This document shows positions 1-56,998 of a DNA stretch of 56,998 nucleotides, in pieces. Both the position numbers and the translations under genes were made by a program. The number at the start of each line of letters is the position of its first letter. Positions within the stretch are counted from its first letter, which is position 1. The stretch is from Alistipes sp. (lineage in GTDB: Bacteria > Bacteroidota > Bacteroidia > Bacteroidales > Rikenellaceae): assembly GCA_017465575.1 (NCBI GenBank), contig JAFTVX010000039.1, positions 1 to 56,998 of the forward strand. Reading direction: 5' to 3'. The notes below the pieces were generated by a model. The model was not told the DNA's origin and did not search any database. It saw only the letters and a program-made list of their open reading frames with translations.

Positions 1-167
1 CGCACACTGCCCAAATGGTCGGTGATATAATAGTTAGTAGCCCAACTATTATCTGCAAATACAGCACGACCGCCAGTGATTGCAATACTCTCTGGAACTA
101 ATGCACCATTCTCTACACTCCATCTCAAAGAACCAGTATAGACAAAGCCATTGCCTATGCTACAAAG
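1..167 (-). pseudogene. RHS/YD-repeat protein fragment (cut by window edge)
   Basis: The minus strand is open from 167 to the window edge and encodes about 55 residues including the segment YYITDHLGSVR, the hallmark of the RHS/YD-repeat core (a DHLGS motif that precedes the variable toxin tip in RHS proteins). A stop codon (TAA, 168-170) lies immediately upstream in frame and there is no start codon, so the visible part is headless: it is either a degraded RHS remnant or an orphan core/tip segment displaced from a full RHS gene. The rest lies beyond position 1. RHS proteins are large secreted or surface polymorphic toxins; no partner immunity gene is visible. Recognition of the motif is firm, the pseudogene call is inference. 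Confidence 0.6.
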
Positions 168-185
168 TTAATAAAAAATAAACCT

Positions 186-360
186 TGAGCAAAGAGGATT
201 GTTAGTTTTTAGAATGAGAAATGAGCAATCTTTCTTTCAATGAGAAATGAGCAATTAGAAATTAGCAATGAGCAATCTTTTATATAAAACTTCCACTGAA
301 AAAACATTTTAACCCATTGTAACCCATTGTAACCCATTGTAACTCATTTTAACCCACTAT
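186..360. repeat. Left arm of a large modular inverted repeat
   Basis: Reads, in order, a GAGCAAAGA unit, a TTGTTAGTTTTTAG unit, a spacer containing ACTTCCACTGAAAAAAC, and then tandem ten-base units of the type TAACCCATTG. The reverse complement of 1133-1250 shows the same units in the same order, including ACTTCCGCTGAAAAATC. The two arms are about 770 bp apart. Confidence 0.65.
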
Positions 361-433
361 CAAAGACAACAGTGACGAGAGAGACCACAGAGAATTGTTA
401 GTCGTTAGAGCGACTTATCTAAAAAAAGATTGT

Positions 434-775
434 TATCCAGTGTATATCTCAAATCACTATCCTTGTTATAACATTGTTACAACATAGATAATATAATTTT
501 GCATTGTACTTTAAGTATTCTAACATACTACTACCCTACCTTGTATCGTTGTATTTTCTATTCCACTTGATTAATCTTTGTATAATTATAATATTTTTTT
601 ACAACATTAAAAGTAATAATAATATCCAGTGTATATCTCAAATCACTATCTATGTTATAACATTGTTACAACATAGATAATATATTTTTGCATCGTACTT
701 TAAGTATTCTAACATACCACTACCCTACCTTGTATCGCAGAATTTTCTATTCCACTTGATTAATCATTGTATAAT
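434..775. repeat. Direct repeat pair, about 153 bp each, 189 bp apart
   Basis: Copies at about 434-586 and 623-775 are nearly identical. Each contains GTTATAAC-ATT-GTTACAAC (465-483 and 654-672), the same two-half-site motif, at the same 11-base offset, as the satellite at 8.55-9.65 kb. Confidence 0.75.
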
Positions 776-1132
776 CATTGATAATAGAAAAAGCATTGTA
801 AAAGGTTTAATAATAAGGAGTTATTATTTTTAGATAGGGTTAGTGGAGAAGGCAGATAGTTTTAGGGGATAACTGATTGAGTTATCCGACTTCTCTCTGC
901 TCCTATGTTTACTCTCTGAAAACACTCTCTATTGGGTTAAAATGAGTTACAATGAGTATTTCTTCTACACTCACGGGTATCTATTTAGGTACCCGCGCGG
1001 GTTATTCTGAGTATAGCGATAAATCTCGCAGTTAGCGGTTTGGTCGATGGTAGTGCATACCTCAAGATCCCTCGTTACACTTAGGATGACATCCTCTAAC
1101 AACTAATAACTAACAACTAACAACTCTCATTT

Positions 1133-1250
1133 CTAGTGGGTTAAAATGAGTTAAAATGAGTTACGATGTGTTAAAATGGGTTAAAATGATTTTTCAGCGG
1201 AAGTCTTCTAATAACTAATAACTAACAACTAAAAACTCTCTTTGCTCTTA
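1133..1250. repeat. Right arm of the large modular inverted repeat
   Basis: Five tandem ten-base units of the GGGTTAAAAT/GAGTTAAAAT type (1138-1189), then TTTTTCAGCGGAAGT, then TAACAACTAAAAAC units, then CTCTTTGCTC. It is the inverted counterpart of 186-360, with the modules in mirror order. Confidence 0.65.
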
Positions 1251-1677
1251 ACCTCGCGGGTGTCATTTTTAGTACCCGCATGGCAAGTGGAGCAACTTGT
1301 ATAGAAACCCTTATTATTTATCTTGCACTTATGCATCGTATAACCATCGATGATTATCACACCAAAATTTTCAACAATTATTATTTATTTTTTTAATACT
1401 TATATTTATTAATAATAATTAAAGAATAATAATAAACCCTGTTGAAAGTGTCAGCAACTATTTTTATCTATATTTACCAACACTATTTTTACTTTTTGTT
1501 TATTATTTTTGTTTGTAATTATTTAATAATAAGTAAAATATAAAATTATTAACACAATTAACACTTGTTGTTTTTGATTCTTAACATTTAAAAAATATTA
1601 ACATTGGTTGGGGATAAACCCCGAAAAACGGGTTGATAAAATTATCAGCAAAATATGGTCTAAAAATTTGGAAATAA

Positions 1678-1708
1678 AAAGCGGTCGTATATACCACGAC
1701 CGCTTTCT
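1678..1708 (-). terminator. Intrinsic terminator of mrp
   Basis: AAAGCGGTCGT pairs with ACGACCGCTTT around a short loop. Read on the minus strand the stem is followed by a T-rich run, about 50 bases after the mrp stop codon. Confidence 0.8.
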
Positions 1709-1759
1709 AAAATGCAAATTATTTTATAAAAAATTATCCTCACATTTATCAACCACTTC

Positions 1760-2815
1760 TTAACACTCCGAGGGTAACTTTTCAACAACCTTATCGGCAA
1801 TATCGGCATAGTATTCCGAAACTCGCTCATCAAACTCCGAGCCCGGGCGACCCGAATCACCACCATCCATAATAGACTGAATAATAGGAACTTCGCCCAA
1901 AACATCTACGCCAACCTCCTCGGCATAGCGCTTTGCACCGCCCTTACCAAAGATATAATACTTATTATTGGGCAGCTCCTCGGGGGTAAACCACGCCATA
2001 TTCTCGACAATACCCAACACAGGCACCGCAACCTGCTCGTGGCGGAACATCTCGACACCACGCACAACATCCGCAACGGCAATAACCTGAGGCGTAGAGA
2101 CAATCACAGCGCCCGAGAGCTTAACCTCGTTGATAATGGAGAGGTGTATATCGCCTGTTCCAGGAGGAAGGTCGATAAGCAAATAGTCCAACTTACCCCA
2201 ACTTGTCTGGTGGATAAGCTGATGCAGAGCATTTACCGCCATACCACCACGCCACATAAGGGCATCTGTAGGCTTGATAAAGAAGCCGATAGACATAAGC
2301 TTAATACCCAACGACTGCGCGGGAATGATATACTGGTTGCCCGCTTCATCTATCTCTGCCTCGGGAACATAGCCCTCGACACCAAACATCTTGGTCTGCG
2401 AAGGACCATAGATATCGGCATCCAAAATACCGACATTGCAGCCGTGGCGGCGCAACGCAACAGCGAGATTTGCCGTAACCGTTGACTTACCTACACCACC
2501 CTTGCCCGAGGCGATGGCGATGATATGCTTTATCTCGTTTGTCGTGGTTTGCTGCTCACGACGACGAGGCTTGGGGGCTGCCTCGCGAATGATTACCATA
2601 GTCTGGCTCTCGGGAAAATGCTCCGCCATAACCTGCTCTACGGCACGCTTAATCTTCTGTGCAAAGGGGTCGCGCGCCTTCTGAAAGCGTAGCGTAATGG
2701 CTATATTGCCATCATCACCCAAGTCTGCACGGTCCACGAAACCGCTATCCACGATATTCTGCTCGGTCTCGGGGTGTATAATAGTTTTAAGTAGTGCTTC
2801 TAACTGCTCGTTCAT
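1760..2815 (-). CDS. mrp: Mrp/NBP35-family P-loop ATPase, Fe-S cluster carrier
   Basis: Cytoplasmic ATPase that in this family binds and hands over Fe-S clusters. 351 residues: an N-terminal MIP18/DUF59 domain (about 1-85), then the deviant Walker [10 protein letters not shown] (104-112), an LDADIYGPS switch segment (about 131) and the DLPPGTGD Walker B-like motif. The region that usually carries a cluster-binding CxxC reads [20 protein letters not shown] and has no cysteine, so cluster binding by the canonical pair cannot be assumed. It is the last gene of a leftward run sppA, DUF1016 protein, mrp (27 bp from the middle gene), and a terminator follows. Family assignment is secure; the missing cysteines are seen directly. 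Confidence 0.93.
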
Positions 2816-2842
2816 ATATAATGTATTTATTTATATAATTAT

Positions 2843-3316
2843 CTAATTAAGAGAATCACTCTCTTGCTGTAATCTAAAAATCTCTTTTTGTTGTTCTATC
2901 TCTTTTTTCAACTCCTCTTTTGAAGGCTCGTATATATACCAATTGCGAGCCTCCACATCACTTACCGTAAGCAACTCACGGAAATGTGTCCAAGTGAGAT
3001 TTGGCACTCGCGAATGCCAAATCTCTATGTCCTTGAAATAGAGATAGAATTGGCGATAATCTTGCAAGCGACGAGCTGAATAAGAGTTACCATAAATAGG
3101 AGTCAATTCAGAAGCAAGATTTTGCAATAATGCTTTACCATATTCTGCTCTCACAGAACCCCCTTGCTCCTCTTCCACAATACGCCTTCCGACCAACCAA
3201 TTAGATTGAATCATCAAAGAATTAATAGAAGAGTATGTCTGTTGTTTTGCCTTTTCTATAATAAGTTTTATATCAGCAATAATATCTTTACTATTATGAA
3301 TTTGAATATCTTTCAT
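2843..3316 (-). CDS. Orphan DUF1016 N-terminal domain protein (YhcG-like, no nuclease domain)
   Basis: 157 residues matching the N-terminal half of DUF1016/YhcG proteins: recognisable are SNWLVGRRIVEEEQ, YGKALLQNLASEL, YSARRLQDYRQFY and the turn LTWTHFRELL. Full-length relatives are roughly twice as long and end in a PDDEXK nuclease domain; here the reading frame ends in a charged tail (KEELKKEIEQQKEIFRLQQE) and only 27 bp separate it from mrp, so the nuclease half is absent. The gene is visibly more AT-rich than sppA and mrp, between which it sits with 23 and 27 bp gaps, suggesting acquisition into an existing operon. Possible roles of the free domain (DNA binding, or a partner of a nuclease elsewhere) are inference. 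Confidence 0.8.
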   Translation of the reverse strand: MKDIQIHNSKDIIADIKLIIEKAKQQTYSSINSLMIQSNWLVGRRIVEEEQGGSVRAEYGKALLQNLASELTPIYGNSYSARRLQDYRQFYLYFKDIEIWHSRVPNLTWTHFRELLTVSDVEARNWYIYEPSKEELKKEIEQQKEIFRLQQESDSLN

Positions 3317-3339
3317 AATAATTGATAGGGATTTACTCT

Positions 3340-5148
3340 TTAAAATTTCATCTCCATAAAGGGCATAATGGTCTGAATACCCGAGAGGTTAAGGATGCGG
3401 TAGTTCTCCTCGACAAACTCTCGTAGCTCCATCGAGGGCTCTACGCCCAAGGTCTTGGCGCTGGTCGAAGAGAGCATCGACAACCACTCATCGAAGGGTG
3501 TCATTGCGGCACGGAACTCATACAATGCAAAGTCTGAGCCCAAGTCTGCCATATCTGCAGCCTTGGCAATAGCCTCGGTAAGACCGCCATAGCTATCCAC
3601 AAGACCTATTTCTGTTGCCATTGCGCCACTCCAAACACGACCCTCGGCAACCTCCAAGACATCCTCAATCTCCATATTACGACCCTCGGCAACCTTCGAG
3701 GTGAAGACCTCGTATACCTCATCTACGCCACGCATAAACATTGCACGCTCGGCTGCAGTAAGACCTCGTGCCATACCCAAGCCACCTGCCGAAGGCGAAG
3801 TGCCCACGGTGTCGAACGATACGCCAAGCTTATTTTTCAAAGCCTTCGAGAGGTCGGGAATCATACCGAAAACGCCGATAGAGCCAGTGAGCGTGAAGCG
3901 GTCTGCAAAGATATAGTCGGCAGGAGCAGAGATATAGTAGCCACCGCTGGCTGCCATCTCACCCATCGATACCACCACAGGCTTCTCGCGCTGTAGCAAC
4001 ACCATCTCGCGCCAAACGATATCCGATGCGATAGCCGAGCCACCGGGCGAGTTCACACGCAAAACAACAGCCTTGGTGTTCTCGTCGTAGCGCGCACGCT
4101 GCAACTTCTCGGCAAGTGTCGAGCCATAGATATAGCCCTCAACCTCCATTGCGCCATCTACAATCTGACCCTCGGCATAGATAATTGCCACGGTAGGCTT
4201 CGACGAGAAGGGCATCATATCAACAGTTGCCGAGAGGGGTGCACCACACTTCGCAACATACTCACCCAACGAAATCTTATTGAGGCGGTGGTCGTCGCTC
4301 TCCGAAGCACCAAGTGCCAACATCTGCTCTACCGCCTTATCCTCGTAGCAAACTACATCCACCAAGCCTGCCTTCTCAGCCTCGTCAGCCAACGATACCT
4401 CAAGGTTGGCAGCGAGAGCCTTAACACGCTCTATATCAAGACCTCGGCTTGTGGCGATATCGCCTGCAAAGGCCTCCCACATACTATCCGACAACGCCTG
4501 CATCTGCTCACGATTGGCTGGCGACATCTCATTGAGGATATAGGGCTCTACGGCACTCTTATACTTGCATACCGTGGGGCGAATAGCCTCGACCTTGACA
4601 TCGAGACGGTCCAACAAATCCTTGAAGAAGGGGGTCATCGATGCCAAGCCCTTCAACTCGAACGAGCCGTAGGGGTGCATCATAACGATATCGGCCACCG
4701 ATGCGAGGTAGTACTCCGTCTGTGTATAGATATCGTCATAGGCAACAACCCACTTGCCCGACTCTTTGAAACGAAGGATTGCCTGGCGCAACTCCTCAAG
4801 GTTAGCGCCACCGATGATGCCCACGCCATTCTGGTGGATGCAGATACCTGCGATTGCAGGGTCAGTCGCCGCCTTCTCGATAGCGGTGAGAGCGCCAAGA
4901 AGTGTTATGGGCGACTCGAAAGTCATCGTCTCGGGATTTAGTGTGCCGAGGGGTGATGCCGAGGGCGAGTCGACGATATTTTCGTTAAGGTTGATATACA
5001 ATACCGAGTTAGCGGGGGTAGGAAGCTCGGGTGTTGAGCCCAACGATGCAACCATACCGACACCAGCAAAGATAAAGAATAGGGTAGTGGCAATACCGCC
5101 CACTACAACTGCCAATAACGAGGCAAGAAAAACCTTAGAGAATTTCAT
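3340..5148 (-). CDS. sppA: Signal peptide peptidase SppA, 67K type
   Basis: Membrane-anchored serine protease that cleaves leftover signal peptides after secretion. 602 residues with an N-terminal transmembrane helix (about 7-35), then the two tandem S49 domains of the long (67K) form. The Ser/Lys dyad is visible: Lys197 in CKYKSAVEP of the first domain and Ser401 in EMAASGGYY of the second, close to the positions known in the E. coli enzyme (209 and 409). First gene of the leftward run with the DUF1016 gene and mrp. Upstream, TACCTTTG (minus strand, 5178-5185) fits the -7 element; no clear -33 is seen. Confidence 0.95.
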   Translation of the reverse strand: MKFSKVFLASLLAVVVGGIATTLFFIFAGVGMVASLGSTPELPTPANSVLYINLNENIVDSPSASPLGTLNPETMTFESPITLLGALTAIEKAATDPAIAGICIHQNGVGIIGGANLEELRQAILRFKESGKWVVAYDDIYTQTEYYLASVADIVMMHPYGSFELKGLASMTPFFKDLLDRLDVKVEAIRPTVCKYKSAVEPYILNEMSPANREQMQALSDSMWEAFAGDIATSRGLDIERVKALAANLEVSLADEAEKAGLVDVVCYEDKAVEQMLALGASESDDHRLNKISLGEYVAKCGAPLSATVDMMPFSSKPTVAIIYAEGQIVDGAMEVEGYIYGSTLAEKLQRARYDENTKAVVLRVNSPGGSAIASDIVWREMVLLQREKPVVVSMGEMAASGGYYISAPADYIFADRFTLTGSIGVFGMIPDLSKALKNKLGVSFDTVGTSPSAGGLGMARGLTAAERAMFMRGVDEVYEVFTSKVAEGRNMEIEDVLEVAEGRVWSGAMATEIGLVDSYGGLTEAIAKAADMADLGSDFALYEFRAAMTPFDEWLSMLSSTSAKTLGVEPSMELREFVEENYRILNLSGIQTIMPFMEMKF

Positions 5149-5177
5149 AATATATAAGTGTTATTTATTACCTAACG

Positions 5178-5185
5178 CAAAGGTA
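5178..5185 (-). promoter_or_regulatory. Probable -7 element of sppA
   Basis: TACCTTTG on the minus strand, 30 bp before the sppA start. Further upstream lies a GAAAGAGCGAAGATGAAAGA-type repeat, also seen before lolC-like, Bro-N and dapD promoters. No TTTG at the ideal spacing. Confidence 0.45.
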
Positions 5186-5239
5186 ATAAAAAAAAGATGA
5201 AAGAGCGAAGATGAAAGATAAGGATTTGTGTTTATAGAA

Positions 5240-5263
5240 AAAGAGAGCCTTTTAGCTCTCTTT
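5240..5263 (-). terminator. Intrinsic terminator of the NCS2 permease
   Basis: AAAGAGAGC and GCTCTCTTT pair around a six-base loop; on the minus strand the stem is followed by a T-rich run. It lies 35 bp after the permease stop codon. Confidence 0.75.
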
Positions 5264-5297
5264 CTCTCTTCTATCTCTTTGCTCTTTGAAGTTTTCT

Positions 5298-6590
5298 TTA
5301 GATAAAGATATACTTCAAGATAAAGAGTATTGCAAGGATATACATTGCGGGGGTGAGTTTCTTGAACTTGCCGCAGAACATATTGAGCAATACATAGGTG
5401 ATAAGACCGATAAGGATACCGTCAGAAATCGAGTATGCCAAGGGCATCAGGATGATGCAGACAAAGGCGGGGATAGACTCGGTGTAGTCGCTGAAATCGA
5501 TCTTGCAGATAGGCTCCAACATCAGCAAGCCCACGATGATAAGCACGGGAGCAGTAGCTGCCGAGGGTATCGAGAGGAAGAGGGGCGAGAAGAAGAGCGT
5601 GATGGCGAAGCAGCAAGCGATGGTGAAGGCTGTCATACCTGTACGACCGCCCTGTGCAACACCCGCAGCACTCTCGACATAGGTTGTTGTGGTAGATGTA
5701 CCGAGAATAGCACCCGCGGTGGTTGCGATAGCATCTGCCATAAATGCCTGGTTGAGGCACTCAATCTTGCCCTCCTTATTTACCATACCCGCGCGCGTAC
5801 ATACGCCGATAAGTGTACCCACGGTGTCGAACATATCGATAAAGAGGAAGGTAAATACCACAACCAACATATCCAAAGACCAGATATCGCTCCACTGGAA
5901 CTGGCAGAAGATAGGCTCGATAGACTCGGGCATCGAGAGGACGCCACGATACTCGGTGATGCCCATAGGGATGCCGATAAGCGTTGTAAGGAGGATACCG
6001 ATAAGCATCGCGCCACGCACATTCTTAACATAGAGGAAGCCTGTGATCATCAAGCCGATAAGACCGAGGAGTGCCGAGCCAGAGGTGATGTCGCCAAGGG
6101 CAACGAGCGTAGCATCGTTGTTGACGATGATACCAGCATTCTGCACACCGATAAAGGCGATAAAGAGACCGATACCGCCACCGATAGCATAGCGGAGGTT
6201 GACAGGAATGGCGTTTACGATAGCCTCACGGACATTAGATATGGTGAGGAGGATAAAGATAATACCCTCGATAAATACCGCAGTAAGCGCAAACTGCCAA
6301 GGGTAGCCCATAGCCATACATACGGTGTAGACGAAGAAGGCATTGAGACCCATACCTGGTGCAAGACCGAATGGGAGCTTGCCCCAAAGTGCCATCATCA
6401 AGCAGCCTACGATAGCTGCCAAGGCTGTAGAGGTGAATACTGCGCCCGCGGGCATACCGTCGAGCTGGCTGAACATTGCGGGATTTACCGCCAAGATGTA
6501 GGACATCGTAAGGAAGGTAGTGATACCTGCCACTATCTCCGTGCGGACCTTATGTTCGCCCTTCACGAAGCCAAAAAGTTTGTTAAGCAT
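5298..6590 (-). CDS. NCS2-family purine permease (AzgA/PbuG-like)
   Basis: Inner-membrane proton symporter for nucleobases. 430 residues with the multi-helix NCS2 architecture. Diagnostic stretches of the adenine/hypoxanthine/guanine (AzgA) branch are present: EIVAGITTFLTMSYILAVNP near the N-terminus, FGLAPGMGLNAFF (helix 3), and IGGGIGLFIAFIGVQNAGI, followed by GTSTTTTYVESAAGVAQGGR. Those features favour hypoxanthine/guanine/adenine over xanthine or uracil, but the exact substrate is inference. Monocistronic: terminator downstream (5240-5263) and a -7 TACCTTTG on the minus strand at 6614-6621, just before the start. Confidence 0.92.
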   Translation of the reverse strand: MLNKLFGFVKGEHKVRTEIVAGITTFLTMSYILAVNPAMFSQLDGMPAGAVFTSTALAAIVGCLMMALWGKLPFGLAPGMGLNAFFVYTVCMAMGYPWQFALTAVFIEGIIFILLTISNVREAIVNAIPVNLRYAIGGGIGLFIAFIGVQNAGIIVNNDATLVALGDITSGSALLGLIGLMITGFLYVKNVRGAMLIGILLTTLIGIPMGITEYRGVLSMPESIEPIFCQFQWSDIWSLDMLVVVFTFLFIDMFDTVGTLIGVCTRAGMVNKEGKIECLNQAFMADAIATTAGAILGTSTTTTYVESAAGVAQGGRTGMTAFTIACCFAITLFFSPLFLSIPSAATAPVLIIVGLLMLEPICKIDFSDYTESIPAFVCIILMPLAYSISDGILIGLITYVLLNMFCGKFKKLTPAMYILAILFILKYIFI

Positions 6591-6649
6591 AGGGTTACGA
6601 AATTAGTTTAGTGCAAAGGTATGAAAAAATAATGAGAAATAATATATAA

Positions 6650-6744
6650 TGGGTTAAAATGAGTTACGATAAGTTAAAATGTTTCTTCATTGGAAAAAGC
6701 GTATTAACTCATTGTAACTTATCGCAACACATTTTAACTCATTG
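6650..6744. repeat. Hairpin built of ten-base tandem repeats
   Basis: The left arm (6650-6691) reads GGGTTAAAAT, GAGTTACGAT, AAGTTAAAAT; the right arm (6703-6744) is the same unit set inverted (TTAACTCATTGTAACTTATC, then CAACACATTTTAACTCATTG). The unit length of ten bases phases the A-tracts with the helix. It sits immediately left of the structured element pair at 6759-7032. Confidence 0.7.
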
Positions 6745-6758
6745 TTCGCAACAGCGCA

Positions 6759-6904
6759 ACCTACCAGCCAGCACGACCCAATTTCTTGTCAGAGTGGTGC
6801 TAATGTGGCGCAGACACGAAAATGGCGGATGGGACATACTATGCGTATTTCCCATTCGCCATTTTGACCGAAGCGTCGCAGTAGCGCCGCTATCACAAGA
6901 AATT
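6759..6904 (+). ncRNA. Structured repeat element, copy 1 (candidate RNA)
   Basis: A 21-base leader (6759-6779, CTACCAGCCAGCACGACCC core) precedes a 125-base core (6780-6904). The core folds as one long interrupted hairpin: outer stem AATTTCTTGT/ACAAGAAATT, second stem AGTGGTGCTA/TAGCGCCGCT, short GGCGC/GCGTC helix, then apical AAAATGGCGGATGGGA with TCCCATTCGCCATTTT and ATAC/GTAT. T·G pairs occur where the minus strand would have A·C, which favours a + strand RNA. The core abuts copy 2 with a single base between them. Confidence 0.7.
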
Positions 6905-6905
6905 C

Positions 6906-7032
6906 AATTTGTCGTCAAAAGTCGTGAGATGTGGTGCCAAATGAAAGAGCCTCGGATGGGACATACTAAGATGTATTTCCCATTCGGGGCTCTAAGTTTG
7001 GTGCCGCAGATTGCGGCTTTTCACGGCAAATT
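6906..7032 (+). ncRNA. Structured repeat element, copy 2 (candidate RNA)
   Basis: A 127-base core directly following copy 1, without its own leader. Outer stem AATTTGTCGT/ACGGCAAATT, second stem AAAAGTCGTGA/TTGCGGCTTTT, GGTGCC/GGTGCC (via G·U pairs), apical GAGCCTCGGATGGGA with TCCCATTCGGGGCTC. Sequence differs from copy 1 at many paired positions while pairing is kept. Its last bases (7031-7032) are part of the kbl stop codon (TAA on the minus strand, 7031-7033). Confidence 0.7.
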
Positions 7033-8218
7033 ACTTAAGGACGCCGAGTTTCTTGCCAACTTTCACGAATGCCTCAACGCAACGGTCGAGCTGCTCGGTG
7101 GTGTGACCAGCAGATACCTGAACACGGATACGAGCCTGACCCTTAGGCACTACGGGGTAGTAGAAACCGGTTACGAATACGCCCTCGTTCTGAAGCTCTG
7201 CTGCGAAGTCCTGCGAAAGCTTAGCATCGTAGAGCATAACAGCGCAGATAGCAGATACGGTGGGCTTGATGTCGAAGCCTGCAGCAATCATCTTTGAGCG
7301 GAAGTGCTCAACATTTGCTACGAGCTGGTCGTGGAGCTTGTCGCTCTCCTCCAACATCTTGAACATCTCGATAGATGCACCAACCACTGCGGGGGGCAAT
7401 GAGTTAGAGAAGAGGTAGGGGCGTGAACGCTGGCGGAGCATATCGATAATCTCCTTGCGACCAGTGGTGAAGCCACCTACTGCGCCACCAAATGCCTTAC
7501 CGAGAGTACCGGTGAGGATATCCACCTTGCCACGAAGGTTGTAGAGCTCGGTGATACCGCGACCAGTCTTACCCAAGACACCAGCTGAGTGGCACTCGTC
7601 AACCATTACAAGAGCATCGTACTTCTCTGCCAACTCGCAAATCTTGTCGAGGGGAGCAGCGTTACCGTCCATAGAGAATACACCGTCGGTAACGATGATG
7701 CGGAAGCGCTGTGCCTGTGCCTGCTTCAAGCACTCCTCCAACTCTGCCATATCGGCATTAGCATAGCGGTAGCGCTGTGCCTTGCAGAGGCGAACACCGT
7801 CGATGATAGATGCGTGGTTCAAAGCGTCAGAGATGATAGCATCCTCGGCAGTGAACAAGGGCTCGAATACGCCACCATTAGCATCGAAGCAAGCAGCGTA
7901 GAGAATGGTATCCTCGGTGCCGAAGTAGTCGGCGATAGCCTTCTCAAGCTCCTTGTGCATATCCTGGCAGCCGCAGATGAAGCGTACTGACGACATACCG
8001 AAGCCACGGTCGTCCAAGGCCTTCTTTGCAGCATCGATAAGACGCTGGTTGTCAGAGAGACCGAGGTAGTTGTTAGCGCAGAAGTTCAATACGGGGCGGT
8101 TTGCTACATTGATCTCGGCACGCTGAGGTGACTCAATGATACGCTCTGTCTTGTACAAGCCGGCAGCCTTGATCTCTGCCAACTCATTCTGCAAATGCTG
8201 CTGAAATTTTCCGTACAT
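7031..8218 (-). CDS. kbl: Glycine C-acetyltransferase (2-amino-3-ketobutyrate CoA ligase)
   Basis: PLP enzyme of the alpha-oxoamine synthase family; converts 2-amino-3-ketobutyrate and CoA to glycine and acetyl-CoA in threonine breakdown. 395 residues from the ATG at 8216-8218, which begins MYGKFQQHL as in known Kbl; an in-frame start 69 bp upstream would add an unrelated tail. PLP-binding Lys241 lies in GTLGKAFGG; DECHSAG and GMSSVRFICG are typical of Kbl rather than of serine palmitoyltransferase or AONS. No threonine dehydrogenase is adjacent. A two-box promoter (8291-8322) lies upstream. Two structured elements follow directly at the stop codon in place of an ordinary terminator. Confidence 0.93.
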   Translation of the reverse strand: MYGKFQQHLQNELAEIKAAGLYKTERIIESPQRAEINVANRPVLNFCANNYLGLSDNQRLIDAAKKALDDRGFGMSSVRFICGCQDMHKELEKAIADYFGTEDTILYAACFDANGGVFEPLFTAEDAIISDALNHASIIDGVRLCKAQRYRYANADMAELEECLKQAQAQRFRIIVTDGVFSMDGNAAPLDKICELAEKYDALVMVDECHSAGVLGKTGRGITELYNLRGKVDILTGTLGKAFGGAVGGFTTGRKEIIDMLRQRSRPYLFSNSLPPAVVGASIEMFKMLEESDKLHDQLVANVEHFRSKMIAAGFDIKPTVSAICAVMLYDAKLSQDFAAELQNEGVFVTGFYYPVVPKGQARIRVQVSAGHTTEQLDRCVEAFVKVGKKLGVLK

Positions 8219-8290
8219 TGTAGTAAGTTTTAAGTTATTGTATTGATGAATCTTAGTCGAAGGACAAAGCGCTATTAGCGCTATCAACTA

Positions 8291-8322
8291 CAAAGATAGA
8301 AATTTTTTTCTCATTATGCAAA
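8291..8322 (-). promoter_or_regulatory. Promoter of kbl
   Basis: On the minus strand: TTTG (8319-8322), 20 bp, TATCTTTG (8291-8298), the Bacteroidetes housekeeping sigma pattern, about 70 bp before the start codon. Confidence 0.65.
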
Positions 8323-8358
8323 AAAAATTGGGGTGGGGTATGGTTGAGCGCCGTTGGA

Positions 8359-8465
8359 AGCGCAGTCAAAAGTGAATTTAGGGAGATTAAGGAAATTAGA
8401 GAAATTAGGGAGAGCGCTACCGACATTTATCCCTAAGCTCCTTACATTCCCTACCCTCACTAATT
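8359..8465. repeat. Dispersed repeat, copy A (GCGCAGTC...GCTAATT family)
   Basis: About 107 bp closely similar to 32469-32565, in the same orientation. It begins AGCGCAGTCAAAAG, contains TTTAGGGAGATTAAGG and AGGGAGAGCGCTA, and ends with TATCCCTAAGCTCCTTA. The first and last thirds are complementary (AGGGA units against TCCCT units), so it is itself a hairpin with repeat-built arms. Confidence 0.75.
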
Positions 8466-9058
8466 CATTAAAATCCTTATTATACCAAGGTTGAATTATG
8501 CGAATAAAGCAACATATTAACAACCCCAATTGGACTAAATCTTAATCATATCGTTATAACAGAGTTATATCAAAGTTGCATAAAGTGGTAACCACTGTCT
8601 AAATGAAGCCTACCTGACTCGATATCGATTAACGGCAATGTAACAGAGCTATATCTAAGTTAAATCAAGTTTGAAACTTCGCCTAAATGATGCTTACTTG
8701 GAACGATATCCATTAACAATGTTATAGGTGTACACTATCGGTGTTAAATAAAGCGATTAACTCTACAGTCTGATGATAAAAATATATCTCGATTCTACTA
8801 TCTTTGTTATAACGGCGTTATATCTATGATAATACGGTTAAGCAAATTAATTTTATATAAAGGTATACAAAGAACTATTACTAATAATGTTATAACAGCA
8901 TTATATCAAATTAAATAAACAATTGATACCACGCCAAATGATACCTACTTGGTTCATATTCAGTTATCTATGTTATAACGATGTTATATCAACGATAATT
9001 ATAAAAGCACATTGGTATAGTAGGAAGGGTGGGGAGATAATGACAGAAATTATCATTA

Positions 9059-9366
9059 GTGTCCCATAAAAATTAGGGACGAGTTAAACATTAAATAAAT
9101 TTTGCCCATTAGGGTCGGTAGGTTCTTTGTCATATTGAAATTTAGTTTTGTCGAAGAGGTCTTTTAAGGGCGTTGTACTTTGCAACGATGCGACGGAATT
9201 TGAAGCAATTAAGAAATTCGACTAACTGAACGAAAACATATTTGTCCTTATTCATTGCGGTCAATAGTTATATGCCTGCAAATTTATAATTTCAAATCGT
9301 TGCGCCAGAAAAATCTCTGCAACTAATTATATTTCAAAAAACACTCCCAAATTTTAATGGGATAGT
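9059..9366 (-). mobile_element. Internally deleted IS4-family element inside the satellite
   Basis: Imperfect terminal inverted repeats: GTCCCATAAAAATTAGGGAC at the left (9061-9080) and, reversed, ATCCCATTAAAATTTGGGAG at the right (about 9344-9363). Between them lie only the two ends of a minus-strand transposase gene. The phase of the satellite is kept across it if roughly 320 bp are removed, consistent with insertion into a repeat unit. Exact ends and any target duplication could not be fixed by eye. Confidence 0.7.
9084..9255 (-). pseudogene. Remnant of IS4-family (DUF4372-type) transposase
   Basis: The ATG at 9253-9255 opens a frame reading MNKDKYVFVQLVEFLNCFKF, the conserved start of DUF4372-type IS4 transposases of Bacteroidales. 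After about 37 codons the frame is lost, and in another frame the last codons read KDLFDKTKFQYDKEPTDPNG and then QNLFNV, stop (9084-9086), which matches the usual C-terminal end. The catalytic middle of several hundred codons is missing, so the element could move only if a related transposase acts in trans. Confidence 0.75.
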
Positions 9367-9961
9367 AGTGAAATATTACTAATAATGTTATATCAAGTTA
9401 AATTATGTAATTAAAACCATAACCTAATACTCTCTCATACTTCGACTTCTTCTGGCATTGATATAACAACGTTATATCAAGTTAAATTGTATAATTAAAA
9501 CTATATCCTAATTCTCCCTCTTGGGTCTATTTCCTTGGAGTTTGTTATAACGGTGTTATATTGTCGTTAAACCGAGTGATTAAAACTCACATAAATAACT
9601 CCGATTTGGCTCGTACTTAATTAACAGTGTTATATCGGTGTTATATCGAGAATAATATGATTTCATATGAAGCGATAAGTAATTTAATAGATAGCTTATA
9701 TATTAGAAGCTAAGACACCAATCGCTTATGGTACAACAATGATGTTATCGTCCACAAAAGTAATAATGGTACACAGACATAGTGGCAGAATTATCACAAA
9801 ATATAAGGAAATCGTTTGCTTATTTATTTAATATGTTATATCTTTGTTGTAACAATGTTAATATTATAGTACACTTAATTGGTTCGTAATAATTAGGTTG
9901 TAATCAAAGTGTTGGACTTTGTTAATATTCGGTATGATGGATAACTAAACACTATATAATT

Positions 9962-10177
9962 ATGAAAGTATCACAGATAAAGACAGTTAAGAGTTATGTG
10001 GGTACACTGCGCGAATTTAAGGTGGGAGAGACCAAATACTATAAGCTCGTTAATACCGACTACACAGGTTTCTATATGGCTCGCAAACGATTAGAAGACA
10101 ATAAGATAGCGCAGTTCTCATTTAATCGCCACGAAGAGGGCGGCGAAAGATATTTTGCGATTACAAGAGAGGAGTAG
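9962..10177 (+). CDS. Small basic protein of unknown function beside the satellite
   Basis: 71 residues, no signal peptide or membrane segment, with many Lys, Arg, Tyr and Glu (for example TKYYKLVNTDYTGFYMARKR and SFNRHEEGGERYFAITREE). The composition and predicted beta-rich, basic character resemble small nucleic-acid-binding or phage-type accessory proteins, but I do not recognise the family. It is the only gene in the 2 kb gap, reads away from the 84-bp satellite, and a structured element (10223-10371) follows 45 bp after its stop. The codon pattern looks coding, and the start is the only ATG; reality of the gene is likely, not certain. Confidence 0.65.
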   Translation: MKVSQIKTVKSYVGTLREFKVGETKYYKLVNTDYTGFYMARKRLEDNKIAQFSFNRHEEGGERYFAITREE

Positions 10178-10222
10178 ACTTCGATAAACATAGAATAGCC
10201 TATATAATAATTATATAATAAA

Positions 10223-10371
10223 CCACCTACCAATCTGCAAGACCCAATTTCTTGTCAGAAGGGGTCTAATTTGGTCTCGACACGAAGAAGCCCGGATGGG
10301 ACATACTGTGCGTATTTCCCATTCGGGCTTCTGACTGAGAGGTCGAAGTAGACCCCTTATCACAAGAAATT
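10223..10371 (+). ncRNA. Structured repeat element, copy 3 (candidate RNA)
   Basis: Leader 10223-10245 (CCACCTACCAATCTGCAAGA then CCC), core 10246-10371 (126 bases). Outer stem AATTTCTTGT/ACAAGAAATT, second stem AGGGGTCTA/TAGACCCCT, GGTCTC/GAGGTC with two G·U pairs, apical GAAGCCCGGATGGGA with TCCCATTCGGGCTTC, ATAC/GTAT. The core ends 7 bp before the comM stop codon on the opposite strand; the gap repeats TTTCTTG. Confidence 0.72.
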
Positions 10372-10378
10372 CAAGAAA

Positions 10379-11902
10379 TCACCTTCGGTCGAGGGTACGA
10401 TAACCGATAGCTTCGGAGATATGGGCGGGTTCGATGTTCTCCTTGCCTTCGAGGTCGGCGATGGTGCGGGCAACTTTGATGATGCGGTCGTAGGCGCGAG
10501 CAGAGAGGTCGAGGGCGGTCATCGCCTGCTCAAGCATCATCTGCGAGGGCTTATCCAAAGGTGCAAACCTACGAAGCATAGCACCAGTCATCTCGGCATT
10601 GGAGTGGATATCGAGACCCTCGAAGCGCTTGAGCTGTATGTTGCGTGCTGCAACAACTCGTTGGCGTATCTCGGCACTCGACTCCGAACGGCGTGTAGAG
10701 GATAGTTCGCCCACGGGGACGGGCACAACCTCGATATGTATGTCGATTCTATCCATCAGAGGGCCAGAGATATGCGCCTTGTAGCGATGCACCGCAGCTG
10801 CCGAGCAGGTACACTCCTTTGTAGGGTGGTTGTAGTAGCCACAGGGGCAGGGGTTCATCGATGCCACAAGCATAAAGTTGGCGGGATAGTCCACCGAATA
10901 TTTGGCACGCGAAATGGCGATATGGCGCTCCTCCAAGGGTTGGCGCAACACCTCGAGTACGCTACGCCCAAACTCGGGCATCTCGTCGAGGAACAGCACA
11001 CCATTATTTGCCAACGAGACCTCGCCAGGCTGTGGCGACTGACCACCACCGATAAGTGCCACCTGCGATGTTAGGTGGTGCGGAGCGCGGAAGGGGCGGT
11101 GCGACATCAGACCTCGGTGCGTGCCTATCTTGCCCGCCACGGAGTGTATCTTCGTGGTCTCCAACGCCTCCTCAAGGGTCATCGGCGGAAGGATTGTCGG
11201 CACACGGCGGGCAAGCATCGTCTTACCCGAACCGGGCGAGCCAATCATAATAACATTGTGACCACCCGCAGCTGCCACCTCCAAGGCACGCTTGACATAC
11301 TCCTGACCCTTGACATCGGCAAAGTCGTCGGAGAACTCGCATTCTGCCTCATCCTCAACCGTTAGGCAGTGCTCGGCAGGGGTATAGGGTGTATTGCCAT
11401 TGAGCATTCCGCAAATCTCGAGAAGCGACCCTACGCCAACGACATCGATGCCATCGACCACAGCGCCCTCGGCAACATTCTCCTCGGGCAGGAATACCCT
11501 TTTAAGACCCCTCTCGCGCGCCAGAGCAACGAGGGGCAGAGCACCCTTTACGGGGCGAAGTGTGCCGTTAAGCGAGAGCTCGCCCACGAACATAGAGTCC
11601 GAGAGCATATCGGTGCGTATCTGCTCCGTAACGGCAAGGATTCCAACGGCAATAGGCAGGTCGTACAACGAGCCCTCCTTGCGTAGGTCGGCGGGGGCGA
11701 GGTTGACGACTATCTTTTTGTGAATCATTCGATAGCCACTATTGCCAAAGGCCGCCAAGATACGCTGCTCGCTCTCCTTGATGGTGTTGTCCGGAAGACC
11801 GACAATATAGAGTCCGATACCACCGCCCGACATATTCACCTCGATGGTGACATCTCGTGCAGCGATACCGTCAATAGCGCCGCTATGTACTCTTACGAAC
11901 AT
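10379..11902 (-). CDS. comM: YifB/ComM-family Mg-chelatase-like AAA+ ATPase
   Basis: Cytoplasmic AAA+ helicase; ComM relatives drive branch migration during integration of transformed DNA. 507 residues: an N-terminal ChlI-like fold with VGLPDNTIKESEQR (about 34-47), Walker A GSPGSGKT (221-228), Walker B GVLFLDEMPEF and a C-terminal four-cysteine segment (CPCGYYNHPTKECTC) typical of YifB. Its ATG overlaps the stop of the SPOR-protein gene (TAATG, 11900-11904), implying translational coupling as the last gene of the operon starting at 14930. Downstream is a structured element rather than a simple terminator. Family call is secure; a role in DNA uptake here is inference. Confidence 0.94.
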   Translation of the reverse strand: MFVRVHSGAIDGIAARDVTIEVNMSGGGIGLYIVGLPDNTIKESEQRILAAFGNSGYRMIHKKIVVNLAPADLRKEGSLYDLPIAVGILAVTEQIRTDMLSDSMFVGELSLNGTLRPVKGALPLVALARERGLKRVFLPEENVAEGAVVDGIDVVGVGSLLEICGMLNGNTPYTPAEHCLTVEDEAECEFSDDFADVKGQEYVKRALEVAAAGGHNVIMIGSPGSGKTMLARRVPTILPPMTLEEALETTKIHSVAGKIGTHRGLMSHRPFRAPHHLTSQVALIGGGQSPQPGEVSLANNGVLFLDEMPEFGRSVLEVLRQPLEERHIAISRAKYSVDYPANFMLVASMNPCPCGYYNHPTKECTCSAAAVHRYKAHISGPLMDRIDIHIEVVPVPVGELSSTRRSESSAEIRQRVVAARNIQLKRFEGLDIHSNAEMTGAMLRRFAPLDKPSQMMLEQAMTALDLSARAYDRIIKVARTIADLEGKENIEPAHISEAIGYRTLDRR

Positions 11903-12420
11903 TAGTGGGTAGGTATTACCGCCGTGGTGGGATGTGCAACACTATCTACAACCTCCTCGACCTCTTTGCGGACACTCTTAAGCTGGTTGAGCGTGATATC
12001 CTCGCGCTTGGGGAATGCCTTGGGGTAGTCGCCATTGATAGAGTTCATAAGGATGATTGCCTCCTCCATCGATAGGCAGTCGCCCACCGAGACCTTGAAA
12101 TAGGGGCTCTCGTAAACAAGGTAGGCGTTGATGCCTGGGTACTTCGAGCGGAAGTCTACCAAGACACTCTGCGCCTTGTCGCCAGCATACTGGCCATTGT
12201 TGAAGTAGATGACCACACGGTAGCCACTCACCTTCGAGGGCTTCACCTTGCTGTCGACAGCGCTAACAGCGGCTGCCGCTGCGCTCTCCTCATTAACGGT
12301 AACGACATTGCCGCTTACATCATGCTTGGCAAGGCGATTGCGCTGTGAAGCGACACTCTGTGCCGAGGCAACACCGACCGAAAGAAGGAGTATAAATAGT
12401 GTGAAAACAAATTTTTTCAT
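11902..12420 (-). CDS. Exported SPOR-domain-like protein
   Basis: 172 residues with a cleavable signal peptide (KKFVFTLFILLLSVGVASAQ). After an alanine-rich linker comes a module of about 75 residues, GYRVVIYFNNGQYAGDKAQ through YFKVSVGDCLSMEEAIILMN, with the beta-alpha-beta spacing of SPOR domains, which bind denuded peptidoglycan glycan strands. A short charged tail follows. It probably acts in the periplasm in envelope or division-site organisation. It is 3 bp after the preceding exported-protein gene and overlaps comM by TAATG. Domain assignment rests on pattern, not on an alignment. Confidence 0.75.
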   Translation of the reverse strand: MKKFVFTLFILLLSVGVASAQSVASQRNRLAKHDVSGNVVTVNEESAAAAAVSAVDSKVKPSKVSGYRVVIYFNNGQYAGDKAQSVLVDFRSKYPGINAYLVYESPYFKVSVGDCLSMEEAIILMNSINGDYPKAFPKREDITLNQLKSVRKEVEEVVDSVAHPTTAVIPTH

Positions 12421-12423
12421 ATT

Positions 12424-12933
12424 CTATAACTTACTAATTAGATCCTCGATAACGCTGTTAGATATTGCGAATTTATCCAAAAATTTCGAGATAGCAATAT
12501 TTTCGGCAGAAATAGTCCTCTTATATACGGATATTCCGCCACGCAGATTGTAGCTAATCGTAAGTCCCGCATCGCGCTTAAGCACCAAGCGCAACATCTT
12601 CAACAGAGCAAACGAGCTGCGCGACTCAAAGCGCAGAGGCACCAAGACTGTCTCGGTGCGGTTACGGCGCAACACCACCTTATCGCGCAACGAGATAACG
12701 CCCAGCGACTTGCCATTATCGAAAATCTCGACATTGGCGAACTTCGCAACCAAGCGCAGGTGAGTGTCGTTGGTCATCTCGACCCAGACATTTGCGCCAG
12801 TCGAGGATAGGTGCGTAACACGCTCGATGCGCTCAATCTTGATTTTCGAGGCGATAGAGCCGACGATGCCCGCTTGTGCCGTAGGAGCAACAAGCATAAA
12901 CGCCATGAAAAGTATGATATATAATCGCTTCAT
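12424..12933 (-). CDS. Exported protein, possibly LEA14-like fold
   Basis: 169 residues with a signal peptide (KRLYIILFMAFMLVAPTAQA). The mature part has alternating beta segments: a conserved-looking VWVEMTNDTHLRLVAKFANV, DNGKSLGVISLRDKVVLRR and ETVLVPLRFESRS. This resembles the single Ig-like 'water stress/LEA14' domain found in Bacteroidetes periplasmic proteins, but similarity is weak by eye. It lies 26 bp after menG and 3 bp before the SPOR gene, in the same operon, so a joint envelope role of the two small proteins is plausible inference. Confidence 0.7.
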   Translation of the reverse strand: MKRLYIILFMAFMLVAPTAQAGIVGSIASKIKIERIERVTHLSSTGANVWVEMTNDTHLRLVAKFANVEIFDNGKSLGVISLRDKVVLRRNRTETVLVPLRFESRSSFALLKMLRLVLKRDAGLTISYNLRGGISVYKRTISAENIAISKFLDKFAISNSVIEDLISKL

Positions 12934-12959
12934 ATTCTATATATTAAACGCACGAAAGG

Positions 12960-13679
12960 CTACTTTGTTGCTTCGTAGATATGTGCAATGCCGAAGCTCT
13001 GCGACCTACGCTTTACATCGCTAAAGCCCACACCCTCCAAAATCTCGGAGAAGCGCTCGGGTGATGGGAACTCATCGACCGACTCGGGCAGATAGATATA
13101 GGCCTGCTTATCCTTCGAGATAAGACCTCCGATGGCGGGTAGCAGATGGTGTGAATACTGCGCATAGACCCAGCGAACAAGCCTGTTGCGAGGAGTGGAA
13201 AACTCCAAGACCACGATTTTACCACCACGGCGTATTGCTCGGTGCATCTCGCGTAAGCCACCCTCCAAGTCCTCGAAGTTGCGCACACCGAAGGCTACGG
13301 TGGCAACATCGACACTCTCCGTGGCGATGGTGGTAAGTCCCTCAGCATCACCCTTCTCCAACGATATGCGCTCGTTAAGCCCAGCACTCTCGACCTTACG
13401 ACGAGCAACATTAAGCATCTCTTCCGAGAGGTCGACACCCACAATATTTGCCCCCTCAATCTTGCGGGCAAGGAGTATCGCGAGGTCGCCCGTGCCAGTT
13501 GCTACATCGAGCACTCGCTGGGGCTTCAACTTTCGCACAATGCGCACCACACGGCTACGCCAGATGCGGTCGATTTGGAACGAGAGGATATGGTTTAGGC
13601 GGTCGTAGCTCGGTGCGATATTGTCGAACATCGCCTCGACCTGCTCCTTTTTTGTCTGTTGTTCGTTATAGGGTTTCAT
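12960..13679 (-). CDS. menG: Demethylmenaquinone methyltransferase
   Basis: SAM-dependent C-methylation, last step of menaquinone synthesis, at the cytoplasmic face of the membrane. 239 residues, normal length for the UbiE/MenG family. Motif I LDVATGTGDLAI (about 57-68) binds SAM; signature NIAPSYDRLNHILSFQIDRI near the N-terminus and RGGKIVVLEFSTPRN are diagnostic of UbiE/MenG. Bacteroidales use menaquinone, hence menG rather than ubiE. Located 9 bp after the FtsX-type permease gene in the leftward operon. Confidence 0.94.
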   Translation of the reverse strand: MKPYNEQQTKKEQVEAMFDNIAPSYDRLNHILSFQIDRIWRSRVVRIVRKLKPQRVLDVATGTGDLAILLARKIEGANIVGVDLSEEMLNVARRKVESAGLNERISLEKGDAEGLTTIATESVDVATVAFGVRNFEDLEGGLREMHRAIRRGGKIVVLEFSTPRNRLVRWVYAQYSHHLLPAIGGLISKDKQAYIYLPESVDEFPSPERFSEILEGVGFSDVKRRSQSFGIAHIYEATK

Positions 13680-13688
13680 ACTGTGTAA

Positions 13689-14930
13689 TTATTCGTAACG
13701 CATTGTTTCCGAAGGAGATATCTTTGTAGCAAAGGCTGCGGGGAGCAACATAACGACCGTTGCAACGGCTACCGAGCCCACAACAGCCAACGCCCACCAG
13801 CCCCAGCACATAGCAGCAGGCACTGCCGAGAGTAAGTAGCCCTCTGCGGGGAGTGGCACAACGGCAAAGTGGTGCTGAATGGCACATAGCGCAATGCCCA
13901 CAGCGGTGCCCCACACCACACCTCTGCCCACGATAAAGAGCGAGCGGAAGAGAAAGAGGCGCACCACACGCCAACCCGACATACCGAGAGCACGCAACTC
14001 GCCAATCATACGCTGTCGCTCAAGCACGATGATAAGCAGAGCGGTCGTCATATTGAGCAACGCCACAACAATCATTATCACGATGACAATCAGCGCATTA
14101 AGGTCGTGCGTAGCAAGCCAGAAATATACCGTAGGGAAGATATCGCCAAGCGTAAACGCTTCGCCATCAATGCCCTCGGCATAGTATAGCTCGATAAGGC
14201 GCTCGTTGAGCTCGTCGGCAACAAGCTGATTATCAACACCCTCCTTGAGTCGCAGCTCATAGCCCGTAACTAAGCCCTCGAAGTCGTTGTAGAGACGCTC
14301 GACATTGCCTATATCGGTGATAGCAAAGCTGTTATCAATCATCTCGACACCTGTGCGATAGATACCCACGATGCTATAACGGTCGCGAATCATCTGGCCA
14401 CCGCCATCGATAAATACCATCTCGACACGGTCGCCCACCTCGGCATCCATCTTCTTGGCAACAACCTCCGAGAGCAGGATATCGCGTGTTCGTGGCTCAC
14501 AGCCTATGCGGGGTAACTCGCCCTCGACGATATGGTCGGCATAGAGCCTAAGGTCGTAGCCCTGCTCCACGCCTTTGAGGATAACGCCCACAATGTTGTC
14601 GTCGCTCTTAAGAACGCCCTCCTTGGCGGTGTAGACGGCATAATGGTCGATGCGCTCATCGGCAAATAGTGCCTCCAACGCCTCGCTACGCTCGATGCCC
14701 TCGGCAGAGAGCGTACCACGACTATGTGGCGAGGTGATGACGACATCGGCAACAGCACCCGACAATAGATGCCCAAGGTCGCGCTTAAAGCCCACGACGA
14801 CAGAGAGCGTAACGACGATAACGGCAAGGCTCACCGCCGTTGCCACCACCGCCACGCGCTCCATCACGCCCGCACGCACACCACCCTTGCGCGACGACAA
14901 ACGCCGCGCTATGTTAAGTTCAAGCCACAT
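13689..14930 (-). CDS. FtsX/LolC-type ABC transporter permease
   Basis: Inner-membrane permease with the lipoprotein-release/FtsX topology: N-terminal IARRLSSRKGG amphipathic start, one helix (about 25-50, VAVVATAVSLAVIVVTLSVV), a large periplasmic domain of about 220 residues, then three C-terminal helices, the second pair flanking ERQRMIGELRALGMSGWRVV, typical of LolC/E. 413 residues from the ATG at 14928-14930; an in-frame start 30 bp upstream would lie before the probable -7 TACCTTTG (14938-14945), so the shorter form is chosen, leaving an almost leaderless mRNA. No ATPase partner is adjacent. First gene of the operon with menG and comM. Transport of lipoproteins is family inference. Confidence 0.88.
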   Translation of the reverse strand: MWLELNIARRLSSRKGGVRAGVMERVAVVATAVSLAVIVVTLSVVVGFKRDLGHLLSGAVADVVITSPHSRGTLSAEGIERSEALEALFADERIDHYAVYTAKEGVLKSDDNIVGVILKGVEQGYDLRLYADHIVEGELPRIGCEPRTRDILLSEVVAKKMDAEVGDRVEMVFIDGGGQMIRDRYSIVGIYRTGVEMIDNSFAITDIGNVERLYNDFEGLVTGYELRLKEGVDNQLVADELNERLIELYYAEGIDGEAFTLGDIFPTVYFWLATHDLNALIVIVIMIVVALLNMTTALLIIVLERQRMIGELRALGMSGWRVVRLFLFRSLFIVGRGVVWGTAVGIALCAIQHHFAVVPLPAEGYLLSAVPAAMCWGWWALAVVGSVAVATVVMLLPAAFATKISPSETMRYE

Positions 14931-14937
14931 AACGCTA

Positions 14938-14945
14938 CAAAGGTA
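14938..14945 (-). promoter_or_regulatory. Probable -7 element of the permease-menG-comM operon
   Basis: TACCTTTG on the minus strand, only 7 bp before the chosen ATG. Upstream lies GAAAGAGCAAAGATG-type repeat; TTTC, not TTTG, sits at the ideal 19 bp distance. Confidence 0.5.
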
Positions 14946-15000
14946 GCAAAAAAAGAGCAAAGATGAAAGAGCAATTAGAAATGAGCAATAGTTGCAGGCG

Positions 15001-15150
15001 TTCGCCTGCGAGCTAAAGCTCTAAGGGGTAAAAGGGTTCTAAGGGGTATAAGAGGCCAACGGACGAGCGCTAATGAAACTCTGTCTTAAAAGCGCAACCC
15101 CTTGTACCCCTCCGACCCCTCTGACCCCTCTGCGATAGCAGGCGCTCCGT
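15001..15150. repeat. Hairpin with repeat-built arms (AGGGGT units)
   Basis: The left arm carries CTAAGGGGT and AAAGGGTT units (about 15020-15055), the right arm ACCCCT units (about 15100-15132); outside them GCGTTCGCCTGCGAGC faces GCGATAGCAGGCGCTCC. The block directly precedes structured element copy 4, just as similar hairpins precede copies 1 and 5. Confidence 0.6.
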
Positions 15151-15162
15151 GGAGCGCAATAT

Positions 15163-15314
15163 ACCACCTTCCAGCCAGCACTACCCAATTTGTCGTCAGA
15201 AGGGGTTAGCTGTGGCCTCGATAAAGAAATTGCCCTGGATGGATAGTACTTGATGTACATTCCATTCAGGGCAATGATTGAGAGGTCGCAGATGACCCCT
15301 TATCACGACAAATT
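15163..15314 (+). ncRNA. Structured repeat element, copy 4 (candidate RNA)
   Basis: Leader 15163-15186 (ACCACCTTCCAGCCAGCACT then ACCC), core 15187-15314 (128 bases). Outer stem AATTTGTCGT/ACGACAAATT, second stem AAGGGGTTA/TGACCCCTT with one T·G, GGCCTC/GAGGTC, apical TTGCCCTGGATGGA with TTCCATTCAGGGCAA, GTAC/GTAC near the loop where other copies have ATAC/GTAT. The last two bases are shared with the stop codon of the AraC-family gene (15313-15315). Confidence 0.72.
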
Positions 15315-16170
15315 ATGCTTGATTTTCTTTTTGGGCACGCGCCTCCTTACGAATCTTGAGCGGTGTCTTCTTTAGATACTTGCGGCAGAAGAGGGCGAAG
15401 TGGCCGTGGTTGGTGAAGCTGTACATCTTGATGATGCTCTTCAACGGCACATTGGTCTCGGTGAGGAGGTGCTCAATTTCGACGATGCGCTGCTTCTGCA
15501 TCCAGCTATAGGGGGTGTCGCCAAACTCCTGCTTGAACATATTGTTGAAGTGCTGAATGCTGAAACCACAGATATCAGCAAGCTCCTCAACGGTCTTAAC
15601 ACGGGGTGCATTGTTCTTGACAAGCGATGCGAATGACTGGTTGCGGTCGAAGAGGTTGTAGAAGGTGCGAAGCTGAATCTGGGGTGTGAAGAAGAACTTG
15701 AAGATTACGAACATCTCCTGAATCTTTGCGGCGTGGAGATGGTTGCACTTCATATCGTTCTGCAAGTAGAAACGCACCGAGTTGAGCAACAACTCAAGGG
15801 GCTCGTTGAAGGCCACCTGAGTAAACTTGTAGTTAATCTTCTTGATTTTGCCTACGATACTATTAAAAGGTATCATATCGCACGCAGCACCCGCTGTGAT
15901 AAAGTGGGCACGCACAATCTCCATATCGGTGAGTGCTGTTACCTCGTAGCGGAAGGCACGGAAGCAGAAGACGAAGTGACCCTCACGCACGGCGTAGTCA
16001 CGGCGCTCCTCGGAGGTAATCTCGAAGCTACCCGACATAAGGAAGAGGATGTTGTTCTTGTCGCCACGCTCAAGGATGAGTTTCTCGCCCGCCTTAAAGG
16101 TCTGATATACAAAGCCTGCTTCGGGCTCAATTGTATAGGAATGACAAGTTGCTGGACACTGGTTCGACAT
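15313..16170 (-). CDS. AraC-family transcriptional regulator
   Basis: 285 residues. N-terminal cupin-like sensing domain (about 15-110: LILERGDKNNILFLMSGSFE...EGHFVFCF), then a C-terminal AraC DNA-binding domain (about 190-280) with the two helix-turn-helix units: VEELADICGFSIQHFNNMFK and PLKSIIKMYSFTNHGHFALF followed by CRKYLKKTPLKIRK. The target and ligand cannot be read from sequence; it stands alone between a structured element at its stop codon and a long leader. A two-box promoter lies at 16260-16290, giving an 80-90 nt 5' leader. Confidence 0.9.
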   Translation of the reverse strand: MSNQCPATCHSYTIEPEAGFVYQTFKAGEKLILERGDKNNILFLMSGSFEITSEERRDYAVREGHFVFCFRAFRYEVTALTDMEIVRAHFITAGAACDMIPFNSIVGKIKKINYKFTQVAFNEPLELLLNSVRFYLQNDMKCNHLHAAKIQEMFVIFKFFFTPQIQLRTFYNLFDRNQSFASLVKNNAPRVKTVEELADICGFSIQHFNNMFKQEFGDTPYSWMQKQRIVEIEHLLTETNVPLKSIIKMYSFTNHGHFALFCRKYLKKTPLKIRKEARAQKENQA

Positions 16171-16259
16171 CTTGGTAGTAGTTTTTGGGTTAGTATTTTA
16201 GGTTAATTATTTCTTCAAATTGGTTAGGGTGTACACACATAATATCGTTTCACACCATA

Positions 16260-16290
16260 CAAATATACGCAAAAAAAATGAATGTGCAAC
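16260..16290 (-). promoter_or_regulatory. Promoter of the AraC-family gene
   Basis: Minus strand: GTTG (16287-16290), 19 bp, TATATTTG (16260-16267). The -33 differs from TTTG by one base. Confidence 0.5.
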
Positions 16291-16317
16291 TATTTTTTAT
16301 GAATAAATTACAAAAGT

Positions 16318-16506
16318 TGTTAGTTTTTAGTTATAAGTTGTTAGTTGTGGGAGGGAGACGATAGGAAAAAAGAGGAAAGATGAAAGAGCAAAGAGATTAT
16401 TTAAGACCATAGGACAAGTAAGACGATAAGACGATAGGAGAAAAATAATCCTAAGGTCCTAAGGTCTTAATGGTCTTAAGGTCTAAAAACTAAAAACTAA
16501 AAACTA
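16318..16506. repeat. Nested inverted repeat between AraC and DUF4435 genes
   Basis: Outer arms are TTAGTTTTTAG-type (16318-16350) against CTAAAAACTAAAAACTAA (16484-16506). Inner arms are TTAAGACCATAGGACAAGTA and AAGACGATAAGACGATAGG (16401-16438) against CCTAAGGTCCTAAGGTCTTA and ATGGTCTTAAGG (16450-16482). A GAAAGAGCAAAGAG unit lies between the outer and inner left arms. Confidence 0.65.
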
Positions 16507-16511
16507 AATTA

Positions 16512-17582
16512 TCACGGCTCGAAGTTGCAGCGCAGCATAACCTCCTCGGGTTGGTTAGCCTTTATGCGACCAATCATTCTATCGAGATAGGTCTGGATAT
16601 CGTCGCGCAGGCGCTTATAGAGTGGACACGATGTGTAGTTCTCATTGTCGAGCAAGACATCGCGGATTGAGCGCAGGGTGTTTGTATAGTTTTGGAGCTC
16701 GTTTTTCTTGGCTATGCCCTCGACCTTCGAGGCGTTAATCTTGGCCACGGATAGTTGGCGTAGCTTGTCGCATACAGCGCTCAGCACAGGCATCACAACA
16801 TTATCCATCAGCGTATGTCCGTGCATAAAGAGATAGCAGTTATCTCGCTCAACACCACGCTTTTGTAGCGTACGACCAAAGGCCTCTACATCGTCTATGA
16901 GCGTTGGGTTAGCGCGCTCCAAAGCAAGGCGACGGCGCTCAACATTCTGCCTAAGCCAAGCAAGCGTATTTTCGCCATTGTTGCGGATGTCGGCATAGCC
17001 GAGGCGCACCGAGGCACGAAACTCGGCAAGCGTAAAGATATTCTCCTCCTTGAGTTGTGCCGAGAAGGCGTACCACAAAAATAGGGGGTATATCGTATGC
17101 GAGTATTCAGCAAAGAAGCGTTCGAAATCGAAGATGCGGGTATCGTTCTTCGTAGCCTTGACACAGACATTGCGCAACGAGGGGGCATAACAGAGGTAGT
17201 TCTCGGTGGCGTAGGTGTAGGTGTGGAACATATTCTCCGCCTCGAGAATCTCGCGCGACTGCTCGGTAGAGCCATCAAAGAGGTAGTCGAAGTCGGAGTC
17301 TACGCAGAGCAACACCTCGTCTGCCGAGGTGCGACCAATCATCGACATCAGCACCTTCTTGCCCTTGGGCAGGTCGTCGCGGTTGGGTACCGAGATTTCG
17401 AAGCGCAGGTAGGGGTTGTGGAAATGGTCGAAAATGCCACGCCAGAAGGCTACATCCTCGTAGCCCTCGACATATACACGCACCAAGTAGCGGTCGTCCT
17501 CGGGAGGTAGGATTTCGGGCAGGCGGTCGGGGTTGTATGCCGTAAGGTCGCGCTTCGACCTATGTCGTTTATTCGGTTTCAT
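16512..17582 (-). CDS. DUF4435 protein with TOPRIM-like catalytic core
   Basis: 356 residues. The N-terminal third matches DUF4435: VYVEGYEDVAFWRGIF (Glu39) and LLCVDSDFDYL (Asp95, Asp97, Asp99) reproduce the E...DxD pattern of TOPRIM nucleases and primases, the fold also used by OLD-family enzymes. ATENYLCY is a further family signature. The C-terminal two thirds are helical and charged. Some DUF4435 proteins pair with ABC-type ATPases in defence loci; none is adjacent here. It is divergent from the SUI1 gene over a 70-bp gap, with a -7-like TAACTTTC on the minus strand at 17587-17594. The catalytic residues are seen, the biochemical activity is inference. Confidence 0.82.
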   Translation of the reverse strand: MKPNKRHRSKRDLTAYNPDRLPEILPPEDDRYLVRVYVEGYEDVAFWRGIFDHFHNPYLRFEISVPNRDDLPKGKKVLMSMIGRTSADEVLLCVDSDFDYLFDGSTEQSREILEAENMFHTYTYATENYLCYAPSLRNVCVKATKNDTRIFDFERFFAEYSHTIYPLFLWYAFSAQLKEENIFTLAEFRASVRLGYADIRNNGENTLAWLRQNVERRRLALERANPTLIDDVEAFGRTLQKRGVERDNCYLFMHGHTLMDNVVMPVLSAVCDKLRQLSVAKINASKVEGIAKKNELQNYTNTLRSIRDVLLDNENYTSCPLYKRLRDDIQTYLDRMIGRIKANQPEEVMLRCNFEP

Positions 17583-17607
17583 AGCCGAAAGTTACGAAAA
17601 AAATTTA

Positions 17608-17615
17608 TAACTTTG
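17608..17615 (+). promoter_or_regulatory. Probable -7 element of the SUI1-like gene
   Basis: TAACTTTG 38 bp before the ATG at 17653; no TTTG at the ideal upstream distance. It lies face to face with TAACTTTC of the divergent DUF4435 gene. Confidence 0.45.
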
Positions 17616-17652
17616 TGCATCGACAATCATTTTATACCAAAACTTAGGCACT

Positions 17653-17991
17653 ATGAGCGACTGGAAAGAGCGACTTGGCGTAGTTTTTTCTACAAATCCC
17701 GACTATAAATATGAGACCTCAGCGGAGGCAGAGACCGAGACCCTCGACACATCGAAGCAGAACCTGAAGGTGTGGCTCGACAGGCTCAAGGGTGGGCGTG
17801 TGGCGACCGTGGTGCGTGGCTTTGTGGGTAGCGACGACGACCTATCATCACTCGGCAAGGAGCTTAAGAAGAGTTGTGGCGTGGGTGGCACGGCCAAGGA
17901 TGGCGAGATAATCATCCAGGGCGACCACCGCGACAGAGTCGTAGAGCTGCTCACCAAGGCGGGCTATCGCTGCAAGAAGGCTGGAGGGTAG
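17653..17991 (+). CDS. yciH: SUI1/eIF1-like translation factor (YciH)
   Basis: 112 residues with an SUI1 domain in the C-terminal two thirds: LKVWLDRLKGGRVATVVRGF, LGKELKKSCGVGGTAKDGEI and IQGDHRDRVVELLTKAGY correspond to the conserved core of eIF1/YciH. The family helps start-codon discrimination on the small ribosomal subunit; the bacterial role is not settled. Normal length for the bacterial protein. Monocistronic, followed by a nested repeat. Confidence 0.92.
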   Translation: MSDWKERLGVVFSTNPDYKYETSAEAETETLDTSKQNLKVWLDRLKGGRVATVVRGFVGSDDDLSSLGKELKKSCGVGGTAKDGEIIIQGDHRDRVVELLTKAGYRCKKAGG

Positions 17992-17997
17992 AGAGAG

Positions 17998-18108
17998 TTA
18001 TTAGTTTTTAGTTGTTAGTTTTTAGATATTGAGACCATTAAGACTTTAAGACCGTAAGATATTTTTCTCTTCGTCTTATCGTCTTATTGTCCTATCGTCT
18101 TAAAAAAT
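17998..18108. repeat. Nested inverted repeat before the glutamine synthetase gene
   Basis: TTAGTTTTTAGTTGTTAG units, then GACCATTAAGACTTTAAGAC against CGTCTTATCGTCTTATTGTC and CTATCGTCTTAA. It uses the same TTAGTT and AAGACC modules as 16318-16506. Confidence 0.6.
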
Positions 18109-18131
18109 CTCGTTGCCTCCTCGTAATTTTT

Positions 18132-18162
18132 TTTGATTTTATTTTTTATTTTTATATCTTTG
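18132..18162 (+). promoter_or_regulatory. Promoter of the glutamine synthetase gene
   Basis: TTTG (18132-18135), exactly 19 bp, TATCTTTG (18155-18162); 25 bp before the start codon. Confidence 0.75.
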
Positions 18163-18187
18163 AGGGTTCAAAAAAATCTAAACGATT

Positions 18188-19690
18188 ATGAGTAGAGAGT
18201 TAGAACTTAATGCCAACAAGGTGGTTGCCTATCTTGGCAAGGCTGCCTCGGAGTTTACCAAGGCCGACATCGTGCGCTACATCACCGAGAACGAGATTCG
18301 TATGGTCAACTTTATGTATCCCGCGGGTGATGGTCGCCTCAAGACCCTAAATTTTGTTATCAACAACGCAGCATACCTCGATGCCATACTCACCTGTGGT
18401 GAGCGTGTCGATGGCTCGAGCCTCTTCCCCTTTATCGAGGCGGGCAGCAGCGACCTCTATGTAGTACCTCGCTTTGCCACCGCCTTCCTCGACCCCTTTG
18501 CCGAGATTCCTACACTCTCGATGCTCTGCTCGTTCTTCAACAAGGATGGCGAGCCCTTGGCATCGGCACCCCGCTACACACTTCTTAAGGCACTCAACGC
18601 CTTCGAGGAGGTTACGGGTATGCAGTTTGAGGCTATGGGCGAGTTGGAGTACTATGTGATTGCCCCCGACGAGGGTCTCTTCCCCGCCACCGACCAAAAG
18701 GGCTACCACGAGTCGGCACCCTATGCCAAGTTCAACGAGTTCCGCCAGGAGTGTATGGCATATATCGCACAGGCGGGCGGACAGATTAAGTATGGTCACT
18801 CGGAGGTGGGTAACTTCACCATCGACGGCAAGATATATGAGCAGAACGAGATAGAGTTCCTCCCCGTGGCGGCTGCCAATGCTGCCGACCAGCTCGTTAT
18901 CGCCAAGTGGATTATCCGCAACCTCGCCTACCGCTATGGTTTCGACATAACATTTGCACCAAAGATTACTGCTGGCAAGGCTGGCTCGGGATTGCACATC
19001 CATATGCGCATCACGAAGGATGGCAAGAATATGATGTTGGAGAATGGTGTGCTCTCAACTACCGCACGCCGTGCTATCGCCGGTATGATGGAGCTTGCTC
19101 CCTCGATTACCGCCTTTGGCAACCTCAACCCCACATCATACTTCCGCCTTGTGCCACATCAGGAGGCACCTACGAATGTTTGCTGGGGCGACCGCAACCG
19201 TTCGGTATTGGTGCGTGTGCCTCTGGGCTGGGCAGCAAAGAGCGATATGTCGCAGATTGCCAATCCGTTGGAGCCATTGTCGAACTACGACACCACACAG
19301 AAGCAGACCGTCGAGATGCGCTCTCCCGACGGCTCGGCAGATGTCTACGAGCTTATCGCAGGCCTGGCCGTTGCTTGCCGCTATGGCTTCGAGTTGGATA
19401 ACGCCCTCGAGATTGCCGAGCGCACCTATGTAAATGTCAATATCCACAAGAAGGAGAATGCCGACAAGCTCAAGGATTTGGCGCAGTTGCCCGATAGCTG
19501 TGCTGCCTCGGCAGACTGCCTTGAGAGCCAGCGCTCGATATTCGAGGCACGCGGCGTATTCAGCCCCGCGATGATTGACGGCATCATCAAGCTCTTGCGC
19601 TCGTACGACGACCGCACCCTAAGAGAGGATATCGGCAACGACCGCGAGCAGATGCTTGCACTCGTTCGCAAATACTTCCACTGCGGATAA
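18188..19690 (+). CDS. Glutamine synthetase family protein (about 500 residues)
   Basis: ATP-dependent ligation of ammonia to glutamate or a related acid. 500 residues with the beta-grasp N-domain and catalytic barrel. Recognisable active-site blocks: MGELEYYVI, NEIEFLPVAAANAADQLVIA, GSGLHIHMRI (the ammonia/ATP-site His loop), AFGNLNPTSYFRLVPHQEAP and WGDRNRSVLVRVP (arginine for the gamma-carboxylate). It is far shorter than the type III GlnN enzymes (over 700 residues) also used by Bacteroidales, and the adenylylation-site tyrosine loop of enteric GlnA is not evident. Whether it is the main ammonia-assimilating enzyme or a gamma-glutamyl ligase relative is uncertain. Own promoter (18132-18162) and terminator (19711-19744). 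Confidence 0.88.
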   Translation: MSRELELNANKVVAYLGKAASEFTKADIVRYITENEIRMVNFMYPAGDGRLKTLNFVINNAAYLDAILTCGERVDGSSLFPFIEAGSSDLYVVPRFATAFLDPFAEIPTLSMLCSFFNKDGEPLASAPRYTLLKALNAFEEVTGMQFEAMGELEYYVIAPDEGLFPATDQKGYHESAPYAKFNEFRQECMAYIAQAGGQIKYGHSEVGNFTIDGKIYEQNEIEFLPVAAANAADQLVIAKWIIRNLAYRYGFDITFAPKITAGKAGSGLHIHMRITKDGKNMMLENGVLSTTARRAIAGMMELAPSITAFGNLNPTSYFRLVPHQEAPTNVCWGDRNRSVLVRVPLGWAAKSDMSQIANPLEPLSNYDTTQKQTVEMRSPDGSADVYELIAGLAVACRYGFELDNALEIAERTYVNVNIHKKENADKLKDLAQLPDSCAASADCLESQRSIFEARGVFSPAMIDGIIKLLRSYDDRTLREDIGNDREQMLALVRKYFHCG

Positions 19691-19710
19691 AATCTAATAA
19701 ATGTAAAAAA

Positions 19711-19744
19711 GGAGCAAAGTCCACGGTGGCTTTGCTCCTTTTTT
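19711..19744. terminator. Bidirectional intrinsic terminator
   Basis: GGAGCAAAG pairs with CTTTGCTCC; A6 on the left and T6 on the right let it serve both the glutamine synthetase gene and the convergent lipoprotein gene. Confidence 0.85.
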
Positions 19745-19745
19745 G

Positions 19746-21722
19746 CTATCTAATAGGCAAGATTGGTATAATCTCGATTGTCGGATTATCTCTATCTTCG
19801 GGCGATAACACGCTCTTAAACTCGTTGAAGATTATAGTTCCCGAGCGCGTTTGGCCATTCATGCGGTCGAGAACTTCGGCAAGCTCGCTTGGGTCGCGGT
19901 TATCCTCCATGCTGAAGGTAAAGGGGTCGGTTTTATATACCTCCGAGAGATTACCCCTCTGGTCCATAAGACGGCAGAGCACAACCATATCCTCGGCATA
20001 TGACACAAAGAATGTCTGTAGTTTTGTCGATGGCAGACGCATCAGCTCCCTATATAGATACTCCTCGGGGTATTGTTCAAACATACTTGTTTCGAGCAAC
20101 CCGATATATATCTTATATGGTTCACCCGAGGTCTCTACCTCGGCCCAACAGACTCCAGCCATAAACTCTGGTATCTCCAAATATGATGGGTGAACATACT
20201 TGCTATCATACTCATACAACTCATGCAGAGAGTAGGGGCCACCGATAGTGATATTCTCCACCGCTACGGCGCAAGGCTCGGCAGGGCCAGTCATAAACTC
20301 AAAGGTCATAAGGTCGGTGGTAACCATATTGCCGTGAGTACCTACCACAAACAACACATACTCGGTCTCGGGCAGTAGGTTGAGCGCCTCACCGCTATAC
20401 TCGCCATAGATAACACCATTCACGGGGTCGACATATTGTGTCAGCGAACCAATAATAGAGGACTCGGGCGTAGCATCGACAATCGACTTCTCGATAATGG
20501 CTGCAACATAGCTATCCTCGTTGTTTGAGGGGGTTATATCGAAGCGCGCCATACAAGCATAAACCTCCGTAAACTCAACATCAACCGTAAGGTCGGCACG
20601 CTCTACCTCTGTGGTCTGGAAGTGTTGGATGTGAAGTGGCGAAACAACCTGTGGCGCACCCTCAACCATATCTATGGCATAGGTAACCAAAACATAATCC
20701 TCCAAAGCATAGAGCACATGTTCCGTGGTTGTACGACCTCGTGAGCAGTAGAGGCTGAGGAACTCCTCGGTAGCCATACCGTCGTTGATGACACGGCGGT
20801 GGTACTCGTTGTACCAGTTCTTTGCCCACTCACGGTGCAACTCATCATCTACGACGGTCGAGGGCGGAAAGTAATAATTGGAACGGTTCTTCGACACGAG
20901 GTTGTAGGCATAGTAACCATCCCAATCGCCGGGGTCTATGGTAAGCTCTATATCGGCACCCGACACCTCGATAGTGCTACTTAGCGTAATATCGCGCTTT
21001 TCGGGAATCTTGCAGTAGAAGGACTTGTAGTATATAGGCGTAATAAGCTCATAATCACCACTATCCTCGTCGTATGAGATGCCGAAAGCTCCGAAGTTCA
21101 TCATATAGCCAGGAAGCAAATCATCGTAGTCGTACTCCACCGAACCATAGCCGCCTAAGTTGTTCTGCACCAAATACTCCACGAACGATATACCCTGCTT
21201 CTCGGCACTCCTTAGTCGCTCGTTAACCATTCGACGAACTATATAATCCCAGTCGTTAATATCCTCCTCTATATACTCGTTACTATCCATAAAAGTTACA
21301 AGGAGCATATCACTACGCTTGGCTTTGGCCTTGGCCTTACAGCATCGTGTTGTAACATTGCTTACCGAAACCTCGATTTGTTGCTTGCCCTTATATGCCG
21401 CCTGGCTCACAGTAACATAGGCACTGGCACCACTCCTCGGGTTCTCGAAATATATCTTCGTCTCGCGCTTCTTGCCGAAGTTCTTGTCGACACTAATCGT
21501 TAGCGACGACCTCGATTGCTTAACCTTCGTAGCCCAACTGTTGCCAAACGAAATGCGCGGCTCACGATACTCGCCATCCATAGCATAGCTAATCGTTATC
21601 TCGCCACCATCGAAATCTACCTCATAGACCTTGCGGTCGAAGGTAAAGCCATTGGAATGAAACTCCTTCTGACACGAGAGTATCGCCAGCGATATTGCAA
21701 AAAGAAAAAACAGCCGTTTCAT
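19746..21722 (-). CDS. BACON-domain surface lipoprotein
   Basis: 658 residues. Lipoprotein signal with Cys17 after AISLAILS. Residues about 25-110 (FDRKVYEVDFDGGEITISYA...SGASAYVTVSQAAY) match a BACON domain, an Ig-like module of Bacteroidetes cell-surface proteins. The rest contains two or three Fn3-like beta segments (DLTVDVEFTEVYACMARFDI, LLPETEYVLFVVGTHGNMVT) seen in repeat lipoproteins of unknown substrate. Probably exposed on the outer membrane. It is the second gene of a two-gene unit with the fimbrial-anchor-like lipoprotein, 23 bp apart. No enzymatic motif is recognised. Confidence 0.8.
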   Translation of the reverse strand: MKRLFFLFAISLAILSCQKEFHSNGFTFDRKVYEVDFDGGEITISYAMDGEYREPRISFGNSWATKVKQSRSSLTISVDKNFGKKRETKIYFENPRSGASAYVTVSQAAYKGKQQIEVSVSNVTTRCCKAKAKAKRSDMLLVTFMDSNEYIEEDINDWDYIVRRMVNERLRSAEKQGISFVEYLVQNNLGGYGSVEYDYDDLLPGYMMNFGAFGISYDEDSGDYELITPIYYKSFYCKIPEKRDITLSSTIEVSGADIELTIDPGDWDGYYAYNLVSKNRSNYYFPPSTVVDDELHREWAKNWYNEYHRRVINDGMATEEFLSLYCSRGRTTTEHVLYALEDYVLVTYAIDMVEGAPQVVSPLHIQHFQTTEVERADLTVDVEFTEVYACMARFDITPSNNEDSYVAAIIEKSIVDATPESSIIGSLTQYVDPVNGVIYGEYSGEALNLLPETEYVLFVVGTHGNMVTTDLMTFEFMTGPAEPCAVAVENITIGGPYSLHELYEYDSKYVHPSYLEIPEFMAGVCWAEVETSGEPYKIYIGLLETSMFEQYPEEYLYRELMRLPSTKLQTFFVSYAEDMVVLCRLMDQRGNLSEVYKTDPFTFSMEDNRDPSELAEVLDRMNGQTRSGTIIFNEFKSVLSPEDRDNPTIEIIPILPIR

Positions 21723-21745
21723 AGCATACCAGTTTGTTAATCAAG

Positions 21746-22669
21746 TTAATATGTGCATTCTGTATTATAGGCACTTAGGTAGTAATCCGACACTTGGAAA
21801 CTATCTTCGGGCAAAACAATAGTAGTCAAGAAGTCGTTGTGCAATTGCGCATAGATTTTTGAGTATTTTGCTATAACTTCACCATTTGCATCTTTAAGCG
21901 TAATTTGCATCTTATGCTCTCGCGAGTGAGTCTGCATATGGTCGTCAATCACCAAATAGGCTGTTGCCAAACAGCGAGGCTCATCGGGTAGAGATGCCTT
22001 TTCACCCTCAATTATTACATTATCATACCTAACATTCTCCATCGTCTTGGTATTCAACCCCGTAGCTATCGTATTGTGGTCTATCACAATTGTTGCAACC
22101 TTCGCTGCCAACTCCTCATCTTCGGTTACTATGCGATACTTTGTCGTTGCACGATGCATAGCGCCATTGCTATCCACAAGCTTGCCATTCTTAATGCGAG
22201 CCGAAAAGGCGTAGGCAGCGTAGCTATCGTCGTTAATGGCATAATCACGCTGAATTGCGCACGCCAAAGACTCCTGAGTATTGTAGTGGAAATCTCCACC
22301 ATAGGGTATGATGTAGTCTGCCCAACCATACAAAAAGTACTCGCCATCACTCGGCAGCTCATCAATATTGAATATTGTCGAATCGCTATACACCTGTCTG
22401 CTCGTATAGTAGTAATCCGACCCAACTTTTTTGCATACCCACAACTTAAGACGCAAATCATACATCTCCCTATCGATATTAGAGGCATAGTTGCACGAGG
22501 TCATTGCAACCGGCAGCAACTCATCAATATAGAGCTGTATTGTTGCATCACCATAAAAATTAGGAAAATGATTCTCGTCGTTGCTGCACGACAACGCCGC
22601 AACTGCAACGCCAAGTAACAAAACAACTCGTTTAGCAAAGTTTGGAAGATACCATCTCATAGGATTCAA
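21746..22669 (-). CDS. Fimbrillin-anchor-like lipoprotein (DUF6562/Mfa2-FimB type)
   Basis: 307 residues with a lipoprotein signal (VVLLLGVAVAALSC, Cys28). The pattern GEYFLYGWADYIIPYGGDFH followed by YNT and NDDSYAAYAFS resembles DUF6562, and the two-domain length with many beta strands fits FimB/Mfa2-type anchors, which hold and limit fimbriae at the outer membrane. No major fimbrillin gene is adjacent, so a role in fimbriae is inference; a general cell-surface adhesin is the alternative. It heads a two-gene unit with the BACON lipoprotein and has a clean promoter (22695-22725). Confidence 0.7.
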   Translation of the reverse strand: MNPMRWYLPNFAKRVVLLLGVAVAALSCSNDENHFPNFYGDATIQLYIDELLPVAMTSCNYASNIDREMYDLRLKLWVCKKVGSDYYYTSRQVYSDSTIFNIDELPSDGEYFLYGWADYIIPYGGDFHYNTQESLACAIQRDYAINDDSYAAYAFSARIKNGKLVDSNGAMHRATTKYRIVTEDEELAAKVATIVIDHNTIATGLNTKTMENVRYDNVIIEGEKASLPDEPRCLATAYLVIDDHMQTHSREHKMQITLKDANGEVIAKYSKIYAQLHNDFLTTIVLPEDSFQVSDYYLSAYNTECTY

Positions 22670-22694
22670 TTTTTTGGAGTAATTATTTCTATTG

Positions 22695-22725
22695 CAAAAT
22701 TACCTATTACGGCACTGATTGCAAA
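22695..22725 (-). promoter_or_regulatory. Promoter of the two-lipoprotein unit
   Basis: Minus strand: TTTG (22722-22725), exactly 19 bp, TAATTTTG (22695-22702), 25 bp before the start codon. Confidence 0.75.
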
Positions 22726-22820
22726 ATTTTTAGGCTAAAATGTTTTCCTATTTTGCCTTTGTATATCGCTAATATTCAGCTGTTTACAAACCACTAAAAT
22801 TAAAAATTTTCCACCCCACT

Positions 22821-22887
22821 GATTATCAATGAGTTACACACGCCAAGATAAAACACCTTACGATTATTTTTTAGTTCATTGATAATC
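22821..22887. repeat. Perfect 12-bp inverted repeat GATTATCAATGA
   Basis: GATTATCAATGA (22821-22832) faces TCATTGATAATC (22876-22887). The same word family (TTATCAATGATTA) recurs near 770-785 and on both sides of the GT-rich satellite at 35.8-36.2 kb. Confidence 0.6.
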
Positions 22888-22939
22888 AACTCATTAAGGT
22901 ATTACAGATGAGTGGGTTCTATTTGCTAGCGGGCAGGGG

Positions 22940-23115
22940 GGGGCAGAGAGCAGAGAGCAAAGAGCAAAGTTCAAAGAACAAAGAGAAGAAAGATTTCTTT
23001 AAGACGATAGGATTTTAAGACTATAAGACGAAAAGAAAGAGTCATATGGTCTTTCGGTCTTAATGGTCTTAAATAAAAACTCTTTGCTCTTTGCTCTTTG
23101 CTCTTTGCTCTCGCT
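22940..23115. repeat. Nested inverted repeat before lipA
   Basis: Outer arms are AGAGCAAAGAGCAAAG-type (22951-22985) against CTCTTTGCTCTTTGCTCTTT (23081-23110). Inner arms are TTTAAGACGATAGG and TAAGACTATAAGACG against GGTCTTTCGGTCTTAATGGT. It has the same module order, outside to inside, as 31354-31520. Confidence 0.65.
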
Positions 23116-23148
23116 TTTCCTGCTCGCTCGAAAAAAAAGCGAGAAAAT

Positions 23149-23179
23149 TTTGCAAAAATTGATTTTTTTTGTACTTTTG
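23149..23179 (+). promoter_or_regulatory. Promoter of lipA-lipB(-recJ)
   Basis: TTTG (23149-23152), exactly 19 bp, TACTTTTG (23172-23179), about 28 bp before the chosen lipA start. An in-frame ATG at 23169 overlaps the -7 element and cannot be on the mRNA, which decides the start at 23208. Confidence 0.8.
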
Positions 23180-23207
23180 CATCAATTGGAAAAAAGTGAA
23201 CTTAGAA

Positions 23208-24098
23208 ATGCCGAAGAAGAGTGAAAGATACGAGTATCTGAGGAAGCCTGAGTGGCTGAAAATCAGCCTACGAAGCACCGCCGATACTGCCGAGGTCGAG
23301 CACATCGTCGAGGGGCGCTGCCTGCATACTATTTGCAGTAGCGGTATGTGTCCCAACAAGGCGGAGTGCTGGAGTAGGCGTACAGCGACCTTTATGATTC
23401 TTGGCGACATCTGTACCCGTAACTGCCGTTTCTGCGCTACCGCAACTGGTCGTCCGCTACCACCCGACGAGGAGGAGCCACAGAAGGTTGCCGAGTCAGT
23501 AAGGCTCATGGGTCTGAAGCATGTAGTTGTTACATCTGTTACACGCGACGATCTCGACGATCATGGCGCAGCAATCTGGGCGCGCACAGTCGAGGCTATC
23601 CGTCGTGAGGTGCCCGATGCAACGATAGAACTCCTTATTTCCGATATGGATGCCCGCCCCGAGCTTATCGATGTGGTGTTGGCATCGCGTCCCGACATCG
23701 TGGGACACAACATCGAAACCGTCGAGCGACTGACTCCCGAGGTGCGTTCACGCGCCAAGTATCGCACATCGCTTCAAACATTGAAGCATATTGCCGATAG
23801 CGGAGCAGTGGCAAAGAGCGGCCTTATGGTCGGTCTGGGCGAGAGCGAAGAGGAGGTGCTAACAACACTACACGACCTGCGCGAGGCGGGCGTAAAGATT
23901 GTTACCCTCGGTCAGTACCTTCAACCCACTAAGGAGCACTATCCCGTCAGGGCATACATCACTCCCCAAAAGTTTGAAGAGTACCGTCTGAAAGCTCTCG
24001 AGATGGGTTTCGCCTATTGTGCGAGTGCACCCTTGGTGCGTTCGTCATACTTGGCAGATGCCGCACTTGAAGCCGTAAGAGAGGTATGCAAAAAGTAG
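23208..24098 (+). CDS. lipA: Lipoyl synthase (radical SAM)
   Basis: Inserts two sulfur atoms into octanoyl-protein to make lipoyl groups of 2-oxoacid dehydrogenases and glycine cleavage H protein. 296 residues from the ATG at 23208. The auxiliary cluster motif C-x4-C-x5-C is Cys43, Cys48, Cys54 (CSSGMCPNKAEC); the radical SAM motif C-x3-C-x2-C is Cys69, Cys73, Cys76 (CTRNCRFC); the C-terminal RSSY serine, ligand of the auxiliary cluster, is present. It overlaps lipB by 13 bp and has its own promoter. Complete and typical. Confidence 0.97.
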   Translation: MPKKSERYEYLRKPEWLKISLRSTADTAEVEHIVEGRCLHTICSSGMCPNKAECWSRRTATFMILGDICTRNCRFCATATGRPLPPDEEEPQKVAESVRLMGLKHVVVTSVTRDDLDDHGAAIWARTVEAIRREVPDATIELLISDMDARPELIDVVLASRPDIVGHNIETVERLTPEVRSRAKYRTSLQTLKHIADSGAVAKSGLMVGLGESEEEVLTTLHDLREAGVKIVTLGQYLQPTKEHYPVRAYITPQKFEEYRLKALEMGFAYCASAPLVRSSYLADAALEAVREVCKK

Positions 24099-24775
24099 AG
24101 CTAAGAGATTTACAGCAAATGGCGTATAGCGAATGTTGGGATTTACAGCGTTCGCTCTTCGATGCGTTGTGCTCGAAGAAGGCGTCAAAAACTATCTCGC
24201 CCGACGACCCCTCAGGCACAATTCTTTTAGTCGAGCATCCCGCAGTATATACCTTAGGCAAGAGTGGCAACGAGTCGAATATGCTCGTTAGCGAGGAGTA
24301 CCTCAAGTCGCTCGGTGCCGAGTTTTATCATATCGACCGTGGTGGTGATATCACCTTCCACGGCCCTGGACAGCTTGTATGCTACCCTATCATCGACCTC
24401 GATGCAATAGGTTTGGGCATTAGGCGTTATATTGATGCTTTGGAGCAGTCGGTTATCGACCTTGCCGCGGAGTATGGCATCGAGGCACACCGTTCGGAGG
24501 GTGCTTCGGGCGTATGGATTACCCGCCCAGGCAACCGCTTGGAGAAGTTATGCGCTATCGGCGTGCGTGCCTCACACGGCGTTACGATGCACGGCTTGGC
24601 GATGAATGTCTCGACCGACTTGCAGTGGTTCCACAACATCAACCCTTGTGGTTTTATCGACCGTGGCGTATGCTCGCTCACTACCCTCACGGGTCGCGAA
24701 GTTACGATGGAGGAGGTAAAGCCCAAGTTTGTAGACTACCTAACGAAAAATTTAAATGTTAAAATATATAAATAG
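24086..24775 (+). CDS. lipB: Octanoyltransferase
   Basis: Transfers octanoyl from acyl-carrier protein to lipoyl-domain lysines, supplying the substrate of LipA. 229 residues. The family's RGGDITFHGPGQLVCYPI block (about 85-102) is present; catalytic Lys154 (KLCAIGVR) and Cys188 (NPCGFIDRG) correspond to Lys135 and Cys169 of the E. coli enzyme. It starts inside the lipA end, so the pair is co-translated; recJ follows 8 bp later. Confidence 0.96.
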   Translation: MQKVELRDLQQMAYSECWDLQRSLFDALCSKKASKTISPDDPSGTILLVEHPAVYTLGKSGNESNMLVSEEYLKSLGAEFYHIDRGGDITFHGPGQLVCYPIIDLDAIGLGIRRYIDALEQSVIDLAAEYGIEAHRSEGASGVWITRPGNRLEKLCAIGVRASHGVTMHGLAMNVSTDLQWFHNINPCGFIDRGVCSLTTLTGREVTMEEVKPKFVDYLTKNLNVKIYK

Positions 24776-24783
24776 TACAAATT

Positions 24784-26544
24784 ATGCCCATAGAAAAGAG
24801 ATGGGTTGTAAAGCCACAGGGCGACCGCCAGGCTGTGGAGACATTGTCTTCGAGCCTACAGATGTCGCCAGTGCTTACCAACCTACTGGTTCAGAGGGGC
24901 ATAGACACCGTGGAGAAGGCACGAAAATTCTTCTCTCCATCACTTCGCGACTTGCACGATCCCTTCCTGATGAAGGATATGGACAAGGCTGTGGAGCGCA
25001 TCGAGAAGGCGGTAAACGAGAAAGAAACGGTAATGATTTATGGCGACTACGATGTCGACGGAACCACTGCCGTGGCGCTGGTTTACAAGTTTTTGAGCCA
25101 GATAGGACACAAAAATTTGTTGTTCTACATTCCCGACCGATATGTTGATGGATATGGCATATCGATTCGAAGCATCGACCACGCCGTCCGCAAGGGCGTT
25201 AAGTTGGTCATTGCCTTGGATTGCGGCATCAAAGCCGTAGAAAAGGTGGCCTATGCCAAGGAAAAGGGCGTAGATTTCATCATCTGCGACCACCATTTGG
25301 CTGCCGAGGAGATTCCTCAGGCAGTAGCTGTATTGGATCCCAAACGCACAGACTGCACCTACCCGTTCGACGAGTTGTCGGGCTGTGGCGTGGGATTTAA
25401 ACTCGTTGAGGCGTATGCACGCCGCAACCACATTCCCTTCTCGGAGATTGAGCATCTGCTCGACTTGTTGGTTGTGAGCATCGCCTCGGACATCGTGCCT
25501 CTGGTCGATGAAAATCGTATCTTGGCACACTACGGATTGCGCAAGCTCAACACTCAGCCGTCGAAGGGTCTGCTCTCCATAATCAAGATTTGTGGTTTGG
25601 AGGGACACAACATCACCATCGACGACATCGTCTTCAAGATTGGCCCTCGCATCAACGCCGCAGGTCGTATGCGTATGGACGAGGACGACGAGAATGCAGC
25701 ACCCTCGGGAGGTCACGCCGCTGTGAGCCTTCTGATTGAGGGTAACGAGAAGGAGGCGGAGAAGTTCGGCGAGGTGATTGACTCGTTCAATCAGGACCGC
25801 AAGAGCATCGACCGCAATGTAACGCAGGAGGCCCACGACTATGTAGAGTCTAACCCTGAGTTGAAGGCGAAGAAGAGCACCGTTATCTACAATCCCAAGT
25901 GGATGAAGGGCATCGTGGGTATCGTGGCATCACGCCTTATCGAGACCTACTACCGCCCCACGGTGGTGCTTACGAAGTCGAACGGCTTTGTTACGGGCTC
26001 GGCACGCTCGGTGGCAGGCTTCGACCTCTACCAGGCTGTGGAGTCGTGCTCGGACTTGTTGGAGAACTTCGGCGGACATATGTACGCTGCGGGACTCACG
26101 ATGAAGGAGGAGAATGTCGAGGCATTCACCAAGCGCTTCAACGACTATGTCGAGAAGAACATCGATCCCCAGATTTTGCAGCCTCAAGTCGATATCGACA
26201 GCGAGTTGCTCTTCTCGGAGATTACCGACGAGTTCCACCGTCAGCTCAACAGCTTCCAGCCCTTCGGCCCGGGTAATTCTGCCCCTGTCTTTATGACACG
26301 CGGCGCTTGCAACCGTGGCGATGCGAAGCTTGTTGGCGTGGAGTGCGACCATCTGCGCATGGACCTTGTCCAGCGTCAGAAGCCCCACACGACGATTCCT
26401 GCGATTGCCTTCCAGCAACCCACACACTATGAGTGGGTGCGTGCGGGCAAGCCTATCTCGGTATGCTACCAGATTGTGGAGAACCACTATCGTGGCAAGG
26501 TATCGAAGCAGTTGCGCGTCAAGGATTTGAAGCCCGAGAGATAA
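24784..26544 (+). CDS. recJ: Single-stranded-DNA-specific exonuclease RecJ
   Basis: 5'-3' ssDNA exonuclease of recombination and mismatch repair. 586 residues, typical length. DHH-family metal ligands: DYDVD (88-92), Asp146 in ALDCG, DHH (169-171); DHHA1 motif region includes GGHMYAAGLT (about 422), and a C-terminal OB-fold segment follows. It is 8 bp after lipB with no promoter in between and ends at a terminator shared with convergent dnaB. Confidence 0.95.
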   Translation: MPIEKRWVVKPQGDRQAVETLSSSLQMSPVLTNLLVQRGIDTVEKARKFFSPSLRDLHDPFLMKDMDKAVERIEKAVNEKETVMIYGDYDVDGTTAVALVYKFLSQIGHKNLLFYIPDRYVDGYGISIRSIDHAVRKGVKLVIALDCGIKAVEKVAYAKEKGVDFIICDHHLAAEEIPQAVAVLDPKRTDCTYPFDELSGCGVGFKLVEAYARRNHIPFSEIEHLLDLLVVSIASDIVPLVDENRILAHYGLRKLNTQPSKGLLSIIKICGLEGHNITIDDIVFKIGPRINAAGRMRMDEDDENAAPSGGHAAVSLLIEGNEKEAEKFGEVIDSFNQDRKSIDRNVTQEAHDYVESNPELKAKKSTVIYNPKWMKGIVGIVASRLIETYYRPTVVLTKSNGFVTGSARSVAGFDLYQAVESCSDLLENFGGHMYAAGLTMKEENVEAFTKRFNDYVEKNIDPQILQPQVDIDSELLFSEITDEFHRQLNSFQPFGPGNSAPVFMTRGACNRGDAKLVGVECDHLRMDLVQRQKPHTTIPAIAFQQPTHYEWVRAGKPISVCYQIVENHYRGKVSKQLRVKDLKPER

Positions 26545-26560
26545 TCTCTGGGGCGAAAAC

Positions 26561-26602
26561 AAAGAGGAGATGGCTAATTAGTTTAGCCATCTCCCCTTTT
26601 TG
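26561..26602. terminator. Bidirectional intrinsic terminator between recJ and dnaB
   Basis: GGAGATGGCTAA (26566-26577) pairs with TTTAGCCATCTCC (26582-26594), flanked by A-rich and T-rich runs. Confidence 0.85.
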
Positions 26603-26615
26603 TTATAGTCTGCGG

Positions 26616-28184
26616 TTAGAATGGTGCGATGTCGAACTCCGAGGGCACACCACTCATGCCACCCTGAGGTGCTGAGCCCATGGGTGGGAAGTTGTTGCCC
26701 GACGATGAGAAGTCGTCGTAGCTCTCGGTCTGTTGGTTGGGCATTCCCGAGGCTGCACCCGAGGTGATAGCCGCCATAACCGAAGAGTCGGCATCGGCAA
26801 ACTTCGCCTGCTCCTTGATAAAGCGTAGGGGCACATCCGTAACCTCGCCATTACGGTGCTTGGCGATGATAATCTCGGCCATACCTGCCGTAGACATGCC
26901 ATTCTCATCGGTGGTAAGTCCGTAGTACTCAGGACGGTGGATAAATGCCACAACATCGGCATCCTGCTCAATAGCACCCGACTCACGAAGGTCCGATAGC
27001 TGGGGTCGCTTCGAGCCACCACGGTTCTCCACATTACGGCTAAGCTGCGATAGGGCGATGATAGGGACATTCAACTCCTTGGCGATAGCCTTCAGCGTAC
27101 GCGAGATAAGCGATACCTCCTGCTCACGGTTACCGCGGGTCTCGGGTGTCGAGGCGGTCATAAGCTGTAGGTAGTCGATGATGATAAGCTTGATGTCGTG
27201 CTGAGTTTTAAGACGACGAGCCTTCGAGCGGAACTCATATACCGAAAGGGCGGGCGTATCGTCGATATATAGTGGCGAACGGCCAAGCTCCACGGTCTGG
27301 CTCTCGAGGTGCGCCCACTCCTCGGGTTTGAGGTTACCTGTGCGCAAATCCTTGGAGTTGAGCTGCGTCTCGGCTACGATAAGTCGGTTCATAAGCTGCA
27401 CCGACGACATCTCGAGCGAGAAGAAGGCCACGGGTGTCTTATGCTCAACGGCCATATTGCGTGCCATGGTAAGCACAAAGGCGGTCTTACCCATTGAGGG
27501 TCGTGCTGCAATGATGATAAGGTCTGAGGGCTGCCAACCGAGTGTGATGCTGTCGATATCGGTAAATCCCGAACGCACACCGTTGTACTCGCCAGCGGTC
27601 TTTGACGCCTCCTCAATCTGCGCCAACGCCTTGCGCAAGATATCCTGTGCCGACTGCACCGAGCGCTTCACATTACCCTCCGAAACACGGAAAATCTCCT
27701 GCTCGGCAAAGCCGATAAGCTCCGTAACATCGACCTCGTCGTCGTACGAACGGCGCTCAATCTCGGTCGCCGAACGGATAAGCTCACGCTGCACATACTT
27801 CTGTGCGATAATCTTGGCGTGGAACTCGATATGCGCTGCCGAGGCTACTCGCTGTGTGAGCTGTGCCAAATATGCCGCACCACCCACCTTCGTTAGCTGA
27901 CGGTGTGATTTCAGACACTCGGTAACGGTGTAGAGGTCGATAGCCTTCATCTCGAACGATAGCTCCTGGATAGCCTGGAAGATTATGCGGTGCTCCTCTG
28001 TGTAGAATGTCTCGGGCTTGATGTACTCCTGCACATCGATGATTGCATCTTTCTCGAGCATCAACGCACCCAGCACAGCCTGCTCCAATTCGACAGCCTG
28101 TGGCGGTACAGTACCCTCTATTTCAGAGAGTTGGCGATATGCCTCGCTATTGTTCTGCGACGAACGATTGTATTGCTTTGCCAT
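26616..28184 (-). CDS. dnaB: Replicative DNA helicase DnaB
   Basis: Hexameric 5'-3' helicase at the replication fork. 522 residues from the ATG at 28182-28184 (AKQYNRSSQNN); a further in-frame ATG 57 bp upstream lies before the probable -7 TATTTTTG (minus strand, 28206-28213) and is not used. N-terminal primase-interacting domain (PPQAVELEQAVLGALML), RecA-like C-terminal domain with Walker A ARPSMGKT, Walker B IIIDYLQLM and SLISRTLKAIAKELN. The last 50 residues are a Gly/Ser/Pro-rich tail. No intein. Downstream of lysC on the same strand. Confidence 0.96.
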   Translation of the reverse strand: MAKQYNRSSQNNSEAYRQLSEIEGTVPPQAVELEQAVLGALMLEKDAIIDVQEYIKPETFYTEEHRIIFQAIQELSFEMKAIDLYTVTECLKSHRQLTKVGGAAYLAQLTQRVASAAHIEFHAKIIAQKYVQRELIRSATEIERRSYDDEVDVTELIGFAEQEIFRVSEGNVKRSVQSAQDILRKALAQIEEASKTAGEYNGVRSGFTDIDSITLGWQPSDLIIIAARPSMGKTAFVLTMARNMAVEHKTPVAFFSLEMSSVQLMNRLIVAETQLNSKDLRTGNLKPEEWAHLESQTVELGRSPLYIDDTPALSVYEFRSKARRLKTQHDIKLIIIDYLQLMTASTPETRGNREQEVSLISRTLKAIAKELNVPIIALSQLSRNVENRGGSKRPQLSDLRESGAIEQDADVVAFIHRPEYYGLTTDENGMSTAGMAEIIIAKHRNGEVTDVPLRFIKEQAKFADADSSVMAAITSGAASGMPNQQTESYDDFSSSGNNFPPMGSAPQGGMSGVPSEFDIAPF

Positions 28185-28308
28185 AGTATCTACTTTTACG
28201 GATTGCAAAAATAGGAATATTTTTCTATGACTTGTTGACAAAGCCCCTCGACTTATGATAACTTACTAACACGCAATGTTAATAGTTTCGTTCGATTGGG
28301 CGATTGCT

Positions 28309-29562
28309 CTATTTTGTACGCACTAAGCGCAACGAGTGTGGCGTTGTCTGCTTGATGATGATGCGGTCGTCGAAGGCGTAGCGGTGGTAGAGCTCGTCGG
28401 TGTAGTAACGGATGGTTACCATCTCGACATCGTCGCGCTTCTCGACATCGAAGCCTATGCCCTCCAGCTCAGAGATAGCATCGTCGATATGCCACGAAGC
28501 ATCGACGGCCATAAAGAGGTCGACAGCAGAGTTATGCACAAGGTTGATGCGGATGCGGTGGCTATCGAAGGTGGTAAATACCGTGGCGAACTTCTCCTCC
28601 AAGACAAACGAGAGGTCGCGCGAGTGGAGCTTGAGCAGCACCTGGTTGCTCTTCAATATCATAATCGGCTCATATACACGCTCGACATCGCCCGTGATAA
28701 CCGAGCCTTGGGCATTTTTATTGCCGAAGGGGCGGACATAGAGTGGTATGTTCTTCTGCTGCAAGGGCTTGATGGTCTTGGGGTGGATAATCTGCGCACC
28801 GCTATATGCCATCTCTATGGTATCCATATAGTTAAGGCGCTCAATCTTGCGGGCATCGGGGAAGATTTTGGGGTCGGCATTGAGGATGCCGTCGACATCC
28901 TTCCACACGCTCATCGACTCAGCATCGAGGACATTGGCAACGATAGCTGCCGAGTAGTCGGAGCCCTCACGGCCAAGGGTTGTTGTTGTGCCATCGGGGG
29001 CACCGCCAATAAAGCCCTGACCAACGAATACCGATACCTCGCTACCCGCAATCTCACGTTTTAGGCGCACCTCGGTAGCCTCCAAATTGACATTTGCATC
29101 CTTGTGGCGCTGCTCCGTAAGAAAGGCACGGCGCATATCCACCCAGCGGTTCTCGACACCGTGGCCACGCAGGTAGTTAGATATGATGGTTGTCGAGATA
29201 AGCTCGCCAAAGGCAACGATGGTGTCGTACCAAAGTTCGGCATCCGAGGGTCGGTAGATGGTGTTGCGCACGGTATTACGCAGCTGCTCGAAGAGGGTAT
29301 CCACCTGCTCGATGGTGATATCGGCACCCATAAGGTCGTCGATAATGCCACGGTGGTAGGCATACGAGAGGTCGATGCGCTCCATCGCCAACTTCTCGTC
29401 CCCCACCTGCATCGCCTGAAATACACCTTCGAGGGCATTTGTTGTCTTGCCCATCGCCGAGACGATGATAAAAAGCTCCTTTTCGTCCTTTACAATATCG
29501 AGTAGATTGCGTACGCCAGCAGCATCTTTGACCGAGGCACCGCCAAACTTATAGACTTTCAT
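28309..29562 (-). CDS. lysC: Aspartate kinase (monofunctional)
   Basis: Phosphorylates aspartate, the first step to lysine, methionine and threonine; dapD, also in this window, acts later in the lysine branch. 417 residues: kinase domain beginning VYKFGGASVKDAAG, central FVGQGFIGGAPDGTTTTLGR and SDYSAAIVANVLDAESMSVW; the C-terminal third carries two ACT-type regulatory segments (VLLKLHSRDLSFV, SHRIRINLVHNSAVDLFMAV). No homoserine dehydrogenase domain follows, so it is not the bifunctional ThrA. Feedback regulation by lysine is inference from the family. Confidence 0.93.
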   Translation of the reverse strand: MKVYKFGGASVKDAAGVRNLLDIVKDEKELFIIVSAMGKTTNALEGVFQAMQVGDEKLAMERIDLSYAYHRGIIDDLMGADITIEQVDTLFEQLRNTVRNTIYRPSDAELWYDTIVAFGELISTTIISNYLRGHGVENRWVDMRRAFLTEQRHKDANVNLEATEVRLKREIAGSEVSVFVGQGFIGGAPDGTTTTLGREGSDYSAAIVANVLDAESMSVWKDVDGILNADPKIFPDARKIERLNYMDTIEMAYSGAQIIHPKTIKPLQQKNIPLYVRPFGNKNAQGSVITGDVERVYEPIMILKSNQVLLKLHSRDLSFVLEEKFATVFTTFDSHRIRINLVHNSAVDLFMAVDASWHIDDAISELEGIGFDVEKRDDVEMVTIRYYTDELYHRYAFDDRIIIKQTTPHSLRLVRTK

Positions 29563-29658
29563 AGTTTGCGTTGTTTAGTTTTCACTCACAAAGTTATTAA
29601 AAATTCTTCAAAACGCCCTATATCCCGAGCCTATAATTTTGTGCGGAGCATAAAAAAA

Positions 29659-29682
29659 CTGACCAAGAGCGTTCTTGGTCAG
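29659..29682 (-). terminator. Intrinsic terminator of the helical-repeat gene
   Basis: CTGACCAAGA pairs with TCTTGGTCAG around four bases; the minus strand continues into seven T. Confidence 0.88.
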
Positions 29683-29708
29683 CATATTAGCGATTGTTGC
29701 GGGTGGGT

Positions 29709-30470
29709 CTATTTCAGCCTCTCGGCATCTTCGCGCAGTGCCTGAGCATCTATCTCCTGAAGGCGCTGCATCTCCCTCATCGCAAAGCCCTTCTCGTTGT
29801 CAGCGAGAGTCATGAACCAATCGCTATACTCCTTCTGCTTGGCAGCGACCTCCTCCTGCTCACCACGCGCCGCGTGGAAACCTATCTCGAAGTAGAACTT
29901 TGCAACAACCTCACGAAGCTCCTCTGCCCTATCTTCTGCTACCTCGCCCTGATATCGCGCTGCGGTAATCTCGTAGACATACTCATTGAAGTGCTCTACA
30001 TCATCCAAACTAAGAGTTTGCACCCACTCGGTGTAACTCTGCTGAACACGCTCAAAGGTAGCCTTGTCGCCTCTCTGTTGAGCATCATATAGCTGCTCCA
30101 AGAACATATTTATCATCTGGCGCACACCATCACGACCCAACGACTCACGCTCGTTAATCGAGGCGTAATATGCCAAGAATTGAGCCGTGTACTCGTTAAG
30201 GTAGTCGAGTTCCTCCTCGCTAAGCGACATAATCCACTCGGTAAGTTGAGCCTCTGACTTCTCGAAAAGTGCAGTATCACCCTTAGCCTCAGCAATAGTC
30301 AGCTCATCGTAATATTCATTAAAGCGCTTCTCAATCTCCGCCTTGCGCTTCTCGCTCAAACCCTCGCTCTGCTCAACCTTCGCACGCTTGCCTCTCTTAG
30401 GCTTTGCCGCCTCGACAGCCACAGGCGCCAGAAGCATCAGCACCAAAATCGCACATAGAAATCTTCTCAT
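29709..30470 (-). CDS. Exported protein of three helical repeats
   Basis: 253 residues. Signal peptide (RRFLCAILVLMLLAPVAVEA), basic linker KPKRGKRAK, then three copies of a roughly 65-70 residue alpha-helical unit aligned on AKGDTALFEKSEAQLTEWIM, QRGDKATFERVQQSYTEWVQ and ARGEQEEVAAKQKEYSDWFM, each followed by a SL.....L/F.NEY-like turn. The units are degenerate but in register, so the protein arose by internal duplication. No family recognised. It lies 12 bp after the Bro-N gene, hence co-transcribed, and ends at a strong terminator. Periplasmic location is predicted from the signal; function unknown. Confidence 0.78.
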   Translation of the reverse strand: MRRFLCAILVLMLLAPVAVEAAKPKRGKRAKVEQSEGLSEKRKAEIEKRFNEYYDELTIAEAKGDTALFEKSEAQLTEWIMSLSEEELDYLNEYTAQFLAYYASINERESLGRDGVRQMINMFLEQLYDAQQRGDKATFERVQQSYTEWVQTLSLDDVEHFNEYVYEITAARYQGEVAEDRAEELREVVAKFYFEIGFHAARGEQEEVAAKQKEYSDWFMTLADNEKGFAMREMQRLQEIDAQALREDAERLK

Positions 30471-30482
30471 AGTTGTAAGGTT

Positions 30483-31316
30483 TTATTCGTTATTATCCTC
30501 ACCTGGCAGCAGATAGTCGCTCGCCTTCTCCTTCGATATAACGCTTCTGCCGAGCTGATGCTCCAGCTGCACACGCGCAGCCTTAGCTACGCTACCACCC
30601 TTCTGAGCAACCTTAGCACTCTCCCTAAAATTCTGAGGATTTTTCTGCTTGGATAGCTCAGTGGTGGCTGTCTCTGCAAGCATATTGAGGGCAAGCTCAA
30701 GGTTTGTCATATTATCGCGCAGATTCTCCTTGTGTAACCCCTTATATTGCTTATACTCCTTAACACGGAAGCCACTCCACTGCTTTGTTATTATGTCGGT
30801 GAGTGTTGCATATTGTACACCCTCCTCTACGCCCGTGCGTTTCCACTCATCGGTTAGCTCCTTGCGCACCTCCATAGTCTTGATACGCTGGTTTATCCAC
30901 TGCTCCGAGTAGCCCAACCTACGATAGTCTGTCATCGCCTGTGTTATCGACAGCTCGGGGTCTTGCATCTGGTCAATGCGGTGTGCTGCCACCTCCGCCA
31001 TCCACTGCTTAAATGGCTCTGCCTTATGCGAGGGGATAGACTGAATGATACGGAGGATGCCTCGCATATCCGCACAATTTAATCTTTGTCTACCTCCCCG
31101 AGTTATGACTGAAAGGGGGGTGACAATTTGTCCCCACCCTTCGGCAAGAACCGTATCCCTCTTTTTTAACTTCTTAATGTAATCTGTTGGATTTACACTA
31201 TCCGTAATAGCTCCAATCACATCTACTACTACAAAGTACCACTCCTCGGTATTTGTATCCCATACGGTGCGCACCTTACGCTCCTCGAATAGTTGCAATG
31301 CCTCTCTCTTTGTCAT
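30483..31316 (-). CDS. Bro-N domain protein, DinD/antirepressor-like
   Basis: 277 residues from the ATG at 31314-31316. N-terminal Bro-N fold (VRTVWDTNTEEWYFVVVDVI, then PTDYIKKLKKRD), the module of phage antirepressors; the C-terminal half (SITQAMTDYRRLGYSEQWIN...AETATTELSKQ.NPQNFRES) matches the long Bro/DinD-like proteins common on Bacteroidetes chromosomes. No phage genes are nearby, so it seems domesticated. The ATG 90 bp upstream precedes the promoter (31334-31364) and is rejected. It forms an operon with the helical-repeat gene. Its regulatory target, if any, is unknown. Confidence 0.85.
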   Translation of the reverse strand: MTKREALQLFEERKVRTVWDTNTEEWYFVVVDVIGAITDSVNPTDYIKKLKKRDTVLAEGWGQIVTPLSVITRGGRQRLNCADMRGILRIIQSIPSHKAEPFKQWMAEVAAHRIDQMQDPELSITQAMTDYRRLGYSEQWINQRIKTMEVRKELTDEWKRTGVEEGVQYATLTDIITKQWSGFRVKEYKQYKGLHKENLRDNMTNLELALNMLAETATTELSKQKNPQNFRESAKVAQKGGSVAKAARVQLEHQLGRSVISKEKASDYLLPGEDNNE

Positions 31317-31333
31317 ATGCCATTCATTTATTA

Positions 31334-31364
31334 CAAAGGTACAAAAAAAAGATAAAAGAGCAAA
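31334..31364 (-). promoter_or_regulatory. Promoter of the Bro-N operon
   Basis: Minus strand: TTTG (31361-31364), exactly 19 bp, TACCTTTG (31334-31341), 17 bp before the start codon. The -33 is supplied by the outermost AGAGCAAAG module of the adjacent nested repeat. Confidence 0.75.
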
Positions 31365-31520
31365 GTTCAAAGAGCAAAGAGAGTTTTTAGATATTAGCAA
31401 CGACAAACTTCTTATAGTGGGTTAAAATGAGTTAAGATGAGTTAAAATGGGTTACTATGTTTTATTAGAGGATTTTTTCTAACAACTAGAAACTAACAAC
31501 TAAAAAACTTTTGCTCCTTG
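31354..31520. repeat. Nested inverted repeat between divergent promoters
   Basis: Order inward from the left: AGAGCAAAGTTCAAAGAGCA units, TTTTTAGATATTAG, then four ten-base units GGGTTAAAAT, GAGTTAAGAT, GAGTTAAAAT, GGGTTACTAT (31420-31459), then CTAACAACTAGAAACTAACA units and CTTTTGCTCCTTGATC. The right half repeats the order of 1138-1250. It fills the space between the Bro-N and dapD promoters. Confidence 0.65.
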
Positions 31521-31547
31521 ATCTTTCATCTTTTTTTAGTACCTTTG
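31517..31547 (+). promoter_or_regulatory. Promoter of dapD
   Basis: CTTG (31517-31520), 19 bp, TACCTTTG (31540-31547), about 30 bp before the start codon. Confidence 0.65.
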
Positions 31548-31576
31548 AGCAGCGAAAATTTTAAAACCGACAAGAT

Positions 31577-32401
31577 ATGTTTCAGAACGAGAAAAAGATA
31601 ATAGAGGAGGCGTGGGAGAAGCGTGAGTTGCTTGCAACCGACGAGGTGCGTGATGCTATCCGCCGTGTTGTCGAGGCTGTAGACAAGGGCAAGTTGCGCT
31701 GTGCCGAGCCTATCGACTTGGAGCGTAGCGAGTGGCAGGTGAACGAGTGGGTCAAGAAGGCGATTATTATGTACTTCCCCATTCAGACTATGCGCACGAT
31801 GACGGCTGGCGAGTTGGAGTGGTACGACAAGATGGAGCTTAAGCGTGGCTACGAGGAGCTGGGTGTAAGAGTTGTACCCTCGGCGGTGGCTCGCTATGGC
31901 GCATATATCGCCCCTGGTGCTATCCTTATGCCGTCGTATGTCAATATCGGCGCCTATGTCGACTCGGGCACTATGGTCGACACTTGGGCTACGGTAGGCT
32001 CGTGCGCTCAGATTGGCAAGAATGTACACCTCTCGGGTGGCGTGGGCATTGGTGGCGTCTTGGAGCCTGTGCAGGCATCGCCCGTGATTATCGAGGACAA
32101 CTGCTTTATCGGCTCGCGCTCTATCGTTGTCGAGGGTGCGCATATTTGCCGTGAGGCCGTTCTCGGCTCTAATACGGTGATTACCGGCTCGACACATATT
32201 ATCGATGTTACGGGCAGCGAGCCCAAGGAGTATAAGGGCTATGTTCCCGCCCGCTCGGTAGTTGTCTCGGGCACCTATAATAAGAGGTTCCCCGCAGGCG
32301 AGTATGGTGTGCAGTGTGCACTTATCATCGGCCACCGCAAGGAGTCTACCGATAAGAAGACCTCGCTGAATGATGCACTGCGCGACTTCGCGATATCGTA
32401 G
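31577..32401 (+). CDS. dapD: Tetrahydrodipicolinate N-succinyltransferase
   Basis: Succinyl-CoA dependent step of the succinylase route to meso-diaminopimelate and lysine. 274 residues: N-terminal helical domain, then a left-handed beta-helix of hexapeptide repeats (PGAILMPSYVNIGAYVDSGT, TVGSCAQIGKNVHLSGGVGI and GGVLEPVQASPVIIEDNCFI), and PAGEYGVQCALIIGHRK at the end. VDTWATVGSCAQIG is diagnostic of DapD. The use of the succinylase route, not the DAP-aminotransferase route, is implied by its presence. A single gene with its own promoter. Confidence 0.95.
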   Translation: MFQNEKKIIEEAWEKRELLATDEVRDAIRRVVEAVDKGKLRCAEPIDLERSEWQVNEWVKKAIIMYFPIQTMRTMTAGELEWYDKMELKRGYEELGVRVVPSAVARYGAYIAPGAILMPSYVNIGAYVDSGTMVDTWATVGSCAQIGKNVHLSGGVGIGGVLEPVQASPVIIEDNCFIGSRSIVVEGAHICREAVLGSNTVITGSTHIIDVTGSEPKEYKGYVPARSVVVSGTYNKRFPAGEYGVQCALIIGHRKESTDKKTSLNDALRDFAIS

Positions 32402-32468
32402 GCGCAACTAATTAGTAATGAGCAGCAGGAGCAGGCTTGGGCTTGCTCTTTTTTTTGCGTAGTCGACA

Positions 32469-32565
32469 AGCGCAGTCAAAAGGGAATTTAGGGAGATTAG
32501 GGAATCTAGAGAAGTTAGGGAGAGCGCTATCGACTTTTATCCCTAAACTCCTTAAACTCGCTAAT
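32469..32565. repeat. Dispersed repeat, copy B
   Basis: Similar along its length to 8359-8465: AGCGCAGTCAAAAGGGAATT start, TTAGGGAGATTAGGGA, GAGAGCGCTATCGAC, TATCCCTAAACTCCTTAAA end. Hairpin with repeat-built arms, directly left of structured element copy 5. Confidence 0.75.
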
Positions 32566-32567
32566 AC

Positions 32568-32720
32568 ACCACCTTGCAGTTAGCACTCAGTCAATTTATT
32601 GTCAAAAGGAGTTAGATGTGGCCTCGATAAAGAAATTGCCCCAGATGGGACATACTTGTTGTATTTCCCATTTGGGGCAATGATTGAGAGGTCGCAGATG
32701 ACCCCTTTTCACAATAAATT
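32568..32720 (+). ncRNA. Structured repeat element, copy 5 (candidate RNA)
   Basis: Leader 32568-32592 (CACCACCTTGCAGTTAGCAC then TCAGTC), core 32593-32720 (128 bases). Outer stem AATTTATTGT/ACAATAAATT, second stem AAAAGGAGTTA/TGACCCCTTTT (one A·C mismatch, one T·G), GGCCTC/GAGGTC, apical TTGCCCCAGATGGGA with TCCCATTTGGGGCAA, ATAC/GTAT. The final bases overlap the ferredoxin stop codon (32719-32721). Confidence 0.72.
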
Positions 32721-32892
32721 ACTCCTCGGGTGCGATTGCCTCAGAAGGACAAACACCAGCGCAAGTACCGCAGTCGATACACTTGCTAGGATCAATTACA
32801 TAAACATCACCTGCTGAGATAGCCTCAACGGGGCACTCGTCGATACATGTACCACATGCAACGCAAGAAGTTTCAGAAATTTTGTAAGCCAT
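32719..32892 (-). CDS. 2[4Fe-4S] ferredoxin
   Basis: 57 residues beginning MAYKISETSC. Two C-x2-C-x2-C-x3-C-P motifs, at Cys10, 13, 16, 20 and Cys38, 41, 44, 48, bind two [4Fe-4S] clusters, the classical clostridial-type ferredoxin of anaerobes, carrying low-potential electrons in the cytoplasm (for example for pyruvate:ferredoxin oxidoreductase). An acidic C-terminal end (PSEAIAPEE) is usual. Its own promoter lies in the 3' end of serS (32933-32962). The stop codon is shared with structured element copy 5. Confidence 0.95.
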   Translation of the reverse strand: MAYKISETSCVACGTCIDECPVEAISAGDVYVIDPSKCIDCGTCAGVCPSEAIAPEE

Positions 32893-32932
32893 ATTACTTT
32901 AGTTTTAATGAGTGATTGCAAATTTTCTACCG

Positions 32933-32962
32933 CAAATATACGAATTATTTTATAAAATCAAA
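32933..32962 (-). promoter_or_regulatory. Promoter of the ferredoxin gene
   Basis: Minus strand: TTTG (32959-32962, inside the last codons of serS), 18 bp, TATATTTG (32933-32940), 40 bp before the start codon. Confidence 0.65.
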
Positions 32963-34216
32963 GCCTGTGTAAGGAATTAACACCTCAGGAATGCGAATTC
33001 CCTCCTCTGTTTGGTTGTTTTCGAGCAATGCCGCTACGATACGGGGCAGTGCAAGAGACGAGCCATTCAGTGTGTGGCAGAGCTGTGTTTTGCGGTTTTC
33101 GTCGCGGTAGCGGAGCTTGAGGCGGTTTGACTGGAACGACTCGAAGTTCGATACCGACGACACCTCCAACCAGCGCTTCTGAGCCTCAGAGTATACCTCG
33201 AAGTCGTAGGTGAGTGCCGAAGTGAACGACATATCGCCACCACAGAGGCGCAAGATGCGGTAGGGAAGACCGAGCGATGCCACGATAGACTCCACATGCT
33301 CAACCATCTTGTCGAGTGCCTCATACGACTTATCGGGGTGCGACACCTGCACAATCTCTACCTTGTCGAACTGGTGGAGACGGTTCAAGCCACGCACATC
33401 CTTGCCATACGAGCCAGCCTCACGACGGAAGCATGGGGTGTAGGCGGTCATCTTCACGGGGAGCTCGTCACCCTCGAGGATAACATCGCGGAAGATGTTC
33501 GTTACGGGTACCTCGGCGGTGGGGACAAGGTAGTAGCCATCTGCTGTGGCGTGGTACATCTGACCCTCCTTGTCGGGAAGCTGACCAGTGCCGAAGCCCG
33601 AAGCCTCGTTGACCATAATGGGAGGCTCAACCTCCTGATAACCAGCGCGTGTATTGCAGTCGAGGAAGTAGTTGATAAGGGCACGCTGAAGACGAGCACC
33701 CTTGCCCTTGTATACGGGGAAGCCAGCGCCCGTGAGCTTTACGCCGAGGTCGAAGTCAATGATGTCGTACTTCTTCGCCAACTCCCAGTGGGGCAACGCA
33801 TCGCCTGCAATATCGGTGTAGTTCTCGACAAGCTTAACCACCACATTATCCTCGGCGGTGCGACCCTCGGGTACGATGTCGGCGGGGAAGTTGGGGAGCT
33901 TGACAATCTCATTCTGAAGGTCGGTTGCCACCTTCTCCGACTCCTCCTTAAGCTGCTGCGAACGAGCCTTAAGCTCGCCCACCTCACGCTTCTTTGCCTC
34001 GGCAGCCTCCTTGTCGCCCTTACCCATAAGTGCGCCAATCTGCTTTGCTGCCTGGTTCTGCTCGGCAAGGCAATTATCGAGCTCTACCTGCAACGCCTTA
34101 CGCTTATCGTCGAGTTCCTCGATAAGTGCGATTATAGGCTCGGCATCTACACCCTTCTTTGCAAGGCGACGAACAGCCTCAGCCTTATTCTCTCTAAGTT
34201 GCTTTAATGTAAGCAT
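32945..34216 (-). CDS. serS: Seryl-tRNA synthetase
   Basis: Charges tRNA-Ser. 423 residues: N-terminal antiparallel coiled-coil arm (about 25-105, rich in Lys/Glu/Ala, LDDKRKALQVELDNCLAEQN...) that grips the long variable arm of tRNA-Ser; class II catalytic core with motif 2 CFRREAGSYGKDVRGLNRLH and Q, and motif 3 LNGSSLALPRIVAALLEN. Complete. Upstream -7 TATCTTTG on the minus strand at 34253-34260. Confidence 0.97.
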   Translation of the reverse strand: MLTLKQLRENKAEAVRRLAKKGVDAEPIIALIEELDDKRKALQVELDNCLAEQNQAAKQIGALMGKGDKEAAEAKKREVGELKARSQQLKEESEKVATDLQNEIVKLPNFPADIVPEGRTAEDNVVVKLVENYTDIAGDALPHWELAKKYDIIDFDLGVKLTGAGFPVYKGKGARLQRALINYFLDCNTRAGYQEVEPPIMVNEASGFGTGQLPDKEGQMYHATADGYYLVPTAEVPVTNIFRDVILEGDELPVKMTAYTPCFRREAGSYGKDVRGLNRLHQFDKVEIVQVSHPDKSYEALDKMVEHVESIVASLGLPYRILRLCGGDMSFTSALTYDFEVYSEAQKRWLEVSSVSNFESFQSNRLKLRYRDENRKTQLCHTLNGSSLALPRIVAALLENNQTEEGIRIPEVLIPYTGFDFIK

Positions 34217-34651
34217 ATGGTATATTTTTCGTTAGATTTCGTTTTCAACCTACAAAGATACAACTTTCTTGATAATGTTGTACGGCGTAGTGGCAAAAAA
34301 ATCGATAAGGATCTTTAAAATTCCCGTTTATCTTTCTGAACTTTAGTGTAGAATCTCTCAGAAAGCATGACCATTGACCGCCGAAGATGCCTTGAGATCT
34401 TTCGCTGCGCTCAAAATGACACGCTCGCGAGAATAAGTTAAAATGTGTTAAAATGTTTTATAGTGGAGTAGTATATAAATTAGGGATAATTTAGAAAAAC
34501 CATCTATTTGTGTAGCGGTGGGCGGTGGTATGGGTGGAATGAGAATGGCATCAAGGGAATGAGGGGAAATATTATAAAAAAATATACATTTGACGGTAAT
34601 TGTCAAAATGTGTTAATATCTTTGTGCCAAGATATTAAAACACCGAGGCTT
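34217..34651. other. Gap between serS and a small-gene operon
   Basis: Contains the serS -7 (34253-34260), a GATCTTTCGCTGCGCTCAAA palindromic sequence of a type common in Bacteroidetes gaps (34396-34425), two ten-base units GTTAAAATGT (34438-34460), and TATCTTTG (34617-34624), a likely -7 of the downstream operon. Nothing else recognised. Confidence 0.5.
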
Positions 34652-34936
34652 ATGAAACTTTACAAGGCGATTGACAGCATCATTCGAAAGTACACAAAAT
34701 TGGCAAACGACCGCTATCTTGTCGACTATGAGCGACAGGAGGTATGTTTTGAGTTTATCGACTGGCTCAACGACCAAAAGGCATCGTGCGCCAACCGCGA
34801 GGTGGACTCCGTAGCGAGTGTCGAAAAGGAGGAGTGGGCGACATTTTGCGATGTTAGCGACATCGACCCACGACGCAAGGTGCATCGTAAATATGGGTTC
34901 GATACGCTCAACTACGATAGCAATGAGGAGTGGTAA
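34652..34936 (+). CDS. Hypothetical protein, 94 residues
   Basis: Start taken at the ATG 28 bp after the -7 TATCTTTG (34617-34624); longer in-frame starts lie upstream of that promoter. Helical and charged, with SIIRKYTKLANDRYLVDYER near the N-terminus and a conserved-looking DPRRKVHRKYGFDTLNYDSN tail. No signal or membrane segment. It is the first of three closely spaced genes; 15 bp separate it from the next. No family recognised. Confidence 0.6.
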   Translation: MKLYKAIDSIIRKYTKLANDRYLVDYERQEVCFEFIDWLNDQKASCANREVDSVASVEKEEWATFCDVSDIDPRRKVHRKYGFDTLNYDSNEEW

Positions 34937-34951
34937 AAGACTGAGATAGAT

Positions 34952-35158
34952 ATGTTTAGCGATATTTTTGCGGGCACAATAGCCGTAATATTCTGGGGAA
35001 TATTTTACGGCGTAGGCATTATTCTCATCTTGGGGTTTATATTGGAACTAATAAACCATACAAAGATTACGCCCGAGGTGCTCAAAAAGATTGAGGAAAA
35101 TCGTAGGTTTGAGCAAGAAGAGAGGCTCAAGCGACAACGAGAGCGTATAAAACGATGA
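34952..35158 (+). CDS. Small single-span membrane protein
   Basis: 68 residues: a hydrophobic stretch (about 5-35, GTIAVIFWGIFYGVGIILIL) followed by a highly charged helix (EVLKKIEENRRFEQEERLKR), likely coiled-coil. The topology would place the charged tail in the cytoplasm. It overlaps the next gene by four bases (ATGA, 35155-35158), so the two are translationally coupled. Function unknown. Confidence 0.6.
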   Translation: MFSDIFAGTIAVIFWGIFYGVGIILILGFILELINHTKITPEVLKKIEENRRFEQEERLKRQRERIKR

Positions 35159-35763
35159 TTATCTGGACACAACAACGATTGGAATTTTGGGAGGAGCTGA
35201 ACCGCAACGGCGTGGCATATTGCACTTGCCAAAGTTGGCTATATCGCGAGTACGGCTTTGCCTACGAATGGCTTGCCGAGCAGATGCGTCAACGCCTTGG
35301 TGAGCCTACACGCACTGATATTAGGTTGCCACTATGGGGCTGGGTGCAATATGGTTGCTACAAGAGCAAAAAGCCAAAGTTTAGACCCAACAATGTGGAT
35401 AACAAGCCCATTGCAGAGGTATTTATCGAGGCGGAGATACCCGACGAAATGCTACTACAAAGCAACTTTAATCTCTGGGCTTGGCACTGCCTAAATGGCT
35501 GGCAGATAGGCGATGAGCAGTTGCAGAGGGATATTGATGCCTACAACAGTAAGAATGGAATTAAGGGCGGTGCAGATTTTATGAACTATCCGCAAGAACT
35601 TAAAGAGCGAATAGCAAATAGTTGGCAACATATCTTCGACCTAAACTATCGAAATCCGAGATACCACAACCGCCCAAAACGCAATACGCCCATCCAAGCG
35701 ACATTTTGGTCACTGCGCAGGGAGTGGGTGAGAAGCGTACGGTTTAATATGCCAAAGGAATAA
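35155..35763 (+). CDS. DUF3841 family protein
   Basis: 202 residues matching DUF3841: start MIIWTQQRLEFWEELNRNGV, AYEWLAEQMRQRLGEP, LPLWGWVQYG, IFIEAEIPDEMLLQSNFNLW-type core and the C-terminal QATFWSLRREWVRSVR. The family is widespread in Firmicutes and Bacteroidetes and has no known activity; small-molecule or RNA binding has not been shown. The frame is intact. It ends the three-gene unit and is followed by the GT-rich satellite. Confidence 0.85.
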   Translation: MIIWTQQRLEFWEELNRNGVAYCTCQSWLYREYGFAYEWLAEQMRQRLGEPTRTDIRLPLWGWVQYGCYKSKKPKFRPNNVDNKPIAEVFIEAEIPDEMLLQSNFNLWAWHCLNGWQIGDEQLQRDIDAYNSKNGIKGGADFMNYPQELKERIANSWQHIFDLNYRNPRYHNRPKRNTPIQATFWSLRREWVRSVRFNMPKE

Positions 35764-35868
35764 ATCTATTACATGCTTATTAACAAATGGTTACAGCTGT
35801 CAAACTATTATCAATGATTATACAATGATTAATCAATGATAATGTAAAGTAATCGCATTGGCGGTAGA

Positions 35869-36083
35869 GTGTAGTGTAGTGGTGAGGTGTGCGGTGTGTA
35901 GTGAGGCGTGTAGTGAGGTGTGTAGTGAGGTGTGTGGTGCGTAGTGAGGCGTGTGGTGCGTAGTGAGGCGTGTGGTGCATAGTGCGTAGTGAGGCGTGAG
36001 GTGAGGCGTGTGGTGTGAGGTGCGTAGTGTGTAGAGTGTAGTGAGGCGTGTGGTGTGAGGTAAGGTGTGTGGTGTGTAGTGTG
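35869..36083. repeat. GT-rich satellite, GTGAGGCGTG/GTGTAGTGAG units
   Basis: About 215 bp of imperfect tandem units based on GTAGTGAGG and GTGTGGTGC, with almost all G and T on the + strand and C and A on the minus strand. Units are five to ten bases and often in multiples of ten. It is flanked on both sides by TTATCATTGATAA-type words in opposite orientation. Confidence 0.75.
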
Positions 36084-36208
36084 CTAAGCTATGCAGTGCA
36101 AAACATATTAGCTGATTAATGCGGCAAATAACAGCAACATATGCACATGAAATAATTATCATTGATAATACAATGATAACACAAAGATTAATCAACAATT
36201 ATATGATG

Positions 36209-36415
36209 ATTAATCATTAGTACTGATGCAATAAAATATAATTTTGTTAAAATTCTTTATACTATACCGCTTTCAGATACTTATAAAGAGTATTAGAATA
36301 ATTATTTTCTAAAAATATATTTCAAATCGAAAAATTCAAAAACGCTTGTAACTAATTTATATTTAACAATTTAACTACTATTTTGCAAAATTTATCGCAT
36401 CAGTAGTAATTAATC
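36209..36415. repeat. Inverted repeat flanking an AT-rich 135-bp loop
   Basis: GATTAATCATTAGTACTGAT, GCAATAAAATATAATTTTG (36209-36247) against CAAAATTTATCGCATCAGTA then GTAATTAATC (36383-36415). Imperfect, with a few base differences and one small gap. Confidence 0.55.
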
Positions 36416-36518
36416 ATGGGTAATGTGCTTTGTTCATCTATTCATTTTTAGATGGAAAATGAACGAACACTTAACACCCTCCCTTGTTGGCCATACCCAC
36501 GGGAAAATGCTTTGGTTA

Positions 36519-37418
36519 TTATCTCTTGGTTAGCGAAATCATCACCGTGACGGCAACGACAGAGATGGTGATGCCGACAACGATATTTGTCGTTAGGGGC
36601 TCGCCGAACATCAGCGTGCCGACAAGGATGGCGGTGATAGGCTCGAATACGCCCAAAACCGATGCCTTTGTTGCGCCGATATTGCGTGTTGCAACGGCAA
36701 GCGTTGCGGTAGAGACAATGGTGGGCAAGAGTGCCATACCCAAAAGGCTAAGCCAAGCAAAGCCGTTATCAAGGCCAGCAAGTGGCTCGATATCAGAGAA
36801 AAACATCTTGCCAAGGAATACCACAGCACCGACGGCCAAGGCGTAGAATGTAAGCAGCGAGTTGGAAATCGAGGCGATAGCACGATTGCGGTTGATGATG
36901 ATAATAAAGAGTGCGTAGGCCAATGCCGAGCCGAGCGAGAGACCTACACCGATAGGGTTAAGCGACCCTTCGCCACCGCCATAGGTCATAATGACAACAC
37001 CGCCCAATGTTGCGCCAATGGCGAGCCACACGGGCCACGAAGGCACGACACGCAAAAAGACCATAATAATCGCCACCAGTACGGGGTAGAGGAAGATAAG
37101 CGTGGTTGCCAAGCCCGAGGCGATATAGTTGTAAGCACCAAAAAGGCAGAGGCTACTTGTGGTATAGAGCAGACCGAGGATAAGCAGCACACCCGCCTGC
37201 TTGCCCGTTATCTTAAAACTCTGTCGGCTGAGCATCAAAAAGATGCCCAAGAGCGCAACAGCGAAGGCATAGCGGAAGAAGAGTATCGACTCGATAGCTG
37301 CGCCACGACTCATCAAAGGTACTGCAAAGAGCGGATTTAGACCGTATGTAATACCAGTAACGACACCTGCGGGATAGCCGATAATAGCATTTTTACTTAG
37401 CGCTTTCATAACTTTCAT
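36519..37418 (-). CDS. EamA/DMT-family transporter
   Basis: 299 residues with ten predicted membrane helices in two EamA halves, the drug/metabolite transporter layout. Signature segments: YGLNPLFAVPLM in the first helix, LYTTSSLCLFGAYNYIASGL and LIFLYPVLVAIIM, and in the second half AVATRNIGATKASVLGVFEP. Substrate (amino acid, metabolite or drug efflux) cannot be read. A second ATG three codons in is equally possible. The -7 TATATTTG on the minus strand is at 37429-37436. Single gene. Confidence 0.9.
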   Translation of the reverse strand: MKVMKALSKNAIIGYPAGVVTGITYGLNPLFAVPLMSRGAAIESILFFRYAFAVALLGIFLMLSRQSFKITGKQAGVLLILGLLYTTSSLCLFGAYNYIASGLATTLIFLYPVLVAIIMVFLRVVPSWPVWLAIGATLGGVVIMTYGGGEGSLNPIGVGLSLGSALAYALFIIIINRNRAIASISNSLLTFYALAVGAVVFLGKMFFSDIEPLAGLDNGFAWLSLLGMALLPTIVSTATLAVATRNIGATKASVLGVFEPITAILVGTLMFGEPLTTNIVVGITISVVAVTVMISLTKR

Positions 37419-37472
37419 TTAAGGCGTACAAATATACGGCTAAAATCTCAACAATAGTACCAAAAAAGCGAA

Positions 37473-37493
37473 AAAGCACCTAAGTGGTGCTTT
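37473..37493. terminator. Small hairpin, possible second terminator
   Basis: AAAGCACC/GGTGCTTT around five bases, with A-rich sequence to its left; downstream of bglX on the minus strand. Confidence 0.4.
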
Positions 37494-37541
37494 GCTACGC
37501 TCGCTGAATGTTTCGTCGGGCAATCGCTCAAACGAAAATAG

Positions 37542-37579
37542 GGCCGACCAAAAAGTTGTTTTGCACTTTTTAGTCGGCC
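37542..37579 (-). terminator. Terminator of bglX
   Basis: GGCCGACCAAAAAGT pairs with ACTTTTTAGTCGGCC, one mismatch, starting 8 bp after the bglX stop. Confidence 0.7.
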
Positions 37580-37586
37580 TCTATGT

Positions 37587-39923
37587 TTAGCGGATGTTCT
37601 CGCCAAAGTGCGTGGTCTCGGTGCAGGTGAGTCGCTCGGTGAGGTTGCCACACTGAACAGTGAATGTGCCCTCCTCCAAGTGCCACTTGCCATCGTTGCC
37701 TGCCAAAGCAAGCTCCTCGGCCTCGACCTCGAACTCTACGGTACGGCTCTCGCCCACCTTAACCTCGACCTTCTCGAAGTCGCGCAAACGGCGTGCATCG
37801 GGAACTACCGAGGCTACATCGTCGTTGATAAAGAGCAGTACGCTCTCCTTGCCATCGCGTGCGCCTATGTTCTTGATATCGACAGCGATACGAATCTTAT
37901 CGCCAGCCTTGAACTCCTGACCCTCAACGATGCGCAAGTTGCTATACTCCCACTCGGTGTACGACAGGCCGTAGCCAAATGCCCACTGCACAGATACTAC
38001 GGCGTTGTAGTCGTAGGCACCCTCCATAGTGCCCACGCTCTCCGATACCTTATGGTCGTAGGTGGTCATCGCGTTAGAGTACTTCTGGTAGGTGTAGGGT
38101 AGCTTACCCGAGGGATTTACCTTGCCATATAGGATGTCGGCAAGTGCGCGAGCACCCTCAGTACCAGGAAGATAGGTGTGAAGCACAGCCTTCGTGTCAT
38201 CGACAAACGACGAGATAAGACGGCCACGACCCTCGTTCAAGACGACTACCACGGGCTTGCCCGTAGCGATAAGCGCCTTGGCAAGCTGCTGCTGATTCTC
38301 CGAGAGGGCAATCTCGTTGATGTTACCCGGGGTCTCGCAGTATGAGTTTTCGCCGATGCATAGCACAACAACCTCAACACCCTTTGCAGCCTTTACTGCC
38401 GCCTCGATATCGATGTTGCACTCCGCAGCAAAGTGGCCCTCCGTGGCATACTCAACACCTGCCACATAGCTCACATTCTCGCCACCGATAGCGCGGATAG
38501 CATCGACAAATGTAGTGCCGTTGGGCAATACCTTATCCACCACATCGCCCTGCCAAGAGTAGCTCCAACCACCACACAAGGGGCGCATACGGTCAGCATT
38601 AGGGCCAGCCACAAGGATGCGTGTCGAGGGCGAGAGAGGCAGGATGTTTGCCTCGTTCTTAAGTAGCGTAATCGACTCGGTAGCAGCCTTGTAGCACGCC
38701 TCACGAATCTCCTCGCCCTGGAACTTGGGGTAGTCGGCAAGATAGGTGTTGGGCGTCTCGAGCAGACCAAGACGAATCTTCATACGGATGATGCGGCGTG
38801 CGGCATCGTCTACACGCTCCTGCGATACCTTACCCTCGTTTACAAGCTCGATAAGCAGAGGGCAGAAGTTCACATCGTAGGGTATCATCGACATATCGAC
38901 ACCGGCATTGATAGCGAGGCGGATAGCATCCTTGTAGTCTACGGCAATCTTCTCGCGGGTGTAAAGATTCACGATATCCGACCAGTCCGTAACAATCATA
39001 CCGTCCCAGTTAAGACCCTCCTTGAGCCATACGGTAAGTAGCTCATAGTCAGCATGTGTGGGTATGCCATTTACCGATGCCGAGTTGACCATTATCGACA
39101 GCGCACCAGCCTCGATAGCCGCCTTGAAGGGTGCAAAATGTTTCTCACGAAGCTCTGCAATAGATACATAGGCGGGTGTGCGGTCCTGTCCCGAGTTGGT
39201 CATACCGTATGCCATATAGTGCTTGGGGCACGATGCGATATGGTACTTATCGATATGGTTGGGGTCGTCGCCCTGATAGCCGAGCACCATCTCGCGTGCA
39301 AGCTCTGCTGTGAGGTAGGCATCCTCCGAGAAGCTTTCCCACTGGCGTGGCCACGATGCCTTGCGACCGAGGTCGAGCGTGGGCGAGTAGGTCCACGGAA
39401 TGTTGCTTGCGCGCACCTCGTAGGCTGTCATCTCCGCCATTTGGCGCACCAACTGACGGTTGAACGATGCCGCAGCATTCACCTCCTGCGGGAAGAGTGG
39501 CGATGCCCAGGTGTATGTTGCGCCGTGAATAGCATCGATGCCGTAGAGGGTGGGAAGCCCCGTGTGCTTTATTGACACCTCGTTGATCTTCTCTACAATC
39601 TTGTTCCACTCCTCGGCGGTCTGCGCCTTGCCCGGTGCGTTGAGTACCGAGCCAAACTTATACTTCTCGGCAACCTCTTCCAAGACATCCTCTTTGAGGA
39701 TGAACTTCTTGTCGTCGGCAACACCCGTAACGCTGTTGCCAAACATATCGATGCCGAGCTCAGCCATCTGACCCACCTTCTCTTCGAGGGTCATACCTTT
39801 GAGAATCTCCTCCACCTGTCGCTCAATCTCGCTATCTCGCTCGATTGCAGGCTTCACCTTCGATGTGCCACACGCCGCCATCACGACAGCCACGGCAAAA
39901 ATCAGCCATTTTACGCTCTTCAT
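37587..39923 (-). CDS. bglX: Periplasmic/surface beta-glucosidase, GH3 (BglX-like)
   Basis: Releases terminal beta-linked glucose or related sugars from glycans. 778 residues, normal for GH3. Lipoprotein signal with Cys18 (FAVAVVMAAC). GH3 N-terminal barrel with nucleophile Asp313 in MIVTDWSDI; the alpha/beta sandwich GH3 C-domain (LVAGPNADRMRPLCGGWSYS), and a fibronectin-III-like C-terminal domain (NIGARDGKESVLLFI). The KHYMAYG and DLGRKASWPRQWESFSED segments are typical of BglX. It lies 37 bp after proC on the same strand. Exact sugar preference is not readable. Confidence 0.93.
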   Translation of the reverse strand: MKSVKWLIFAVAVVMAACGTSKVKPAIERDSEIERQVEEILKGMTLEEKVGQMAELGIDMFGNSVTGVADDKKFILKEDVLEEVAEKYKFGSVLNAPGKAQTAEEWNKIVEKINEVSIKHTGLPTLYGIDAIHGATYTWASPLFPQEVNAAASFNRQLVRQMAEMTAYEVRASNIPWTYSPTLDLGRKASWPRQWESFSEDAYLTAELAREMVLGYQGDDPNHIDKYHIASCPKHYMAYGMTNSGQDRTPAYVSIAELREKHFAPFKAAIEAGALSIMVNSASVNGIPTHADYELLTVWLKEGLNWDGMIVTDWSDIVNLYTREKIAVDYKDAIRLAINAGVDMSMIPYDVNFCPLLIELVNEGKVSQERVDDAARRIIRMKIRLGLLETPNTYLADYPKFQGEEIREACYKAATESITLLKNEANILPLSPSTRILVAGPNADRMRPLCGGWSYSWQGDVVDKVLPNGTTFVDAIRAIGGENVSYVAGVEYATEGHFAAECNIDIEAAVKAAKGVEVVVLCIGENSYCETPGNINEIALSENQQQLAKALIATGKPVVVVLNEGRGRLISSFVDDTKAVLHTYLPGTEGARALADILYGKVNPSGKLPYTYQKYSNAMTTYDHKVSESVGTMEGAYDYNAVVSVQWAFGYGLSYTEWEYSNLRIVEGQEFKAGDKIRIAVDIKNIGARDGKESVLLFINDDVASVVPDARRLRDFEKVEVKVGESRTVEFEVEAEELALAGNDGKWHLEEGTFTVQCGNLTERLTCTETTHFGENIR

Positions 39924-39960
39924 AATTCTATTGTTTTGGTTAATAATTCCTTTTAATCCT

Positions 39961-40758
39961 CTACCTCTTTGTCGATGCTCTTAAGCCCTCGATTACGCTG
40001 TTGGTGAAGCCGTTGGCTTCCATTGCGTTAAGACCCTTGATGGTGAGACCGCCGGGGGTTGTTACACGGTCGATTTCGGCTTCGGGGTGCGAGTTGTTAG
40101 CAGCGAGAATATCGGCTGCGCCACGCAGGGTCTGCATCACGATGCGCTTGGCATCATCGGCCCTAAAACCAAGCTCCACGCCACCCTCCATCGAGGCACG
40201 GATATAGCGCAGGGCGTAGGCGATACCGCACGAGGCAAGCGATGTGCCCGCAGGGATAAGCCCTTCGTCAACCAACATAGCCTCGCCCAACTCATTGAAG
40301 ATGTCGACTAACTCTGCATCTTGCTCCTTGGTCGCGCGTGCCGAGGCGATAAATGTCATACTGCTCATCGTGGCGATGGCGGTGTTGGGGATAATAAGAT
40401 AGGTTGCGGGTAGCTGTCCGTCGCCCTTGTCGAGCCACGCTGATAGTTGCGCAATGCCCAAGCCGCCCACCATCGAGGCAACGGCCTGATGCTCATAGTC
40501 CAACGATGGCTTAATCTCGGCGAGCACCTCCTCTACCTTCCACGGCTTTACGGCAAGCACCACCATATCGGTAGCTGCCACAGCCTCGGTGTTCGATGTC
40601 GTGGTGTTGATATCGGCAAACTCCGCCTTTAGCCTATCGAGCTTCGCTGTCGAGGGGTTTGCGACATAGATATCCGAGGTGGAGATAAGCGCGCCTTTTG
40701 CCAAGCCACGCGCCAATGCACCACCCATATTTCCTGCTCCAATTATCGCTATCTTCAT
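39961..40758 (-). CDS. proC: Pyrroline-5-carboxylate reductase
   Basis: Last step of proline synthesis with NAD(P)H. 265 residues from the ATG at 40756-40758 (KIAIIGAGNMG); the ATG 27 bp upstream would add an unconserved tail. Rossmann motif GAGNMG at 7-12, then the C-terminal helical dimer domain with LASCGIAYALRYIRASMEGG and VTTPGGLTIKGLNAME, the substrate-binding signature. Likely co-transcribed with bglX, an unrelated function. Confidence 0.95.
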   Translation of the reverse strand: MKIAIIGAGNMGGALARGLAKGALISTSDIYVANPSTAKLDRLKAEFADINTTTSNTEAVAATDMVVLAVKPWKVEEVLAEIKPSLDYEHQAVASMVGGLGIAQLSAWLDKGDGQLPATYLIIPNTAIATMSSMTFIASARATKEQDAELVDIFNELGEAMLVDEGLIPAGTSLASCGIAYALRYIRASMEGGVELGFRADDAKRIVMQTLRGAADILAANNSHPEAEIDRVTTPGGLTIKGLNAMEANGFTNSVIEGLRASTKR

Positions 40759-40855
40759 ATCTTTGACCTCGTTAGTATTCAACAATTCTCCTACAAATAT
40801 ACAAATTTCCGATTTAATTTCGTAACTTTACAGCTATAAAAGTAACCCAAGGCCT

Positions 40856-42289
40856 ATGAGAAATATTTTGAAGAGCCTTGTTCTGCTTGCATCTATTGCG
40901 TTTATGGCGTGCAATGCCGAGCCTCCAAAGCCTATGAGTGTTATCCCCGCACCCCACCAAATCGAGTGGCACAAGATGGAGCAATACGCCTTTGTGCACT
41001 TCACGATTAACACTTTTACGGATAAGGAGTGGGGCTATGGCGATGAGTCGCCCGAGTGGTTTAACCCCACCGACTTCGATGCCGATGCGCTGGTGCGTGT
41101 TGTCAAGGATGCCAACCTCAAAGGCTTGATTCTCACCGCTAAGCACCACGACGGCTTTTGCCTATGGCCTACGGCATACACCGAGCACTCGATTAAAAAC
41201 TCGCCCTACAAAAAGGGCAAGGGCGATATTGTTGGCGAAGTTGCCGAGGCGTGTCGTCGCCACGGCATAAAGTTTGGCATCTACCTCTCGCCGTGGGACC
41301 GCAACCATGCCGACTACGGCACAGATGCCTACTTAGAGTATTATCGCAACCAGGTGCGTGAGTTGCTCACCGCCTACGGTCCTCTTTTCGAGATGTGGTT
41401 TGATGGCGCCAATGGTGGCGATGGCTACTATGGTGGCGCCAACGAAACACGCTGGGTAGAGTCGGGCTACCTCTACTACGACTGGGCAAAGGTCGTCGAT
41501 ATCATTCGTGAACTTTCGCCCGAGACCGTTGTCTGGAGCTCGTCGCTCCCCGATGCGCGTTGGTGCAGCAACGAGCGAGGTATTATCGACGAGCACTGCT
41601 GGGCTATGGCAACGCCCGAGGATATGTACCCCAACGGCAAGGATAATATGGCTGTGCTTCGCCACGGTCAGGAGAACGGTACGAGATGGGCACCTGCCGA
41701 GGCAGATGTCTCGATACGCCCAGGGTGGTTCTACCACGACTACGAGGCACCCAAGACGCCCGAAGAACTCTTCGATATCTACCTTAGCTCGGTAGGTCGT
41801 GGTGGCACGCTCCTTCTTAACCTTGCCCCCGACCGCCGTGGTCGCATCCCCGAGGAGGATATCGAGTCGCTGATTGCGTGGCGCAAGATGGTAGACAATG
41901 CCTTCCGTAACGACCTTGCCGAGAAGGCACTCTTTACGGCATCCTCATCGCGTGGTAGGGGCTTCGAGGCGGAGAATATGCAGGGCGAAAATGAGGGATA
42001 TTGGGCTACCGCAGATGGCGTAACCACGGGTGATATCACCCTAAAATGGAGCGAGCCTATCAAGGCGAAATATGTTGTAATTCAAGAGCATATCGCTTTG
42101 GGTCAGCGTATTAGAGAGTTTGTGGTTGAGGCTTTCAACGGCGACGAGTGGCAAGAGGTTGCCTCGGGCACAACCGTCGGCTATAAGCGCATCTTGCCCC
42201 TTACCGAGGAGGTTACCACTGACCAACTGCGCATCCGTCTGCTCGACTCTCGTGCCGAACATGCCATATCGCGCATTGCGATATACTAA
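40856..42289 (+). CDS. Alpha-L-fucosidase, GH29 lipoprotein
   Basis: Removes terminal fucose from host or plant glycans at the cell surface. 477 residues. Lipoprotein signal, Cys19 (LASIAFMAC). GH29 barrel with catalytic nucleophile Asp183 in FEMWFDGANGG and the substrate-binding AKHHDGFCLWPT block (about 95-106). The C-terminal 120 residues form a beta-rich domain (TTGDITLKWSEPIKAKYVVI), likely a carbohydrate-binding-type sandwich. It is divergent from proC across about 100 bp. The subfamily and linkage are not readable. Confidence 0.92.
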   Translation: MRNILKSLVLLASIAFMACNAEPPKPMSVIPAPHQIEWHKMEQYAFVHFTINTFTDKEWGYGDESPEWFNPTDFDADALVRVVKDANLKGLILTAKHHDGFCLWPTAYTEHSIKNSPYKKGKGDIVGEVAEACRRHGIKFGIYLSPWDRNHADYGTDAYLEYYRNQVRELLTAYGPLFEMWFDGANGGDGYYGGANETRWVESGYLYYDWAKVVDIIRELSPETVVWSSSLPDARWCSNERGIIDEHCWAMATPEDMYPNGKDNMAVLRHGQENGTRWAPAEADVSIRPGWFYHDYEAPKTPEELFDIYLSSVGRGGTLLLNLAPDRRGRIPEEDIESLIAWRKMVDNAFRNDLAEKALFTASSSRGRGFEAENMQGENEGYWATADGVTTGDITLKWSEPIKAKYVVIQEHIALGQRIREFVVEAFNGDEWQEVASGTTVGYKRILPLTEEVTTDQLRIRLLDSRAEHAISRIAIY

Positions 42290-42319
42290 CAAAATAGGGA
42301 TTATTTTGCTTTTTTTTCG

Positions 42320-42327
42320 TACCTTTG
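42320..42327 (+). promoter_or_regulatory. Probable -7 element of the moxR-bat operon
   Basis: TACCTTTG, 82 bp before the moxR start; no TTTG at the ideal distance. It would give a leader of about 75 nt. Confidence 0.45.
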
Positions 42328-42408
42328 CAATATTATAAATATATGTGCGTTTCGCCATTAGGCGAACGATGCCAAACTATTGAGAGTAAAATTAAAAATA
42401 TAAATTTA

Positions 42409-43410
42409 ATGAATGAGGTAATTAACATCAAAGAGCTTAATGCTCATATCGAGCAGGAGTCGATTTTTGTCGATACCCTGCGCAAGGAGATGGCGCGTGT
42501 GATTGTGGGTCAGCAGCACCTTATCGACACCCTCCTTATTGGTCTTTTGTCGGACGGCCACATCCTCCTCGAGGGTGTCCCTGGCTTGGCTAAGACCTTG
42601 GCAATCACCACCCTCTCAAAGGCCGTAGATGCCAAGTTTGCCCGTATTCAGTTTACGCCCGACTTGCTCCCTGCCGACCTTATCGGTACGCTGATTTACT
42701 CGCAGCGCAACGAGGAGTTTACCGTGAAACGAGGCCCTATCTTCGCCAACTTTATCCTTGCCGATGAGATCAACCGTTCGCCCGCCAAGGTGCAGTCAGC
42801 CCTCTTGGAGGCGATGCAGGAGAAGCAGGTAACGATTGGCGATACGACATACGCCCTCCCCGCACCCTTCCTTGTGTTGGCTACGCAGAACCCCTTGGAG
42901 CAGGAGGGTACCTATCCTCTGCCCGAGGCACAGGTCGACCGTTTTATGCTCAAGGCGAAGATTTCGTATCCCAAGCGTATGGAGGAGCTCGATATCATTC
43001 GTATGAACCTCTCGGGCGAGGGTATGCCCGAGGTAAACAAGGTGATTTCGCCCGAGGATATTATGCGTGCCCGCAAGGTGGTGAATATGGTATATATGGA
43101 CGAGAAAATCGAGAAGTATATCATCGACATCATCTTCGCTACGCGCGAGCCCGGCGAGTACAAGGCGTTGCAGCACCTTCAGCCCCTTATCGCCTATGGT
43201 GGCTCGCCCCGTGCAAGTATCGCCTTGGCAAAGGCTGCGCGTGCCTACGCCTTTATCCAGCGCCGTGGCTATGTTATCCCCGAGGATGTGCGTGCCGTAT
43301 CGCACGATGTTTTGCGCCACCGTATCGGCCTAAGCTACGAGGCCGAGGCCGAGAACATCACCACCGAGCAGATTATCACCGACATTCTTAACAATGTAAT
43401 TGTTCCCTAA
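42409..43410 (+). CDS. MoxR-family AAA+ ATPase
   Basis: Chaperone-like AAA+ ATPase that acts with von Willebrand A (vWA) proteins, here BatA and BatB. 333 residues from the ATG at 42409; longer in-frame starts lie inside the leader. Walker A GVPGLAKT (56-63), Walker B FILADEINRSPAK, sensor ATQNPLEQEGTYPLPEAQVD. Its stop overlaps the DUF58 start (TAATG), the first of several coupled junctions in the operon moxR-DUF58-membrane protein-batC-batA-batB. Confidence 0.95.
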   Translation: MNEVINIKELNAHIEQESIFVDTLRKEMARVIVGQQHLIDTLLIGLLSDGHILLEGVPGLAKTLAITTLSKAVDAKFARIQFTPDLLPADLIGTLIYSQRNEEFTVKRGPIFANFILADEINRSPAKVQSALLEAMQEKQVTIGDTTYALPAPFLVLATQNPLEQEGTYPLPEAQVDRFMLKAKISYPKRMEELDIIRMNLSGEGMPEVNKVISPEDIMRARKVVNMVYMDEKIEKYIIDIIFATREPGEYKALQHLQPLIAYGGSPRASIALAKAARAYAFIQRRGYVIPEDVRAVSHDVLRHRIGLSYEAEAENITTEQIITDILNNVIVP

Positions 43411-44294
43411 TGCACCTAAGCGAGAACGATATTTTACGCCGAGTACGCAAGGTCGAAATCAAGACACGCGGTCTTTCGGACGAAATCTTTGCGGGCAAGT
43501 ACCACACGGCATTTCGTGGCCGTGGTATGTCGTTCGCCGAGGTGAGAGAGTACCGCGTGGGCGATGATGTCCGCGATATCGACTGGAATGTTACAGCCCG
43601 TTCCGACCGTGCCCATATCAAGGTCTACGAGGAGGAGCGCGAGCTGACGATGATGCTCTTGGTCGATGTCTCGCCATCGCGTATGTTCGGCTCGAAGGAG
43701 CTTACCAAGAAGAATGTAATCACCGAGGTTGCCGCCACACTCGCCTTCTCGGCAGCGAAGAACAACGACAAGGTGGGCTGCATACTCTTCTCGGACCGTG
43801 TCGAGAAGTTTATCCCGCCCAAGAAAGGTCGTAGCCATATCTTGATGATTATCCGTGAGTTGGTGGGCTTTGAGCCCTCGGGCGAGAGCACTGCACTATC
43901 GGTGCCTCTGCGCTACTTGGTGGGTGTGAACAAGAAGCGCACCACCTCGTTCCTTCTCTCGGACTTGGTAAACGCTGAAAGCGACAACGAGCGCTTTGAT
44001 GATGCGCTGAAGATTGCATCGTCGAAGCACGATATTATGGCTGTGCGCATCTACGACGAGCGCGACCGCAAGCTGCCCAATGTGGGCATTGTGGAGGTTG
44101 CCGATTCGGAAACGGGTCGTCGTGAGTGGCTCGACACCTCGTCGCGCCGAGTGCGTGACTACTGGCAGCAGAGCTACGACAGGGCGATGGACGAGGTGCG
44201 CATCCGCCTGAGCCACAACCGCATAGATATCGCCGAGGTGGCTACCGATGGCGACTATGTCAAAGAACTTATCAAGATGTTTAAGCAACGATGA
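43410..44294 (+). CDS. DUF58 protein (vWA-like, MoxR partner)
   Basis: 294 residues. DUF58 signatures GDDVRDIDWNVTARSDR (about 50) and LLVDVSPSRMFGS (vWA-like MIDAS, DxSxS variant DVSPS) are present, then a C-terminal LSDLVNAESDN and QSYDRAMDEVRIRLSHNRID. A cytoplasmic or membrane-facing adaptor of MoxR systems. It overlaps the following gene by four bases (ATGA). Same operon as bat genes. Confidence 0.92.
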   Translation: MHLSENDILRRVRKVEIKTRGLSDEIFAGKYHTAFRGRGMSFAEVREYRVGDDVRDIDWNVTARSDRAHIKVYEEERELTMMLLVDVSPSRMFGSKELTKKNVITEVAATLAFSAAKNNDKVGCILFSDRVEKFIPPKKGRSHILMIIRELVGFEPSGESTALSVPLRYLVGVNKKRTTSFLLSDLVNAESDNERFDDALKIASSKHDIMAVRIYDERDRKLPNVGIVEVADSETGRREWLDTSSRRVRDYWQQSYDRAMDEVRIRLSHNRIDIAEVATDGDYVKELIKMFKQR

Positions 44295-45436
44295 CGGAGC
44301 GTAACAACATAATTTACACCATTTTCCGCTCGCTCCTTGTGGCGGTTGTGATGGTTGTTGCCCTGACAGATGCCGAGGCACAGCGACCCACCATTAGTGG
44401 CTCGTTCTCGCGCGACACGGTGGAGGTGGGCGACCACTTCGACTATATCCTCGACATCACGAAGGATAGGGCTACGGAGATTGGCATTCCCGACTTTGGC
44501 GATAGACTCTCGCCAAAGGAGCGCGAGGAGTTGGAGAAGCGCAAAATCAAGATGTCGACATTTACCGACTACGACGAGGATATCTTCGAGTTGGTCGAGA
44601 GCTTCCCCATCGACACTATCTCGGTGGATAATCGCACACTCCACATCCGCAAGCGCTACCGCTTGGCGGTGATGGAGACGGGCGCTATGCACCTACACCC
44701 CACGATTCTCTACTTCGAGAAGAACCGCGATGTGCCCGACACTGTGCGCACCGACGAGGAGTTGACCCTTATCGTGCCCCGCTATGAGCATCTCGACACG
44801 CTGAGCTTCCTTGTTGCCGACCCTATGCAGGGAGCGAAGGTAGACTCTTTGCGTGCTGCCGAACTTCTTATTAAGGAGGGCATCACCACGCAGAAGCCTC
44901 TGCCCTTTATCTTTGCCGAGATAAGAGATTATGTTATCTATGGCGTTATCGCGCTGATTATCTTGGCATTGCTCGTCTGGGCTGGCATCGTTGTGTGGAA
45001 CAAGTATCTGAAAAATCGTGTTGCAGCCACGAAGCCCGAACACCGCCTACCGCCCCATATCGTGGCGAATATGGCACTTGTCGAGCTCTCGCACCGCAAG
45101 CTCTGGCAGAATGGCAAATACAAGCTCTACTACACCTCGCTAACCGACATCCTTCGTGTCTATATCGCTGATATGTGGGAGGTTGGCGCATTGGAGATGA
45201 CCACCGACGAGATTATCGAGGCGCTCAGCGACAAGGATATTCCGCGCGACAGCCGTATGGACCTTGTGGCAATCCTGCGCACCGCCGATATGGTGAAGTT
45301 TGCCAAGGCACAGCCCGAGGCGGAAGAGAACGAGGAGAACTACCGCCGTGCCTACTACTTTGTCGAGAACACCAAGCGCGAAGAGGTCGAGGTGGGCAAG
45401 GAGGATATCACGGTAGAAACAAAAATCGGAGAGTAA
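44291..45436 (+). CDS. Bat-operon membrane protein with DUF4381-like domain
   Basis: 381 residues. Signal peptide (to about 31), a periplasmic beta-rich domain of about 190 residues with SFSRDTVEVGDHFDYILDIT, one membrane helix (YVIYGVIALIILALLVWAGI, about 218-238), then a cytoplasmic helical domain (YYTSLTDILRVYIADMWEVG...) of DUF4381 type. It occupies the position of the small membrane protein between DUF58 and BatA in other Bacteroidetes. Overlaps batC by TAATG. Function in envelope stress or secretion is inferred from the operon only. Confidence 0.8.
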   Translation: MTERNNIIYTIFRSLLVAVVMVVALTDAEAQRPTISGSFSRDTVEVGDHFDYILDITKDRATEIGIPDFGDRLSPKEREELEKRKIKMSTFTDYDEDIFELVESFPIDTISVDNRTLHIRKRYRLAVMETGAMHLHPTILYFEKNRDVPDTVRTDEELTLIVPRYEHLDTLSFLVADPMQGAKVDSLRAAELLIKEGITTQKPLPFIFAEIRDYVIYGVIALIILALLVWAGIVVWNKYLKNRVAATKPEHRLPPHIVANMALVELSHRKLWQNGKYKLYYTSLTDILRVYIADMWEVGALEMTTDEIIEALSDKDIPRDSRMDLVAILRTADMVKFAKAQPEAEENEENYRRAYYFVENTKREEVEVGKEDITVETKIGE

Positions 45437-46308
45437 TGAGAGTATTTCTTAACATATTGGCTACCACGGCGTTGATGCTTCTGACGGCGAGTGTTGCGAT
45501 GGCGCAATACTACCCCGAAAGGCGCTTGGTGCGTGAGGGTAACGAACAGTTTGAGCGCCTAAACTATCGCAACGCCCTCAACCGCTACAACGAGGCGTTG
45601 GAGCACGACACCACGAAGTATGAGTCGTTGTACAACCGTGCCAACGCCTACCTGCAATATATGCTTACCAACCGTGCCGACACCACACTCAAGGGCGAGG
45701 TGGCGAACACCCTATTCGAGCAGATTGCTGCCGACCAACTCCTCTCAAAGGAGCAGCGTGCCGAGGTGTTGCGCAACTTGGGCGAGGGTCTATTCTTGCA
45801 ACAGAACTACGAGGCTGCGCTCAACTCGTTCCGCGAGTCGCTGAAACTAAACCCTGCGGATAGAGAGGTTAAGCACAACTATATCCTCACCAAGCGCATT
45901 GTCGACCAGAAGCGTCAGCAACAGCAGCAGAACGAGCAGAACAACCAAAATCAGCAGAATCAGGACAATCAGCAAAACCAAGACCAGAACCAAAATAACG
46001 AGGGCAACAACGACCAGAACCAAGATCAAAACCAGCCCGAGAACAACGAGAATAACCAAGATAAGAACGACGACCAAAACAACGAGGGCGACAACAACCA
46101 AAACGAGAAGCCCGAGAACGAGAACGATAATGGCGACCAGAAGGGCGATGAAGATGAGCAGGAGGGCAAGACGCCTCCGCCAAGCGGCATAAGCCGTGAT
46201 GAGCAGGAGCGAATGCTCGATGCTATTCAAGCTCAAGAGGATAAGACCAACGAGAAGCTGAAGGAGGGCGAGAAGGCATACATCATCCCAGGTAAGAAAA
46301 ATTGGTAA
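45436..46308 (+). CDS. batC: BatC-like exported TPR protein with Asn/Gln-rich tail
   Basis: 290 residues from the ATG at 45436. Signal peptide (RVFLNILATTALMLLTASVA), then TPR motifs (LNYRNALNRYNEALEHDTTK; GEGLFLQQNYEAALNSFRES) for protein contacts, then about 95 residues (about 160-255) composed almost wholly of Asn, Gln, Asp and Glu, and a short conserved-looking end. BatC is the tetratricopeptide member of the aerotolerance operon. Here it lies before batA rather than after batB. The low-complexity part is genuinely in frame and unbroken. Confidence 0.88.
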   Translation: MRVFLNILATTALMLLTASVAMAQYYPERRLVREGNEQFERLNYRNALNRYNEALEHDTTKYESLYNRANAYLQYMLTNRADTTLKGEVANTLFEQIAADQLLSKEQRAEVLRNLGEGLFLQQNYEAALNSFRESLKLNPADREVKHNYILTKRIVDQKRQQQQQNEQNNQNQQNQDNQQNQDQNQNNEGNNDQNQDQNQPENNENNQDKNDDQNNEGDNNQNEKPENENDNGDQKGDEDEQEGKTPPPSGISRDEQERMLDAIQAQEDKTNEKLKEGEKAYIIPGKKNW

Positions 46309-46310
46309 TT

Positions 46311-47288
46311 ATGAACTTTTTACACCCCAACATATTGTGGCTTGCGCTAATCATTCCGCTTATCGCTGCCCACTATATCTGGCAGGGCAGAAAGGGTGCT
46401 GCACTCAATGTCACAACCATTCGTGGTCGTGCACCACGCACCCTGCGCTACTATCTGCGCCACCTGCCTATCGTGCTACGCCTCACGGCATTAGCACTCC
46501 TTATCGTTGCCCTTGCCCGCCCCGTAGATGAGCATAGCGAGCAGGAGGTGACATCCGAGGGTATCGACATCGTCTTGGCGATGGATATATCGTCGTCGAT
46601 GCTTGCGCGCGACTTCCAGCCCGACCGCCTAACGGCTGCCAAGCAGATAGCCTCGGAGTTTGTCGGCGAGCGCCACGGCGACAGACTTGCTGTCGTAGCC
46701 TTTGCTGGCGAGGCATTCACGCAGTGCCCCTTGACCACCGACCAGTCGACCGTGCAGACACTCCTTGCCCGCCTGCGTAGCGGTGTTATCGAGGATGGCA
46801 CAGCCATCGGCAACGGCCTTGCAACGGCAATCAACCGCCTAAGGGAGAGTAGTGCAAAATCGAAGGTTGTCGTACTGCTCACCGATGGTGTCAACAACCG
46901 AGGTCAGATTACACCCCTTATGACCGCCGAGATTGCCAAGGATATGGATATCAAGGTCTACACCATCGGCGTAGGTCGCAAGGGTCAAGCACCCTACCCC
47001 GCAGTCGATATGTTTGGCAACCAGACGATGATAATGGCGGATGTCGAGATTGACGAGGAGCTACTTGGCGAGATTGCTACGATGACGGGCGGTAAATATT
47101 TCCGTGCCGAGAACAACAACGCCTTGGCAGAGATTTACGACGAAATCAACCAGATGGAGCGTAGCGAGGTGCAGGTAACCGAGCATCTGCTCTACGAGGA
47201 GAAGTTCCTCGGATGGCTGCTTCTGGCAATAGCTATTTTGGTGGCGGAGTTCGCGCTCAGCTACTTGATACTTAACCGATTACCATAG
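46311..47288 (+). CDS. batA: BatA, membrane-anchored vWA protein
   Basis: 325 residues from the ATG at 46311, two bases after the batC stop; an earlier in-frame TTG is disregarded. Two N-terminal helices (LHPNILWLALIIPLIAAHYI, LRLTALALLIVALA), a vWA domain with the MIDAS motif DISSSM (Asp92) and the downstream TDGVNNRG, and a C-terminal membrane helix (FLGWLLLAIAILVAEFALSY). Its metal-binding face points to the periplasm. Partner of MoxR/DUF58 in aerotolerance-type operons. Confidence 0.94.
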   Translation: MNFLHPNILWLALIIPLIAAHYIWQGRKGAALNVTTIRGRAPRTLRYYLRHLPIVLRLTALALLIVALARPVDEHSEQEVTSEGIDIVLAMDISSSMLARDFQPDRLTAAKQIASEFVGERHGDRLAVVAFAGEAFTQCPLTTDQSTVQTLLARLRSGVIEDGTAIGNGLATAINRLRESSAKSKVVVLLTDGVNNRGQITPLMTAEIAKDMDIKVYTIGVGRKGQAPYPAVDMFGNQTMIMADVEIDEELLGEIATMTGGKYFRAENNNALAEIYDEINQMERSEVQVTEHLLYEEKFLGWLLLAIAILVAEFALSYLILNRLP

Positions 47289-47295
47289 TTTTACG

Positions 47296-48324
47296 ATGGA
47301 TATTTTTGCATTTGCATACCCCGAGCGACTTATCTTTTTAGCCGTAGTCCCCGCCCTATTCCTTATATATTGGGCGGTGGTCGCTATGCGCCGTCGTCGC
47401 CTTATGCGCTTTGGCGACAAGGCAACCTTGGCAGAACTTATGCCCGAGAGGTCGGTGGCTCGCGGTTGGATTAAGATTTCATTATTGGCCGTTGCCGCCA
47501 TCTTCCTCACGCTCGCAGCTGCCCGCCCACGCACAGGCTCTAAGCTACGCACCGTGGAGACCGAGGGTAGAGAGATTATGCTTGTTGTCGATGTCTCAAA
47601 CTCGATGCTTGCCGAGGATATCGAGCCGAGCCGTATGGAGCGCACCCGCTACGCCATATCGCGCTTGGTCGAGAGCATGAAGGAGGATAGAGTGGGCGTT
47701 GTGGCATTCGCTGGCGAGGCAGAGGTGCTGTTGCCTATCACTTCGGATTATAAGATGGCCGAATCGAAGGTGCGTAGCCTATCGCCCTCGATAATTCGCA
47801 ATCAGGGCACCGACATTGGTGCTGCGTTGGAGCTTGCAACACTCTCGTTTACAGCCTCAAGCAAGAGCAACCGTGTCATTATCCTTATTACCGATGGCGA
47901 GGCCCACGACGAGGGGGCTATTGCTGCTGCGGAGTTAGCAGCCAAGGAGGGCATCACCATCTGCGCTATCGGTATCGGCACCCCCGAGGGTGAAACCCTC
48001 AAGATTGGTGGCCGCTATATCGAAGACGAGGAGGGCAATATGGTCGTCACGAAGCTCAACGAGGAGCTTCTACAACAAGTTGCTGCCGCCACTGAGGGTA
48101 TCTACACACGCTCACGCAACGAGGATTTCGGCCTTCAAGGCATTATCCAGAAGCTCGACGAGATTGAGGCCGAGGAGTTCACCGAGCGCATCTTCGACGA
48201 GTACGAGGAGCAGTATCAGTGGTTCTTGGGCGTGGCTATCTTGTTCCTCGCTATCGAGGCTGTGGTGCTCTCGCGCCGTAACCCACTATTAAAGGGTGTG
48301 AAACTTTTTGATGGAGAAAATTAA
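47296..48324 (+). CDS. batB: BatB, membrane-anchored vWA protein
   Basis: 342 residues, paralogous to BatA: helices near 12-30 and 60-77, MIDAS DVSNSM (Asp99), TDGEAHDEG, and a C-terminal helix (FLGVAILFLAIEAVVL). It lies 7 bp after batA. The next gene is pepD (28 bp on); no batD or batE follows, so the operon ends here in this genome. Confidence 0.93.
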   Translation: MDIFAFAYPERLIFLAVVPALFLIYWAVVAMRRRRLMRFGDKATLAELMPERSVARGWIKISLLAVAAIFLTLAAARPRTGSKLRTVETEGREIMLVVDVSNSMLAEDIEPSRMERTRYAISRLVESMKEDRVGVVAFAGEAEVLLPITSDYKMAESKVRSLSPSIIRNQGTDIGAALELATLSFTASSKSNRVIILITDGEAHDEGAIAAAELAAKEGITICAIGIGTPEGETLKIGGRYIEDEEGNMVVTKLNEELLQQVAAATEGIYTRSRNEDFGLQGIIQKLDEIEAEEFTERIFDEYEEQYQWFLGVAILFLAIEAVVLSRRNPLLKGVKLFDGEN

Positions 48325-48352
48325 CTACTAACAAATTAATACTTACAGGATT

Positions 48353-49810
48353 ATGAGTATCAGGAATTTAAAGCCCCAGCTTATTTGGGAGCAGTTTGAT
48401 GACATCTGCCAGGTGCCCCGCCCCTCGAAGAAGGAGGGCAAGATTATCGCTTGGCTTGTGGATTGGGCGAAGAAGCACAACTTCGACTACCAGACCGACG
48501 AGACAGGTAATGTCGTTATCCGCAAGGCCGCTACTAGGGGCTTTGAGGGTCGCCCAGCGGTGATTCTCCAGTCGCACATGGATATGGTATGCGAGAAGAA
48601 CTCGGATGTAGAGTTCGACTTCGAGAACGACCCTATCCAGCCCTGGATTGATGGCGAGTGGGTTAAGGCTAAGGGCACAACCCTTGGCGCTGACTGCGGT
48701 ATCGGTATGGCTGCTGCTTTGGCAGTATTGCTCGACGAGAGCCTTGAGCACCCCGCTATCGAGGCACTCTTCACCGTTGACGAGGAGACAGGTCTTACTG
48801 GCGCCTTTGGTCTTGGCGAGGGTATGCTTACAGGCAAGTACCTTGTAAACCTCGACTCGGAGGATGAGGGCGAGTTGTTTATCGGCTGTGCTGGCGGTAT
48901 CGACACCGTGGCAACTATGGATTACGACAAGGAGGAGGCTCCCGAGGGCTACGCCTTCGTGCGCTTGGAGGTTGGCGACCTGCTTGGTGGCCACTCGGGC
49001 GACGATATCGACAAGGGTCGCGCCAACTCAAACAAGCTCCTTGCTCGCTTCCTCTACAATGCTGCCGACACCTTCCAGATTGCCTTGGCAAAGTTCGATG
49101 GAGGCAACTTGCGCAACGCTATTCCTCGTGAGGCATACGCTATCGTAGGTGTTCCTGCCGAGGCGAAGGAGGACTTCGAGGAGCGCTTCTTGGAGTTTGG
49201 TCAGGAGCTTATGGAGGAGTTCAAGCACACCGAGCCCCGTATGCGTTTCACCGTTAACGATGTCGATGAGAAGGTTACGGAGGTAATGTCAAATGATGAT
49301 ATGTGCGCTCTGCTTATCACCATCGTGGGCTTGCCCAATGGAGTTTTGGCAATGTCGTTTGCCGTGCAGGGTCTTGTTGAGACCTCGTCGAACCTCGCTT
49401 CGGTAAAGTTCAACACCGAGGAGGGCAAGGTAACTATCACCACCTCGCAGCGTTCGTCTGTCGAGAGCGCTAAGCTCTATGCAGCGCAGACCATCGAGTC
49501 GGTATTCTTCCTCGCTGGCTTCGATGTAGAGCACTCTGATGGCTACCCCGGCTGGTCACCCAACCCCGATTCGAAGCTCTTGGCAACCACCGTTGAGTGT
49601 TACCGCAACCTCTTCGCCACCGAGCCTAAGGTGCGTGCTATCCATGCGGGCTTGGAGTGTGGCTTGTTCCTCGAGAAGTACCCCCACTTGGAGATGGTGT
49701 CGTTCGGCCCCACGCTCCGTGGCGTACACTCTCCCGACGAGCGCTTGGAGATTGCTACTGTCGATAAGTTCTGGAAGCTGCTCGTTGAGCTGTTGAAGGT
49801 TATCGACTAA
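48353..49810 (+). CDS. pepD: Aminoacyl-histidine dipeptidase (M20)
   Basis: Cytosolic zinc dipeptidase of wide specificity (carnosinase type). 485 residues, normal PepD length. Zinc-site motifs: His75 in LQSHMDMV, Asp in GADCGIGMAAALAVL (about 110-120), DEETGLTGAFG (Glu pair), and a lid domain inserted in the middle. HAGLECGLF near the C-terminus carries the last ligand region. A terminator (49833-49878) follows. Confidence 0.94.
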   Translation: MSIRNLKPQLIWEQFDDICQVPRPSKKEGKIIAWLVDWAKKHNFDYQTDETGNVVIRKAATRGFEGRPAVILQSHMDMVCEKNSDVEFDFENDPIQPWIDGEWVKAKGTTLGADCGIGMAAALAVLLDESLEHPAIEALFTVDEETGLTGAFGLGEGMLTGKYLVNLDSEDEGELFIGCAGGIDTVATMDYDKEEAPEGYAFVRLEVGDLLGGHSGDDIDKGRANSNKLLARFLYNAADTFQIALAKFDGGNLRNAIPREAYAIVGVPAEAKEDFEERFLEFGQELMEEFKHTEPRMRFTVNDVDEKVTEVMSNDDMCALLITIVGLPNGVLAMSFAVQGLVETSSNLASVKFNTEEGKVTITTSQRSSVESAKLYAAQTIESVFFLAGFDVEHSDGYPGWSPNPDSKLLATTVECYRNLFATEPKVRAIHAGLECGLFLEKYPHLEMVSFGPTLRGVHSPDERLEIATVDKFWKLLVELLKVID

Positions 49811-49832
49811 CCGACTCGCGAAGTCTAAGTGT

Positions 49833-49878
49833 AAGAGGCTGGCTAAATTACTTTTTAGTCAGCCTCTTAATATTTTTA
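49833..49878 (+). terminator. Intrinsic terminator of pepD
   Basis: AAGAGGCTGGCTAAA pairs with TTTAGTCAGCCTCTT (one G·T, valid on the + strand), followed by AATATTTTTATATTT. Confidence 0.85.
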
Positions 49879-49956
49879 TATTTATGACAAATAGTATTTC
49901 CAAAAAATTCCTATCTTTGTACATATATATATAATTATAACAAAACAGTTTCCTAT

Positions 49957-50409
49957 ATGTCTGTAATTAGACTTACCAAGGAGTTTACCTTCGAGGCGGC
50001 GCATATGCTCGAGGGCTACGATGGCCTCTGTCGCGAGATTCACGGTCACTCATACCGTTTGTTCGTTACCATCAAGGGCGAGCCACAGAGCGACCCCGAC
50101 TCGCCAAAGTTGGGTATGGTGATGGACTTCGGTCTGCTCAAACGCATTGTAAATGAGCAGATTGTCGAGCGTCTTGACCACTCGTTTATGATGCGCAATA
50201 CGCTTGCTGCCGAGGAGGTAGCATCGGGTCTTGGCTACCGCTTCTCGAAGGTTGTGCTTACCGACTATCAGCCAACCTGCGAGAATATGCTTGCCGACTT
50301 TGCCGAGCGTCTGTTGGGTGCTCTGCCCGAGGAGATTGAGCTCTGCTCACTGCGCCTTCACGAGACCGCCACATCGTATGCCGAGTGGTATGCCTCGGAT
50401 AACTTTTAG
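49957..50409 (+). CDS. queD: 6-carboxytetrahydropterin synthase QueD-like
   Basis: Makes 6-carboxy-5,6,7,8-tetrahydropterin for queuosine synthesis. 150 residues. Zinc ligands: His16 in EAAHML and His29/His31 in REIHGHSYRL; Cys25 in GLCREIHG is the catalytic cysteine of the QueD branch; C-terminal RLHETATSYAEW with the Glu anchor. A related 6-pyruvoyl-tetrahydropterin synthase function is possible. The -7 TATCTTTG is at 49912-49919. polA follows 24 bp later on the same strand. Confidence 0.9.
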   Translation: MSVIRLTKEFTFEAAHMLEGYDGLCREIHGHSYRLFVTIKGEPQSDPDSPKLGMVMDFGLLKRIVNEQIVERLDHSFMMRNTLAAEEVASGLGYRFSKVVLTDYQPTCENMLADFAERLLGALPEEIELCSLRLHETATSYAEWYASDNF

Positions 50410-50433
50410 AACACACCTCAAAGCGTTTCGACA

Positions 50434-53322
50434 ATGAAGACACTATATCTTATCGATGCTTATGCGTTGATATTCAAGTACTACTACGCCTTTATGGGTC
50501 GCCCGATGCGCAACCGCGATGGACTGAACACCTCGGTTGTCTTTGGCTTTACGAAGTTCTTGCGTGACCTTCTGAAGCGCGAGAAGCCCGACCTTATCGG
50601 CGTGGCGTTCGACCCTCCGGGTGGCTCGTTCCGTCGCGAGATGTTTGCCGAGTACAAGGCAAACCGCCCACCCACGCCCGAGGATATTATTATCTCGGTA
50701 CCCTATGTCAAGCGACTGTTAGAGGCTATGTGCATACCTGTTTTGGAGGTTGCGGGCTTCGAGGCAGACGATGTTATCGGCACACTCGCCAAGAAGGGCG
50801 CAGCAAAGGGATATAGTGTCTTTATGGTTACACCCGACAAGGACTACGGTCAGCTTGTCGGCGATAACTGCGTGATTTACAACCAGAAGGGCGACGATAT
50901 TATAAAGATTGACAAGGCGGGTATCGAAGCAAAATATGGCTTCTCCGACCCTGTCTTGGTGCGTGATATGCTCGCCTTGTGGGGCGATGCCTCGGACAAT
51001 ATCCCAGGCGTACCGGGCATTGGCGAGAAGGGTGCGTGTAAGCTTGTTAGGGAGTGGGGTACGGTGGAGAATATCCTCGCCAACACCGACAAGATTGGTG
51101 GCAAGACAGGCAAAAATATTGCCGAGTGGGGCGATAAACTTCGCTTGGCTAAAGAGCTGACAACCATTCGTTTGGATGCACCAATCGAGTTCGACGAAGC
51201 GGCACTCACGATGTGTTGCCCCAACTATACTCTCCTGCGTGGATTGTATGCCGAACTGAACTTTACATCTTTCTTGCGCGACATCGAGAACCTTGCACCC
51301 GAGGAGCCCGTGGCAAAGGATACGCCACGCCAAGCGCCACAAATCCAACTACAAGAGGTGGCGCGCGCAAAGTCGGAGGCAAAGCGCCGTGCAAAGCTTG
51401 AGGGTCAGGGCGACCTATTTGCAATGTTCGATGCGCCCACCGCTGAGCCTGAGCCCACCGCCGAGGTGGAAACCGCAACCGAAGAGGCAGAGGAGATTGT
51501 CGGTATGCGAAACATTAACAACACCCCTCACGACTACCGCATCGTAAAGGATATCAACGAGTTGCGCGAGTTATGCGACTATCTCAGTCGTTTCCCCGAG
51601 TTCTGCTTCGACACCGAGACAACAGGTCTTGACCCCATAACGAGCGCCGTAGTCGGTATGTCGTTCGCTGCCGAGCCCTTCAAGGCGTGGTATGTACCTT
51701 TTACTTCGCTCTCGGCAGAGGTTAAGGTGGAGTATTGCGCCGTGCTTAAAGCCCTCTTCGAGAACGCAGTAATTACCAAAATTGGTCAAAATATCAAGTT
51801 TGATATGATGGTGCTCAACCGCCTCGGCATCGAGGTGCGTGGCAGAAAGATTGACACTATGCTGCTGCACTATCTTATCGACTCCGAGTCGCGCCACAAT
51901 ATGAACTTCCTCGCCGAGCGATACCTCAACTACGAGCCTATCGCCATCGAGTCGCTTATCGGCAAGGGCACGAAGCAGCTCACGATGGATATGGTTAATG
52001 TTGAGCGAGTTGCGGAGTATGCCGCCGAGGATGCCGACATCACACTACGCCTCAAAAGCGTGCTCTATGCCGAGGTCGAGAAGCTCGCTATGACCGACCT
52101 CTACCACCGCATCGAGGAGCCGATGATTGAAGTGCTTGCAGCGATGGAGTTGGAGGGTGTGCATATCGACACCGCAGCCCTTGACCGCTATGCGGTGGAG
52201 TTGCGCGAAATGTTGCAACGCCTTGAGAATGAGGTGCGCGAGCTTGCTGGCGAGCCCGACCTAAATATCAACTCGTCACGCCAGTTGGGCGAGGTGCTGT
52301 TTGCCAAGTTGCGCATCACCGACAAGCCCAAGATGACCAAGACCAAGCAGTTCTCGACCGAGGAGGAGTATTTGCAGACCTTCGCCCACGACTACCCGAT
52401 AGTAAGCAAAATCTTGGAGTATCGTGGCGTGAAGAAGCTACTCTCGACCTATGTCGAGGCTCTGCCCGAGTTGGTGAATCCCGTGACTGGTCGCATACAT
52501 ACATCGTATAATCAGGCTGTTACGGCTACTGGTCGTCTATCTTCGACTAACCCTAACTTGCAAAATATCCCTATCCGCGACGACTTGGGCAAACCTATCC
52601 GTGCTGCCTTTGTTGCTGCAGACGAGGAGCATACGCTTGTCGCTGCCGACTACTCACAAATCGAGCTACGCCTTATGGCGCATCTTAGTGGCGATAAGGC
52701 ACTTATCGAGGCGTTCCACGCGGGCGAGGATATCCACTCTGCCACCGCTGCTCGCCTCTTCCATAAGAGCGCCAAGGAGGTGACATCTGCCGAACGCCGT
52801 CAGGCCAAGACCGCCAACTTCGGCATCATCTATGGCATCTCGGCATTCGGTCTTGCACAGCGATTAGACATCGCCAACCGTGAGGCGAAAGAGCTAATTA
52901 CCAACTACTTCGAGTCGTACCCCGAGGTTAAGGCATATATGGATAACGCCGTGATGCACGCCACCGAGGCGGGATATGTCGAGACGATGTTTGGCCGCCG
53001 CCGCATACTTCTCGACATCAACTCATCGAATCGCACGGTGCGTGGTCTTGCCGAGCGCAACGCCATCAATGCACCGATTCAGGGCTCTGCCGCCGATATT
53101 ATGAAGTTGGCGATGGTTGAGATTTTCCGCCGCTTCCGTGCCGAGGGCATCCGCTCAAAGATGATTATGCAGGTGCACGATGAGGTCGTTATCGATACCC
53201 TAAATTCGGAGCTCGACAGGGTAAAACTTATCGTTAAGGAGTCGATGGAGTCGGTTGCTTCGCTCCGCGTTCCGCTAATCGCCGAGGTCAACAATGCCTC
53301 AACTTGGCTTGATGCGCACTAA
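50434..53322 (+). CDS. polA: DNA polymerase I
   Basis: 962 residues with all three domains: 5'-3' exonuclease (1-290, YAFMGRPMRNRDGLNTSVVF, GFEADDVIGTLA, TPDKDYGQLV), a proline/glutamate-rich linker (about 290-365), 3'-5' proofreading domain with the intact DxE motif FDTETTGLDP, and family A polymerase with DYSQIELRLMAHLSGD (motif A), RRQAKTANFGIIYGISAFGL (motif B) and VHDEVV (motif C). Removes RNA primers and fills gaps. No frameshift or truncation. Confidence 0.97.
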   Translation: MKTLYLIDAYALIFKYYYAFMGRPMRNRDGLNTSVVFGFTKFLRDLLKREKPDLIGVAFDPPGGSFRREMFAEYKANRPPTPEDIIISVPYVKRLLEAMCIPVLEVAGFEADDVIGTLAKKGAAKGYSVFMVTPDKDYGQLVGDNCVIYNQKGDDIIKIDKAGIEAKYGFSDPVLVRDMLALWGDASDNIPGVPGIGEKGACKLVREWGTVENILANTDKIGGKTGKNIAEWGDKLRLAKELTTIRLDAPIEFDEAALTMCCPNYTLLRGLYAELNFTSFLRDIENLAPEEPVAKDTPRQAPQIQLQEVARAKSEAKRRAKLEGQGDLFAMFDAPTAEPEPTAEVETATEEAEEIVGMRNINNTPHDYRIVKDINELRELCDYLSRFPEFCFDTETTGLDPITSAVVGMSFAAEPFKAWYVPFTSLSAEVKVEYCAVLKALFENAVITKIGQNIKFDMMVLNRLGIEVRGRKIDTMLLHYLIDSESRHNMNFLAERYLNYEPIAIESLIGKGTKQLTMDMVNVERVAEYAAEDADITLRLKSVLYAEVEKLAMTDLYHRIEEPMIEVLAAMELEGVHIDTAALDRYAVELREMLQRLENEVRELAGEPDLNINSSRQLGEVLFAKLRITDKPKMTKTKQFSTEEEYLQTFAHDYPIVSKILEYRGVKKLLSTYVEALPELVNPVTGRIHTSYNQAVTATGRLSSTNPNLQNIPIRDDLGKPIRAAFVAADEEHTLVAADYSQIELRLMAHLSGDKALIEAFHAGEDIHSATAARLFHKSAKEVTSAERRQAKTANFGIIYGISAFGLAQRLDIANREAKELITNYFESYPEVKAYMDNAVMHATEAGYVETMFGRRRILLDINSSNRTVRGLAERNAINAPIQGSAADIMKLAMVEIFRRFRAEGIRSKMIMQVHDEVVIDTLNSELDRVKLIVKESMESVASLRVPLIAEVNNASTWLDAH

Positions 53323-53481
53323 AGGTCGAAGTTTTTTTGAAAAATTTTTCAAGGCTTGGGCGAAGTGCTGATTTGCGATTTATATTGCTGATTGATTGAA
53401 AGTTGCAAAGGCGTTACGCCAGATAATTGAGAATGATGAATTAAAAAAGTTTCAGTTTTTCAAAAAAAAGTTTGCAAAAAA

Positions 53482-53512
53482 TTTGCAGAATAAAATATTT
53501 GGTGTACCTTTG
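53482..53512 (+). promoter_or_regulatory. Promoter of tRNA-Gly
   Basis: TTTG (53482-53485), exactly 19 bp, TACCTTTG (53505-53512), 34 bp before the mature tRNA. Confidence 0.8.
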
Positions 53513-53546
53513 CACTCGCAATCGAAAGGTTGCAGACAACTAATAG

Positions 53547-53619
53547 GCGGAAATAGCTCAGTTGGTAGAGCACAACCTTGCCAAGGTTGGGGTCGCGAGT
53601 TCGAGTCTCGTTTTCCGCT
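53547..53619 (+). tRNA. tRNA-Gly (anticodon GCC)
   Basis: A complete cloverleaf: acceptor GCGGAAA/TTTCCGC, D-arm GCTCAGTTGGTAGAGC, anticodon arm CAACC-TTGCCAA-GGTTG with anticodon GCC, T-arm GCGAG-TTCGAGT-CTCGT with one irregular pair. CCA is not encoded. It stands alone between its own promoter and a terminator, and accessory-looking DNA begins just downstream. Confidence 0.95.
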
Positions 53620-53628
53620 CAAACGAAG

Positions 53629-53656
53629 AAGCAGTCCGAGCGGACTGCTTTTTTTG
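53629..53656 (+). terminator. Intrinsic terminator of tRNA-Gly
   Basis: AAGCAGTCCG/CGGACTGCTT with a two-base turn, followed by seven T. Confidence 0.92.
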
Positions 53657-53802
53657 TTTACACGATGACCCACGGGACACCCGAAGCGACCCCACTCCCT
53701 GCTCTAAGGGGTCGGGATGTAAATATGTAAAAATCAAGTAATTGTCCCTGTTTTATCTACTGATTTTGACCAATAAGCCGAATATGATTGATGCGCCATT
53801 TA

Positions 53803-54267
53803 CTAATCACCTAAAACATACACCGTCTTATCGCTATACCTGTCGAGGGTAAAATGGAGGGTGCTGAGGGAGCTGGTGTTGTCGAATTGGGTGAAGTAGA
53901 TCTCGTCGGCGAGGTCGGCGGCGCCCCAGTTGCGCTGTTGGGCGGAGTTCCAGCTATGGCGTGTGTAGCCGCGAAACGAAATAAACAGCAAATTTCCCTC
54001 GTCAAAAGCCGTTTGCAGGTGTGGCGGAACCTTCTTATAAAGTGCCCTTCCGAGCGCGAAAATCATGGGATGGTGCCGTTCAAGCAGGTAGTTCAAAATC
54101 TCTTTTTCGAGTGGGGAGTGAAAGCCGCTGATGACAACTTTGTCGGTTTGGCAGATGTCGGCAGCCCATTGCAGTGCCAATTGCGTGTCGTGTGGCGTTG
54201 CTTTACGCGAAGCGAAGAATGCCACTAACTCTCTGTCGAGCAAGCCCTTATTTCCGGATAAGTCCAT
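53803..54267 (-). CDS. SLOG-superfamily (DprA/Smf-like) protein
   Basis: 154 residues from the ATG at 54265-54267 (DLSGNKGLLDRELVAFFASR). The core VISGFHSPLEKEILNYLL, then PMIFALGRALYKKVP, LLFISF and a final RNWGAADLADEIYFTQ match the small SLOG-fold Rossmann proteins related to DprA/Smf, which bind nucleotides or nucleic acid. No DNA-processing partner is adjacent. The frame stays open upstream to 54504 but reads poorly there, so the shorter form is preferred. Function beyond the fold is inference. Confidence 0.65.
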   Translation of the reverse strand: MDLSGNKGLLDRELVAFFASRKATPHDTQLALQWAADICQTDKVVISGFHSPLEKEILNYLLERHHPMIFALGRALYKKVPPHLQTAFDEGNLLFISFRGYTRHSWNSAQQRNWGAADLADEIYFTQFDNTSSLSTLHFTLDRYSDKTVYVLGD

Positions 54268-54600
54268 AAAAAAAGCGCAGGCGCTGCATTTACTTATCCA
54301 ACATCGAGGCCTTGGCTGCCCTTCACACGAATAAGCAACACAAACGCCCACGCCGGATGATATATCGCATACACCGAGCCAATCGGTGATGGGGATATAC
54401 ACCAAACGCGGACATCTTGTTGCCGACCTTCGTGTGATTAAAACCGCCAAGTTTCGATGTTGAAGAATCGTCAAAAAATATCCAATCAAATATGTACGGC
54501 TCAACGGTAAAAGCCATAAGCCATTACAAAGATATAGAAAATTTTTGAGAAAGCGAGAATTTGTGAAAAACTCTTGTGTTGGAATTTGTTATCTTTGCGA
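54268..54600. other. Gap with probable decayed leftward gene
   Basis: No intact gene. On the minus strand, a -7-like TATCTTTG (54521-54528) is followed by an ATG at 54517 and a frame MAFTVEPYIFDWIFFDDSST...KVGNK; a coding-looking stretch continues in a shifted frame (GSVYAIYHPAWAFVLLIRV) and stops near 54300. This could be one gene broken by a frameshift, but I cannot name it. Confidence 0.35.
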
Positions 54601-54690
54601 CACATCGCCAGATTTAGGGTGCAATCGCAGTGGAATATGACTGTGTGGATTGCGAGTGGAGAGAAAAAGTTTCGGCTTTTTCTCTTTTTG
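54590..54690 (+). ncRNA. Candidate small RNA with own -7 and terminator
   Basis: TATCTTTG (54590-54597) faces right, and about 60 bases later comes a strong intrinsic terminator. The intervening sequence has no start codon followed by a useful frame but folds: GCAATC (54621-54626) with GATTGC (54648-54653), inner CAGT with ACTG. It could be an sRNA of about 85 nt, or the surviving 3' end of a deleted gene. No good -33. Confidence 0.35.
54661..54690 (+). terminator. Intrinsic terminator, twin copy 1
   Basis: GAGAAAAAG-tttcgg-CTTTTTCTC followed by five T; identical stem and loop to 56565-56594. Confidence 0.85.
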
Positions 54691-54737
54691 TTAAGAGATA
54701 ATGTGTAACTTTGAACAACAATTAAATTTACCAGATA

Positions 54738-55475
54738 ATGAAGTTTGTATCTCTCCATAATTCAGGACACCCCACGGTGATGTTGATACCTGGTTTGGGA
54801 GTATCGTATGAGATATTTATGCCCCTCATTGAGTTGCTCAAAGGGAGTTACAATATTGTGGCAGTTCAAGTGGATGGGTTTATTCTTGGAGAATATACAT
54901 CATTCACCTCTATTGATGATCAAGCAGAACAAATTATTAGCTATATCGAAAAGCAACACAATGGCAGCATAGAGTGTATTTATGGACTCTCGCTCGGCGG
55001 AAAGATTGTGTCACGCATATTGGAGCGTAATGAGGTTGTGGTAAATCATACCATTATGGATGCGGCACCTCTCGTTGCCTTGCCTCGCTGGCTTGTGAAT
55101 CCGTTAAGATATTTGCAATGCGCCAATGTTTGGAGTTGCTATCATCATCGAGGTTTTTGGAGCAAAGTATTCCGCTCGCACTATTTCGATGTGCTTCTTG
55201 ACGAGTGTCGTAAGATATATCCGTGGGGCGGAAGCCGTGCGGTAATCAACGGTTACAAATCGGTATATACCAGCACATTGCAATCTATCAACGGACATGA
55301 TATACACTATTGGTATGGAACGAAAGAGGCGTTTGTTGCTCGAGCGCAAGTTAAGCACCTATTACGGTTATGTCCTACGGCAAATATTGAGTTTTTTCCA
55401 AATATGAACCACGGACAGCTACTTATAGATTATCCCGATGAGATTGCAAAGCATATTACAAAGATAGTGCAATAG
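54738..55475 (+). CDS. Alpha/beta hydrolase
   Basis: 245 residues. Strand-turn VMLIPGLG (oxyanion loop), nucleophile elbow IYGLSLGGK with Ser85, and a His in FFPNMNHGQ (about 221) complete the catalytic layout; an Asp/Glu is probably supplied near YGTKEAF. No signal peptide. Substrate unknown. It has a lower GC content than the housekeeping genes to its left and starts 48 bp after a terminator, reading into the broken AlkD-like gene, whose start codon region overlaps its stop. Cytosolic esterase or peptidase-type activity is all that can be said. Confidence 0.8.
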   Translation: MKFVSLHNSGHPTVMLIPGLGVSYEIFMPLIELLKGSYNIVAVQVDGFILGEYTSFTSIDDQAEQIISYIEKQHNGSIECIYGLSLGGKIVSRILERNEVVVNHTIMDAAPLVALPRWLVNPLRYLQCANVWSCYHHRGFWSKVFRSHYFDVLLDECRKIYPWGGSRAVINGYKSVYTSTLQSINGHDIHYWYGTKEAFVARAQVKHLLRLCPTANIEFFPNMNHGQLLIDYPDEIAKHITKIVQ

Positions 55476-55477
55476 TG

Positions 55478-55970
55478 ATGATCAACCACCTTTTACAGCC
55501 ATTGGTTTGCGAGCGTTTCCTGACTGATGCACGGTATCGGGAGGGGCATTTGCGAGTGGTGAATGCGTTGCCTGAAAGGCGTGTCTTGGGGCTTCATTCG
55601 CCCGAGATTAAGGCCACGGCAAAGCAACTCTCACGCAAGGGTGGCGAGGTCGTTATGCCCGATGGCGCATGTCAAATTTGCGCCAACGGAGCAGAGGTTA
55701 TTCGTGCGTTTGAGATAGTACCAAGCGAGAGTCTTTGCTACGAGGAGACCGTTATCTGGGGCTATCTCATAAACCTCGAAAAGTGTTTGCTGGAAGAGCG
55801 TTTGGCGATGCTCACGCGCTATGTGCCCGTGATAGATAATTGGGCAGTGTGCGACTCCTACTGCGCTCACGCCAAGTGGATGGCTCGTGCTGATAAAGTG
55901 GCTCTGTGGGCGTTTTTGGAGCGATGGTTTGACTCCGAGCGCGAGTTTGAGGTACGCTTTGCAGTTGTTG
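55478..55970 (+). pseudogene. DNA alkylation repair protein (AlkD-like), 3' end lost
   Basis: The frame opened by the ATG at 55478 encodes about 164 residues recognisable as the N-terminal half of AlkD-type HEAT-repeat glycosylases: RRVLGLHSPEIKATAKQLSR, CYEETVIWGYLINLE and PVIDNWAVCDSYCAHAKWMA (substrate-facing Asp-Asn-Trp and Cys-Asp positions), EFEVRFAVV. After that the sequence switches to part of a flavodoxin-like gene and the frame ends at 56005. The C-terminal helical repeats are absent, so activity is doubtful. The junction lies at about 55960-55975. Confidence 0.75.
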
Positions 55971-56543
55971 CAGCGATTTGCCGAGGGTGTAAAGTCGGTT
56001 GGTGAGGATGTTGAGGTGAAGATAGTGCGACTTTACGACCTTGATTATAAGGGTTGTATGTCGTGTATGGCTTGCAAACTCAAAGGCAAGGCGACGAACA
56101 TTTGTCGCTTTCGGGATGCACTCTCGCCACTCTTGGACGAGATTGCCGAGGCGGACGGCTTGGTGCTTGGCTCGCCCATCTATTTTGGCGAGGTTACGGG
56201 CAAGATGCGTGCCTTCTTGGAGCGTCTGGCGTTCCCGTGGCTCTCGTATAACGATTACAGTCTGACCGCGCCGAAGCGTATGCCTGTGGTGCTTGTCGAG
56301 GCGATGAATGGCACACCCGAGCGCAACAACAGCAACCATTTCGGCACGATGGAGTGGTGCCTCACAACGGCCCTCGGCGAGCCGGAACGCATCATCGGCT
56401 ACAACACCTGCCAGGTGGCGAAATACGGCAATTACGAACTCGGCAGCTTCTTCGAGGAGGCGAAGCACGCTTGGCGCGATGCCCATTGGGAGGAGGATTT
56501 GCAGAAGGCCTACGATGCCGGTCGCAAGATGGCAGAGCAGTAA
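55955..56543 (+). pseudogene. Flavodoxin-like NAD(P)H-dependent oxidoreductase, 5' end lost
   Basis: From the junction the frame reads LLQRFAEGVKSVGEDVEVKI, then KGCMSCMACKLKGKATNICR (the Cys-rich loop of iron-sulfur flavoprotein-like and multimeric flavodoxin-like proteins), LVLGSPIYFGEVTGKMRAFL and a complete C-terminus to 56543. The usual N-terminal strand with the FMN phosphate loop (GSPR-type) is missing. A start 70 bp into the AlkD remnant is in frame but unrelated. So a deletion has joined the head of one gene to the body of another; both are probably inactive. Confidence 0.75.
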
Positions 56544-56564
56544 GAACTGCGATTAGGGAATAGA

Positions 56565-56594
56565 GAGAAAAAGTTTCGGCTTTTTCTCTTTTTT
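56565..56594 (+). terminator. Intrinsic terminator, twin copy 2
   Basis: GAGAAAAAG-tttcgg-CTTTTTCTC with six T, 20 bp after the flavodoxin remnant. Stem and loop match 54661-54690 exactly. Confidence 0.85.
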
Positions 56595-56626
56595 ATTGCC
56601 GATTGTCAGAAGTTGTCAAAAACTTG

Positions 56627-56651
56627 GGGTTACTTTGTCGCAAAGTAACCC
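56627..56651 (-). terminator. Perfect hairpin over the stop codon of the last gene
   Basis: GGGTTACTTTG pairs with CAAAGTAACCC around a three-base loop. The stop codon and last codons of the leftward gene lie within it; on the minus strand CCCCAAGTTTTT follows, so it may act as a terminator. Confidence 0.55.
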
Positions 56652-56977
56652 TTAAACTTGTTTTGGAATCTATTGGTATAATCCTTCTCATCGTTATTGT
56701 ACCGATAGTGGAGGTCATAGCTGCTTGTGGTAATCTTACCGTTCGGTTCGTGCTTGAGTTTGATTTTACCTTCATACTTCTCGGCTTCTCTCTTGAAGAT
56801 GTTGTACCACCAGGCAATTTGGTCGAGCGTCTTGTAAAGCTCGTCCTGCTGATTCTGGCAATAGATACGGTCTTGCTCCGTAATCTTCTCCTCGTTTCTT
56901 ACTTGTACCTTCAAGATACCTGATAGCAGGTCGGTATGACCTGTTGCTTGACTGTTGTTTAATACTGCTTGTGACAT
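56630..56977 (-). CDS. Hypothetical protein, 115 residues
   Basis: Polar protein with no signal or membrane segment: ILKVQVRNEEKITEQDRIYC, DELYKTLDQIAWWYNIFKRE, and a basic C-terminal half ending in NRFQNKFKGYFATK. No family recognised; composition and small size resemble genes of mobile or phage-derived segments. The coding frame ends inside a perfect hairpin. Upstream lies the window edge, so its neighbours are unknown. Confidence 0.6.
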   Translation of the reverse strand: MSQAVLNNSQATGHTDLLSGILKVQVRNEEKITEQDRIYCQNQQDELYKTLDQIAWWYNIFKREAEKYEGKIKLKHEPNGKITTSSYDLHYRYNNDEKDYTNRFQNKFKGYFATK

Positions 56978-56998
56978 AACATTATATATTTCTTGTTA

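Follow-up and report, generated by a model that had tools for sequence, protein, structure and literature searches.

Sites of the attC type stand just after stop codons, at gene ends, and the V. cholerae repeats (VCR) are of a length similar to that of the Alistipes hairpins described here. The MITEs of Bacteroidales, for example those of Porphyromonas gingivalis, are short, non-coding, inverted-repeat and intergenic. For attC, excerpts of PMC2727003 describe structure conserved over sequence, the use of one strand and the retention of unpaired bases, and the portion of PMC3733652 considered describes REPs as 20-40 bp long and tagged with GTAG or CGTC. Repetitive hairpin-forming elements are described in sponge mitochondria (excerpts of PMC2800124), and for the palindromes of Volvox organelles the authors favour no single spreading mechanism (excerpts of PMC2670323). 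The palindromic candidate structured RNAs HMP2_4205 (132 bp), HMP2_1065 and HMP2_1032, mostly or entirely from Bacteroidetes, are predicted terminators near TPR, RuvA and TonB genes according to excerpts of PMC8040213, in which Alistipes is mentioned once, for a candidate of 49 bp that lies upstream of ribosomal protein L20.

The window analysed here, a stretch of 56,998 nucleotides from the genome of a gut bacterium, Alistipes sp., contains hairpins that resemble attC sites in their variable sequence, conserved fold of one strand and gene-end position, but that lack AAC/GTT boxes or an integrase in the searches reported below and, unlike attC cassette arrays, occur across the chromosome next to ordinary genes. 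With REPs and REPINs they share dispersal as intergenic palindromes in high copy number, yet the units are at least three times longer, their ends vary, and neither the RAYT (Y1) transposase nor an enrichment of GTAG accompanies them. Like the MITEs of Bacteroidales they are short, non-coding, inverted-repeat and intergenic; they differ in having a strand-specific fold and no conserved terminal repeat or detected target duplication. As far as the excerpts go, sponge mitochondrial and Volvox organelle palindromes are likewise dispersed hairpins that spread into intergenic DNA and vary among closely related taxa, whereas the Alistipes hairpins are bacterial, lie at stop codons, have a nearly fixed length and show a measured single-strand bias. 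The HMP2 candidates, compared by their partial description only, are also palindromic and one is of similar length. Among the papers listed in a literature survey, none named this hairpin family.

Hairpins of the window and of the family

The initial annotation had described a family of five covarying copies in the window. All five are present, with core lengths of 125, 127, 126, 128 and 128, and the variants that it quoted for the outer stem, the apical stem and the loop-closing pairs (ATAC/GTAT versus GTAC/GTAC) were verified; folding energies, which take in the leader where there is one, range from -70.4 to -79.9 kcal/mol. The first two copies are a tandem pair of a type A unit (6780..6904, +; R1 match of 121.1 bits; -70.4 kcal/mol with its leader, the foldable strand being the + strand of the window) and a gene-proximal type B unit (6906..7032, +; 131.4 bits; -79.9 kcal/mol). 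Copy 2 has no leader of its own, as had been stated, since it comes second in the pair; the leader recognised from the sequence at 6759..6779 (+) precedes the first, and similar stretches were seen by eye before the first hairpin in many arrays. The candidate gene next to the pair (7031..8287, -), which from its translation we take to be kbl, encoding a 2-amino-3-ketobutyrate CoA ligase-like protein, has a TAA stop that begins one base before the hairpin in the sense of the gene and overlaps the hairpin end.

The unit at 10246..10371 (+; 134.4 bits), with its leader at 10223..10245 (+), adjoins a candidate gene that is presumably YifB-like (10379..11902, -), whose TGA stands seven bases before the hairpin; at their junction the outer arm is partly repeated (CAAGAAATC), and the same gene end is also filled in two close genomes, G184 and G130. 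At 15187..15314 (+; 122.9 bits; leader 15163..15186, +) the unit differs by one base in G184 and has an exchanged apical block in G130, and its end is overlapped by the TAA of a candidate gene that we assume to encode an AraC-type regulator-like protein (15313..16170, -). The last unit (32593..32720, +; 124.5 bits; leader 32568..32592, +) is overlapped in the same manner by the TAA of a 57-residue candidate gene, presumably ferredoxin-like (32719..32892, -). A neighbouring palindrome of another kind lies at 14985..15150 (limits approximate, no strand assigned), has a period of about nine bases of the CCCCTTAGA class, and gives way to unrelated sequence in both G184 and G130.

The family proved not to be limited to five copies, which are a small sample of those in the genome. 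A covariance model derived from 61 units, which match by construction, has at least 149 matches at E<=0.001 in the 1.95 Mb genome, two of them opposite-strand duplicates, which leaves about 147 distinct copies, or about 1% of the genome; BLAST of copies 1 and 2 against the genome gave at least 52 matches, the best non-self match at 3.9e-62. Units of about 126 bases occur singly or in runs of two or three, many runs being preceded by a short leader. The outer stem is of the form TTTNNN.TCA/TCA.NNNAAA and includes a C.C mismatch, the interior contains a purine-purine internal loop, and the apex is UAC/GUA. Matches were found in 74 of 200 genomes of the bacterial family (this one included), 64 of them of the same genus, and the hairpins extend to other Alistipes and to three further genera; from 0 to at least 17 matches were obtained per genome, with wide differences between congeners. 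An open frame of at least 200 codons encloses just 2 of 183 arrays. Copies 1 and 2 had no match in the plasmids and phages searched, nor did two apex patterns in viral contigs.

Covariation and the strand that folds

The initial annotation had read the paired changes as selection on structure. In the 61-unit alignment, 31 of the 44 pairs have changed on both sides, and 94.8% of pairing cells pair, compared with 75.3% in shuffles and 41.0-49.2% when partners were slid by one to three columns. Columns 6-8 of the outer stem show several compensated pair types, the C.C mismatch is retained in 58 of 61 units, and the purine-purine loops switch partners. Wobble is the commonest state at some positions (U.G in 52/60, G.U in 49/60), and such prevalent wobble pairs would be more typical of RNA than of DNA. 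Selection on a single-stranded structure is supported by this covariation and more strongly by a comparison of the two strands, which carries greater weight because covariation alone could arise by template-switch correction or interior gene conversion.

Strands were compared in 230 units. The regular-expression filter that picked them required the outer stem, a GTCA/TCAC motif and, on the given strand, a folding energy under -35 kcal/mol, so badly decayed copies are absent; the motif also fixed the orientation, ahead of any comparison of energies. In 225 of the units the leader strand folded more stably with RNA parameters (117/117 of the genome's own units and 108/113 from named loci) and in 224 with DNA parameters, and it carries 1125 G.T against 82 A.C. 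The bias persisted after thinning by alignment score (81/83 at 0.85 and 20/20 at 0.70), and 28 of 29 units from G101, G038, G044, G082, G070 and G092 followed the same rule, the exception being the single unit from G092. Control palindromes next door, of the kind seen at 14985..15150, had no such bias, the leader strand being the more stable in only 15 of 42. The notion that the left palindromes and the hairpin constitute one element was rejected, since the left part changes independently from one genome to another and is without strand bias.

Gene ends, turnover and orientation

The foldable strand is antisense to the abutted gene. The first base of the stop codon is at position -1 of the hairpin in 63/89 of the genome's own arrays and in 47/72 named arrays. 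A right gene could be assigned for 93 own arrays, and in 87 of these the abutted gene lies on the opposite strand. The gene on the left may have either orientation (41 vs 48), with 48 of 89 pointing away.

This genome (G000), G184 and G130 all carry hairpins where kbl, yifB and the AraC-like gene end, and likewise at L273- 10788, L274+ 10740 and L274- 13454; at these six sites stems, apices or unit number differ between at least two of the three genomes. Near 16.4 kb of the window a hairpin is found in G184 only, a case of one genome against two that may reflect loss instead of gain. The regions taken in were 60 of the 67 planned. Ten arrays were compared across relatives, five of them without an anchor in the stretches examined; L274+ 13090, where another unit follows, was left out, and at L273- 6132 the G184 anchor was 76% identical, so only G130 (95%) was counted. 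Gene order is collinear with G184 and G130 over the stretches compared. At the few sites comparable in the three close genomes, places thus persist and stems are exchanged, an exchange that ordinary gene conversion between copies could explain.

Orientation follows GC skew in all 24 matches listed for G101, in which 73/152 ORFs are on the G-rich strand (Fisher 1.6e-7); places were scored there by the mean of the three nearest skew samples with no ambiguity limit, one of them (1104860) having a mean skew of just -0.006, and the mostly negative skew region contains two positive samples (0.026 at 2.88 Mb and 0.004 at 3.64 Mb). For G038 the agreement is 34/36 of the matches listed, with four more of the 40 places ambiguous, or 34/37 if the listed match C4:100047-100171:-, which is outside the count, is added; by array, grouped by hand as units of one array are not independent, it is 18/20. 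In this genome 170 of 301 same-contig pairs among 119 hand-grouped arrays agree in orientation (shuffled mean 150; 68/2000 shuffles as high). Orientation here is therefore only weakly regional and the flank GC skew is weak, so the link to replication forks rests on G101 and G038.

Alternative explanations and a possible mode of spread

The candidate undescribed RNA of the initial annotation stands in part. The only Rfam match in the window is one tRNA, and 6740-7050 searched at E<=10 gave three matches, the best at E 0.18 with a score of 18.8 bits, the cut-off being 93. An RNA of the ordinary sort is not supported, because the folded strand is antisense, shows no excess of the -7 motif and has a left gene of either orientation. 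A cis-acting RNA functioning in place is unlikely, although it is the strongest of the rivals: transcription from the leader side, by read-through from a convergent gene or as stray antisense transcription, would fold at the gene border and stop or be cut before becoming antisense. The antisense position of the selected strand, the hairpin at the gene border, the persistence of places between close genomes and the common wobble pairs would all agree with this, as would the tendency of element and terminator to exclude each other among kbl orthologues, in which a canonical terminator was found in 2/17 with the element (called by a loose start pattern; 1/30 loci excluded, its gene end being unreadable) vs 5/12 without it, 4 of these 12 running by eye straight into the next gene. 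The wobble pairs and this last tendency speak against the explanation preferred below. However, the Bacteroidetes -7 motif TANNTTTG occurs upstream on the folded strand 9 times in 94 arrays, against 8.3 in shuffled sequence and 37 on the other strand, and with TTG 17-24 bases before it 0 times against 19. Left neighbours often point away, no T run was noticed after the hairpin in either sense in the subset of arrays inspected by eye, the number of matches varies widely among congeners, and orientation by GC skew would be left unexplained. A locally transcribed RNA is thus the less likely explanation, and the observations point to a mobile or regulatory hairpin of a kind not yet described.

None of the partner enzymes considered, namely Y1 transposase, reverse transcriptase and integron integrase, accompanies the hairpins. 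By analogy, the family could consist of attC-like folded single-stranded DNA sites used by a Xer-type recombinase, which would share the attC logic of structure over sequence, the preferential folding of one strand, seen also with DNA parameters, and the position just after a stop codon. We regard this as improbable, given that RYYYAAC/GTTRRRY boxes occur in 0/230 units in either sense, that no integron integrase above the TIGR02249 cut-off was found in 121 genus genomes (weaker tyrosine-recombinase matches occur in all 121 and in all 14 controls), and that the genes compared have not moved as cassettes. Still less probable is a repeat of the MITE or REP type that depends on a DNA transposase whose gene lies elsewhere, an origin that the short, palindromic, dispersed, intergenic and genus-wide hairpins might suggest: their ends vary by compensation instead of being conserved for a transposase, target duplications of 5-8 bases did not exceed re-paired controls (168 arrays, left boundary uncertain), GTAG lies within 12 bases outside a foot in just 12/168 arrays (no control count), and Y1 transposase (PF01797) was found in 1/121 genus genomes, not this one, and in 5/14 control genomes. 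By these tests and by unit length the hairpins fall outside the described REPs and MITEs. Reverse transcriptase (RVT_1) matched in 41 of the 121 genomes, G000, G130 and G184 not among them (assemblies 94, 94 and 86% complete). We consider it very improbable that the hairpins are old palindromes whose arms stay matched merely through template switching and gene conversion, with no selection for folding. The contiguous interior would let both arms be exchanged together, there are chimeras whose arms do not match (L016:6935-7061), and the outer arm is exactly doubled at the junction in 2/183 arrays vs 0.13 expected, too few for a mechanism, which led us to reject the doubling as an insertion footprint; the G.T excess on one strand, the kept C.C mismatch and partner-changing purine-purine loops, and the unbiased neighbouring palindromes would all be left unaccounted for.

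The explanation that we prefer, tentatively and from sequence comparison, is a dispersed hairpin family whose shape is conserved over sequence and which may spread or undergo exchange in the form of a single folded strand, with replication forks as the probable site. Its active form would be the strand antisense to the abutted gene, alone and folded, as RNA or single-stranded DNA; copied or exchanged into gene ends, most plausibly at the fork, it would spread and renew the family, with the outer arms as short homology for exchange and with host replication and recombination functions possibly sufficing in place of a dedicated enzyme. More specific, and in our estimation rather unlikely, is a mobile element recognised by shape alone, in which a folded strand with the sense of the nascent lagging strand would enter gene ends at the fork by means of its arms and have its interior exchanged without a dedicated transposase.

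What is new beyond the five copies are the about 147 copies, the stop-codon overlap, the one-strand bias and the exchange of stems between species. The hairpins adjoin dozens of stop codons, yet neither Rfam nor the papers listed in the survey gave a match or description. Repeats of this kind can break assemblies and mimic riboregulators in comparative screens. Sequence turns over while the fold of one strand, the length, the mismatches and the place are kept, which implies recognition by shape; if true, this would be a shape-recognised element whose sites stay while its hairpins turn over, a natural counterpart of oligonucleotide recombineering, and the Alistipes hairpins offer a comparative system for finding whatever recognises the fold.

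Architecture, distribution and position of the hairpin family

The five hairpin stretches of the window (cores 6780-6904, 6906-7032, 10246-10371, 15187-15314 and 32593-32720, all on the + strand) exist and fold as the initial annotation described and belong to one family, but that family is not limited to five copies, as the genome holding the window (G000) itself contains about 147 distinct ones. The 1.95 Mb assembly, in which the window is contig C24, gave 149 covariance-model matches, two of them opposite-strand duplicates, and since 150 of 640 candidates were scored the count of at least about 147 is a lower bound. The unit is about 126 bases long (122-136 among full-length covariance-model matches) and reads, on the window + strand, TTTNNN-GTCA ... 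TCAC-NNNAAA at its exterior, with the triplet varying on both sides together, and encloses two further stems, then a large internal loop and, at the apex, a stem with a UAC/GUA-closed loop. The proposal that paired positions change together was borne out by both-side change in 31 of 44 pairs, and 94.8% of the cells of the unit alignment pair, versus 41.0-49.2% with partners slid. Mismatches are conserved as well: 58 of 61 units have C.C at columns 11/125, and columns 23-24/112-113 are mostly purines with changing partners (GA/GA in 23, AA/GT in 20, AA/GG in 8, GG/AA in 4 and others in 6). Units are single or in runs of two to three, spaced mostly by 0-4 bases; a regular expression, which undercounts longer runs, found 81 runs of one, 15 of two and two of three in G000. 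By eye, a leader like CCACCTNCCAGCCAGCAC precedes the first unit in many runs. The unit at L016:6935-7061, in a named locus, is a chimera whose arms come from different hairpin types, matching poorly inside and pairing in the outer stem.

The signature pattern of the family was found in at least 106 stretches of public metagenome-assembled genomes, whose titles, among the matches listed, were all Alistipes sp., Rikenellaceae bacterium or uncultured Alistipes. Matches occurred in 74 of 200 genomes of the taxonomic family (G000 counted), of which 64 share its genus and 10 belong to three others, and none was found in the viral contigs, plasmids and phages searched. Hairpins lie within about 350 bases of a contig end in G000 contigs C12, C20, C28, C33, C38 and C42, as would be expected of a repeat at which short-read assembly breaks.

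In 89 of the 98 G000 arrays an open frame of at least 60 codons ends near the hairpin, in a range from 60 bases upstream to 40 bases downstream of its first base in gene sense; seven arrays have no such frame end and two no flank. In 63 of these 89 the stop codon starts exactly one base before the hairpin (T, then AATTT), as it does at 47 of 72 arrays in the named loci, where nine more had no such frame and four no flank. A right-hand gene could be assigned for 93 G000 arrays, and in 87 of these the abutted gene runs antisense to the leader; neighbours on the leader side take either orientation (41 versus 48). The genes abutted in the window are presumably kbl-, yifB-, AraC- and ferredoxin-like; the stop codon precedes the hairpin by one base in the kbl-like, AraC-like and 57-residue ferredoxin-like genes, and the yifB-like gene stops seven bases short of its hairpin.

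Places persist while stems differ between close genomes

At the sites compared, hairpins stay at the same places in close genomes, while their stems differ there. Of 29 kbl orthologues with a readable gene end, 17 have sequence resembling the start of the element at the stop codon, with varied stems; the kbl end carries units of types A and B in G000, an A-like and a C unit in the close genome G130, and a C unit only in a second, G184. At the yifB end all three have a hairpin, with stems common to G000 and G184 and different in G130. For the hairpin at 15187-15314, the G184 counterpart has a single-base difference and the G130 counterpart another apical block; beyond the leader, both genomes have unrelated sequence in place of the palindrome. 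Two further stretches of 19.9 kb (L273 and L274) held ten arrays, of which six gave no comparison and three, comparable in all three genomes, showed a hairpin at the corresponding gene end in each. Among these, G130 differs in the apex and G000 in part of one arm at L273 10788 (-), G184 equals G130 and G000 differs at L274 10740 (+), and G000 equals G130 at L274 13454 (-), where two different units stand in G184. At L273 6132 (-) the interior differs in G130, the only safe orthologue. The outer triplet CTT/AAG is kept in the gene-adjacent unit at these four arrays. Near 16.4 kb of the window, G184 has a hairpin and G000 and G130 have none.

Other repeats were also noticed. Long palindromes of a second kind, built of imperfect repeats of roughly 9 bases (classes CTCACTAAA, GGTCTTAAT, CCCCTTAGA, CCCTATTGA and TTTTAACTCA), lie at about 6640-6745, 14985-15150 and 32458-32567 of the window, and left of most arrays listed, between the leader and the next gene; at the kbl and AraC-like genes they are replaced wholesale between close genomes. 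An intergenic GACGATAGG/CCTAAGGTC-class palindrome without the 126-base hairpin occupies about 16330-16500, where G184 has the hairpin instead. A stretch of about 190 bases outside the hairpin unit, within L274:10490-10712, has many further matches in G130 and G184, and many intergenic regions (e.g. L009, L028 and window 16320) contain recurring simple repeats, among them AGCAAAGAGCAAAGAG and TTAGTTGTTAGTTATTAG.

One strand is kept foldable

The GTCA/TCAC motif was used to orient 230 distinct units, and the strand in leader sense outfolded its complement in 117 of 117 G000 units and 108 of 113 named-locus units (mean margins 17 and 15 kcal/mol), with 1125 G.T pairs in leader-sense folds versus 82 in complement folds, the latter corresponding to A.C in leader sense. 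The preference held after thinning by alignment score (81/83 at 0.85, 20/20 at 0.70), with DNA parameters (113/117 and 111/113), and in 28 of 29 units taken from six divergent genomes in three genera, the exception being the sole unit of G092; other palindromes just beyond the leader, taken as control, favoured leader sense in 15 of 42. One strand is thus kept foldable, and we regard folding of the single leader-sense strand as selected, because template-switch correction or gene conversion would favour neither strand.

In G101, a relative assembled as one 3.79 Mb contig, leader sense lay on the negative-GC-skew strand at 24 of 24 distinct places among the matches listed, with 73 of 152 sampled open frames on the G-rich strand (Fisher 1.6e-7 versus hairpin orientation); in G038, also among the matches listed, 34 of 36 places agreed and four more were ambiguous. 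If GC skew is read in the usual way, the folded strand would have the sense of the nascent lagging strand. The effect was weak in G000, where 170 of 301 same-contig array pairs agreed (shuffled mean 150; 68 of 2000 shuffles as high) and flank skew in leader sense was slightly negative (left -0.014, p 0.06; right -0.021) and confounded with coding strand.

Known systems and possible mode of spread

The hairpin region had no match in Rfam, the only match at gathering score in the window being the tRNA gene at 53547-53619, and none of the papers listed in the literature searches names a family of this kind from Alistipes or Rikenellaceae. PF01797 occurs in one of 121 genus genomes and not in G000; G000 lacks RVT_1, and the 41 of 121 genomes carrying it include neither G130 nor G184. 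No integron integrase scored above cut-off in the 121 genomes, no attC boxes were found in 230 units, and direct repeats at hairpin junctions did not exceed re-paired controls. In attC, too, one strand is preferentially used for the folded site (PMC2727003). Palindromic candidate structures of similar description, one of 132 bp, are reported in Bacteroidetes (PMC8040213). Organellar hairpin repeats have also been described (PMC2800124), and for those of Volvox the authors favour no single mechanism of spread (PMC2670323).

At some columns a wobble pair is more frequent than any other state (U.G in 52 of 60 at 27/109, G.U in 49 of 60 at 53/83), which suggests RNA as the folded molecule, yet the Bacteroidetes -7 motif was at chance level on the folded strand (9 versus 8.3 expected) and enriched on the opposite one (37). 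We tentatively prefer, at somewhat short of even confidence, a shape-conserved hairpin that would be renewed and spread in folded, single-stranded form and come to rest at gene ends; such movement might include a step at the replication fork, and the active molecule may be RNA or DNA. The main alternative, a structured RNA that would work where it stands and oppose transcription running into the gene from its far end, seems to us rather unlikely.
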